NCBI GenBank assembly: GCA_944326175.1
Contig: CALVCY010000098.1
Coordinates: 1-40,503, forward strand
Length of the DNA stretch: 40,503 bases
Source: an uncultured Erysipelotrichaceae bacterium
GTDB lineage: Bacteria > Bacillota_I > Bacilli_A > Erysipelotrichales > Erysipelotrichaceae
Reading direction: 5' to 3'
The translations under genes and the position numbers were made by a program. Positions 1-40,503 of the stretch are shown here, in pieces. Below the pieces are notes generated by a model, which saw only the letters and a list, made by a program, of their open reading frames with translations, was not told where the DNA came from and did not search any database. Each line of letters starts with the position of its first letter. Within the stretch, counting starts at the first letter, position 1.

Positions 1-157
1 TTTTGTCATCCTTGGATTGCAATAAATATTGGAATACCGATAAAAGCATGCTTTTTCCACTGCCGCTTTCACCGATCACACCATGGATGCCTTTATCGAA
101 ATGGATGGTGATATCACGAATAAAACGGTAATTGTGAATGGATATGGATCGGATCAT
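1..157 (-). CDS. recN: RecN-like / ABC-type ATPase, N-terminal part only
   Basis: The first 52 residues of a P-loop ATPase are visible; the rest lies beyond the window edge. The protein opens with a short beta-rich stretch (MIRSISIHNYRFI) and then has Walker A GESGSGKS at about residues 32-39. This is the layout of RecN, the SMC-like ATPase that handles double-strand breaks. Context agrees, because recN usually lies downstream of the xseA-xseB-ispA-dxs block in Firmicutes. GESGSGKS also occurs in ABC transporter ATPases, so the call is not certain. The start is ATG at 157, with GGGAGG seven to eight bases upstream. That ribosome site forms the 3' arm of a terminator-like hairpin (see 158-190). 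Confidence 0.5.
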   Translation of the reverse strand, partial: MIRSISIHNYRFIRDITIHFDKGIHGVIGESGSGKSMLLSVFQYLLQSKDDK

Positions 158-190
158 AAAAAAACCTCCCATCTCCTTAAGAGACGGAAG
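158..190 (-). promoter_or_regulatory. Terminator-like hairpin covering the Shine-Dalgarno site of the RecN-like gene
   Basis: Read on the minus strand, CTTCCGTCTC and GAGATGGGAG pair over ten positions (two of them G-U) around a five-base loop. G and seven T follow, and the next base is the A of the ATG. This has the form of a Rho-independent terminator. It could end ridA transcripts, or act as an attenuator of the downstream gene, because the 3' arm contains the GGGAGG ribosome site. Confidence 0.6.
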
Positions 191-232
191 GTGTAGATTT
201 GGACAAATATTACAAATATTAATGAATGAAAA

Positions 233-607
233 CTAGACGATCTGAGCAATCACTTCGATTTCGACCAAGACATCTTTAGGCAATTGGACTACACTGAAGC
301 AACTGCGGGCCGGCTTGCTGGTAAAATAAGTGGCATAGACGTCATTGAATGCCCCAAAGTCGTGCATGTCTTTTAGAAAGCAGGTGGTTTTGACCACATG
401 ATCAAAGTCGCTGCCAGCAGCTTTTAAGATGGCTTCGATATTTTTGCAGACTTGATGGGTCTGGGTTTGGATATTTTCCCCCACTACATTCATCGTGGTA
501 GGATCTAGCGGAATGGAACCAGATAGAAATACGAGATCACCAACGACTTTGGCTTGGGAATACGGTCCGATAGCAGCGGGTGCAGAATCGATATGGATGG
601 TTTGCAT
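233..607 (-). CDS. ridA: RidA family enamine/imine deaminase
   Basis: A 124-residue protein that matches the RidA (YjgF/YER057c/UK114) family over its full length. These small cytosolic trimers hydrolyse reactive 2-aminoacrylate and related imines made by PLP enzymes. Family marks are the N-terminal AAIGPYSQA, FLSGSIPLDP, and the C-terminal PARSCFSVVQLP followed by VEIEVIA. The arginine of PARS matches the substrate-carboxylate-binding Arg of known members. The start is supported by AAAGGA nine bases upstream. It lies between dxs and the RecN-like gene, which is not its usual place in the recN neighbourhood, so it may be a local insertion. A terminator separates it from dxs. Confidence 0.93.
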   Translation of the reverse strand: MQTIHIDSAPAAIGPYSQAKVVGDLVFLSGSIPLDPTTMNVVGENIQTQTHQVCKNIEAILKAAGSDFDHVVKTTCFLKDMHDFGAFNDVYATYFTSKPARSCFSVVQLPKDVLVEIEVIAQIV

Positions 608-649
608 AAAGGTATGTCCTTTCTTGATATGGTTCTATCATAACAGAAA

Positions 650-676
650 ATGGTCCGACCATGATGGTCGAACCAT
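650..676 (-). terminator. dxs terminator made of two tandem copies of the 13-bp palindrome
   Basis: Two bases past the dxs stop lie ATGGTCGAACCAT (664-676) and ATGGTCCGACCAT (650-662), one base apart (plus-strand spelling). Each is a palindrome, and the two also pair with each other with one mismatch. On the minus strand TTTTCTGTT follows, so the pair probably acts as a transcription terminator. Confidence 0.6.
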
Positions 677-678
677 AT

Positions 679-2526
679 TTACAATGTGCTGATCCACTCA
701 TCGATCCTGGAGTAATCGATATGGTATGCACTTTTAAGTCGAGCTGTTTGACCATGGGTGACATACACATCATCGATGCCCACGCGGGTCAAATGGATGC
801 ATCGATTCATTGAATTGGCATATTCTAAGATCGCACTGCCTAATCCACCGGCTAAAATATCTGGTTCATACACCAATATGGGTAAGTGAGTATCGAACAA
901 CTGATCCAACATCGATTCATCCAATGGTTTGAAAAAACGAGCATTGATGACGTGGATATGGTTGGAACCATAATAATCTCGGATCTTGAGCACATCATCC
1001 CCATAAGTGATGATGATGCCTTTGGCATCATCGGCACTAAACCATTCCCAACTGCCCACAGCAATGGGTTTTCCATCATCTTTTTTAAATGGAACGGATC
1101 CTCTTGGAAAACGGATCGCAAACGGATGCTGTTGGTTGAAACCACATTTCAATAGTGCCATCGCTTCGGCCGCATCTTTGGGTTGAGAAAGGATGATATT
1201 GGGCAAAGAACGCAATATGGAAATATCGAATACCCCATGATGGGTCGCGCCATCTTCCCCTACTAATCCGGCACGATCGATCCCGATCACTACGGGTAAG
1301 TCCATTCGACAGATATCATGGTTGATCTGGTCGTAACACCGTTGTAAAAACGAAGAATAGACATCCAAAAACGGTCGTTTCCCACCCAATGCGATCCCTG
1401 CTGCCAATGTGGCGGCATGCTCTTCCGAGATCCCCGTATCGAAACTACGATCGGGATATCGCGCAAAAAAGTCATCCAATGCAGAACCATGGATCATGGC
1501 GGGTGTGATGGCGACGATATTGGGATTATCCTTGGCTAATATCGAAAGATCATCCGTGATGGTCTTGGACCAGGATTTATATCCGATCGGGGTGGAGACC
1601 AACGCTTTACCGGTCAATGGATCAAATGGTCCAAGACCATGATAAACGCCGATCGTATCGGCTTCACAATAGGAAACCCCTTTGCCTTTCGTGGTCAACA
1701 CATGGACGACGACCGGTCCATCTTGTTTTTCTTTGGCTACGGTAAGGGTTTGGATCAGATCACGGAAATTGTGACCATCCACTGGACCAAGATAATCCAG
1801 ATCGAATTCGCCAAAGATCCCAGACTGGACCACGGCATCCTTGAAGGCATTTTTGATGGTGGTCAACGATTCTAACGCACTGTTGCCGTATTTATGGTTA
1901 CGTAACCAAGACTTTAGATCCTTTTTGACATTGGTGTAGCCTTTGGAAGAACGTAATTTGGCGAATGCTTTGGTCAGACCACCGACATTTCTGGAAATGG
2001 ACATATTGTTGTCGTTGAAGATGATGATCATGTTTTTCTTCAACTGACCGATATGATTGAGTGCTTCCAACGATTCACCACTGGTCATCGATCCATCACC
2101 GACTACAGCGACCACATTGTAATCGTCGTGGTTGAGATCACGGTCGATGGCAAAACCAAGCGCTGCAGATAATGCAGTGGATGAATGCCCGGCTTCAAAA
2201 CAATCATAGACGCTTTCACAACGTTTTTGAAATCCGCTCAATCCACCATATTGACGTAAATGGTCAAAACCATCGGCTCTGCCGGTCAATATCTTATGTA
2301 CATAACATTGATGCCCAACGTCGAATAATAATTTATCTTTCGGAAAGTCAAAGACTTTGTGTAATGCGATCGTCAATTCCACAATCCCAAGGTTGCTGGA
2401 AAGATGACCGCCGGTCTTGGACAGTTCGTCCATCAAAAAGCCACGGATATCCTTGGCTAATTCGCTACATTGTTGATTGTTCAAATTTTTCAAAAAAGAC
2501 GGATCTTTGATCGAACGAACATCCAT
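679..2526 (-). CDS. dxs: 1-deoxy-D-xylulose-5-phosphate synthase
   Basis: This is the first enzyme of the MEP isoprenoid pathway; it condenses pyruvate and glyceraldehyde 3-phosphate with thiamine diphosphate. It has 615 residues, the usual length. The thiamine diphosphate and magnesium motif is GDGSMTSGE...NDNNMSIS at about residues 142-175. The catalytic His region is GHQCYVHKILTGR, the catalytic Glu is in GISEEHAATLAAG (about 366), and the transketolase-like C-terminal half carries DRAGLVGEDGATHHG. The start at 2526 has AAAGGAAG upstream. It follows ispA by 52 bases, so two consecutive isoprenoid steps are probably expressed together with the exonuclease VII genes. Confidence 0.97.
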   Translation of the reverse strand: MDVRSIKDPSFLKNLNNQQCSELAKDIRGFLMDELSKTGGHLSSNLGIVELTIALHKVFDFPKDKLLFDVGHQCYVHKILTGRADGFDHLRQYGGLSGFQKRCESVYDCFEAGHSSTALSAALGFAIDRDLNHDDYNVVAVVGDGSMTSGESLEALNHIGQLKKNMIIIFNDNNMSISRNVGGLTKAFAKLRSSKGYTNVKKDLKSWLRNHKYGNSALESLTTIKNAFKDAVVQSGIFGEFDLDYLGPVDGHNFRDLIQTLTVAKEKQDGPVVVHVLTTKGKGVSYCEADTIGVYHGLGPFDPLTGKALVSTPIGYKSWSKTITDDLSILAKDNPNIVAITPAMIHGSALDDFFARYPDRSFDTGISEEHAATLAAGIALGGKRPFLDVYSSFLQRCYDQINHDICRMDLPVVIGIDRAGLVGEDGATHHGVFDISILRSLPNIILSQPKDAAEAMALLKCGFNQQHPFAIRFPRGSVPFKKDDGKPIAVGSWEWFSADDAKGIIITYGDDVLKIRDYYGSNHIHVINARFFKPLDESMLDQLFDTHLPILVYEPDILAGGLGSAILEYANSMNRCIHLTRVGIDDVYVTHGQTARLKSAYHIDYSRIDEWISTL

Positions 2527-2578
2527 GGCTCATGCTTCCTTTCATGCTTCAAACAAAGAATTAGAATGGTTTTAACTC

Positions 2579-3427
2579 TCAATGTTGACGTTGTATCAAT
2601 GCGTGGATGAAATCCTGTAATGGTTTAGGATCACTCAGGTGTAAGGTGGTTAAGACCAAAGAAAGTGCGTGGTCGTAATAATCCTGCATCATGGTTTGAG
2701 CCTTGGTCAAACCAAATAATGACACACTGGTGCTTTTTTCATTGCGGACGTCACTGTTATTTTTTCCTAACGTCGTTTCATCTTTGGTCACATCGAAAAT
2801 ATCATCCTGAAACTGGAAAGCGATCCCAAGATCATATCCGATATTTTCCAATGCATTGAGATCTTCATCGTGACTGCTCGCGATCCCACCTAACATCAAG
2901 GCTGCGGATAATAGGCAACCGGTTTTGTATTGATGCAGCTTCAATAACGTTTGGGCATCGATTTGGGTGTGTTCACTGGCCAAATCGATGCATTGACCAT
3001 ACACCATGCCATTGGCCATCCTGGCCAATGTGGAAGCGGCCAGTACTTTTTGATGATCATTGAGTGAAACGGAAGTGGCAATGACTTCAAATGCTAAGGT
3101 GTTGAGACCATCCCCTGCCAACGTCGCATTATCGGCACCATAGACCATATGGTTGGTGGGGACACCCCGACGCAATGTGTCATCATCCATACACGGAAGA
3201 TCATCATGGATCAACGAATAGGTATGGATGCATTCCACTGCCATGGCTAGATCATAGCTGATGAATGGATCGATGCCATAACTGGAAGTGGTATCGATCA
3301 CCAATTGGGGACGGACTCGTTTTCCACCATGTTGCAATAATGAATAGGCCATGGCATCACTGGTTTGACCAGGGTAAGGCAGTAATGCAGAAAAACGTTT
3401 TGCAATATAGCTTTCAAAATCATGCAT
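2579..3427 (-). CDS. ispA: Polyprenyl (farnesyl) diphosphate synthase
   Basis: A 282-residue all-helical trans-prenyltransferase that makes farnesyl (or geranylgeranyl) diphosphate from IPP and DMAPP, feeding undecaprenyl phosphate and quinone synthesis. The first aspartate-rich motif is DDLPCMDDD, with the two-residue insertion typical of short-chain bacterial enzymes. The second is FQDDIFD. GGKRVRP near residue 36 binds IPP. The start codon overlaps the end of xseB by eight bases (ATGCATGA), so translation is probably coupled. Product length cannot be decided from the sequence. Confidence 0.94.
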   Translation of the reverse strand: MHDFESYIAKRFSALLPYPGQTSDAMAYSLLQHGGKRVRPQLVIDTTSSYGIDPFISYDLAMAVECIHTYSLIHDDLPCMDDDTLRRGVPTNHMVYGADNATLAGDGLNTLAFEVIATSVSLNDHQKVLAASTLARMANGMVYGQCIDLASEHTQIDAQTLLKLHQYKTGCLLSAALMLGGIASSHDEDLNALENIGYDLGIAFQFQDDIFDVTKDETTLGKNNSDVRNEKSTSVSLFGLTKAQTMMQDYYDHALSLVLTTLHLSDPKPLQDFIHALIQRQH

Positions 3428-3644
3428 CGCCGTTTCCTTCTTTCTTCAATGGTTCAACCAATTCATTATATTTATTTTCATACACTTTGAGTGCGCTATC
3501 ACATGATTTCACACACTGTAGTCCTTCTTCGAATAGTTTGAATGCATCATCCAACGCAATGGAACTGTTGTTCAATGCTTCAACGATTTCACTCAGTCGA
3601 TTCATGTTCGTTTCAAAAGTTGCACTTTTTTTCTTTTCGCTCAT
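3420..3644 (-). CDS. xseB: Exodeoxyribonuclease VII small subunit
   Basis: A 74-residue, mostly helical protein with the XseB pattern: FETNMNRLSEIVEALNNSS, then LDDAFKLFEEGLQCVKSC. It binds the coiled-coil part of XseA in the nuclease that trims single-stranded DNA from both ends. The gene sits three bases after xseA and overlaps ispA by eight bases, the usual Firmicute order. Confidence 0.93.
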   Translation of the reverse strand: MSEKKKSATFETNMNRLSEIVEALNNSSIALDDAFKLFEEGLQCVKSCDSALKVYENKYNELVEPLKKEGNGDA

Positions 3645-3647
3645 GGT

Positions 3648-4925
3648 TTACTCCGTTTCATTGATGCTTTCTACCCGACTTTTGATGCTTCCATCTTTAA
3701 AGCGGGTGATGATGGTTTGATCCATATGGATTTGTTGGATGCTGGTAATGGGGTGATTGGATTGGTCCAAACTCATGGAATATCCCCGATTGAGGATCTT
3801 CAATGGAGATAATGCATCCAATGTTTTACTGGTTTGAACCAATAGATTTTCTTTGTTTTCACGCAATCGATCCATGCGTTGGATCAATTGCTGTTTCATG
3901 GATTTTAATTGATCGCTACGATTATTGATCCGAGTCGAAAAAATGGATAGACCATCTCGATAGTGGTCCAGTTTCTGTGCCATCAGATCGAGTTGATGAC
4001 GGATCAATATGGGGGATAAGGTCGTTTTTAAGTGAGTGAATTGCTGGCTCGTCAATTTCAATCGTTGTGTAAGTATTTCGACCATCCGTTTTCGATTCGT
4101 CAAGATCTCCGTGATGACATCATCCAATAATGGTGTTGCCAGTTCCACGGCACCAGTGGGTGTATTGGCCCGTACATCGGCGATATAATCGATCAATGTC
4201 GTATCCGAATCATGGCCGACACCACTGACGACGGGTGTGACCATCGTATGGATGGTTTCAACCAATAACGCATCATTGAATGCCCATAAATCTTCGATCG
4301 ATCCACCTCCACGAGCAACGATGATCACATCCACCTTCCCATCCAATTGCCGCAATGCTTGTGCGATCTGCGCCGCTGCCCCTTCCCCTTGGACTAGCGT
4401 ATTGATCTCATGGATGCTCGCCACCGGCCAGCGCCGTTTCAAGGTGGTATGGATATCTGCTTGCGCCGCCGAAGCGGCGCCAGTGATCACACCGATATCA
4501 AAGGGATAGCGTGGCAATGGTTTTTTCAACGATGGATCGAAATAGCCTTTATTTTGATAGAATTCTATGGTTTGCTGCAGTTTAGCCAATAGTGCGCCTA
4601 ATCCATAAGGCTCCATGGCTACGACATTCAATTGAAGTGAACCATTTGGACCATAATAATCCACACTGCCACTGACCAAAACCATATCCCCTTCATGGAT
4701 CTTGAATTGAACCATGCGGTTATATCGGGAAAACATCACTGCTTTGATCCGGGAAGTGTCATCTTTTAATGAAAAGTACCAGTGACCGGAATAATGCTGT
4801 GTCAGATTGCTGATCTCTCCGATAACGTGGATATGTTGCAATGCGGGGGTGGTCTTGACCACATTAGCAATGATCCGGTTCAATGAGGAAACCGAATAAG
4901 CAAACGGAGTATTTTGATCAGGCAT
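3648..4925 (-). CDS. xseA: Exodeoxyribonuclease VII large subunit
   Basis: A 425-residue catalytic subunit of exonuclease VII. The N-terminal OB fold (about 1-100) binds single-stranded DNA. The catalytic core holds VIVARGGGSIEDLWAFND and GVGHDSDTTLIDYIADVRANTPTGAVEL. A long charged helical region (about 270-380) should be the coiled coil that binds XseB copies. The first eight bases overlap the end of nusB, so nusB-xseA-xseB-ispA-dxs reads as one transcription unit. Confidence 0.96.
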   Translation of the reverse strand: MPDQNTPFAYSVSSLNRIIANVVKTTPALQHIHVIGEISNLTQHYSGHWYFSLKDDTSRIKAVMFSRYNRMVQFKIHEGDMVLVSGSVDYYGPNGSLQLNVVAMEPYGLGALLAKLQQTIEFYQNKGYFDPSLKKPLPRYPFDIGVITGAASAAQADIHTTLKRRWPVASIHEINTLVQGEGAAAQIAQALRQLDGKVDVIIVARGGGSIEDLWAFNDALLVETIHTMVTPVVSGVGHDSDTTLIDYIADVRANTPTGAVELATPLLDDVITEILTNRKRMVEILTQRLKLTSQQFTHLKTTLSPILIRHQLDLMAQKLDHYRDGLSIFSTRINNRSDQLKSMKQQLIQRMDRLRENKENLLVQTSKTLDALSPLKILNRGYSMSLDQSNHPITSIQQIHMDQTIITRFKDGSIKSRVESINETE

Positions 4926-5307
4926 GATCCAATACTCCGTTGACTAACTTATGAGCTTTTTCATCACAATAGGTCTTGCTTAATTCCACGGCTTCATTGA
5001 TGATGACGGCCTTGTCGGCACTGTGGATCGCCATTTCCGATAATGCCACTAACAAGATGGATTGTTCCACATAACCCAATCGTTGGAAGGTATATCCATT
5101 GAGTCGTTCGTTGATGATACGGATATAATGTTCCATATTGGCATCGATGTCTTCTACGATTTCTTTGACAAAAGGCGAACATTGATCCAATGGTTGATGA
5201 AATTGATCCTTGATTGCTTCATCGATTGAAGTGCCCACACATAAGGCTTGGTATATGACGACCATTAACCGGCGTCGTTCACCGGAACGGGACAAACTTT
5301 TGCTCAT
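4918..5307 (-). CDS. nusB: Transcription antitermination factor NusB
   Basis: I place the start at ATG 5307, giving 129 residues (MSKSLSRSGERRRLMVVIYQ), the normal NusB length. The frame stays open further upstream, but that part overlaps the divergent DUF5662 gene and does not resemble the family. NusB is a helical protein that binds boxA RNA together with S10 during rRNA antitermination. SERRRL-like N-terminal basic residues and the C-terminal AVIINEAVELSKTYCDEKAHKLVNGVLD are typical. No Shine-Dalgarno site precedes the start; a -10-like box ends seven bases before the ATG, so the message may be leaderless. Confidence 0.93.
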   Translation of the reverse strand: MSKSLSRSGERRRLMVVIYQALCVGTSIDEAIKDQFHQPLDQCSPFVKEIVEDIDANMEHYIRIINERLNGYTFQRLGYVEQSILLVALSEMAIHSADKAVIINEAVELSKTYCDEKAHKLVNGVLDHA

Positions 5308-5314
5308 GGCAAAT

Positions 5315-5343
5315 ATTTTACAGGATTGGCGCATAAATTTAAA
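5315..5343 (-). promoter_or_regulatory. nusB promoter, probably giving a leaderless transcript
   Basis: On the minus strand a TTTAAA -35-like box (5338-5343) is followed by a 17-base spacer and TAAAAT (5315-5320). The ATG comes seven bases later. With transcription starting about seven bases after the -10, the A of the ATG would be the first nucleotide. The stretch from the -10 to the start codon is nearly identical to the one at rnc. Confidence 0.55.
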
Positions 5344-5387
5344 GAGTGAAACCATCGTGTAACGATGATAAAACCATGGTTTGAGTA

Positions 5388-5393
5388 TACAAT
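5388..5393 (+). promoter_or_regulatory. Putative -10 box of the DUF5662 gene
   Basis: TACAAT, preceded by TA, ends seven bases before ATG 5401, and no ribosome-binding site is visible between them. The spacing is the same as at nusB and rnc. I see no good -35 box, so the call rests on position and on the missing Shine-Dalgarno site. Confidence 0.4.
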
Positions 5394-5400
5394 AGTAACC

Positions 5401-5961
5401 ATGAGTGAGATTGAAACTCAAAAACCATGGCTCTATCGCTTCTTTGGTCATCTATCTACCATTACCCGTCATAAATTCTGGGTCGGGTATTATTGTTTCA
5501 AGGTCGGTTTATATAAACAAGGACTGTTCCATGATCTAAGCAAATATCATCCCAAAGAATTTTTAAACGGTGTGCGTTATTTTCAAGGCAATCGCTCCCC
5601 GATCGATAAAGAAAAAGAAGTCAATGGCGTCAGTTACGGATGGTTGCACCATATCGGTCACAATGCCCATCATTGGGAACACTTTGTGGATCTAGATCGT
5701 AAACATGATTGCTTCGTGGCATACCGCATGCCCGATCGCTATGTGCTGGAAAGCATTTGCGATCGTATGGCGGCATGCCGCATTTATCAGGGCAAACAAT
5801 ATGATAAAGCCAGTGCATTGGATTATTTCAACCATGGTAAAGATCAATATTTCATGCATGCAGATAACGCAAAACAATTTCGATATTATCTTGCTCTCAT
5901 TGCCGATGTTGGTTTCAACCAGGCGATTCCTGAATTAAAAAAACTGAATCATAAATCATAA
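5401..5961 (+). CDS. DUF5662 family protein
   Basis: A 186-residue cytosolic protein that I recognise as the uncharacterised DUF5662 family. Conserved blocks are GLYKQGLFHDLSKYHPKEF (about 39-57) and WLHHIGHNAHHWEHFVD (about 82-98), then MPDRYVLESICDRMAA. The His-Asp pair and the cluster of His residues suggest a bound metal, as in HD-type hydrolases, but this is inference. ATG 5401 is chosen because the family begins near here and a -10-like box lies just upstream; an in-frame ATG at 5365 would put the start upstream of that box. The membrane-protein gene follows after 16 bases and is probably co-transcribed. Confidence 0.8.
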   Translation: MSEIETQKPWLYRFFGHLSTITRHKFWVGYYCFKVGLYKQGLFHDLSKYHPKEFLNGVRYFQGNRSPIDKEKEVNGVSYGWLHHIGHNAHHWEHFVDLDRKHDCFVAYRMPDRYVLESICDRMAACRIYQGKQYDKASALDYFNHGKDQYFMHADNAKQFRYYLALIADVGFNQAIPELKKLNHKS

Positions 5962-5977
5962 AATCAAGGGTGACATT

Positions 5978-6808
5978 ATGCAGCAATATGATAAAAAAAC
6001 AGATATCCATGGTTCCACCATGGACAAGCAACTGGACTATACCATCGGTGAGCAGGGTTTTGACCATAACGATCAAACCACATCTTTCGATCAGGATTTG
6101 GATCAACAACGTCGCACTTATTATGGTAACCGTGCTTCGACCACTAAAGACTTTGAAACCACTGTCAATGATTTATTCGACAAAGCGGTCGATGGGATCA
6201 ATACCATCTTCAATGCCGGTGTACGGGCTGGAAAGCGTGTCTATAATGACTATAAGATCCGTAGTGGATTGAATTTTAAGATTTTAGACGATGCGGAAGT
6301 GGAATTGTTGGTCGACGACCATCGGGTCTACTATAAAAATTTCCTCATCGATTTAATGATGATGTTCGCTGGGATTGCTTCGATCATGCTGATCCCCTTC
6401 GTTGCTGATTTTTCGGTATTGATCTTAGCCGCATTGGCATTATGCATGGCGCTTTTATCGATCGGGATCTATCGACTCGTCAAAGATAGTTCGACATTCC
6501 GACGCAATACCGTTCACGTGCGTGGCAAGACCGTACAGATCACACCGAAAGCCGAAAAATGGGTCAAAGAAAAAAATACATCCAATCGCAACAATATGTA
6601 TCGCAGCATTGCCTTTGCCATTTGTTGCTATATCCTTCCCCTATTTGGGATCGTTGTGGCGGTGGCTTTACCATTTACAGAATTCTTTGTGATCTTAGGG
6701 ATGATCGTTTATTTAATGGCGATCTCACTTGGGACCGGCATGTTGGTATATTACACTGGGATGAACACTCTGTATCGCAATATCCTTGAACATCGTCGAT
6801 TCCGTTGA
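5978..6808 (+). CDS. Uncharacterised membrane protein with four predicted helices
   Basis: I do not recognise this 276-residue protein. It has a polar, Asp/Gln/Thr-rich N-terminal region of about 120 residues with no signal peptide. Two hydrophobic hairpins follow: about 123-170 (LIDLMMMFAGIASIMLIPF and SVLILAALALCMALLSIGIY) and about 208-262 (SIAFAICCYILPLFGIVVAV and FFVILGMIVYLMAISLGTG). A charged loop of about 38 residues lies between them. The gene starts with a good ribosome site (AAGGGTGAC) 16 bases after the DUF5662 gene, which suggests a shared transcript. A hairpin follows the stop. Confidence 0.75.
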   Translation: MQQYDKKTDIHGSTMDKQLDYTIGEQGFDHNDQTTSFDQDLDQQRRTYYGNRASTTKDFETTVNDLFDKAVDGINTIFNAGVRAGKRVYNDYKIRSGLNFKILDDAEVELLVDDHRVYYKNFLIDLMMMFAGIASIMLIPFVADFSVLILAALALCMALLSIGIYRLVKDSSTFRRNTVHVRGKTVQITPKAEKWVKEKNTSNRNNMYRSIAFAICCYILPLFGIVVAVALPFTEFFVILGMIVYLMAISLGTGMLVYYTGMNTLYRNILEHRRFR

Positions 6809-6847
6809 TCGTATCATGATCGAATAGTGTTTCCATCCTAAAGCAAT

Positions 6848-6876
6848 GCAGTGCCGCTTATTGAAAGCGGCACTGC
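6848..6876. terminator. Bidirectional hairpin between convergent genes
   Basis: GCAGTGCCGCTT and AAGCGGCACTGC pair perfectly over 12 bases around a five-base loop. The flanking T-runs are weak on both sides (GTGTATTTTA on the plus strand, GCATTGCTTT on the minus). Its place between two convergent genes fits a shared terminator. Confidence 0.7.
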
Positions 6877-6903
6877 GTGTATTTTATGGTCAGATCAAGC
6901 TTA

Positions 6904-7410
6904 TTAACGATCGGGATATTCGGGATTATCTTCTACATGAACATCGATCGTGATTTTATTCGGCAACATCGTATAACGGACACCTGCAGCATCAAACATC
7001 CGTTTGGATGCGATCACACTGGGGGTATCGGCATACTTGTCACATTCATAGACGATGTGTTTGATCCCACTTTGAATGATGGCTTTGGCACAATCATTGC
7101 ATGGAAACAGGGATACATATAAGGTGCATCCATCGACGTTACGATCAGAATTGAGGATCGCATTGAGCTCGGCATGGACCACATAGGCATATTTGTTGTC
7201 CAGAAAATTTTCATGGTTTTTATCCCAGGAGAACGTATCATCACTGCATCCTCTGGGCAAACCATTGTATCCGATGGATACGACCCGGTGTTTGTCATCC
7301 ACGATCACAGCACCCACTTGAGTATTGGGATCTTTGCTACGCAAAGCAGATAAATGGGCCAACCCCATGAAATAATGATCCCATGATAATACATTGTCAC
7401 GTTTACTCAT
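6904..7410 (-). CDS. Deoxycytidylate (dCMP) deaminase, ComEB-like
   Basis: A 168-residue zinc deaminase that converts dCMP to dUMP for thymidylate synthesis. The zinc and catalytic motifs are HAELNAIL (about residue 80) and PCNDCAKAIIQSG (about residue 105). The segment VGAVIVDDKHRVVSIGYNGLPRGCSDD is typical of dCMP deaminases rather than cytidine deaminases. It is preceded by a strong site, GGGGAG. In Bacillus the relative is ComEB, which sits in a competence operon, but no competence genes lie next to this one. Confidence 0.9.
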   Translation of the reverse strand: MSKRDNVLSWDHYFMGLAHLSALRSKDPNTQVGAVIVDDKHRVVSIGYNGLPRGCSDDTFSWDKNHENFLDNKYAYVVHAELNAILNSDRNVDGCTLYVSLFPCNDCAKAIIQSGIKHIVYECDKYADTPSVIASKRMFDAAGVRYTMLPNKITIDVHVEDNPEYPDR

Positions 7411-7466
7411 AACAGTCTCCCCTTCAATGTAATGTCTAGCTTCATATTAACGTATAATCAGTCCCT

Positions 7467-8618
7467 TTAAAACAATGAATCATAAAGCATGGATAATGCC
7501 ACAGGCATGCCGGGATCGGCCACAAAGTTGGATGCATGGATGATCAATAGATAGATCACAGCAACGAATAATATGAGCGAGCAGATTATTAAATGAATGC
7601 GCATTTTTTTGAATAAATCGGTATTCCCATTGATCACTCCATATAAAAGACCGACGATCAATCCACCTAAATGGGCTTGGAAACTGATGCCCGGCAAAAA
7701 GGAAATATACAGGTTGACGATAATGGTAAAGATAAAATTATTGCGCCAGATCCGATTGGAAAAATAATGATGCTCATAGGCATAGACGGTATAGTAGCCC
7801 AGTAAGGTAAATAAGGCGCCACTGAAACCGATGATCACATTATTTTCACTGTTGATCAATGCCAATATATTGCCAAAAAGGCCACCAGTCAGCAACAAAG
7901 CGATGTATTGCCATTTTTTTTTGAAGCAAGGTTCGATCAATTGACCAAGGGTAAAGAAATTGGTCATATTCAACAATAAATGGAGCAAACCACCGTGCAA
8001 GAAGATAGAGGTAATGAGACGGAACCATTGATGATCGTCGATGATCAAGGGTTTATATAATCCACCTAAAGCGACCAATGACAATGCATTATTGCCAGAT
8101 TTGCTGTCGACATATAAGGTGAATAGATAAAGGATGACCATGATCAAGATCATCACCATGGTGGTTTTGGGAAGATTTTTGATCAGTGCTTTGCGTGTGG
8201 CTTTTTTAACGGTACCTTGGATCATGACATCGATGTCATGTTTGGTCAAACCATCGCTTTCCTTGACCCAAGTACTCCAGGATGGAAAAACCGACGAAAA
8301 CAGATCGGTATTGATCGATATGGGATCGGTCTGGATATTAATCAACGTTACATGCGCACTGGACGAAGTGATCTCATCATCGATGGTCAATTTATTCACA
8401 GTATTGACAGCCCCCATACTGATCCTGGAAACCACATTGAGTATGGTTGGATCATCCAATACCATTCCGGTATTGAAGTGCATATAGATGGCACGGTATT
8501 GTTTGGATGACGCGTTGATCAACCAAACCGATCCCTGATCTTTGCTTAACACCATGCGATAGTGATGATCATTCATCAGATGATAGGCAATATTGTATTT
8601 GATGATATCTGCATTCAT
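7467..8618 (-). CDS. Rhomboid family intramembrane serine protease with a long N-terminal domain
   Basis: A 383-residue protein. Residues 1 to about 155 form a soluble domain with no recognised motif. From about 160 on there are hydrophobic helices with rhomboid marks: HGGLLHLLLNM, the catalytic serine in GFSGALFTLLG, and the catalytic histidine in AHLGG. The architecture (soluble domain, then rhomboid core) resembles Bacillus GluP/YqgP, without the TPR tail. ATG 8618 is preferred because AAGAAGAG lies just upstream; a longer reading would overlap rluD. Substrates are unknown. Confidence 0.9.
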   Translation of the reverse strand: MNADIIKYNIAYHLMNDHHYRMVLSKDQGSVWLINASSKQYRAIYMHFNTGMVLDDPTILNVVSRISMGAVNTVNKLTIDDEITSSSAHVTLINIQTDPISINTDLFSSVFPSWSTWVKESDGLTKHDIDVMIQGTVKKATRKALIKNLPKTTMVMILIMVILYLFTLYVDSKSGNNALSLVALGGLYKPLIIDDHQWFRLITSIFLHGGLLHLLLNMTNFFTLGQLIEPCFKKKWQYIALLLTGGLFGNILALINSENNVIIGFSGALFTLLGYYTVYAYEHHYFSNRIWRNNFIFTIIVNLYISFLPGISFQAHLGGLIVGLLYGVINGNTDLFKKMRIHLIICSLILFVAVIYLLIIHASNFVADPGMPVALSMLYDSLF

Positions 8619-8628
8619 AAACTCTTCT

Positions 8629-9618
8629 TTAATCCTTTTGGATCTGCAATGCATCGCTTTGCGAGTCGATCAATGCATCCACATGATCCAATATCTCACT
8701 GGTATAACCATATTCAGTGAGTGCTTGATGGAAATAGGATGGTAATGGAGCGATAAAACGATGGACTTTTAGATCTTTCGGTAACGTTACACTTAAACGA
8801 TAGGCATGCAATAATTGACCTTCGACCGTATTTAATGTGGTTTTACCATACAATGGATCATTGCTGACCGGATGGTGGATAAAATCAAAATGGACACGGA
8901 TCTGATGGGTGCGGCCTGTCAATAATTTGACGGCTACCAATGTATGATGCGAAAAACGATGCAATACCGCAAACCGGGTGGAGGCGGGTTTTCCCCCTTC
9001 CACGATGGCTTGACGCAAGCGCATTTTGGGATCTTTGCCGATCGGTGCCTCAATGGAACCGGCTTGCTCATTGATGATCCCATCCACTAAAGCGATATAG
9101 ATCTTTTCATTGGTATGACCACTGAATTGATCTGCTATAAAATGATGCGCGGCATCATTTTTGGCAGCAATCAATACCCCACTGGTATCTTTGTCCAGCC
9201 GATGTACGATCCCAGGACGTTTGATGCCGTTGATGCCGGAAAGATCGCTGCAATGGTATAACAAGGCATTGACCAATGTATCTTGGGTATGTCCGGCTGC
9301 CGGATGAACCACCATGCCTTTGGGTTTATCGATCACGATGACATCATTGTCTTCATATAAGATGGTCAATGGGATCGCTTGGGGTTGGATGGTTGAATCA
9401 TCGATTGTAGGTGGTTCGATCAGGATCACATCATCCGCTTTGACTTTATAGGATGGTTTGGATGGTTTTTCATTGACCAATACAGATTGGTTATCGATCC
9501 ATAAGGCACATTGGTTGCGACTGTAGGATGGTAAAACCATCGATAAAACTTTATCTAATCGCATACCGACCATGGAATCATCGATGGTAAAGACCATCAC
9601 TTCATTGGTTTCACTCAT
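8629..9618 (-). CDS. rluD: RluD-type large-subunit rRNA pseudouridine synthase
   Basis: A 329-residue protein with an N-terminal S4 RNA-binding domain (about 15-75) and a pseudouridine synthase core. The catalytic aspartate is in GIVHRLDKDTSGVLIAAK; GRTHQIRVHF is the second family block. The start ATG 9618 overlaps the lspA stop by eight bases and has AGAAGG upstream; the longer in-frame reading would run inside lspA. The lspA-rluD pair is conserved in Firmicutes. Family members modify 23S rRNA helix 69 or nearby sites; the exact target is not readable here. Confidence 0.94.
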   Translation of the reverse strand: MSETNEVMVFTIDDSMVGMRLDKVLSMVLPSYSRNQCALWIDNQSVLVNEKPSKPSYKVKADDVILIEPPTIDDSTIQPQAIPLTILYEDNDVIVIDKPKGMVVHPAAGHTQDTLVNALLYHCSDLSGINGIKRPGIVHRLDKDTSGVLIAAKNDAAHHFIADQFSGHTNEKIYIALVDGIINEQAGSIEAPIGKDPKMRLRQAIVEGGKPASTRFAVLHRFSHHTLVAVKLLTGRTHQIRVHFDFIHHPVSNDPLYGKTTLNTVEGQLLHAYRLSVTLPKDLKVHRFIAPLPSYFHQALTEYGYTSEILDHVDALIDSQSDALQIQKD

Positions 9619-10078
9619 GATTGACCTTCTTTCCTTCAACGAAAAGACAATATAAGATCCACACAATGGCACCGATGGTCAAGCACATGTCCGCAACATT
9701 GAATACTGGAAAATGATAGCCGAAAATATCAAAAGCTAGAAAGTCACGCACATATCCAAGCCACGCGCGATCGATCAAGTTACCGATCGCTCCGCTGATC
9801 ATGAATGCTTGACATAAGCACATCAGGGATTCATTGGATTTATAGCTAGTATGGTACAACCAAAACAACACGATGGTGATGATCACGGAAATGATGGTCA
9901 ATAACCAAGTCGCATTGGAAAACATCGACCACGCCATGCCGGTATTTTTGGCATAAGTCAACCAGAAAAAATCATCGATGATCGTAATGGATGGTATAAA
10001 AGATGTGGATGCGATATATTTGGTCAATTGATCGATCGCTAACGTGACGATGATAATCAATAAATCTCTTTTTTTCAT
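9611..10078 (-). CDS. lspA: Lipoprotein signal peptidase (signal peptidase II)
   Basis: A 155-residue membrane aspartyl protease that cleaves prolipoproteins just before the lipid-modified cysteine. Four hydrophobic helices are visible. Family motifs are KNTGMAWSM, GAIGNLIDRAWLGYVRDF and FNVADM; the Asp residues of NLIDR and NVADM are the catalytic pair. Its substrates would include the lipoprotein of the ESX-like locus in this window. The stop overlaps the rluD start. Confidence 0.96.
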   Translation of the reverse strand: MKKRDLLIIIVTLAIDQLTKYIASTSFIPSITIIDDFFWLTYAKNTGMAWSMFSNATWLLTIISVIITIVLFWLYHTSYKSNESLMCLCQAFMISGAIGNLIDRAWLGYVRDFLAFDIFGYHFPVFNVADMCLTIGAIVWILYCLFVEGKKVNHE

Positions 10079-10090
10079 GGATCTCCTTAT

Positions 10091-10702
10091 TTAACGATGC
10101 TGGTCCAACCATTCAATAATGGTCGAACCATCTCCATTATGGTAACACCAGCTGGTCAGTCCCAGTGAAGATGCCGCATCACAGTTTGCTTTCAAATCAT
10201 CGATAAACAGGCATTGGGATGCTTTCTTATCGGAATGATCCAATACATATTCGAATATTCTCAAATCTGGTTTGGCCATTTTCAGATCCGCAGAAATATA
10301 CAAATCTTTGAATCGTTGGATATAGGGAATATATTGATCCAATACTTCATGAATGCGAAGTGGTGCATTACTTAATAAGATCAGATCCATATGATGGTCT
10401 AAACCATATCGAACAACAGGAACCATATCACTATTGATGGTCAGATTATACTTTGGCCATTGAACGATTCCCTGTTTGATCAAAGGATATAACGATGGAT
10501 CATTGGTTTGATCAGCGACAGCATGGTACAGTTCATCTTCATCGATCGTCCCTTCATCCAATCGATGCCATAAATGGGAATGAAATAAATGATCGACCAC
10601 CCATTGGATCTTTTGTGGATCATCACAAATCGCTTCTAATACTGGTTCGACCGTATAATGGGCCAATACATTGCCCATGTCGAATATCAATGTATCAATC
10701 AT
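10091..10702 (-). CDS. HAD superfamily hydrolase
   Basis: A 203-residue cytosolic phosphatase of the HAD superfamily, closest in pattern to the YihX/epoxide-hydrolase-like subgroup. Motif I is IFDMGNVL near the N-terminus, motif II is LLSNAP, the lysine of motif III is in MAKPDLRIF, and motif IV is LFIDDLKANC. I chose ATG 10702, because AAGGAG lies ten bases upstream; ATG 10708 is also possible. Substrate unknown; sugar phosphates or nucleotides are usual for the family. It lies 12 bases before lspA and 26 after polC. Confidence 0.87.
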   Translation of the reverse strand: MIDTLIFDMGNVLAHYTVEPVLEAICDDPQKIQWVVDHLFHSHLWHRLDEGTIDEDELYHAVADQTNDPSLYPLIKQGIVQWPKYNLTINSDMVPVVRYGLDHHMDLILLSNAPLRIHEVLDQYIPYIQRFKDLYISADLKMAKPDLRIFEYVLDHSDKKASQCLFIDDLKANCDAASSLGLTSWCYHNGDGSTIIEWLDQHR

Positions 10703-10728
10703 ATTCATCATACTCCTTGTGATCAAGA

Positions 10729-13700
10729 TTAAAACAAACTCATCTGATTGCGTTCCTGCAATCCATCCAATACATGCATCTTACGCAACTTTTCGATCAA
10801 AGAGACCGATAATTGCGTGCGTGATTTTAGATCTTCGATCGATAAAAACGGTTGCTTTTCACGTGCCGCAACGATGGATAATGCCACGTTTTCTCCCAGG
10901 GCATCCATGGTCGTAAACGGCGGGATGATGGCTTTGGGATCCTTGGGATCGATCGTAAATTCTGTGGCTTTAGACATGTACAGATCAATGGGCTTGATGG
11001 TATAACCACGGGCATACATTTCCAATGTGACATCCAATGTATCCGCGATCGCTAATTCTTTATCCGTGACTTCATTTTTCGTATTGGGATTGCTGGCACG
11101 ATTGCGGATACTGTTGAGTCGTGTTTGGATCGTATTGATATCACTGCTCATCGTTTCGATATCATACGCATCGCAACGCAACGAGAAAAACGAAATGTAA
11201 TAATACGTGGGATAGTGGACTTTGAACCAGGCGATACGGATGGCCATGATCACATAAGCGATGGCATGGGCTTTGGGGAACATGTATTTGATCTTCAAAC
11301 AGGAGTCGATATACCATTGGGGCACATCATGCTGCTTCATCAATTCGATCCATTCCGGCTTCAATCCTTTGCCCTTTCGAACACTTTCCATGATGGTGAA
11401 TGCATCTTTGCTGGGCAATTGTTTATGCAACAGATAGGTCATGATGTCATCCCGACATCCGATCACTTCTTGTAAGGTGCAAGTTTTGTTGTGGATCAAA
11501 TCGGCTGCATTGTTGGCCCACACATCTGTGCCATGGGATAGACCAGAAATGATGATCAGATCGGAAAACGTATGTGGACGGGTCTCTTCCAAGATCTTAC
11601 GCACGAAACGGGTCCCAAATTCGGGCAAGCCCAATGCACCGGTCGGCTCATTGTAATAACGTGGATCGGCTTTTAATGCATCGCAACTTGAAAATAATGA
11701 GATCGTGGCTGGATCATTCATAGGAATGGATTTGGGATCGATACCACTGATATTTTGCAACAAACGCATGGCAGTAGGATCGACATGACCGAGGATATCG
11801 AATTTCAACACATTGTCATGGATATCATGAAAGTCGAAATGGGTGGTCTTCCATTCACTGGTGGGATCATTGGCCGGATATTGGACCGGGGTGAAATCTT
11901 CGACTTCTTTGTCTTCGGGAATACAGATGATCCCGCCAGGATGCTGGCCGGTCGTTCGTTTGACACCGGCGCATTTGGCGGCGAGGTATTCCCGCATGGC
12001 TTTTTTCATGGAGGTGATATGGTTGGTCTCACAATAACCGCTGACAAAACCAAAGGCGGTCTTATCGGCGACAGTACCGATGGTTCCGGCACGGAAGACA
12101 TGATCTTCACCAAGCACATCGCGTAAAAACAAGTGCGCTTTGGGTTGATATTCACCACTAAAATTTAAATCGATATCAGGCACCTTGTCCCCTTTGAATC
12201 CTAAGAATGTTTCAAATGGGATATTGTGGCCATTGCCATGCATGGTCGTACCACATTGCGGACAGGTTTTATCCGGCAAGTCAAACCCACTGGCAACCCG
12301 ATCATCATCGATCCATTCCTGATAATGGCAATGTGGACAGACGTAATGCGGTTTGAGCGGATTGACTTCCGTGATCCCGCTCATCGTTGCCACAAAGCTG
12401 GAACCGACTGAACCACGGGAACCCACCAGATAACCATCATCATTGCTCTTTTTGACCAATAAATGTGAAATGTAGTAAATGACGGCATATCCATTGGAAA
12501 TGATGGAATGCAATTCCCGCTCTAGACGATCCGATACGATCTTGGGCAAAGGATCGCCATAGATCTTCTTGGCCGTTTCATAACAGATATCACTGAGTTT
12601 TCGATCGACATCATCGATCTTGGGTGGGAATAACCCATCCGGTACCGGTTCACATACTTCGATGCTTTCCCATAAGCGTTTGGGGGTATCAATGACCATT
12701 TCACGTTGCAATGTTTCATCATTCAGCCATTCAAAACAATCCATCATTTCATCCGTCAAACGGAAATGCTGGTCCGGTGCCGGATTGGCTGCACGCAATT
12801 CATCGTTATAAATGTATAACGGATGACGGGCACCACCGATCCCCAATGTATTGATATAAATATCCCGGATGATTTTATCGCGTGGTAAAAGATAGTGGAC
12901 ATCACCCGTCGCAATAATGGGTTTATTGAGTTTTTGGGCCATCTCGATGATGCGTCGAAGGATTGCTTTGAGTCTCTCGTTATCCGGGATCGCATTGCGT
13001 ACGATCAGATTGCGGTAGTTTTCTAGTGGTTGGATCTCAATGACATCATAAAATGCCATCGTTTCTTGTAGCAATTCATCTTCTCGATTACAGGCCACTT
13101 CGAAAAGTTTTGAATTTTGGCAACCGGCTGAAACGATCAAGTTTTCGCGCCATGTTTGGATATCGGAGGGCAAGATCCGTGGCTCTGCCGCAGCTTCACC
13201 TTCTTGGGCTCCTTTACCAAATACAGCGATACGCTGGGTTTGGGAGAGGGTTTCGAGTTTATACAACGCTTTGATGCCCTGTTGATTTTTCGCCCAAAGA
13301 TTGACGTGATACGCTCTATTTTTTAAATAAGCTTTTTCGGCATTGAGGGCATTGAGGGCACTTAATGTTTGCACCCCTTTGCGATCGGCTGCCGAAAGCA
13401 ATGCTGAAAATACATCCGCTAACACCGTGGCATCATAATCGGCGCGATGGGCCACATCTTCATCGTAATCAATCTTAAACTGTCGGGCCATGTTGCCAAG
13501 ACGATATTGACGTCGTTCTGGATACAGTGCACGTGAAAGATCAAGTGTATCGATCACTGGATTGGTTAATGGCATTTTGCCGATGCGTTTTAATTCCGCA
13601 TTGAAAAACGGATAGTCAAAAGATGCATTATGTGCAACCAACACACTGTCACCGATAAAATCTAGCAATTCATCCGCCATGGCTTCAAATGGTTTGGCTT

Positions 13701-15078
13701 TCTCGACATCACTTTGATGGATGTTGGTCTTGCTGATGATGAATTGTGGTAGTTCACGAAGTGGATCGATGAAACATTGTTTGCGTTCGATGATCACGCC
13801 TTTTTTGATCTTGACGGCACCGAATTCGATGATGCGATCAAAATAATTGGATAAACCTGTCGTTTCCAAATCGTAGACACAATAGGTCAGATCGGATAAA
13901 TTCTGATCTTGGTTTAAATTGCGCACGATAGTGAAATGCTCATCCACCATGTTCATTTCTACACCATAGATCGCTTTGAAACCGCGATCGGGATCTTTTT
14001 TGCGAATATCGGCGACGGCTCGTTGGATCTTGGGGAATTCTTGAACGGCGATGTGATCGGTGATGGCAATCCCACAATGGCCGACATTATAGGCAAACTT
14101 CACTAAATCAGCAGCTTCGACGACACCGTCCATTTCCGAGATCGTGGAATGGGCATGCAATTCGATGCGTTTTTCACGGGCATTATCCAGCAGTTGTTTT
14201 TTTTCAAGGATCTCGATCTTGGCGATCTTCAAAACGATCTCATGCTCATAGGTATCCATGACGAATTCGCCATAAATCATCAGGTGCATGCCGACCTTGA
14301 TGGCTTGGATATCTTCAAGGGTACACGAAAAACCGGTGAAGCGTTTGGCGCTGATGGCACCATAATCATCATTGACCATCAATAACTGCAATGTGGTGCC
14401 AGGTTTGACTTCTCGATTTTCCATGTTGAACACATCGCATTCGACCATGACATCTTTCTTTTCGAATTGCACATCAGCTAACGTTTCCAAACTGTATTTT
14501 TTCTTGCCGTTTCGATAGGTGCCACCATTGAATTTTTTTGGATTATTATTGTTGGCTTTCGTGGACATGGTCGTTTCATCAAGGGGATGTGGTAAGTCCA
14601 TTTTGATGGTTTCGACCATCGGTGTCGATTCATTGACCACGGTGGATAAATCAATGGTGGTGATAGTCAAACCATATTGATCCAAAACATCCAATAGATG
14701 CTGTTGATCGATCAATGCAGCCTCCTTGTCCAACTCATTGCCAAATTGCAATGTCAGTGTGGTATCGTGATAGGTCAACGATGCTTTGGATAACGCATTG
14801 TTGTTGCATTGCTTGATCGCTGCATTGATATACGGCATCAATAACGCCAATGTATAGGTATTGGGATCCATATGGATCGTCAAGTGGATCATTGCCGGAG
14901 CAAAATAATCTTTCAGTCGAGCAACGATCGTTTCATATGTGCCATAGGGAACGAAATGATTTGTGCTGACCACTAATTCCAATTGGTTCGATCCACGCGA
15001 AAAGATGACCTTTTCGATGATCAGGTCATCTTTGAAAATATCCGATATGGCAATGATCTGTTGCAATGTCTGACTCAT
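10729..15078 (-). CDS. polC: DNA polymerase III alpha subunit, Gram-positive PolC type
   Basis: A full-length 1449-residue replicative polymerase. In order: N-terminal domain, OB fold (about 205-300), PHP domain beginning IELHAHSTISEMDG (about 306), and an inserted DEDD 3'-5' exonuclease starting VYDLETTGLS (about 400) with HNASFDYPF and the later HRADYDA. A zinc site CPHC...CPQC (about 913-940) and the polymerase palm with PDIDLNFSGEYQ (about 964) follow, then the thumb and the helix-hairpin-helix end. The exonuclease inside the PHP domain marks PolC rather than DnaE. The start is one base after the rnc stop, so translation is probably coupled. Confidence 0.98.
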   Translation of the reverse strand: MSQTLQQIIAISDIFKDDLIIEKVIFSRGSNQLELVVSTNHFVPYGTYETIVARLKDYFAPAMIHLTIHMDPNTYTLALLMPYINAAIKQCNNNALSKASLTYHDTTLTLQFGNELDKEAALIDQQHLLDVLDQYGLTITTIDLSTVVNESTPMVETIKMDLPHPLDETTMSTKANNNNPKKFNGGTYRNGKKKYSLETLADVQFEKKDVMVECDVFNMENREVKPGTTLQLLMVNDDYGAISAKRFTGFSCTLEDIQAIKVGMHLMIYGEFVMDTYEHEIVLKIAKIEILEKKQLLDNAREKRIELHAHSTISEMDGVVEAADLVKFAYNVGHCGIAITDHIAVQEFPKIQRAVADIRKKDPDRGFKAIYGVEMNMVDEHFTIVRNLNQDQNLSDLTYCVYDLETTGLSNYFDRIIEFGAVKIKKGVIIERKQCFIDPLRELPQFIISKTNIHQSDVEKAKPFEAMADELLDFIGDSVLVAHNASFDYPFFNAELKRIGKMPLTNPVIDTLDLSRALYPERRQYRLGNMARQFKIDYDEDVAHRADYDATVLADVFSALLSAADRKGVQTLSALNALNAEKAYLKNRAYHVNLWAKNQQGIKALYKLETLSQTQRIAVFGKGAQEGEAAAEPRILPSDIQTWRENLIVSAGCQNSKLFEVACNREDELLQETMAFYDVIEIQPLENYRNLIVRNAIPDNERLKAILRRIIEMAQKLNKPIIATGDVHYLLPRDKIIRDIYINTLGIGGARHPLYIYNDELRAANPAPDQHFRLTDEMMDCFEWLNDETLQREMVIDTPKRLWESIEVCEPVPDGLFPPKIDDVDRKLSDICYETAKKIYGDPLPKIVSDRLERELHSIISNGYAVIYYISHLLVKKSNDDGYLVGSRGSVGSSFVATMSGITEVNPLKPHYVCPHCHYQEWIDDDRVASGFDLPDKTCPQCGTTMHGNGHNIPFETFLGFKGDKVPDIDLNFSGEYQPKAHLFLRDVLGEDHVFRAGTIGTVADKTAFGFVSGYCETNHITSMKKAMREYLAAKCAGVKRTTGQHPGGIICIPEDKEVEDFTPVQYPANDPTSEWKTTHFDFHDIHDNVLKFDILGHVDPTAMRLLQNISGIDPKSIPMNDPATISLFSSCDALKADPRYYNEPTGALGLPEFGTRFVRKILEETRPHTFSDLIIISGLSHGTDVWANNAADLIHNKTCTLQEVIGCRDDIMTYLLHKQLPSKDAFTIMESVRKGKGLKPEWIELMKQHDVPQWYIDSCLKIKYMFPKAHAIAYVIMAIRIAWFKVHYPTYYYISFFSLRCDAYDIETMSSDINTIQTRLNSIRNRASNPNTKNEVTDKELAIADTLDVTLEMYARGYTIKPIDLYMSKATEFTIDPKDPKAIIPPFTTMDALGENVALSIVAAREKQPFLSIEDLKSRTQLSVSLIEKLRKMHVLDGLQERNQMSLF

Positions 15079-15079
15079 G

Positions 15080-15757
15080 TCACTTCACTAATTTATCAAA
15101 AGCATCCTTGGCGGCCATCTGTTGGGCGGCTTTTTTACTATGGCCGCTACCTTGCCCCATGATGATCCCATCAACCAATACTTCTTCTTCAAATATAGGA
15201 TTATTGGATGGACCGCTAGAGCGGATCAAACGATAGGTCACACTGGAACGGCCATCGGTTTGAACGAATTCTTGTAACCGACTTTTATAATCTTCCAGAT
15301 CCTCGATGCGAATGGCATTGATCTTTTCCCGTAATGCCAGTTCAAATACTTTGCTACTGGCATCATATCCATTGGAAAGATATAATGCGCCGCAAAACGC
15401 TTCAAACATATCGGCACAGATACTGGGTTTGGTGCGACCACCGTATTTTTCTTCGCCACTGCCTAAATAAAGATACTGGTTCAAACCAAGTCGTATCGCA
15501 CATTCACTCAATGATTCTTCACAAACCAATCGGGCTCTGGCTTTACTCATCAACCCTTCATCCAATGGTGGGTCCAAATGATACAATTGATCGGAGATCC
15601 AGCACTGCAATACCGCATCCCCCATGAATTCCAGTCGTTCATTATCGGCATTCATCTCATGTTCATTGGCATAAGAAGTATGAATGAATGCCTGTCGGAT
15701 CAGGTTTTCTTGATCGACGTGGATCCCCAGTTCGTTTAACCAGTTAAATACGCTCAT
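15080..15757 (-). CDS. rnc: Ribonuclease III
   Basis: A 225-residue double-strand-specific RNase. The signature NERLEFMGDAVLQ lies around residue 40 and carries the metal-binding acidic residues; the second acidic site is in ADMFEAFCGALYL. A C-terminal double-stranded RNA-binding domain ends in SGHSKKAAQQMAAKDAFDKL. ATG 15757 gives the family N-terminus (MSVFNWLNELGI); a longer open frame upstream reads through a terminator hairpin and is not credible. There is no Shine-Dalgarno site, and a -10-like box ends seven bases upstream. rnc probably starts the rnc-polC-HAD-lspA-rluD-rhomboid unit. Confidence 0.95.
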   Translation of the reverse strand: MSVFNWLNELGIHVDQENLIRQAFIHTSYANEHEMNADNERLEFMGDAVLQCWISDQLYHLDPPLDEGLMSKARARLVCEESLSECAIRLGLNQYLYLGSGEEKYGGRTKPSICADMFEAFCGALYLSNGYDASSKVFELALREKINAIRIEDLEDYKSRLQEFVQTDGRSSVTYRLIRSSGPSNNPIFEEEVLVDGIIMGQGSGHSKKAAQQMAAKDAFDKLVK

Positions 15758-15764
15758 GGCTAAT

Positions 15765-15794
15765 ATTTTACTCGATTGAGCGACACAATGAAAA
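15765..15794 (-). promoter_or_regulatory. rnc promoter, probably giving a leaderless transcript
   Basis: On the minus strand TTTTCA (15789-15794), an 18-base spacer and TAAAAT (15765-15770) precede ATG by seven bases. The stretch GTAAAATATTwGCCATGAGC is shared with nusB apart from the base marked w. No ribosome-binding site is present. Confidence 0.55.
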
Positions 15795-15831
15795 TGAAAC
15801 TGTTTTACATGTGGAATTGGAAAACATGTCA

Positions 15832-15859
15832 AAAGGCATGGACGTGTGTCCATGCCTTT
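15832..15859 (-). terminator. Hairpin terminator after fakA
   Basis: AAAGGCATGGAC and GTCCATGCCTTT form a perfect 12-bp stem with a four-base loop, 11 bases past the fakA stop. On the minus strand the stem is followed only by a four-T run that overlaps its end, so termination may be partial. Confidence 0.75.
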
Positions 15860-15870
15860 GCGTTTGCCAG

Positions 15871-17487
15871 CTATTCTACGGATAAGATGTAAGAATATAC
15901 CGGTTGGTTGCCGTTTACCGTATCGACTTCCAGATCGTAGGTGGATTCGATGTAATCCGCTAAACGCTGACCGTCATCTTCGCTTGCGCCTTCTCCTAAT
16001 ATCAAGGTGACGACTTCGCTTTCATCCGGGTCGATCATCATATCGATCAATTGTTTGGCCGCATTGAATGCCGAATCGGCGATCACGGCGATGTTTTTAT
16101 CGAACAACCCCATGAAATCGCCTTGCTTGATCACTTTATCATCAATGGTGGTGTCTTTGACGGCATAGGTGACCTGACCACTGCGGACATGATGGATCGC
16201 ATTTTTCATCTCTTCCACATTGGTGGTCATATCGGCTTCTGGATTGAACATCAAACAAGCCGATAAACCTTGCGGGATCGTTTTGGTTTCAAATACAGTG
16301 ATGTCTTTGTCTTCAAGCACGCTTTGTGCCTGTTGAGCCGCTAAGATAATGTTGGAGTTATTGGGCAGAATGAAGATATGTCGAGCCTTGAGGGAGTGAA
16401 TGGCTTCGATGAAATCCTGAGTGGATGGATTCATGGTCTGACCACCGCTAACGACGATGTCGCAACGATAATCTTTAAATTGCTGGATCAATCCATCTCC
16501 TGCCGCAACGGCGATCAAACCGTATTCCTTGGTTTCACCCGCGGCGTTTTTGACGATATTTTCATGTTGTTCGCTCATGTTTTCGATCTTCAGCTTGATG
16601 AATTCCCCATAGCGTTGTCCTAAATTCAACGCATCGCCGGGCGTTAAGGTGTGGACATGCACCTTAACGATATCTTCATCATGGACCACCACGATCGAAT
16701 TGCCCAATTGACCTAAACGAGAACGGAATTTGTCCTCGTTGAACGTATCGATGTTCTGTGGATTCAAACGCAAAATGAATTCGGTGCAATAACCGTAACC
16801 ATCTTCATTGTCATCATTTTCAAAAGCAAGGATATCTTTTTTGACTTCACTTTTCGTTTCGGCTTTGGTAAACGGTTCACCTTTCAATGCCGCTTCGAAA
16901 CCTTCCAATACTTTTAATAATCCGGTCCCGCCGCTATCTTTGACGCCGGCTTGCTTTAAAATCGGCAGCAGTTCATCGGTGTTATCCAGGCTTTCCTTGG
17001 CCTGTTCGACCATATAATGCTGCACATCCAACACAGTGGCATCCGGATTGGCATTGGCATAGGCCAATGTGTAATAAGCCGCTTCGCGAATGACCGTCAA
17101 AATGGTGCCTTCGACCGGTTTCATGACAGCTTTGTAGGCCACATAAGCGCCATTATCGTAAGCCTTGGCTAATGCCAATGCATCCATCTCACTTTGATTT
17201 TGGATGGATTTGTAGAATCCTCTGAAAATCTGGGAGAGAATGACCCCTGAGTTACCCCGTGCACCCATCAAAAGCCCTTTGCTTAATGCATTGGCTACCG
17301 TCGATAGATCTTCGGCACCGCTGCTGATAACATTATCCAATCCACTGTTGAAGGTCATGGACATGTTGGTGCCGGTATCCCCATCGGGGACCGGGAAGAC
17401 ATTGAGTGCATTGATGGCTTCTTCGTGGTTGCTTAAGTTGGCGGCACCCGAAGCAATCATTTCTTTGAATATTGTTCCGTTGATCAT
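15871..17487 (-). CDS. fakA: Fatty acid kinase FakA / YloV-type DAK2 domain protein
   Basis: A 538-residue protein. The N-terminal DAK2 (dihydroxyacetone-kinase L-like) domain carries the ATP and magnesium site NVFPVPDGDTGTNM (about residue 28). The C-terminal half matches the FakA middle and DegV-like regions, ending GEGASEDDGQRLADYIES. FakA phosphorylates fatty acids carried by a FakB partner, so that exogenous fatty acids enter phospholipid synthesis. No fakB is visible here. It follows yloU after 15 bases with AGAGGC upstream, the conserved Firmicute yloU-yloV pair. Confidence 0.92.
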   Translation of the reverse strand: MINGTIFKEMIASGAANLSNHEEAINALNVFPVPDGDTGTNMSMTFNSGLDNVISSGAEDLSTVANALSKGLLMGARGNSGVILSQIFRGFYKSIQNQSEMDALALAKAYDNGAYVAYKAVMKPVEGTILTVIREAAYYTLAYANANPDATVLDVQHYMVEQAKESLDNTDELLPILKQAGVKDSGGTGLLKVLEGFEAALKGEPFTKAETKSEVKKDILAFENDDNEDGYGYCTEFILRLNPQNIDTFNEDKFRSRLGQLGNSIVVVHDEDIVKVHVHTLTPGDALNLGQRYGEFIKLKIENMSEQHENIVKNAAGETKEYGLIAVAAGDGLIQQFKDYRCDIVVSGGQTMNPSTQDFIEAIHSLKARHIFILPNNSNIILAAQQAQSVLEDKDITVFETKTIPQGLSACLMFNPEADMTTNVEEMKNAIHHVRSGQVTYAVKDTTIDDKVIKQGDFMGLFDKNIAVIADSAFNAAKQLIDMMIDPDESEVVTLILGEGASEDDGQRLADYIESTYDLEVDTVNGNQPVYSYILSVE

Positions 17488-17502
17488 GTTCTAGCCTCTA
17501 TC

Positions 17503-17862
17503 TTAAGAAATCTTCTTGACGCCCTGCACGAATACGTTGACCTGGTGGATATCCTGGCGCAATGTTTTCTCCAGTTCATAATAGAGCCGGTTTTGCAGTT
17601 CGTTGACAACTTCGGAAACGCGGATGCCATAGGCCAAAATGACGTAAACATCGATGGAGATCCCCTCATCATTGGTTTTGACGACGATCCCTTTGGAATA
17701 GTTTTCCTTATTCAGCAATTGGGCAATGCCATCCCGTAATACCTGCTGGCTGGCAACACCGACCACACCATAGCATTCGGAAACCACCGCACCGCATAAT
17801 TGGGCAATGGCATCTTCAGAAATGGTGACCTTACCAAAATCGTTTTCTTTTTTGATTGGCAT
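17503..17862 (-). CDS. yloU: Asp23/Gls24 family protein YloU
   Basis: A 119-residue protein of the Asp23/Gls24 family: KVTISEDAIAQLCGAVVSECYGVVGV at the N-terminus, then DEGISIDVYVILAYGIRVSEVVNELQ and a C-terminal VNVFVQGV. The start ATG 17862 has GGAGG at the right distance; longer readings run into the promoter. Members are cell-envelope or stress-linked proteins of unclear biochemistry, and this one is paired with fakA. A second family member lies at 26727-27053. Confidence 0.92.
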   Translation of the reverse strand: MPIKKENDFGKVTISEDAIAQLCGAVVSECYGVVGVASQQVLRDGIAQLLNKENYSKGIVVKTNDEGISIDVYVILAYGIRVSEVVNELQNRLYYELEKTLRQDIHQVNVFVQGVKKIS

Positions 17863-17886
17863 ACTGTTTCCTCCAAAAACTCGTTT

Positions 17887-17916
17887 ATTATAGCAATAAA
17901 GCAAACGGCTTGTCAC
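17887..17916 (-). promoter_or_regulatory. yloU-fakA promoter
   Basis: On the minus strand GTGACA (17911-17916), an 18-base spacer and TATAAT (17887-17892) precede a leader of about 18 bases that contains GGAGG. This is a good vegetative promoter. A palindrome copy (17936-17949) lies just upstream of the -35. Confidence 0.75.
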
Positions 17917-17983
17917 GTGGCTAAACATGACTACGATGGTTCAAACCATGAAAAAATCATGAAAAATACAGGTTAAATCGAAT

Positions 17984-19045
17984 TTACTCACTGGTAACGG
18001 GGTTGACGGTTGGATCGGTGGTCTCTCCTTCTTCCGTACTGGTTTCATCTTCTGTCGCATTCACTTCACAATCGGGCATATCGATTGGATTGATGATGGT
18101 CTTATTGCCTCGGCTATCGTAGATGAATTGACCATTGGCATCGGTGAGGTATTGGATCTCGATGGGATTGCCGGATTCATCCAGGATAGGATTGCCATCA
18201 CAATCAAAAAAATAATCTGGTTCCCTTTCCGGTTGCTCTTCCCACGGACAGCTGCTGGTATAGACCACATCGGCACTATCCGTGGCATAGATGCAATGAC
18301 CGTTTCCACTTAAATGATTGACGATATCGACATAGCGATTCAATGTGCTCATGGAAAAACGAGAACCGATGAAATAATTGCCATCGGCCATCAGGATCTG
18401 GATCATATTATCATCATAACTGGTGGAAAGACGGATGATCTCGGACATGGATTCGATCATGGTGGAATCCACATCATCGAAAGCATTGGCTAAATTATCC
18501 ATTTGATCCAAATCAAAATCATGGATCAATGGGATGGATGAGAGGATATCGGTGGTGTAACTGTTCAATGGTGTGGTCGAACCATCGGTAAAGAGAACAT
18601 AAGGTTCATCCATTTCATCCATGTAATAGCCAAGAGGTTGGTTTTCAACGAGTGTGACTGAAAGTCCCCCATCTGCTTTGATGGAAACCGTTGCTTGATC
18701 GATCCATGGCAATTGGGAAAGCTTGTATTCGATCAGTGGTGGGATGTTGAGGATCACCCAGTTACTGGAATGATCTTTGACTAATCGAGTGGCATAGATA
18801 TCGGAAAGATAATGATTGCCGAATACGGTAACGGATGGCGTTTTGGATAAAGGTGAAATCAGATACACTGCGACAAATGATCCACTGACCAAAAGATAGG
18901 CCAATATGACCAGCTTTTTTTTGATGCGATAATACGCGTCGCTTATGCGTGCATGACGCTTTTGGGCAAAAATCGCTTCGGCATCTTGCGATAAAATGGG
19001 TTGCTGCGATTTGTCTTCTTTTTTGAATCGATCCCAAAATTTCAT
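17984..19045 (-). CDS. divIB: Cell division protein DivIB/FtsQ
   Basis: A 353-residue division protein: a basic cytoplasmic N-terminus, one membrane helix (VILAYLLVSGSFVAVYLI, about 48-65), a POTRA-type domain beginning about residue 70 (SVTVFGNHYLSDIY), and the beta domain with YVLFTDGSTTPLN. It bridges FtsL/DivIC at the septum. The last 100 residues are odd: acidic, with several D-x-x-G-N-type turns and a Thr/Glu-rich end. It follows murB by four bases, the classical murG-murB-divIB order. No ftsA or ftsZ follows. Confidence 0.9.
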   Translation of the reverse strand: MKFWDRFKKEDKSQQPILSQDAEAIFAQKRHARISDAYYRIKKKLVILAYLLVSGSFVAVYLISPLSKTPSVTVFGNHYLSDIYATRLVKDHSSNWVILNIPPLIEYKLSQLPWIDQATVSIKADGGLSVTLVENQPLGYYMDEMDEPYVLFTDGSTTPLNSYTTDILSSIPLIHDFDLDQMDNLANAFDDVDSTMIESMSEIIRLSTSYDDNMIQILMADGNYFIGSRFSMSTLNRYVDIVNHLSGNGHCIYATDSADVVYTSSCPWEEQPEREPDYFFDCDGNPILDESGNPIEIQYLTDANGQFIYDSRGNKTIINPIDMPDCEVNATEDETSTEEGETTDPTVNPVTSE

Positions 19046-19049
19046 GGTC

Positions 19050-19946
19050 TTACCAATTGAATCGTTCCACTTCCATGATCAAATCGATATCCAACTTGGA
19101 TTTGACTTCCCTTTGGATCAGTTGGACCAATTCATAGAAATCACTAGCTTTGGCATGACCGACATTGACGATGAAATTACAGTGTTTTTCCGAAACCATC
19201 GCATCCCCGATCCGTTTTCCCCTCAATCCTACAGTTTCGATAGCTTTCCAAGCTGGCATATCGTTGGGATTGCGGAAAACGGATCCAGCCGAAGGAAAAT
19301 CTAACGGTTGGGAATTGAAGCGACGTAAACGTCGATCATCCAATAATGCCAATATCTTTTCGGCATCCCCGATATTCAGATTGAATTTTGCTTGCAAGAT
19401 CACCCAGTCACTGTGAGCTTGGAAAATGGATTGACGGTAACCAAACGCACATTGGTCGTGGTTGAGCCAATGGGCACCGGATGTATCATAGACCAACACG
19501 GAGTCCACGATCTCACTGATATCGTGTTTATAAGCCCCGGCATTCATGTAGATGGCACCACCGATCGTGCCCGGGATTCCGGCGGCAAACTCGAAACCAC
19601 TCAATCCTTTTTTCGCCATCGCATAGCTCATGGCGATGATGGAAGCGCCGGCTCCCACGGTCAAGGTGGTGCCATCCAATTCATATTGGTTGACATACTT
19701 ATTCAGACAGATCACCACACCGTGATAATTGGCATCGGATACCAGCAGATTGCTACCATTGCCGATCACTCGGATCGGCAGATCGCAATCATGCAGGATG
19801 TCTAATATTGCGATCGCACCGGCCACATTGAACGGATAGATCATGATTTCGCAATTGCCACCGATACGCAATGTGGTGCAATCGGCAAAGGAACGATTAT
19901 ATTCGATATCACCGTATACACTGATACGTTTCATCAATTCTTTCAT
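19050..19946 (-). CDS. murB: UDP-N-acetylenolpyruvoylglucosamine reductase
   Basis: A 298-residue FAD enzyme that reduces UDP-GlcNAc-enolpyruvate to UDP-MurNAc in the cytosol. FAD-binding blocks are VIGNGSNLLVSD and GFEFAAGIPGTIGGAIYMNAGAY. The catalytic serine is in SAGSVFRNP, and the C-terminal MEVERF carries the conserved Glu. The ATG at 19946 has GGAAGG nine bases upstream and lies inside the end of murG (38-base overlap). A second in-frame ATG at 19934 is possible. Confidence 0.95.
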   Translation of the reverse strand: MKELMKRISVYGDIEYNRSFADCTTLRIGGNCEIMIYPFNVAGAIAILDILHDCDLPIRVIGNGSNLLVSDANYHGVVICLNKYVNQYELDGTTLTVGAGASIIAMSYAMAKKGLSGFEFAAGIPGTIGGAIYMNAGAYKHDISEIVDSVLVYDTSGAHWLNHDQCAFGYRQSIFQAHSDWVILQAKFNLNIGDAEKILALLDDRRLRRFNSQPLDFPSAGSVFRNPNDMPAWKAIETVGLRGKRIGDAMVSEKHCNFIVNVGHAKASDFYELVQLIQREVKSKLDIDLIMEVERFNW

Positions 19947-21030
19947 GGTTGATCACCTTCCGTGCTAATTCTACCATAGCTTGGGCAGCATTATCAGTAG
20001 CCAGTGCACTGCAGGATGCGGCCATCTGGTTTAATCGGGTTTGATCATGGATCAAATCATTGATGCTTTGGTTTAGACCATTTGCATCCAATCCATTTTC
20101 ACGCAACATGATCGCTGCACCGCAGTCGAATGCAGCCATCGCATTTTTGCTTTGATGGTCATTGGGGACGTAGGGACTGGGAATTAGAATGGATGGTTTA
20201 TGCAACGCAAACAATTCAGCGCAGGCTGTCGCTCCGGCTCGGGAAACGACTAAATCACTATCATGGAATGTGGTCACACCATCGACATAAGGAACGATCT
20301 TGATATTGGGACCATGGTTGATTCCATCAAAAGAAGCATAGTCGTTTTGTCCGCTTACGATCAGATAGTTGATCGGGTTTTCATTAAAATAAACAATGGC
20401 CTCTTTCAATAATGCGTTGACACTTTCACTACCCAATGAACCCATCACGATGGTCACCATCGGCCAATCTTCATGGTCAAAACCATAGTTCGATTTGGGA
20501 TTTTTCGAACTATCGCGTAATTTTGCGGCATTGGAAGCCTGGGGATTGCCGGTATGGATCAACAAACATCCAGGATCTTTGATATCCATCGGATAACTGG
20601 TGGCACATACCACGGCATGCTTCAATGCCATTTTATTGGCTTTGCCCATAACGGCATTTTGCTCGTGCAGCATGATGGGGATATGGTGACGAATAGCGGC
20701 TTCGATCAAAGGTGTTTCGATATAATTGCCAAATCCGATCACTAAATCACACGGATGGTCTTTGAAATAACGCATCATGGTCAATGTGGCCTTGATCAAA
20801 GAAAAAGCGGCATTGACCTTTTTGATCAACGATCCACTGGGTACGATCAGATCCAATCCGATAAATGGATAACCATGTTGAGGGATGATGGTGGATTCCA
20901 TACGCGAAGTGGATCCGACAAATGTGATGGCGATGGTTGGATCATCGTGTTTCATGGCATCCGCAAATGCCAGTGCGGGATAGATATGACCACCGGTTCC
21001 ACCGGTGGCAATAAGAAGCGAATGTGTCAT
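19909..21030 (-). CDS. murG: Lipid II-forming GlcNAc transferase MurG
   Basis: A 373-residue GT28 glycosyltransferase at the inner face of the membrane; it adds GlcNAc to lipid I. The N-terminal TGGTGGHIYPALAFADAM loop, MLHEQNAVMGKANK, GSLGSESVN and RAGATACAELFALHKPSILIPSPY are the family blocks. Its ATG overlaps the stop of the 70-residue membrane protein (ATGA), so the two are translationally coupled. Confidence 0.96.
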   Translation of the reverse strand: MTHSLLIATGGTGGHIYPALAFADAMKHDDPTIAITFVGSTSRMESTIIPQHGYPFIGLDLIVPSGSLIKKVNAAFSLIKATLTMMRYFKDHPCDLVIGFGNYIETPLIEAAIRHHIPIMLHEQNAVMGKANKMALKHAVVCATSYPMDIKDPGCLLIHTGNPQASNAAKLRDSSKNPKSNYGFDHEDWPMVTIVMGSLGSESVNALLKEAIVYFNENPINYLIVSGQNDYASFDGINHGPNIKIVPYVDGVTTFHDSDLVVSRAGATACAELFALHKPSILIPSPYVPNDHQSKNAMAAFDCGAAIMLRENGLDANGLNQSINDLIHDQTRLNQMAASCSALATDNAAQAMVELARKVINHERIDETYQCIR

Positions 21031-21239
21031 TGCAATTGTTCCAATACCTTACTTTCAATAACAAAGGAGAGTTTCCAGAATATCAATGGACTAACCAAAA
21101 AGATCCAGATCAATGAGGGGATCAACCAGGCATACAGATGCAAGTCGAAATATAAACGGATCAACGCGAATAAAGTCGTACCGAGAATATCGATGGCTAA
21201 AAATGCCACTACATCGATCAAAAATACCGGTCCTTTCAT
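21027..21239 (-). CDS. Small two-helix membrane protein upstream of murG
   Basis: A 70-residue protein I do not recognise. It begins MKGPVFLIDVVAFLAIDILGT and has two hydrophobic segments, about 5-27 and 36-56. The short tail ends in KVLEQLQ. Both ends use ATGA overlaps, with the lipid kinase upstream and murG downstream, which is strong support that it is translated. Position suggests a link to lipid-linked precursor synthesis or division, but nothing in the sequence shows a function. Confidence 0.72.
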   Translation of the reverse strand: MKGPVFLIDVVAFLAIDILGTTLFALIRLYFDLHLYAWLIPSLIWIFLVSPLIFWKLSFVIESKVLEQLQ

Positions 21240-22135
21240 ACACGTTCCTTTCGTGGCATGATCAAATTGAAATAGGATTTGAGAATGTGGATATCGATCT
21301 GATCGGTCTTGAATGGTTCGCCATCCGCATGGGCGATGATCGAAGCATCAAAATGGATGGTCAAATCCTCGATGGTTTTGACATGAGCTTGCGGCAGATC
21401 CAAATAATTGCCATTACGATACTTATTGATCAACGGCAACATCGTAGTCTTACTTAAAGCATCGATGACGACAAGATCCAGTTTCCCATCATCCAATTTG
21501 CTCCAGGGTGTCGGATTGAATCCGGAACCATAATAAGCCCCATTACCGATATAACATAGCATGGCTTTTCGAGGTAGATCATCATATCCTTCAATGGTCA
21601 AACCATAGCTTGGACAACGCATCACACCCAATAATGCACCAATGGGATAATAAAACGATTTGGGAAAGATGGATCGTTTCATATGATCACACACATATGC
21701 ATTGACATAAGCATCCAAACCAAAGGAGATATTATTGATAAATAAATGGGTTTCTCCATTACAACAGTATTGTGCGGCATCGATCAAATGGCGCTGACCA
21801 GTCAATATGCCGTTGATGGCTTGGTTGAAATCCGTTGGTCGATTGGCATTGATCATTCGATAGAAATCATTACCCGTACCAAATGGGATCACCGCAAATG
21901 TTGCACCTTGGTTCAAACCATTGATCGCATGATGGATACTCCCATCACCTCCGATCACGACCAATACATCCTCTTTTTCGATTTTAGACGCAATGGCACG
22001 CAACTCATCCACGCTACGGCTGATCAAAATCGTATGAGAAAGATGACGGGTCAACGCAAAATCTTCGATTTGTTGTTGGTAATTCAACCCTTGTCCTTTG
22101 TGGGCGTTTGGATTGATGGCAAACACATAATGCAT
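21236..22135 (-). CDS. Diacylglycerol kinase family lipid kinase
   Basis: A 299-residue DagK/YegS-type kinase. Typical blocks are FAINPNAHKGQG at the N-terminus, VVIGGDGSIHHAINGL (nucleotide binding), PFGTGNDFYR, LDDGKLDLVVIDAL and HADGEPF. Soluble DagK enzymes (Bacillus DgkB type) recycle diacylglycerol to phosphatidic acid after lipoteichoic acid synthesis; the substrate here is not proven. The start has no Shine-Dalgarno site; TAAAAT ends six bases before it. It heads the operon that runs through murG, murB and divIB. Confidence 0.9.
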   Translation of the reverse strand: MHYVFAINPNAHKGQGLNYQQQIEDFALTRHLSHTILISRSVDELRAIASKIEKEDVLVVIGGDGSIHHAINGLNQGATFAVIPFGTGNDFYRMINANRPTDFNQAINGILTGQRHLIDAAQYCCNGETHLFINNISFGLDAYVNAYVCDHMKRSIFPKSFYYPIGALLGVMRCPSYGLTIEGYDDLPRKAMLCYIGNGAYYGSGFNPTPWSKLDDGKLDLVVIDALSKTTMLPLINKYRNGNYLDLPQAHVKTIEDLTIHFDASIIAHADGEPFKTDQIDIHILKSYFNLIMPRKERV

Positions 22136-22141
22136 GGTTCT

Positions 22142-22171
22142 ATTTTAGAACAAGTTGATTTGATGGGTAAA
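22142..22171 (-). promoter_or_regulatory. Lipid kinase operon promoter, probably leaderless
   Basis: On the minus strand TTTACC (22166-22171), an 18-base spacer and TAAAAT (22142-22147) are followed after six bases by the ATG. A near copy of the 13-bp palindrome (ATGGTTTACCCAT) overlaps the -35 box. Confidence 0.5.
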
Positions 22172-22211
22172 CCATCTTTATTTTTGGCAGTGATGCATTG
22201 CATCGTCTCAT

Positions 22212-22312
22212 AAGGAAGTGGATCCATCATCAACTAACATTTAACAATGTCTTACTTCCTTTCCATGAATTGGTCGCCTCAACGTAAGGAAGAAGGAAAC
22301 GTGATGGATCCA
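22212..22312 (+). promoter_or_regulatory. Candidate cis-regulatory RNA leader with two exclusive folds
   Basis: Fold 1 pairs AAGGAAGT (22212-22219) with ACTTCCTT (22254-22261). Fold 2 uses the same CTTCCTT segment to pair with the ribosome site AAGGAAGAAGG (22286-22296, 10 of 11 positions including one G-U). It is closed by an outer 11-bp stem, TGGATCCATCA (22219-22229) with TGATGGATCCA (22302-22312). Fold 2 hides both the ribosome site and the first start codon. This is seen by eye only; no folding energies were computed. Confidence 0.4.
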
Positions 22313-22324
22313 TTGGATATATGA
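22304..22324 (+). CDS. Six-codon upstream ORF (MDPLDI)
   Basis: ATG 22304 follows AAGGAAGAAGGAAAC at a normal distance and encodes MDPLDI. Its TGA overlaps the ATG at 22321 of the next gene. It may be a translational-coupling leader for the prepilin-peptidase-like gene, which has no better ribosome site of its own. It is too short to be supported by anything except position. Confidence 0.35.
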   Translation: MDPLDI

Positions 22325-22707
22325 TGTGGATATATGGTGTTAAATTGGTTTTGAGCATATGGATCATTTGGGATGATCTGAAAAGTCAGGAAGTGATGGT
22401 TTTACCATTGATCCTATGGATGTTGCTCTCCTTATCGGATGGTTTGACCATCGCTGCTTTGATCTATGGATTGATTTATTTTTTATTTTGGTTGAACCAT
22501 CGATGTGGCATGGCGGATGTGATCTTGATCACATCCGCCTGCTTTGGACGTACCATGATGGAATGCGCATTATTGAATCTACTCAGTTGCATCATTGGCT
22601 TATTGATCATGTGTTTTACCACTGAAAAAGGGAAGGAGCCCCTTCCCTTTACACCTGCTATATTACTGGCCTATTGGATCTTATTGCTGCAGCAGTTCAT
22701 CCAATGA
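22321..22707 (+). CDS. Minimal A24-type prepilin peptidase-like membrane protein
   Basis: A 128-residue, very hydrophobic protein that resembles the membrane catalytic half of type IV prepilin peptidases. The first candidate catalytic Asp is in WDDLKSQEV, followed by a Pro-containing helix (MVLPLILW). The second is in CGMADVILI, matching the GxGD-type motif with Ala in place of the second Gly. The N-terminal methylase domain of PilD is absent, as in TadV/CpaA-like enzymes. No pilin or secretion ATPase gene is near. It overlaps mrp tail to tail by 27 bases, and its 3' end contains the mrp terminator. Confidence 0.6.
   Translation: MMWIYGVKLVLSIWIIWDDLKSQEVMVLPLILWMLLSLSDGLTIAALIYGLIYFLFWLNHRCGMADVILITSACFGRTMMECALLNLLSCIIGLLIMCFTTEKGKEPLPFTPAILLAYWILLLQQFIQ
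22512..22539. repeat. 28-bp near-perfect palindrome inside the peptidase-like gene
   Basis: GGCGGATGTGATC and GATCACATCCGCC are perfect 13-base inverted arms separated by TT. They encode the putative catalytic GMADVILITSA segment. No T-run follows on either strand, so it does not look like a terminator. Confidence 0.85.
22625..22650 (-). terminator. mrp terminator located inside the convergent gene
   Basis: On the minus strand AAAGGGAAGG and CCTTCCCTTT form a perfect 10-bp stem with a four-base loop, followed by TTTTT overlapping the stem end. It lies 30 bases past the mrp stop and inside the coding region of the gene on the other strand. Confidence 0.8.
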
Positions 22708-23685
22708 ACGAACAAAATCATCCATTGGTTCATGATTGATGAATTCGACCCGTCCAAGATCACACAATTGTGTAAATTCCGGATTGATGGGCAATTCCAG
22801 ACTCAAACTGACATTTTCGTTTTCTGCAAGCTCATTGACATTGACATGCCCGAACGGATAATTGCGGCATCCACATTCCACACAATCAAAATACGCCATA
22901 TTGACGACGATCCCTAAAATAGGGATGTTCATGGTCTGGGCCATATGGATCGCTTTTTTGACCACCATGGAAACCAATTCACTGGGGGTGGTGACGATGA
23001 TGATCCCATCCAACGGAATGGATTGGAATACCGTTAATGGCACATCCCCAGTTCCCGGTGGCATATCCACAAACATGTAATCCACATCATTCCAGATCAC
23101 ATCACTGTAAAACTGCTGGACCAGACCGGCCAAGATCGGGCCCCGCCATACCACAGGCGTATCTTCGCTTTCCAAAAGCATATTGGTGGAAATCAATTGG
23201 ATGTTGGTGGCAGTTTGTGCTGGATAGATGCCATCTTCTCCTCCGAATGCATGATCATCGACTCCAAAGACATGGGCCATGGAGGGACCGGTGATATCGG
23301 CATCCAAAACAGCAACGGTTTTACCAAGGCGATTCATGGCACAGGCACTTAATGCGGTGACCATGGACTTACCAACACCACCTTTACCACTGACGATACC
23401 AATAGTATGACGAACAGTGGAAAGTTTGTTCAATGTGAACTTTTCGATACGTGAGGAACAATTGGCCGAACAATTGGCACAATCGTGATCACAGGTTTGT
23501 GGATTTGCTGTTTCATTGATTTCATTGCATGGATGATCACATTGCTCACAATCACAATGCCCATGGTCACAATCACAATGATCGTGGTCACATTCATGAT
23601 CCAGATGATGGCAATCATGTGCATCATCATGGTCGCAGCAGCAGTGTTGTTCACCATTGCAATGGTGTTTCTTTTCTTCACTCAT
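22681..23685 (-). CDS. mrp: Mrp/NBP35-type iron-sulfur cluster carrier ATPase with a His/Cys-rich N-terminal extension
   Basis: A 334-residue P-loop ATPase that carries and delivers iron-sulfur clusters. Walker A is SGKGGVGKS (99-107), and DADITGPSMAHVFG and DMPPGTGD are typical. The C-terminal C-x-x-C lies in DCVECGC, before the FG block. Residues 65-77 (CDHDCANCSANCS) match the Cys-rich N-terminus of clostridial Mrp proteins. Ahead of it is an extra stretch, residues 7-53, in which 13 His and 12 Cys fill 25 of 47 positions. ATG 23685 is chosen for GGAAATAACGATTCC upstream. The extension probably binds metal; which metal is unknown. Confidence 0.92.
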   Translation of the reverse strand: MSEEKKHHCNGEQHCCCDHDDAHDCHHLDHECDHDHCDCDHGHCDCEQCDHPCNEINETANPQTCDHDCANCSANCSSRIEKFTLNKLSTVRHTIGIVSGKGGVGKSMVTALSACAMNRLGKTVAVLDADITGPSMAHVFGVDDHAFGGEDGIYPAQTATNIQLISTNMLLESEDTPVVWRGPILAGLVQQFYSDVIWNDVDYMFVDMPPGTGDVPLTVFQSIPLDGIIIVTTPSELVSMVVKKAIHMAQTMNIPILGIVVNMAYFDCVECGCRNYPFGHVNVNELAENENVSLSLELPINPEFTQLCDLGRVEFINHEPMDDFVRSLDELLQQ

Positions 23686-23722
23686 GGAATCGTTATTTCC
23701 TTTCTTTATCAAGATGGTCAAT

Positions 23723-23728
23723 ATTTTA
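23723..23728 (-). promoter_or_regulatory. Putative mrp -10 box
   Basis: TAAAAT on the minus strand lies 37 bases before the mrp ATG and is followed by a leader with AAAGGAAATAA. I see no convincing -35 box. Confidence 0.4.
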
Positions 23729-23756
23729 ACGTATTTGACGATGAATGGATACTGAT

Positions 23757-23780
23757 ATGACCATGAATCCCCATGGTCAT
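23757..23780. promoter_or_regulatory. Inverted repeat between mrp and purA
   Basis: ATGACCATG and CATGGTCAT are perfect nine-base arms with a six-base spacer. They lie in the 216-base divergent region, about 30 bases upstream of the mrp -10 and 90 upstream of the purA -10. Neither strand has a T-run, so an operator is likelier than a terminator. Confidence 0.45.
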
Positions 23781-23867
23781 ACCCCACTTCATATCCTTTG
23801 ATGAAAATCTTTTCATTCATCACGATATTCTGGTCATAACCATTCCATCAAATGGTTGAACATACGC

Positions 23868-23873
23868 TATAAT
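23868..23873 (+). promoter_or_regulatory. purA -10 box
   Basis: TATAAT, about 28 bases before the purA ATG, leaves a leader of about 22 bases that contains AGGAGGT. A half copy of the palindrome (ATGGTTGAAC) ends eight bases upstream of it. No clear -35 box is present. Confidence 0.55.
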
Positions 23874-23877
23874 TTGA

Positions 23878-25188
<1,311 letters not shown>

Positions 25189-25198
25189 GATATCTGCT

Positions 25199-25238
25199 AA
25201 CGATCGTCTGAATGAATGTTCAGACGATCGTTTTTTTA
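25199..25238 (+). terminator. purA Rho-independent terminator
   Basis: AACGATCGTCTGAA and TTCAGACGATCGTT form a perfect 14-bp stem with a six-base loop, followed by a T-run ending at 25237. Confidence 0.93.
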
Positions 25239-25270
25239 ATGTCATTTCGACGCTCGAAGTTTTCTAAAAT

Positions 25271-25307
25271 AAAAAAGGATCGGATCAACTTGATCTCGCT
25301 CCTTTTT
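25271..25307 (-). terminator. Terminator after the ArsB-like transporter gene
   Basis: On the minus strand AAAAAGGA...TCCTTTTT closes an imperfect stem with an inner GATCAAGTTGATC palindrome, followed by T-rich sequence (TTTTTTATTTTAG). It lies 28 bases past the transporter stop and faces the purA terminator. Confidence 0.75.
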
Positions 25308-25334
25308 CGATCCTATTTGAAAATCTACAAAAGA

Positions 25335-26603
25335 TCAGGCAAACAACACCCATGTGAGGATATATCCGCTCAATACCGCGATCAATGAAAATGGCACACC
25401 GATCTTCATGAAATCGCTATTTTTGACTTCATATCCATTTTTACGCAAGATACCGATACCGGTGATATTGGCGGAAGCACCGATCGGTGTGAAGTTGCCA
25501 CCTAAAGTGGCACCGATCAGTAATCCGAAATAGAGCACGGTCGGTGAAACGCCCATCAAAGCGGCAATGTTACCGACCACCGGCAACATGGTGGCCACAT
25601 AAGGGATATTGTCGATAAATGCGGAGAAGAAAACACTCGCCCATACGATAATGGTATAAATCAAAAACAGATTGTCATTGCCGATGGTAACGAACAGTGA
25701 AGCGATGGCATCGATCACACCGGCTTCACTGATCCCAGCGATAATCACGAATAAAGATGCCAATAACAGCAATGTCTGCACATCGATGGCTTTGACCATC
25801 TGGGTAAAGGGTGCTGTGATATTTTTAGTTTGGACCATCTTTCGAATATAGCCGATCAATGCCAAAGTAATGCAGATCACTCCATTAGTAATGGATGGTT
25901 TATTGGGAATAAACGAAACCACGATCAATAGTAAAACGGTGCCTGCCAACAATACGGAAGGTAGATAATCCCGCACGGTCGTCCGTTGGCCTGTCATGAC
26001 TGGATCGGTATACTTTCGGAATTGGATCAATAAGACAATCGCTGAGAAGATGGCACCACATTGGACGATCCAGAATAGACCGGGTTTGCCTTCATAGAAG
26101 AAAAAATCCATGAAGTTCATATTGGCATGACCACCCAATAAAATGGAGGTAGTATCACCGACTAGTGTGGCAGCACCCTGCAGGTTACTGGAAACAGAAA
26201 TCGCGATGATGATGGGAATGGCGGAAATATTAAGCTTTTTGCTCAATGCCAATGCGACGGGTGCGATCATCAATACAGTGGCGACATTATCGATAAACGC
26301 CGATACGATACCCGCAAACAATGCAAGTGCAACGATGGTCCATTTGACATTGGGTACTCTTTCCATCAACATGTCGGCCATCAAAGCGGGCATGCCGCTT
26401 TCGATAAACAGATCCACGGTAGCCATGGTCCCACCGATCATCATCAATACGTTCCAATCGATCGAACCAAAGACATCACCAACAGGCAATATCCCCAACA
26501 CAACGAAGAGAATGGCGGATGCAAATGCGATATAGGCACGATATTTGCTGAAGATCAACAGCAACACATAAGTGATCAAAAATAATCCAAGTGCAAAATA
26601 CAT
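25335..26603 (-). CDS. ArsB/NhaD (ion transporter superfamily) membrane permease
   Basis: A 422-residue protein with about 11 hydrophobic segments. Each half contains the repeated re-entrant pattern of the family: GIVSAFIDNVATVLMIAPV (about 98-116) and FSAFIDNIPYVATMLPV (about 325-342). The matching loops are SSNLQGAATLVGDTTS and GGNFTPIGASANI. Members are Na+/H+ or arsenite permeases or uncharacterised SLC13-like carriers; no arsR or arsC is near, so arsenite is not indicated. It has AAGGGGATA upstream and its own promoter with a palindrome inside. Confidence 0.85.
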   Translation of the reverse strand: MYFALGLFLITYVLLLIFSKYRAYIAFASAILFVVLGILPVGDVFGSIDWNVLMMIGGTMATVDLFIESGMPALMADMLMERVPNVKWTIVALALFAGIVSAFIDNVATVLMIAPVALALSKKLNISAIPIIIAISVSSNLQGAATLVGDTTSILLGGHANMNFMDFFFYEGKPGLFWIVQCGAIFSAIVLLIQFRKYTDPVMTGQRTTVRDYLPSVLLAGTVLLLIVVSFIPNKPSITNGVICITLALIGYIRKMVQTKNITAPFTQMVKAIDVQTLLLLASLFVIIAGISEAGVIDAIASLFVTIGNDNLFLIYTIIVWASVFFSAFIDNIPYVATMLPVVGNIAALMGVSPTVLYFGLLIGATLGGNFTPIGASANITGIGILRKNGYEVKNSDFMKIGVPFSLIAVLSGYILTWVLFA

Positions 26604-26645
26604 GAAATATCCCCTTTGACTAATAAAAAAAACGAGAATGGTTCT

Positions 26646-26674
26646 AATTTATAAATTGGTTCAACCATTGTCAA
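26646..26674 (-). promoter_or_regulatory. Promoter of the ArsB-like gene with a palindrome in the spacer
   Basis: On the minus strand TTGACA (26669-26674), a 17-base spacer and TAAATT (26646-26651). The spacer is largely the near-palindrome ATGGTTGAACCAAT. An operator between -35 and -10 would allow repression. Confidence 0.55.
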
Positions 26675-26697
26675 GGAATGGTTGGTCAAACCATAAA

Positions 26698-26722
26698 AAA
26701 ATCATGGTCGAACCATGATTTT
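26698..26722 (-). terminator. Terminator of the Asp23 gene, built around the 13-bp palindrome
   Basis: On the minus strand AAAATCATGGT and ACCATGATTTT pair over 11 bases with the loop TCG, followed by a T-run that overlaps the stem end. It begins four bases past the stop codon. The core is a perfect ATGGTTCGACCAT. Confidence 0.88.
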
Positions 26723-26726
26723 AAGA

Positions 26727-27053
26727 TCAAGCATCAAATCCGGTCACCGCAACATTGATCACACATTGTTTCAATCCGGTCATCGTTTCGATGTTTTTCT
26801 TGATGGTAGCCTGCAATTGTTCACATTGAGCATCCAGATTGTAACCTTGTTTCATATTGACATATAACTGCAAGACGAGTTGATTTTTGATCACTTTGCA
26901 GGAAACGGATTTAAAGAATTTTTTATCAGGTACCAGTGCTACCCCTTTGATATCTTCACAACTGTATGAGGCAATGGTTTCAAAAACGGTCGAGTTCAAA
27001 GCAATCATGCCGCGTTCATTTGGTTGATCCATGCAGATAAATTCTTGTGCCAT
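26727..27053 (-). CDS. Asp23/Gls24 family protein (second copy)
   Basis: A 108-residue protein with the Asp23 pattern: GMIALNSTVFETIASYSCEDIKGVALV, then VIKNQLVLQLYVNMKQGYNLDAQCEQLQ, and a C-terminal CVINVAVTGF. It is more diverged than YloU at 17503 and resembles the YqhY type. AAGGAGG lies six bases upstream of the ATG. It has its own promoter and terminator, so it is a monocistronic gene between the rsmF-type gene and the transporter. Confidence 0.85.
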   Translation of the reverse strand: MAQEFICMDQPNERGMIALNSTVFETIASYSCEDIKGVALVPDKKFFKSVSCKVIKNQLVLQLYVNMKQGYNLDAQCEQLQATIKKNIETMTGLKQCVINVAVTGFDA

Positions 27054-27078
27054 GTGTGTTCCTCCTTGGAATGGTTCG

Positions 27079-27084
27079 ATTATA
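27079..27084 (-). promoter_or_regulatory. -10 box of the Asp23 gene overlapping the rsmF stop
   Basis: GTGGTATAAT on the minus strand: the TATAAT -10 contains the TAA stop of the upstream methyltransferase gene. The leader has GAACCATTCC and then AAGGAGG. Confidence 0.55.
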
Positions 27085-28405
27085 CCACACTATGGTGGAT
27101 GCGTCGGTGTTTTGGAAAATGGTTTTTACCCACACCGCCACTGGTTTTGATCCATCCGATCCCATATCCATGATAGGTCACGACAGTCCATCCTTCACTC
27201 ATGGATGCAATGGTTTGACCATGTAAATAATCATTCAACATTTGACAATTGACTTCTTGTCGTTTGAGATATGGATGCAGCAATGGACAATGCGATAACG
27301 GATATAATGGTTCGATCCGGTTTTTAAGGATTTGTGCAAAAGGCAGATATTTGCGCAATACATGCAGCTTTGATGTATCGATATACATTGACTGGGTATA
27401 GATCAGTTGATCATCATCGATGAAAAGATGATCGAAAGGACCGTCATACCAGGAATGGATGCCTTTAATGGATGAGCGATCCAATGGTTTGGGTTTGACC
27501 AATGGAATCGATCGCATCGTACCATCGATCCGTCTTAATTTCGCAATGAAATGCCCTTCTCCGCCATCCATGGGAAAAATGCGTCGGGTTTGGGTTAAGT
27601 TGATGGTTTCATCCACATCCAAGCCCGCTCTTCCCCATTTAACTTGGATCGGTTCAAGTGAAAAATCAGGGTGGGACTTTAAAAAAGATGCTATGGTCGC
27701 CTCATTTTCCTCAATGGCAAATGTACAGGTGGAATAGACCAATATCCCGTTGGGTTTGACCATTTTAGCGGCATCATCCAATATTTCGCACTGTCGGAAA
27801 GCACATTGTTGGACCAATGCAGGGGACCATTGTTGAAATGCCACGGATTCTTTTTTAAACATCCCTTCCCCACTACATGGTGCATCCACTAGTACTTTAT
27901 CGAAACATTGATCAAAAGATCGTGTCAATCGATGGACATCCCCTTGCGTGACGATGGTATTGGTCAGACCAAAAGCATCGATGTTATCCCGTAATATCAA
28001 TGCTCTTTTTGGATCATATTCATTACTGACCAATACACCATTTTCCTTGATGCGCAAAGCGATCTGCAAACTTTTTCCACCCGGTGCGGCACAACAATCC
28101 AATATGGATTCCCCTGGTTGTGGATCCAATACGCTCACAGCACTGGCAGCAGATGCTTCCTGGCCATACCATGCTCCACCGTAATACGCTCCATAGTCGG
28201 ATAAATGGATCGTTGGATCAAAACCATAATGATTGCTTGCAAACGGATTGACGTGGACAGCAAATGGGATCATTGGCGTTTGATATTGCGTGTTGATCAA
28301 CATCGATTTGTGCAAAGGTTGATTTAAACTGGCGATATATGCGGGATATTCATCTTTGAAAATCTGTTGTAGATGAGTTTGCAGCAATGGATTATCGATG
28401 GGCAT
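27080..28405 (-). CDS. rsmF: RsmF/RsmB-type rRNA (cytosine-C5) methyltransferase
   Basis: A 441-residue SAM-dependent methyltransferase of the NOL1/NOP2/Sun family. SAM binding is in ILDCCAAPGGKSLQIA. Two conserved cysteines are in DAPCSGEGMFKKE and YSTCTFAIEENE; the second attacks C6 of the target cytosine and the first helps release. The C-terminal 140 residues look like the RNA-binding tail seen in Firmicute RsmF proteins. The start overlaps the ribF stop by 14 bases. The target base is not readable from sequence. Confidence 0.92.
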   Translation of the reverse strand: MPIDNPLLQTHLQQIFKDEYPAYIASLNQPLHKSMLINTQYQTPMIPFAVHVNPFASNHYGFDPTIHLSDYGAYYGGAWYGQEASAASAVSVLDPQPGESILDCCAAPGGKSLQIALRIKENGVLVSNEYDPKRALILRDNIDAFGLTNTIVTQGDVHRLTRSFDQCFDKVLVDAPCSGEGMFKKESVAFQQWSPALVQQCAFRQCEILDDAAKMVKPNGILVYSTCTFAIEENEATIASFLKSHPDFSLEPIQVKWGRAGLDVDETINLTQTRRIFPMDGGEGHFIAKLRRIDGTMRSIPLVKPKPLDRSSIKGIHSWYDGPFDHLFIDDDQLIYTQSMYIDTSKLHVLRKYLPFAQILKNRIEPLYPLSHCPLLHPYLKRQEVNCQMLNDYLHGQTIASMSEGWTVVTYHGYGIGWIKTSGGVGKNHFPKHRRIHHSVV

Positions 28406-29315
28406 ACAACACCTCTTTGATATGCTGTTGATCCTGATGCAATTGATGCATCAATGCATCCTTACTGTCAAATTTATGTTCATTCCGTATACGGGCGACG
28501 AATTGGATTGTGATGGTCGAACCATAGATATCTTGATCGAAGTCAAACACATTGACTTCAACGCTCAATCCATTGACATAATTGCATGTGGGATTATGTC
28601 CGATGTTAGTCATCGAGGGATAGGTGTGATCGTTTACGATAAACCATGTGGCATATACCCCGTTTAAAGGGATCAATTGATCGATCGACGGTTTGATGTT
28701 TGCAGTGGGAAAACCAAGTTGATGACCGACATGACGACCATGTACCACTTCACCTTCGATAAAAAACGGATATCCCAAGAGCGCATTGGCCGTTTTGATG
28801 TCACCTTTTTTCAATGCTGTTTCGATCCGGGTCGAAGAGATTTTGATGTCCCCATCGGTATATGGTGGAACCACCGTGATATCGAAACGACCATTTTCGA
28901 TCAAGGTGAAAGCATTGCCTTTGCCAAATTGACCATAGGTGAAGTCATAGCCAACGATCAAGGTGGTGATACCATTGGAGCGCAATAACGTTTCAAACGC
29001 ATCGATGGATAGCTGCATCACATCTTTGCTAAAATCAAGGATCAATACATCTTCGATCCCCATGGAAAATGCCAGTTCGCAGCGTTGTTTCAACGGAGTG
29101 ATATGGTAGACCAAGTCACATTTGCCCATCGTGATCCATGGATCTGGATCAAAAGTGATCAATGTCGGGATCAAATGATCCGTTTTGGCTTTTTCGATGG
29201 TTTTAGCGATCAATTCTTGATGACCCCGGTGCAAACCATCAAAATAACCGATACAGGCGCAACGGGGTTTGACCAATTTTGCAGTGGTATGATCAAAATG
29301 GATGATCTGATGCAT
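28392..29315 (-). CDS. ribF: Bifunctional riboflavin kinase / FAD synthetase
   Basis: A 307-residue enzyme making FMN and FAD. The N-terminal nucleotidyltransferase shows IGYFDGLHRGHQELI and ITFDPDPW; ISSTRIETALKKGD is the KMSKS-like block. The C-terminal flavokinase begins GEVVHGRHVGHQLGFPTANI. ATG 29315 overlaps the truB stop (TAATG) and has AAAAGGGGG upstream; the longer in-frame start at 29336 would put that site inside the gene. truB-ribF is a conserved Firmicute pair. Confidence 0.95.
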   Translation of the reverse strand: MHQIIHFDHTTAKLVKPRCACIGYFDGLHRGHQELIAKTIEKAKTDHLIPTLITFDPDPWITMGKCDLVYHITPLKQRCELAFSMGIEDVLILDFSKDVMQLSIDAFETLLRSNGITTLIVGYDFTYGQFGKGNAFTLIENGRFDITVVPPYTDGDIKISSTRIETALKKGDIKTANALLGYPFFIEGEVVHGRHVGHQLGFPTANIKPSIDQLIPLNGVYATWFIVNDHTYPSMTNIGHNPTCNYVNGLSVEVNVFDFDQDIYGSTITIQFVARIRNEHKFDSKDALMHQLHQDQQHIKEVLYAHR

Positions 29316-30148
29316 TACCATAACCCCCTTTTGCAATGATACAAACCATCATCTTTGCGTTGGTATACCGCAATGATCGAACCATGATGAGCAATAAAGA
29401 CCATCGATGCATCATGATCCAATGCAATGGTTTTACCATGGTAAACCGCAGTTGGATCATCCACATTTACAACAGGTATGGTTGGATCTAAAACATCAGC
29501 GATATCGATCGAACGATCACTATTAAAATGATCCAAAGACTGTGCATTTTCCAATACCAGATCACCGATCTGTGTTCGCACCAACGATGCCATGGCACCG
29601 CAGTTATTCAAGCGATGTGCGATATCTTCACAAAGATTGCGCACATACGTCCCACCACTGACTTCAAAACGGACCGTGATGGGATCTTCATTGATCAATA
29701 CCGCATCGTAAACTTCGATCCGTTTGGGTTTTAGATCGACCGTTTCATGATTTTTGGCATAGTCCATCAGTTTGCGACCATTGACTTTTCGAGATGACAC
29801 CATGGGTGGATATTGGTCTTGAACACCGATACATTGATGAACGGCTTGGTTCAATTGGTCGATGGTATAACCAACGATTTTACTGGTATTGACCACTTCT
29901 CCCCAGATATCCTTGCTTAATGTATCACTCCCAAGAGCGATCGTCGCTTCATAAAATTTATGGTTGTGTTCACAATAAGGCAGGTATTTGGTGGTTTTAC
30001 CACATAACACGATCAACAATCCGGTCGCGTTGACATCCAACGTACCGGTATGGCCGATCCGTTTTTCACCACAAAGTTTACGCATCTTCGCCACCACATC
30101 AAAACTGGTATAACCATAGGGTTTATTGATCAAATACACCTTATCCAT
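29315..30148 (-). CDS. truB: tRNA pseudouridine-55 synthase
   Basis: A 277-residue enzyme that makes pseudouridine 55 in the tRNA T-loop. The catalytic Asp is in GHTGTLDVNATGLL (about residue 39). YPPMVSSRKVNGRKLMDYA and FEVSGGTYVRNLCEDIA are family blocks. No ribosome site precedes the start; a TATAAT box with an extended TG lies nine bases upstream. Confidence 0.96.
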   Translation of the reverse strand: MDKVYLINKPYGYTSFDVVAKMRKLCGEKRIGHTGTLDVNATGLLIVLCGKTTKYLPYCEHNHKFYEATIALGSDTLSKDIWGEVVNTSKIVGYTIDQLNQAVHQCIGVQDQYPPMVSSRKVNGRKLMDYAKNHETVDLKPKRIEVYDAVLINEDPITVRFEVSGGTYVRNLCEDIAHRLNNCGAMASLVRTQIGDLVLENAQSLDHFNSDRSIDIADVLDPTIPVVNVDDPTAVYHGKTIALDHDASMVFIAHHGSIIAVYQRKDDGLYHCKRGLW

Positions 30149-30157
30149 AGCCCAAGT

Positions 30158-30163
30158 ATTATA
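30158..30163 (-). promoter_or_regulatory. Extended -10 of truB
   Basis: TGCTATAAT on the minus strand matches an extended -10 (TGnTATAAT) and ends nine bases before the truB ATG. Transcription would begin at or within a few bases of the start codon. Confidence 0.55.
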
Positions 30164-30172
30164 GCATGATGA

Positions 30173-30178
30173 TAAGAT
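30173..30178 (+). promoter_or_regulatory. Putative -10 of ttcA
   Basis: TAAGAT ends 12 bases before the ttcA ATG, and no Shine-Dalgarno site lies between. It is a weak match (four of six). It sits within 20 bases of the divergent truB -10. Confidence 0.3.
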
Positions 30179-30190
30179 AGTACCGTTATT

Positions 30191-30946
30191 ATGAGTGTAA
30201 AGAAAATATTGGGAGCGATCCGCAAAGCGGATCAGGATTATCGATTGATCGATGATGGGGATACGATCGCCATCGGTATTTCCGGTGGAAAAGACAGCAT
30301 GGTACTGGCCTATGGTTTATATCTGTATCACAAATGGTGTACTAAAGGCCATTTGAAATCTTTCGATCTGATCGGCATTCATTTGGATCTGCATTTCAAG
30401 CCGACCAATACCCAACCAATTCAAGATTGGTTTGATAACCTGGGTATCCCTTATTTTGATATCCAAACTCAGATCTATGACATGTTATTGCTCCATAAAA
30501 CAAATGCCGATACCATTTCCTGTTCTTTATGCTCCAAATTCAAAAAAGGAGCGATGGTTTTAGAATCCAAAAAACGGGGTGCGACCAAAGTCGCGTTTGC
30601 GCATCATATGGATGACGCCATCGAAACTGTTTTTCTCAATTGGATCTATGGCGGTCGCATTGCCACATTTGATCCCAAGATGTTTTTAACTGATCAGCAG
30701 ATCATGTTCATTCGACCATTGATCTATGCCAGGGAAAGTGAAGTTTCCCTGGCATTGCAGCAAGCCAATATCCCGGTGGTTCCTTCAGGCTGTCCGGTGG
30801 ATAAAACCACCAAACGCGAAGCGATCAAACAATTGGTTTCAACCATCGAAGCCACCTTCCCTTCATCTCGAATCAACTTGCCCAAGGGATTGACCAATAT
30901 CGACAAGCTCCATCTGTTCCCGCCGGTTCACTCAAAACAGAAGTAA
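30191..30946 (+). CDS. ttcA: TtcA-type tRNA 2-thiocytidine synthase
   Basis: A 251-residue PP-loop ATPase. SGGKDS (31-36) activates the base, and CSLCSKFKKG gives the C-x-x-C that, with a later Cys (PSGCP), holds the iron-sulfur cluster in TtcA enzymes. AHHMDDAIETVFLNWIYGG closely follows the TtcA pattern. The product would be s2C32 in tRNA. It is divergent from truB, another tRNA-modification gene, and overlaps the small gene at 30932 tail to tail by 15 bases. Confidence 0.88.
   Translation: MSVKKILGAIRKADQDYRLIDDGDTIAIGISGGKDSMVLAYGLYLYHKWCTKGHLKSFDLIGIHLDLHFKPTNTQPIQDWFDNLGIPYFDIQTQIYDMLLLHKTNADTISCSLCSKFKKGAMVLESKKRGATKVAFAHHMDDAIETVFLNWIYGGRIATFDPKMFLTDQQIMFIRPLIYARESEVSLALQQANIPVVPSGCPVDKTTKREAIKQLVSTIEATFPSSRINLPKGLTNIDKLHLFPPVHSKQK
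30727..30754. repeat. Perfect inverted repeat inside ttcA
   Basis: TGCCAGGGAAA and TTTCCCTGGCA are 11-base arms with a six-base loop. No T-run follows on either strand. It lies about 180 bases past the end of the convergent small gene. Confidence 0.8.
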
Positions 30947-31168
30947 TCGACGATATTGCGGCAATTGCATCGCCATGGGGGTTTGATAGATGTTCAAGCG
31001 CTGGTGTGTTAAGGCATCCAACAGAATGCTATGGGGTGAAAGCACCATGGATTCTTTGGGATACAACGCTTCAAATGCCGTGTTGATGGATATAGCCAGT
31101 GTCTGAAACGGATCGATATCCAGTTTATAAAGATGATCATTATGCAACAGATGGATGAAGATCGTCAT
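30932..31168 (-). CDS. Small protein of EsaB/YukD size at the end of the ESX-like operon
   Basis: A 78-residue protein, MTIFIHLLHNDHLYKLDIDP at the N-terminus and PQYRRLLLF at the end. Length, an N-terminal pair of beta strands and position next to an EssC gene fit the ubiquitin-like EsaB/YukD proteins of type VII systems, but I cannot see a sequence match that proves it. The start lies 29 bases inside the end of essC. Confidence 0.5.
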   Translation of the reverse strand: MTIFIHLLHNDHLYKLDIDPFQTLAISINTAFEALYPKESMVLSPHSILLDALTHQRLNIYQTPMAMQLPQYRRLLLF

Positions 31169-34100
31169 GACTTACTCCCAATCGAAGTTTGACCATGGTC
31201 GAACCATGGATGTATATGGCGTCATCCGTATCATTTTCATCAAATTGACCCAATGGGAAAATGAATTGCTGATGGATGCCACCTCCGGCAAAAATGACCG
31301 GGGTCGATTCATAAAGGTAATGTGTTTCTGAATCATTGAACGCCTGTAACGGCATAAATGCGATCATCGATGGATCATAATGATCCGTGATCATCAATCC
31401 ACTATCCAATTGTTGGATGGATCGACGTAAACGATCAAGACGCATCCGACTGCTCGCGGTAAATACCATACCTGGTTTCAATTCATAAGCAACATTGGTG
31501 TAATATGCTTTCGCAAAACACGTTTTTTCCATCTCAAATGGAATGAATGGATCTGCGATGCGTCGATTACTATCATGGATCCTGTCTAACTTATCAAAGT
31601 GATAGAGCGCAATCGGGGCATCCAGTCCACTGGCATAACCAAAACCCGGTTTGGTATCACTGACATGCTTCAATGAAGAAAAGAACAAGCTTTTGATAGT
31701 GATATCACATTGTGCATCCACTAAGGTTGCATCAAACGTTGTAAAATTGCGCAATATTGCGCCATTGCCATGATGCATGGTCAATATCATCCGTATGCTT
31801 TTTTGATTATCCAATAATATCAATAACTCATTCATATTGGGATTTGAACGGACCAGATCATCCACACCATCAATGACCAATATCACACTTTCCATCTTTA
31901 CCTTGACCAATGTGGTCAATACCATTTCGATTCGATTGATATCCATACTATGGATACATTCACATCCATCGATGGCAACATTATCCGATATCACCACCAC
32001 CAATGCATCGTCAAACTGACGGGCATGATCCAATTGTTCAAAAACGCCATAGATCAAATTGGTACAAAACCGTGTACCACCAACAAACATTAAGCGAGAA
32101 AATGCCATGGTCAAACCATAAGTACAAACGCTCATTGTGGACAGATCATCATATTCTCCAAATCGTATGGTTTGATCTTGATCATCATCGATGATGAAAT
32201 CCCGTACCGAAACAGGTGGTTTCAACAACCATTGCAATGGTGCATACGCCTTTTTGATGATGGGAATGATGGTATCCATATAAGTATTTTGGTTTTTGAT
32301 CAAGTGAATCTGTCGCGTGGTCAACCGCGTCAGATCCATGATCGAACCTTCGATATTGATATGGTCTGGATCGTAACAACCGTGTAGATAAAAACTTTGA
32401 CCATGGATGATCCCTTGATCTTTGACACAATAAAATTCTCCGGGTAGTTTTAACTCCGCAGCCATTGGTGAGTTGAGCATTTCCATCGAATCCGCCCTTT
32501 CATTCACTTTCAGACAAATTCGAAAACGCGTATTGGCCAATATCTGATCATTGATCACACCATTGGGTTTTTGTGTGGAAAGGATCAGATGGATCCCTAA
32601 TGAACGGCCGATGCGCGCCAGCGAAATGATCGCATCGATGAATTCGGGTACCTGCGCCTTTAATTCCGCAAATTCATCGATCAATACCACCAAATGTGCC
32701 ATAGATGGTAATGATGGATCATGGATACATAAATTCCGATATTGATCGATCCCATTGATGGCACTACCGATTTTTTGGGTCGCATCCAATAGCATCTTTT
32801 GGCGTTTGCGGGTCTCATAGGTCAATGCTGCCAAAAAACGCGTGACATCATTGATCGAAAGATTATCCAATGTCCCCACATAATGCGGCAATGCACTCAA
32901 TTGACTGGCCAAGGCACTGCCTTTAAAGTCGACCACCAGAAAATTGACCTTTTGTGGACTGTAACGTAAAGCCAATGAAACCATCAAAGCCAGTGCACAT
33001 TCACTTTTTCCACTGCCGGTGGTCCCGGCCAATAACCCATGCGGACCATCCCCGCTTTCGGATAAATCGAGCATGAACAATCCGTGTTCATCCATGGCAA
33101 AGCCAGCTTTTAATGCAATGGATGAATCATTCGCTTGGCAAATTTGGCGATAATGCTCAATGGATATGGGTAACCATTGATTCGCAGATAGAATATCCAT
33201 TTCTTGTATTAACGGTGGGAGTGTGGGAAACCAATGATCGATCAGTGTGGATAATGGAATGGTGGAGGATAATGGTTCGACCATATAGTTTTCATTTGTG
33301 GTCGGACCATAGACTTTCAATCGATCATCATCCAATACCAGAGCCACATCGGCGGGAAGATCCCCTTGATTTAGATAAATAACGATCGCATCCATGGACT
33401 GATCTAAATATATCTGAGAAAAAACGATCAATCGATATTCGCAATGCTGCGCATATTGATAGAAACTCGCTTTATCAAAAAAGACCAGCCATTGCGCTTG
33501 ATCAAATGTATATGGATTGCTGAATAATTCCATATGATCTTTGAGAAAAGATGGATGGATCAGGTAAGCAATCTTGATTTGATCATAGGCATAATTGGTG
33601 ATCAGTTGGATCACGAACAAACGATACAGGTGGTTGGAACCATCGATGAGTTTGATCGTATCTTCAACCGTAAGATCCATGACTTTTCCACTTTGGGCAT
33701 AACATAACGCTTGCTGGTATTCACACAAACGCTGATAAAGCAAAGGTTGGGTCATGTATTGATCGACACCATCGATCACGAATCCTGTATCTACTTGGCC
33801 ACTTCCAAGACGGATAGTCAGTTCATTACAGTCTTTGGTATACGCATGGACCATGGTCGTATCAAACTGTTCGATCAAGGTAGCACTGGTTGGATAAAAC
33901 GCATCCAGATTGGATTTGAATCGGGCATAAGCGGCTTCCCCTTTTTGACGCATGGCACTCCATTGCAACTCAAAATCATCAAATCGTTTTTTCGCCGCCG
34001 CTTTTGCCCGTCTTTTTTCAAACAATCGGTTCAACGGTTGAAAAATCAAGGTGGATAAGATCAACACCATTGGTAGGACCATCGACGGTAATGAATCCGA

Positions 34101-34880
34101 TAAAGCATATCCTTGCCAATAGCGTTGGTAGGCCATCAGTGCCGCAGAAGCAAAAGAAGCGATCCCCATGATCAGCATCGGCCCCATGGTCACCCATATC
34201 GGCACATGAAATGATGGTTGCTCCAAAAAAACATTAGGGATCGTTTGTTTGAGGGTAACGGGAATATAATGACGGGTATGTTGATGGATGCTATGGGTGT
34301 GGATCAAAGGATACACTTGATTGGCCAATAACGTGGAGGGTTGATCCGATAAGTGAACCGTGATCCGATCAGAATTCATGATCGAAAGGCTATGATCATA
34401 AAAAATCATGGTCAAACCATCGATATCCACAACATCATAATCTTGAAAAGTAAGATCATCATATTGATGATTGACACTGATAAACGCACCATGGACGGTA
34501 TGATCGGATAAATGGATATAACCATGCTTCGGTGCGATCCATGGTAAATCAATGACGATATCATTATCGATATCACTTCCAATGGAGATCATCACTTGAT
34601 CGATCACGTAACTATTTCCATTCAACGCATAGTGGTCATCATCCACACAATGGATCGTGATGCGTTTTTCGTCGATCAAATAGATCGACGCATGCTGATC
34701 AGTTAACGGTTGAGTGCTGTAAGGCGTCAAAGGGATATCGGAATGCAAATTGATCATATCCGTGATCGGATCATAGTGAAAATGTAAGGTAACATCAACT
34801 AGATCAAGAAATTCGTCGGGATGGGTCGCATCGATCGTTGGAAGGATATGGGTGGCATTGGCGTAATATACGATGATCAT
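31140..34880 (-). CDS. essC: EssC-like FtsK/SpoIIIE ATPase of a type VII (ESX-like) secretion system
   Basis: A 1246-residue membrane ATPase, shorter than the roughly 1480 residues of Staphylococcus EssC. An FHA-like region (ISIGSDIDNDIVIDLPWIAPKHGYIHL-type block, about 97-125) is followed by two helices (about 230-255 and 265-290). The first motor domain is intact: GTTGSGKSE (about 617-625), VDFKGSAL, LVVLIDEFAELK (about 728-738) and STQKP. The second (about 880-1080) keeps a Walker B-like VILVIDGVDDL, but its P-loop reads GGTRFCTN with no lysine. The last 160 residues are a short remnant or replacement of the third domain. The start overlaps the lipoprotein stop (ATGA). Confidence 0.88.
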   Translation of the reverse strand: MIIVYYANATHILPTIDATHPDEFLDLVDVTLHFHYDPITDMINLHSDIPLTPYSTQPLTDQHASIYLIDEKRITIHCVDDDHYALNGNSYVIDQVMISIGSDIDNDIVIDLPWIAPKHGYIHLSDHTVHGAFISVNHQYDDLTFQDYDVVDIDGLTMIFYDHSLSIMNSDRITVHLSDQPSTLLANQVYPLIHTHSIHQHTRHYIPVTLKQTIPNVFLEQPSFHVPIWVTMGPMLIMGIASFASAALMAYQRYWQGYALSDSLPSMVLPMVLILSTLIFQPLNRLFEKRRAKAAAKKRFDDFELQWSAMRQKGEAAYARFKSNLDAFYPTSATLIEQFDTTMVHAYTKDCNELTIRLGSGQVDTGFVIDGVDQYMTQPLLYQRLCEYQQALCYAQSGKVMDLTVEDTIKLIDGSNHLYRLFVIQLITNYAYDQIKIAYLIHPSFLKDHMELFSNPYTFDQAQWLVFFDKASFYQYAQHCEYRLIVFSQIYLDQSMDAIVIYLNQGDLPADVALVLDDDRLKVYGPTTNENYMVEPLSSTIPLSTLIDHWFPTLPPLIQEMDILSANQWLPISIEHYRQICQANDSSIALKAGFAMDEHGLFMLDLSESGDGPHGLLAGTTGSGKSECALALMVSLALRYSPQKVNFLVVDFKGSALASQLSALPHYVGTLDNLSINDVTRFLAALTYETRKRQKMLLDATQKIGSAINGIDQYRNLCIHDPSLPSMAHLVVLIDEFAELKAQVPEFIDAIISLARIGRSLGIHLILSTQKPNGVINDQILANTRFRICLKVNERADSMEMLNSPMAAELKLPGEFYCVKDQGIIHGQSFYLHGCYDPDHINIEGSIMDLTRLTTRQIHLIKNQNTYMDTIIPIIKKAYAPLQWLLKPPVSVRDFIIDDDQDQTIRFGEYDDLSTMSVCTYGLTMAFSRLMFVGGTRFCTNLIYGVFEQLDHARQFDDALVVVISDNVAIDGCECIHSMDINRIEMVLTTLVKVKMESVILVIDGVDDLVRSNPNMNELLILLDNQKSIRMILTMHHGNGAILRNFTTFDATLVDAQCDITIKSLFFSSLKHVSDTKPGFGYASGLDAPIALYHFDKLDRIHDSNRRIADPFIPFEMEKTCFAKAYYTNVAYELKPGMVFTASSRMRLDRLRRSIQQLDSGLMITDHYDPSMIAFMPLQAFNDSETHYLYESTPVIFAGGGIHQQFIFPLGQFDENDTDDAIYIHGSTMVKLRLGVSHDDLHPSVA

Positions 34881-37036
34881 AGACTGAGTCGAACGATGAT
34901 ATTGATGGCTGTACTGTATTTGCCATCCTTACTGGATATGGTGATCACTGCGGCTCCTTCCTGAATACCATTGATCAAACCATGTGAATCCACGGTGGCA
35001 ACAGTTGGATTGTTACTGGTGTAGACCAGATCTGCCATGGTGATATCATTGGGGATTCCGATCAATTCCAATTGGTGTGTATTTCCTTTATCCAAAACAT
35101 AACTGTATTTGTTCAATGTGATCTTTTCATAATCTTTGATCTTATTGGGTTCGGTTTTATGTATGGTTCGAGATCCACGCGTACAGGATTCAACCATCGT
35201 TCCATTTTCCAAATGCACCGTCAATCCAGGAAACAAGGGTGCATTCGAAGCATTGAAGATCTCCCATCTATGGTTCAAACCAAATCGGGATAAAACGGTG
35301 TCACTGGAATTGACCACCACATTGAGCACCCAATGTGCCGATAAATCGGTACAGGTCAATACATCATCCACTTCACTGCTGATCTCATCGGCCATATCTC
35401 CACTAGCAGCAATGGTCGTTACGGTGTGATTGTTATTGTCATCATAAAGATGAGCCGTGACACTGGCCGTGGCTTTAACCCCACCATCCAAACCGACATC
35501 CATCAGATCCATGTTCATCAGTGTCAATCCTGTTTTGACACCGGCCAATGCATAGGCAGTGCCTTTCAATACGGCATCCACATCATGATCATGATCAGAA
35601 ATGATTCGAAACAGTCCGTTTTTATATTCGAATCCAACATCATGATCATGATCCAGTTTCAATTCCAAACGGCCATCGGCACTCAATCGCAGTTGGATTT
35701 GCATTTTTATCGTAGCAGTCGGGATTTGTGGGATCGGTAGATGAATGGTCGCAATGGGGATCATGGTTTCACCAAGGACTTTCTTGGTTTGGTAATTATT
35801 GAACAGTTTTTGGATGATGTTATCTTTGGTGATACCATTTAGATCCGCAAACAATCGTTCATACTTACCGATACGCACGGATAACGTTTGCAATGAACTG
35901 GCTCGTAATTCGAATTTAGCATGTTCAATGGTGAAACCATGGGTATCCCAGATGACCACGGGTTTGATGTTATACAATTTGAACGATCCGCGAATCGATA
36001 GATTGTCATTGATGTTTTTGGTCAAATTCACCGTAATGGATGAACCGGAAATGGAATAATTGCAGACAAACCCATCAAATGTCTTTTGATGGGTCATTGC
36101 CAGTGGTTCAACCACATATTGTGCATCATTGTCCAATGGTACCAATGATAGATCATCCTGATCAAACGATTCAAACTCGATGATCGCATCTTCCAAAGAC
36201 ACCTCTTCGTCATAAACGATACTGCCTTCCTCGACCACTTCAAAATAGTCGATTGGTCCGATCGTTACCGTCTGATATTCTTCCATGATCGTTTCAGATG
36301 GATATTGTTGGCTGATCGATTCATTGACGCCATTTGTTACCGATTCGACCTGTCCACTTTGTGTCAAACCCGAATCATCGGTATATGTCACGATATCATC
36401 CACTGCCACTTCCTGTGTGGCAGGTATCGTTAACGACGTGGTTGACTCATTTTCTTCCACCGCGATGGGCGTGACCGTTTGAATCGCAATATCATCTACA
36501 AATTCCAAATCACTTTGCTCTGTTCGATCCTGATGGTCATAATAGGCAATGGTCTTATCCAATAATGCCAGTGCTTGCGACCGATCGATCGCTTCATTGG
36601 GATCAAAACAATTCCGTTTATCCAACGTGAACAATCCAAAATTGACTGCCGCTTGAATATAATCAGCAAATTGCGCTTGATCGGCATCATTGAAATCCGC
36701 GTTTACCGGTTCAAGACCGGCAAGATTGACCAACGTATATGCGGTCCATTCACGTGTCAATTCTTTTTGTGGATCATAGGGTGCACTGGTCGGCAATATC
36801 CCCCATTCTACAGCCGTTTGCGTCGAACGAAAGTATGGGCTGGATTCATCCACGTTGATAAAATACGGCTTAGTCGTAGTGGATGGTTCAATCTGCATAT
36901 TGGAAATGACCGTATCCATCCACTCGCCAAGGCTCATGGTGTCGATCGATTGGGATGTGCAACATACACATCCCAACAAGATCACACCACATAGCCATAG
37001 TTTGAAACTATACCGTAAAACTGCTCGCATTCGCAT
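34877..37036 (-). CDS. Lipoprotein with SLH-like repeats and a C-terminal Big_2-type domain
   Basis: A 719-residue exported protein. The N-terminus (basic start, hydrophobic core, LLGC with the lipid cysteine at 23) is a lipoprotein signal. Residues about 50-170 look like two SLH repeats (YFRSTQTAVEWGILP and DFNDADQAQFADYIQAAVNFG blocks). An acidic middle region and a long beta-rich part follow, ending in a Big_2-like domain (about 640-719; NNPTVATVDSHGLINGIQEG). I chose ATG 37036 for GGAAA nine bases upstream and the lipobox distance. It overlaps the WXG100 gene before it and essC after it, so it belongs to the ESX-like operon. Its role, as substrate or envelope component, is unknown. Confidence 0.8.
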   Translation of the reverse strand: MRMRAVLRYSFKLWLCGVILLGCVCCTSQSIDTMSLGEWMDTVISNMQIEPSTTTKPYFINVDESSPYFRSTQTAVEWGILPTSAPYDPQKELTREWTAYTLVNLAGLEPVNADFNDADQAQFADYIQAAVNFGLFTLDKRNCFDPNEAIDRSQALALLDKTIAYYDHQDRTEQSDLEFVDDIAIQTVTPIAVEENESTTSLTIPATQEVAVDDIVTYTDDSGLTQSGQVESVTNGVNESISQQYPSETIMEEYQTVTIGPIDYFEVVEEGSIVYDEEVSLEDAIIEFESFDQDDLSLVPLDNDAQYVVEPLAMTHQKTFDGFVCNYSISGSSITVNLTKNINDNLSIRGSFKLYNIKPVVIWDTHGFTIEHAKFELRASSLQTLSVRIGKYERLFADLNGITKDNIIQKLFNNYQTKKVLGETMIPIATIHLPIPQIPTATIKMQIQLRLSADGRLELKLDHDHDVGFEYKNGLFRIISDHDHDVDAVLKGTAYALAGVKTGLTLMNMDLMDVGLDGGVKATASVTAHLYDDNNNHTVTTIAASGDMADEISSEVDDVLTCTDLSAHWVLNVVVNSSDTVLSRFGLNHRWEIFNASNAPLFPGLTVHLENGTMVESCTRGSRTIHKTEPNKIKDYEKITLNKYSYVLDKGNTHQLELIGIPNDITMADLVYTSNNPTVATVDSHGLINGIQEGAAVITISSKDGKYSTAINIIVRLSL

Positions 37037-37310
37037 TGATGCTGGTTTCCAGGGAATCATAGCTGGCTACGGTCAGATCCAGAAACTTTGCATAGGAATC
37101 GATGATTTCCTTCTGCTGATCAAATCGAGTGGCAAACGCATTGAAGCGGGATCGAATGGTTTCTCCGGCATCGGAGATCCAGGAGCCGTTCAATGAATTC
37201 ATGTTGGTCTTCATTGTGGTCAGTGATTCATACATCAACTGGTTCAATGAACGAATGGCCGCAGCGGTCGAAGAGACCTGGGCCAGAGAAATTTTGATAA
37301 CTTCACTCAT
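37008..37310 (-). CDS. WXG100/ESAT-6-like protein (second of the pair)
   Basis: A 100-residue helical protein of WXG100 length and layout: a helix with ISLAQVSSTAAAIRSLNQLM, a turn at LNGSWISDAGETIR, and a second helix. The central motif is W-I-S rather than W-x-G. WXG100 proteins are exported as dimers by EssC-type ATPases. AAAGGAATCC lies upstream, 15 bases after the first member, so the two may form a heterodimer. Confidence 0.85.
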   Translation of the reverse strand: MSEVIKISLAQVSSTAAAIRSLNQLMYESLTTMKTNMNSLNGSWISDAGETIRSRFNAFATRFDQQKEIIDSYAKFLDLTVASYDSLETSINANASSFTV

Positions 37311-37325
37311 AATGGATTCCTTTCT

Positions 37326-37625
37326 TTAATGGCCCAACCGTGCGGCACTGCTTGCCAATTCACTTTGCGTTTCACGGTATGAACGGGCGGATGTCTTAAG
37401 AAAATCTGCATATTGCATGCATAAGGTGGAAATGGTTCGAAAATCAGGTTCGAACCCATGGATCTGATTGGAGAAAGCCAGATTATCCTTTCCACTCCAG
37501 CCATTGGCCATCACATCGACTTCATTGAACAACTGAGAAAACTGTTTCACATAGTCGTTAGTGGCGTTTTCGATCTTGGCAGCGACGGCTTCCAACACTG
37601 CAGGATCTACCTGTATATTGCGCAT
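37326..37625 (-). CDS. WXG100/ESAT-6-like protein (first of the pair)
   Basis: A 99-residue helical-hairpin protein with the turn ANGWSGKDNLAF, a canonical W-x-G motif near residue 43. ATG 37625 has AAGGAGG ten bases upstream and gives the family length; upstream ATGs in frame are not needed. This is the first gene of the ESX-like operon, which reads WXG100, WXG100, lipoprotein, EssC, small protein. Confidence 0.87.
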   Translation of the reverse strand: MRNIQVDPAVLEAVAAKIENATNDYVKQFSQLFNEVDVMANGWSGKDNLAFSNQIHGFEPDFRTISTLCMQYADFLKTSARSYRETQSELASSAARLGH

Positions 37626-37708
37626 AACTTGATAAACCTCCTTCGCTTCCTTATGAGTCATTACCTTGTGGATATGCCAAAAAAATAAAAAAAGTTTCAA
37701 CCATTAAA

Positions 37709-37741
37709 AAAGAACCTGCATCAAACAGATACAGGTTCTTT
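37709..37741 (-). terminator. obgE terminator
   Basis: AAAGAACCTG and CAGGTTCTTT form a perfect 10-bp stem with a 13-base loop, followed on the minus strand by TTTTTT overlapping the stem end. It separates obgE from the ESX-like operon. The promoter of that operon must lie in 37626-37708; only a TTGAAA followed by a T-rich stretch is visible, with no clear -10. Confidence 0.85.
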
Positions 37742-37759
37742 GATAATTGAAGGATAAGA

Positions 37760-39058
37760 CTAATAAGCTAATTCATCGGAGAATACGAACTGGAAGTCAT
37801 CCAGCAATACGGTATCCCCTTCTTGTGCACCGGCCTTTCGCAATGCATCTTCGATGCCTAACTTCTTCAAATACTGACCAAAACGGAAGATATGTTCCGG
37901 CAGATCAAAATCAAATGTCTTGAGCATATGGCTGGCTTTCTCGCTGGTGATTTTCCAGGTATGATCGCCAAATTTTTCAACCGTGAATTCTTTTGGTTTC
38001 GGTGTATAGGTATACGCCACAAACGCATCATTGACATGATCGCCACTTTCTTCAGCAAAGAAATCCGGTGTGGACTTGATCAAGTTTTCGATACGATACA
38101 AAAGAGGTTGTAACCCTTCCTGAAGTGGGGCGATCGTCTCGAACACTTCGATATCCGGATGGGCTTTTTTGAAGCGATCCAAGTTGGTTTGCGCATCGGC
38201 GCCTTCCATTTTATTGGCGACCACGATCATGGGACGTTTGAGCAGATCGGCACGATATTGTTCCAGTTCCCGATTGATGATGCTGTAATCATCCAACGGG
38301 TCCCTGCCGCTTTCACCACTCATATCGATCACATGGATCAATACCTTGCAACGTTCGATGTGACGTAAAAACTCATCGCCCAATCCCTTGCCTTCGCTGG
38401 CCCCTTCGATCAAACCGGGTAGATCCGCCAAGACAAAGGAAAAACCATCATGGACATCCACCAGGCCCAAATGGGGATTTAGCGTGGTAAACGGATAATC
38501 GGCAATTTCAGGTCGTGCTGCGGAAACGACACTGAGCAATGTCGATTTGCCCACACTGGGGAAACCGACCAAACCGGCATCCGCTAATAATTTCAATTCT
38601 AACCGTAGTGTCAGTTTGACCCCCATCTGACCGACTTCAGCATAATCGGGAGCATTGTTGCGACCGGTGGCAAAATGCCAGTTGCCACGACCACCTTTTC
38701 CACCTTTGGCCACGATCACTTTTTGATCTTTGGTAATCAAATCAGCCAACAACGTGCCATTTTCATCATCATAAACCAATGTACCAGCGGGCACCTTGAT
38801 CAATACATCTTCCCCATTGGCACCATGCATTTTTTTGCTTTTGCCCGGTTCACCATTGCCGGCTGAGAATTGCTTCTGATAGCGTAAATCCAGCAAGGTG
38901 GTTTTATTGGTATCCACCTGCAGAATGATGTCACCGCCATTTCCGCCATCCCCACCGCTTGGACCGCCCAGGGGGACATATTTTTCACGGCGAAAAGCGA
39001 CGATACCGCGACCGCCGTCTCCACTTTTGACTTTGATACGAACTTGATCAATAAACAT
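37760..39058 (-). CDS. obgE: GTPase Obg
   Basis: A 432-residue GTPase for 50S subunit assembly and growth control. The glycine-rich N-terminal Obg fold (1 to about 158) contains GGPSGGDGGNGG. The G domain has GFPSVGKSTLLS, DLPGLIEGASEGKGLG and the NKMEG specificity block. The C-terminal OCT domain (about 345-428) is complete. It starts eight bases after the oxidoreductase gene with AGAGGTACTC upstream. Confidence 0.97.
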   Translation of the reverse strand: MFIDQVRIKVKSGDGGRGIVAFRREKYVPLGGPSGGDGGNGGDIILQVDTNKTTLLDLRYQKQFSAGNGEPGKSKKMHGANGEDVLIKVPAGTLVYDDENGTLLADLITKDQKVIVAKGGKGGRGNWHFATGRNNAPDYAEVGQMGVKLTLRLELKLLADAGLVGFPSVGKSTLLSVVSAARPEIADYPFTTLNPHLGLVDVHDGFSFVLADLPGLIEGASEGKGLGDEFLRHIERCKVLIHVIDMSGESGRDPLDDYSIINRELEQYRADLLKRPMIVVANKMEGADAQTNLDRFKKAHPDIEVFETIAPLQEGLQPLLYRIENLIKSTPDFFAEESGDHVNDAFVAYTYTPKPKEFTVEKFGDHTWKITSEKASHMLKTFDFDLPEHIFRFGQYLKKLGIEDALRKAGAQEGDTVLLDDFQFVFSDELAY

Positions 39059-39066
39059 GAGTACCT

Positions 39067-40053
39067 CTATTCGTGTGCATCACATGGATAGACCACACCA
39101 GCGGATTTCCGGGCTTTTTCCAGATAGGATAAAACCAGTAAAGAACGTTGGTTCCATTGATCGACCGTGGTCGAATCATGAGAATCGATGGCAGATTTGA
39201 AATCTTCGATCTCATAACGCATGTGATATTCATCCTGATAGTTTTCATCGATCAGGGAATTTTTGGATGTAATAGAAATATGATGCATGCGGCCACTGGA
39301 TCCACCATCGATGATGGCAGTGGCTTTCTCCCCTTCAATGGTAAAACCATAGGGAGCGGCACAGTCTTTGGCACCGATCAGGGATGCCTTGAACGAACCA
39401 TAGTCCATGATGATCATCCCACTGGTATCGATACCGTTATGTCCTAAATTGGCCAGATAATCGAATGATTTGGGTTTTCCGAATAATTCGATCATTAAAT
39501 ACAGATTGTAGATATTGATATCCACCAATGCCCCACCTTCCATTTGTGGATTGAACACATTGGGGATCTCACCATTCAAATAGGCATCATATTTACTGCT
39601 GTATTGGGAAAAATTGGCATGGATGATGCGGATATTGCCTAAAAGATCCATTTTGGATTTGAGCCATTTCAGGTTCTGGGAATGCATGGATGTGATGGCT
39701 TCCATGATCAATACATGGTTGGTTGTGGCAACATCCATCAAATGTTGATACTGTTCAACTTTGGCGCTTACCGGTTTTTCCAAGATCACATGCTTGCCAT
39801 GATTCAATGCATCCAATGCCTGTGGATAATGCAGACTGTTGGGTGAGGCGATGTAGATGGTATCGATCTGATCGGATGAGAATAAGGTGGTCAGATCATC
39901 TGTATAGTGGTCGATGCCATGTTTTTTGGCAAATGTTTTGGCTTTGTCTAGATTCCTGGAATACACCATGTTGATCAAATCTGGATCAACTTGTTTAGCA
40001 CTTTCAATGAACAGATCCACGATGGAACCGCTGCCGATGGTACCGATACGCAT
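39067..40053 (-). CDS. Gfo/Idh/MocA family oxidoreductase
   Basis: A 328-residue NAD(P)-dependent oxidoreductase. The N-terminal Rossmann fold begins MRIGTIGSGSIVDLF; IASPNSLHYPQALDALNHGKHVILEKPVS holds the EKP motif with the catalytic-region lysine. The C-terminal half has the usual alpha/beta fold, with GALVDINIYNLYLMIELFG. The substrate is unknown; most relatives oxidise sugars or inositols. It sits between rpmA and obgE, a place normally without such a gene, and shares a transcript with obgE. Confidence 0.9.
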   Translation of the reverse strand: MRIGTIGSGSIVDLFIESAKQVDPDLINMVYSRNLDKAKTFAKKHGIDHYTDDLTTLFSSDQIDTIYIASPNSLHYPQALDALNHGKHVILEKPVSAKVEQYQHLMDVATTNHVLIMEAITSMHSQNLKWLKSKMDLLGNIRIIHANFSQYSSKYDAYLNGEIPNVFNPQMEGGALVDINIYNLYLMIELFGKPKSFDYLANLGHNGIDTSGMIIMDYGSFKASLIGAKDCAAPYGFTIEGEKATAIIDGGSSGRMHHISITSKNSLIDENYQDEYHMRYEIEDFKSAIDSHDSTTVDQWNQRSLLVLSYLEKARKSAGVVYPCDAHE

Positions 40054-40085
40054 AAATAATCCTCCTTCACGGTATGGTTACAACC

Positions 40086-40113
40086 ATCATAAAAGAAAAC
40101 GTCTTCTTGGCAA
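40086..40113 (-). promoter_or_regulatory. Promoter of the oxidoreductase-obgE unit
   Basis: On the minus strand TTGCCA (40108-40113), a 16-base spacer and TATGAT (40086-40091), each five of six to consensus. It lies inside the rpmA terminator region. A palindrome copy (40074-40087) covers the expected start of transcription. Confidence 0.55.
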
Positions 40114-40134
40114 AGACTTGTCCAACAAAGACGT
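40091..40134 (-). terminator. rpmA terminator
   Basis: On the minus strand ACGTCTTTGTTGG and CCAAGAAGACGT pair with a small bulge around an 11-base loop, then TTTTCTTTT. It ends the rplU-prp-rpmA transcript. Confidence 0.75.
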
Positions 40135-40156
40135 CCACTTTTTTATGGTTTGACCA

Positions 40157-40441
40157 TTAAGCCTGCGGATAAACGGAGACTTTTTTCTTGTCACGGCCAA
40201 GACGTTCGTAACGCACGATGCCTTCAGCTGTGGCAAACAATGTATCATCCCCACCCCGACGGACATTTAATCCCGGGTGGATCTTGGTTCCGCGCTGACG
40301 ATAGATGATGGAACCGGCCTTGGTGAATTGACCATCAGCCTTTTTGGCACCTAAACGTTTACTGTGGGAATCACGACCGTTCTTGGTGGAACCAACACCT
40401 TTTTTGGAAGCGAAGAACTGGATATCTAATACAAATTTCAT
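40157..40441 (-). CDS. rpmA: Ribosomal protein L27 (bL27) precursor
   Basis: A 94-residue protein. [20 protein letters not shown] carries the N-terminal extension of Firmicute L27 that ends in QFFA and is cut by Prp, exposing the A/S-KKG tail that reaches the peptidyl transferase centre. The core blocks [25 protein letters not shown] and [13 protein letters not shown] are typical. ATG 40441 is preferred over an in-frame GTG nine bases upstream, because AAAGGGTAGG gives proper spacing. Confidence 0.97.
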
Positions 40442-40450
40442 AGTTTGCAC

Positions 40451-40503
40451 CTACCCTTTCGTTAATTGGATGTGTTTGGGATATCGTTGTGCGATGGTCT
40501 GCA
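40451..40503 (-). CDS. prp: Ribosomal-processing cysteine protease Prp, C-terminal end
   Basis: The last 16 codons of the gene upstream of rpmA, ending QTIAQRYPKHIQLTKG. The pattern matches the final helix and strand of Prp/YsxB, and the order prp-rpmA is conserved in Firmicutes. The L27 extension in this window would be its substrate. The rest lies outside the window. Confidence 0.7.
   Translation of the reverse strand, partial: QTIAQRYPKHIQLTKG

Follow-up and report, generated by a model that had tools for sequence, protein, structure and literature searches.

A window of 40,503 bases from an uncultured Erysipelotrichaceae bacterium (95% coding by a simple gene caller) carries many copies of a spaced palindrome, TGGT-N3/4-ACCA, whose N3 form is the kind of operator bound by FadR-subfamily GntR regulators. 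We propose, with a probability of roughly 70%, that what was once the operator of one local GntR regulator turned into a site spread over the genome under weak selection, and that the protein acts like a nucleoid protein. The data suggest a local gene switch turned chromosome-wide DNA-binding protein in one lineage.

The proposed mechanism is as follows. A FadR-subfamily GntR protein (winged HTH and FCD domains) would recognise TGGT-N3/4-ACCA as a dimer. In relatives, the gene of this regulator is preceded by one or two operators, and several relatives carry more of them near a second operon; in the window lineage, the same operator would have spread over the whole chromosome, genes and intergenic regions, to about 2 sites per kb, held by a weak and fairly uniform per-site advantage (scaled S about 2–4). 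Thousands of positions would then be taken up by the protein, in many cases by dimers side by side on one helix face, 21 bp apart, which would make it a nucleoid (chromatin) protein with sequence specificity. We infer its occupancy of the dispersed sites in the cell, and its nucleoid function from site density alone; for the effect of binding, compaction or insulation of transcription is our guess.

Highly iterated palindromes were reportedly described in cyanobacteria by Robinson et al. in 1995, and to our knowledge there is no agreed reader or function for them. A search of the open-access literature found neither a GntR protein described in a nucleoid role nor a palindrome of this kind reported from Erysipelotrichaceae. 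If the more far-reaching reading given below is true, a highly iterated palindrome would gain a named reader protein, and the origin of a nucleoid protein would be caught in the act together with a genome-wide code. The system would open two questions to direct tests: by what route a transcription factor comes to structure the chromosome, and how a force that is weak and uniform can write a code across all genes, amino acids included; the lineage offers a specific protein to test and relatives with the likely ancestral state.

Sites in the window

ATGGTN3ACCAT occurs 20 times in perfect form in the window; dinucleotide shuffles give an expectation of 0.16 and never more than 2 copies, and a second-order Markov model gives an expectation of 0.40. 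The preliminary description had counted 19 such sites and six with a four-base centre; the over-representation is real and larger than it claimed, the numbers being 20 and eight. The core is present in 80 copies (54 N3 and 26 N4), 69 of them wholly within called genes. A TYG centre, as originally given, is too narrow: Y..R fits best, with CNA/TNG and TNA strongest, and is itself imperfect (TNT, ANA and CNT centres, 20–24-fold; CNG, just 12-fold).

The sites, all given without strand, were compared with the closest relative of the window, the Erysipelotrichaceae metagenome-assembled genome G001 (84% nucleotide identity). N3 sites conserved in G001 lie at 650..662 (ATGGTCCGACCAT, after the dxs stop), 5640..5652 (ATGGTTGCACCAT), 21594..21606 and 34408..34420 (both ATGGTCAAACCAT), 22439..22451 and 27210..27222 (both ATGGTTTGACCAT), 28513..28525 (ATGGTCGAACCAT), 29427..29439 (ATGGTTTTACCAT) and 39338..39350 (ATGGTAAAACCAT). 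Half-sites are conserved at 664..676 (ATGGTCGAACCAT, 14 bp from the 650..662 site), 31195..31207 (ATGGTCGAACCAT), 32107..32119 (ATGGTCAAACCAT), 35928..35940 (ATGGTGAAACCAT) and 40145..40157 (ATGGTTTGACCAT). One half-site base differs at 9528..9540 (ATGGTAAAACCAT), and the sites at 6009..6021 (ATGGTTCCACCAT) and 22396..22408 (ATGGTTTTACCAT, intergenic) are not conserved.

ATGGT-N4-ACCAT is conserved at 2260..2273 (in dxs), 10394..10407, 20473..20486 and 40074..40087 (intergenic); its half-sites are conserved at 958..971 (in dxs), 9584..9597 and 14606..14619 (in polC), and the intergenic copy at 17936..17949 differs in one half-site base. Some sites form groups. Three N3 sites at 19–20 bp spacing occupy 10100..10151 (cores at 10101, 10120 and 10140), of which the first and third are conserved and the middle one (13-mer 10119–10131) is not. 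Of three intergenic N3 sites in 26656..26716 (cores at 26657, 26683 and 26705), the first is not conserved and the other two are. A tandem pair of cores 21 bp apart in 29862..29896 combines a conserved N3 site (29863) with an N4 site (29884) lost in G001, and in 33272..33310 the first N3 site (13-mer 33272–33284) is lost and the second (core 33299) is conserved.

Genome-wide distribution and lineage limits

Counts in G001 cover 1.50 of about 1.6 Mb (1,501,138 bases in 96 stretches, those masked or site-free, perhaps mobile DNA or misbinned, being left in), with 1,338 genes called on the 1.50 Mb by a simple codon-score script. The genome-wide count, set beforehand as the refutation test, came out far above expectation: 836 copies of ATGGTN3ACCAT stand against 1 copy of the reversed pattern, and the core is found 2,021 times with N3 and 906 times with N4, against 37–64 times at spacings 0, 1, 2 and 5. 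Chance or base composition is ruled out by the shuffle and Markov expectations in the window and by the reversed-pattern control in G001. The core sites touch genes in 2,518 cases and are intergenic in 409 (204,349 of the 1,501,138 bases being intergenic), which gives about 2 per kb in each.

The centre preference in G001 is graded, from 47-fold for CNA and 40-fold for TNA down to 1.8-fold for GNC, and in this resembles graded binding affinity. Pairs of core sites 21 bp apart are in excess. Even spacing of sites is not seen in G001: the spacing is irregular (CV 1.6), so there is no even coat on the chromosome.

Selection for an RNA or DNA mini-hairpin with a loop of 3–4, for example in terminators or mRNA structure, would account for strong enrichment at spacings 3 and 4 alone and for the frequency of sites 0–75 bp past stop codons (3.2–6.1 per kb in G001, in profiles of starts and stops omitting genes with too little intergenic space). 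Terminator stems had indeed been claimed at 26704 and 664: the former holds, the 26704–26716 site forming the stem of a hairpin that resembles an intrinsic terminator, with a run of seven T after it on the minus strand, and the latter is weaker, as the pair 650–676 after the dxs stop codon has only TTTT downstream. The hairpin explanation is nevertheless extremely improbable, given that 2,470 of the 2,927 G001 core sites lie wholly within genes, that intergenic sites number 335 for N3 and 74 for N4 (43-fold and 9.5-fold over control spacings), unlike a simple loop rule, and that 21-bp pairing points to double-stranded DNA.

A similar density was not found in two overlapping samples: among 293 further genomes of the order, none had more than 23 ATGGTN3ACCAT, and among 394 further genomes of the class, none had more than 6 ATGGTYNRACCAT. 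Enrichment in relatives thus extends to G001 and to none of the others searched. The highly iterated palindrome described here lies in a phylum unrelated to cyanobacteria and, across the searched genomes, is confined to a single lineage. Phages as carriers of the site were rejected: when viral contigs were scanned for a pair of YNR sites at a distance of 21 bp, three contigs matched, none at genome-like density. A xenogeneic silencer is not favoured first because the low-GC and defence islands of G001 are without sites.

Conservation, saturation and strength of selection

Between the window and G001, four-fold degenerate bases differ at 5/109 positions in half-sites, 14/29 in the spacer and 1,851/4,284 outside sites; for intergenic bases, the figures are 5/83, 12/34 and, elsewhere, 321/1,655. 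Window sites are conserved in G001 in 41/54 (N3) and 19/26 (N4) cases, versus 37/102 for control spacings, and G001 sites are conserved in the window in 41/60 and 19/29 cases, versus 37/101. This conservation is greater than codon constraint explains.

Where synonymous codons permit an N3 site in G001, it is realised at 1,618 of 2,191 possible coding places (74%), whereas control spacings are realised at 131/784, 111/836 and 110/770 (13–17%). Codon usage or protein constraint alone was rejected by 20 synonymous shuffles of 1,268 coding sequences (those with low score or N excluded), which gave 294 ± 13.5 N3 sites versus 1,618 and 229 ± 10.7 N4 sites versus 818; at control spacing 2, the shuffles gave 29.6 versus 33 observed, and at spacing 5, 21.6 versus 42 observed, a small excess. 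The peptide contexts themselves are more numerous at gap 3 (2,191 versus 770–836 at control spacings). A more far-reaching reading, in which a local metabolic repressor became a chromatin protein of defined sequence specificity and went on to rewrite its host, with the operator at about three quarters of permitted coding places and amino acid sequences shifted to accommodate it, has in our view somewhat less than an even chance.

Scaled S is 1.8–3.2 from ln(OR) by frame and spacing and 3.5 (2.4–5.0) from divergence, two concordant estimates of about 2–4 per site. In the top codon-adaptation decile of G001, which partly contains the reference set since the reference is a ribosomal-protein stretch, the number of sites per 1,000 codons declines from about 8 to 2.7. 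The realised fraction drops merely from 0.79 to 0.59, so this fall mostly reflects fewer peptide contexts, and avoidance of sites under high expression was rejected. The lowest decile is site-poor too (4.0 per 1,000 codons; realised, 0.65).

A weak uniform force would also fit a drive by DNA uptake or recombination, as in Neisseria and Haemophilus, in which transformation favours site-carrying fragments. Accumulation in tolerant places, the 2.7–2.8-fold excess of the near-miss half-sites TGAT, TGGC and GGGT in G001, and atypical islands without sites agree with this; DNA uptake signals had also been suggested in the preliminary description. We consider the uptake explanation very improbable, as ComEC (PF03772) was not found in G001 and three relatives (0/4, the G001 assembly being possibly incomplete; 10 of 14 control genomes positive), the site is a regulator's operator in relatives, and it is a spaced palindrome, a form that uptake sequences do not have according to the cited part of PMC1939737.

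HIP1 and an abundant nucleoid protein's site, two other likenesses drawn at the outset, fit in density, within-gene presence and synonymous conservation; a methylase, drawn likewise, fits poorly. In a HIP1-like scheme, the palindrome would be generated and preserved by a DNA methyltransferase together with methyl-directed repair; the cited part of PMC4390886 links HIP1 to methyltransferases and gives a proposed model based on repair. Use of both N3 and N4, the graded centre and the 21-bp pairs misfit a methylase. Moreover, strong matches in the three families covered by the G001 search (PF01555, PF00145 and PF02384) are confined to two stretches without sites (DISARM-like and type I islands), which disfavours the methylase; a weak PF02384 match (25.2 bits; cut-off 20.4) lies in the site-bearing contig C48. 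We regard this scheme as improbable.

A FadR-subfamily GntR protein as candidate reader

Five GntR matches were found in G001, and just one is FCD-type: the candidate reader, with a GntR winged HTH (46.4 bits; cut-off 27) followed by FCD (27.2 bits; cut-off 24.3). Two of the other four carry UTRA, and two are 130–132 residues long, one of them GntR alone in Pfam and the other judged by reading only. The window does not include the candidate gene, which is therefore presumed to be present in the species that the window comes from. Directly upstream of it in G001 are two sites, GTGGTCTGACCA-AC-TGGTCAGACCAC, ending 9 bp before the ATG.

The predicted model of the homologue P0001, which is without 12 FCD-domain residues of the G001 protein, matches structures of FadR, LldR and NanR with modest TM-scores (0.26–0.64 among the 50 matches listed). 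According to parts of PMC4494728, the FadR subfamily binds TKGT/ACMA boxes typically 3 and also 2 nt apart, 4 nt is typical of HutC-type proteins, and in E. coli the Arg of LPSER and a recognition-helix Arg each contact G; the LldR consensus is TGGTNNNACCA in the cited part of PMC9600882. The LPSER Arg is kept in the G001 protein, which has Lys where alignment by eye places Arg45 of the recognition helix, and G001 has two HutC-type proteins. The recognition helix reads SKTIVHDGL in G001 versus SKSAVHFAM or SKSAVHLAI in three footprinted homologues aligned.

Several observations speak against the GntR protein as reader: these recognition-helix differences and an identity of only 27–38% to 18 homologues; the strong enrichment of N4, whereas FadR-type boxes are described at 3 or 2 nt; and the low rank of CNG in G001, two homologues without an upstream site and the irregular spacing of sites.

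The operator before homologous genes

The 18 homologues of the G001 protein occur in relatives with ordinary site counts. TGGTN3ACCA stands before the homologue's gene in 16 of them and ranks top of all 4-mer spaced palindromes tested (gaps 0–12) upstream of homologues; the two without it have the weakest matches. The homologue loci hold 25 sites in 5,400 bp upstream versus 16 in the other 145,397 bp (start codons were assigned by script; at L206 and L213, a site overlaps or follows the start so assigned, still ahead of the protein match). Among loci of other GntR matches, 27 of 28 are without the site, the exception being a locus in G001. CNG centres are common before homologues, yet are only 12-fold enriched in G001. 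The density had been judged too high for an ordinary repressor, and it is high; but the sequence is the operator of an apparently ordinary local GntR regulator in relatives, which probably represent the ancestral state of one regulator and few operators.

Alternatively, the dispersed sites may be held by a different DNA-binding protein that is abundant in the lineage and prefers the same sequence, the GntR protein only sharing the operator. GntR binding to the sites is a prediction, the cited part of PMC4494728 describes neither N4 spacing nor 21-bp pairing for FadR-type proteins, and at about 2 sites per kb chance alone will now and then put two into a single promoter. We consider this unlikely, as the operator precedes GntR homologues where the site is otherwise rare, and a G001 screen of GntR, the three methyltransferase families and, by eye, small basic proteins found no second candidate.

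The homologue in the relative G157 has two desaturase-like neighbours and one NADH-oxidoreductase-like neighbour (NCBIfam matches below curated cut-offs). As ancestral target genes in G001 these were rejected: tblastn of the three against the G001 stretches (1.50 of about 1.6 Mb plus L224, a stretch added after the counts and also used for reading one GntR gene) gave no hit at 1e-5.

Comparison with known systems

ParB/parS, Noc, MatP and Lrp are nucleoid- or chromosome-organising proteins with sequence-specific sites. They share with the GntR reader proposed here dimer-type sites spread over the chromosome; the sites here, where binding is predicted, are far more numerous and of higher specificity than is known for those proteins. 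Neisseria DUS and Haemophilus USS have a density of about one per kb. Like the present sites, they lie partly in genes, and they are thought to accumulate by drive (cited part of PMC1939737); unlike them, they need DNA import, for which no channel was found in G001.

With HIP1, discussed at a density of about one per kb in the cited part of PMC4390886, the palindrome shares its restriction to some lineages, a strong excess across the genome, seen here against shuffles and Markov model in the window and against the reversed pattern and control spacings in G001, and an equal presence in coding and non-coding DNA. It differs in sequence, in its flexible 3–4 bp spacer, in its 21-bp pairs, in occurring outside cyanobacteria, and in having a candidate GntR-family reader and no methylase link found. 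Known FadR-subfamily members control a restricted set of promoters. Thousands of operator copies, mostly in genes and including N4, set the present case apart from FadR, PdhR, LldR and DgoR, with which the G001 protein shares GntR followed by FCD and the operator TKGT-N3-ACMA before its own gene.

Abundance of the palindrome in the window and its closest relative

The window carries the genes of a Firmicute, among them dxs, xseA, polC, fakA, purA, obgE, truB and ribF. Within the species-level genome set, the best dxs match (94% amino acid identity) lies on CALVGN010000027.1 of an uncultured Erysipelotrichaceae MAG, hereafter G001, and all subsequent matches are at most 64% identical. G001 and the window share 84.1% nucleotide identity across 40.2 kb aligned. 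A segment of ~4.4 kb is present in G001 and absent from the window at ~207–246; here the two species differ by an insertion or a deletion.

The preliminary description reported a highly over-represented palindrome, and the counts bear this out: the window contains 20 copies of ATGGTN3ACCAT vs 0.16 expected. With the four-base spacer included, sites with A...T flanks number 28 (20 N3 and 8 N4), and all core sites, TGGT-N3-ACCA or TGGT-N4-ACCA (below, N3 and N4), number 80. Against a third-order model, two further sequences prove over-represented in the window: CATCGATG, with 40 copies where 15.7 are expected, and GAATTC, with 32 where 14.9 are expected.

Enrichment in relatives holds for G001, which carries 836 copies of ATGGTN3ACCAT and a single copy of the reversed pattern, but not for the 293 other genomes of the order that were counted, each of which has 0–23 copies. 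Eleven other genomes reached via their dxs contain 0–12 each, and among 72 dxs loci the 13-mer occurs in one, that of G001 itself. ATGGTYNRACCAT is found 532 times in G001 and at most 6 times in each of 394 other genomes of the class. As a genomic phenomenon, the site belongs with the highly iterated palindromes.

Site structure and chromosomal distribution

The 1,501,138 bases of G001 contain 2,021 N3 and 906 N4 cores, and other spacings of the same half-sites are rare (39, 64, 37 and 47 copies at 0, 1, 2 and 5 bases). The outer base pair favours A...T 26-fold vs control spacings. The centre favours Y..R (CNA 46.8-fold, TNA 40.1, TNG 38.6), followed by TNT (24.2), ANA (20.0), CNT (19.8) and CNG (12.2), with GNC lowest (1.8); this graded preference looks like affinity. 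Equal half-sites tend to lie 21 bp apart: TGGT to TGGT, 393 cases (18 bp, 132; 24 bp, 184). Distances from ACCA to TGGT of 14 and 13 occur 380 and 298 times, respectively. Lone half-sites contribute in part to this signal. Since 7 + 14 = 8 + 13 = 21, pairing keeps two helix turns constant with either spacer.

Most sites (2,470 of 2,927) are wholly within called genes, and density is ~2 per kb in genes and intergenic DNA alike. The N3:N4 ratio is 335:74 in intergenic DNA and 1,686:832 in genes. Around genes with enough intergenic space, density rises to 3.3–4.8 per kb 25–175 bp upstream of starts and to 3.2–6.1 per kb 0–75 bp past stop codons, and falls to 1.2–2.3 per kb from −25 to +100 around the start codon. 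Hairpins may explain the post-stop enrichment and some intergenic sites, but they leave the bulk, inside genes, unexplained.

Among the long stretches devoid of sites are low-GC DNA, two islands (one DISARM-like, one of the type I restriction kind), part of the ribosomal-protein genes, and V-type ATPase genes. One of them, contig C25 of G001 at ~4,200–20,000, spans 15.8 kb and encodes homologues of DrmA, DrmD and DrmMII, together with a type III-like helicase, a HerA-like protein and N6_N4 methyltransferase pieces. Another, contig C3 at 1–6,398, is low in GC, and its genes include one for a type I methyltransferase and one for a Fic-like protein. The site appears to be absent from recently acquired DNA, so that in this lineage its density could help to recognise DNA that is foreign or misbinned.

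The proposal that the palindrome is a methylase site fares poorly here: the strong matches of G001 to the three methyltransferase families sought fall in site-free islands, leaving one weak match besides them, and a methylase accounts for neither the two spacers nor the 21-bp pairing. We consider a methylase very unlikely.

Maintenance of sites

Synonymous codon shuffles of G001 gave on average 294 N3 and 229 N4 sites, vs 1,618 and 818 observed. Where synonymous choice allows an N3 site, it is realised at 1,618 of 2,191 coding places (74%), and N4 at 818 of 1,117; control spacings of 6, 9 and 12 reach 131/784, 111/836 and 110/770. Peptide contexts compatible with N3 are 2.6–2.8 times as frequent as at these control spacings, so amino acids have shifted too.

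Conservation between the two genomes goes beyond codon constraint, as the fraction of four-fold degenerate bases that differ is 5/109 in half-sites, 14/29 in spacers and 1,851/4,284 elsewhere. G001 retains 41 of 54 N3 and 19 of 26 N4 sites of the window (control spacings, 37/102); conversely, the window retains 41 of 60 and 19 of 29 (control spacings, 37/101).

Scaled selection per site (S) was estimated as a log odds ratio, treating site and non-site as states in an assumed mutation-selection-drift balance. For N3 it equals 3.2, 3.0 and 2.7 in frames 0, 1 and 2; for N4, 1.8, 2.5 and 2.9. Intergenic excess yields 3.8 (N3) and 2.3 (N4), and the divergence ratio, from separate data, 3.5 (2.4–5.0). 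Under the balance model, the force on the sites is therefore weak and fairly uniform, and they do not resemble a set of thousands of regulatory elements under strong selection. A DNA-uptake drive, also suggested in the preliminary description, could spread sites in this way, but ComEC was not found in G001, and we regard such a drive as very improbable.

A candidate GntR-family reader

TKGT-N3-ACMA palindromes are described as typical operators of FadR-subfamily GntR proteins (PMC4494728), and the LldR consensus in use is TGGTNNNACCA (PMC9600882). G001 has five GntR matches, one of which (contig C27, 11405–12154) combines GntR and FCD domains; two others carry UTRA, one has GntR alone (132 residues) and one is 130 residues long. 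The GntR-FCD gene follows infB and rbfA, and GTGGTCTGACCA-AC-TGGTCAGACCAC precedes its start codon, with 9 bp between. Close homologues occur among metagenome proteins: P0001–P0003 (78–83%) and P0004–P0006 (51–56%). When the structure model of P0001 (pLDDT 86.9, pTM 0.73) is compared with known structures, it matches those of GntR type, FadR-DNA complexes among them, although TM-scores are modest; P0001 is missing 12 residues within the FCD domain.

Homologues (E <= 1e-12; 27–38% identical) occur in 18 of the 293 other genomes of the order. TGGTN3ACCA lies just upstream of the protein match in 16 of these 18 loci, which are not all independent, as their pairwise upstream identity reaches 0.99 (median 0.60). 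In 12 of the 16 it is doubled, typically near −135 and −25. An unbiased count of all 4-mer spaced palindromes with gaps of 0–12 ranks TGGT-N3-ACCA top (16/18); the runner-up, GGTT-N1-AACC (12/18), is contained in it. Upstream centres are mostly Y..R (TTA, CAA, CTG, CAG and others), though CNG ranks low among such centres in G001. Of 28 loci around other GntR matches, 27 lack the core, and the one that has it lies in G001.

The sequence pattern, its conservation and the footprint upstream of the homologues are what the data show; because the apparent specificity is identical, we infer that the GntR-FCD protein of G001 probably occupies the dispersed sites. Its altered recognition helix and the unusual N4 spacing count against this reading; another DNA binder with the same site preference is an unlikely alternative reader.

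The simplest account is a local regulator whose targets were lost and whose site spread under a weak per-site reward. The ancestor would have possessed a regulator that had just a few operators; in the lineage of G001 and the window its local targets would have been lost, and the operator sequence would have spread chromosome-wide, driven by a weak force rewarding each bound site. Our first guess is that this reward reflects a nucleoid-protein role. Among the titles and abstract openings listed by searches of the open-access literature, none names a GntR operator that numbers in the thousands.

The divergent neighbour of the homologue resembles CrtI-family oxidoreductases in the three relatives examined, below curated cut-offs, and three neighbours of one homologue had no tblastn match in the G001 stretches searched. 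Extra TGGTN3ACCA copies lie 2.1–3.9 kb downstream in 8 of the 18 loci. In four loci (L206, L207, L211 and L216) the same operator pair recurs 2.3–3.9 kb downstream, close to a second desaturase-like gene in the two annotated ones (L207 and L211). This recurrence suggests a small classical regulon in the relatives.

A viral contig (IMGVR_UViG_3300032212_000013) carries four TGGTN3ACCA within ~330 bp (702–1031), two of them 21 bp apart, and none elsewhere in the 12 kb examined; the cluster could serve a GntR-like protein as its operator or as a partition site.
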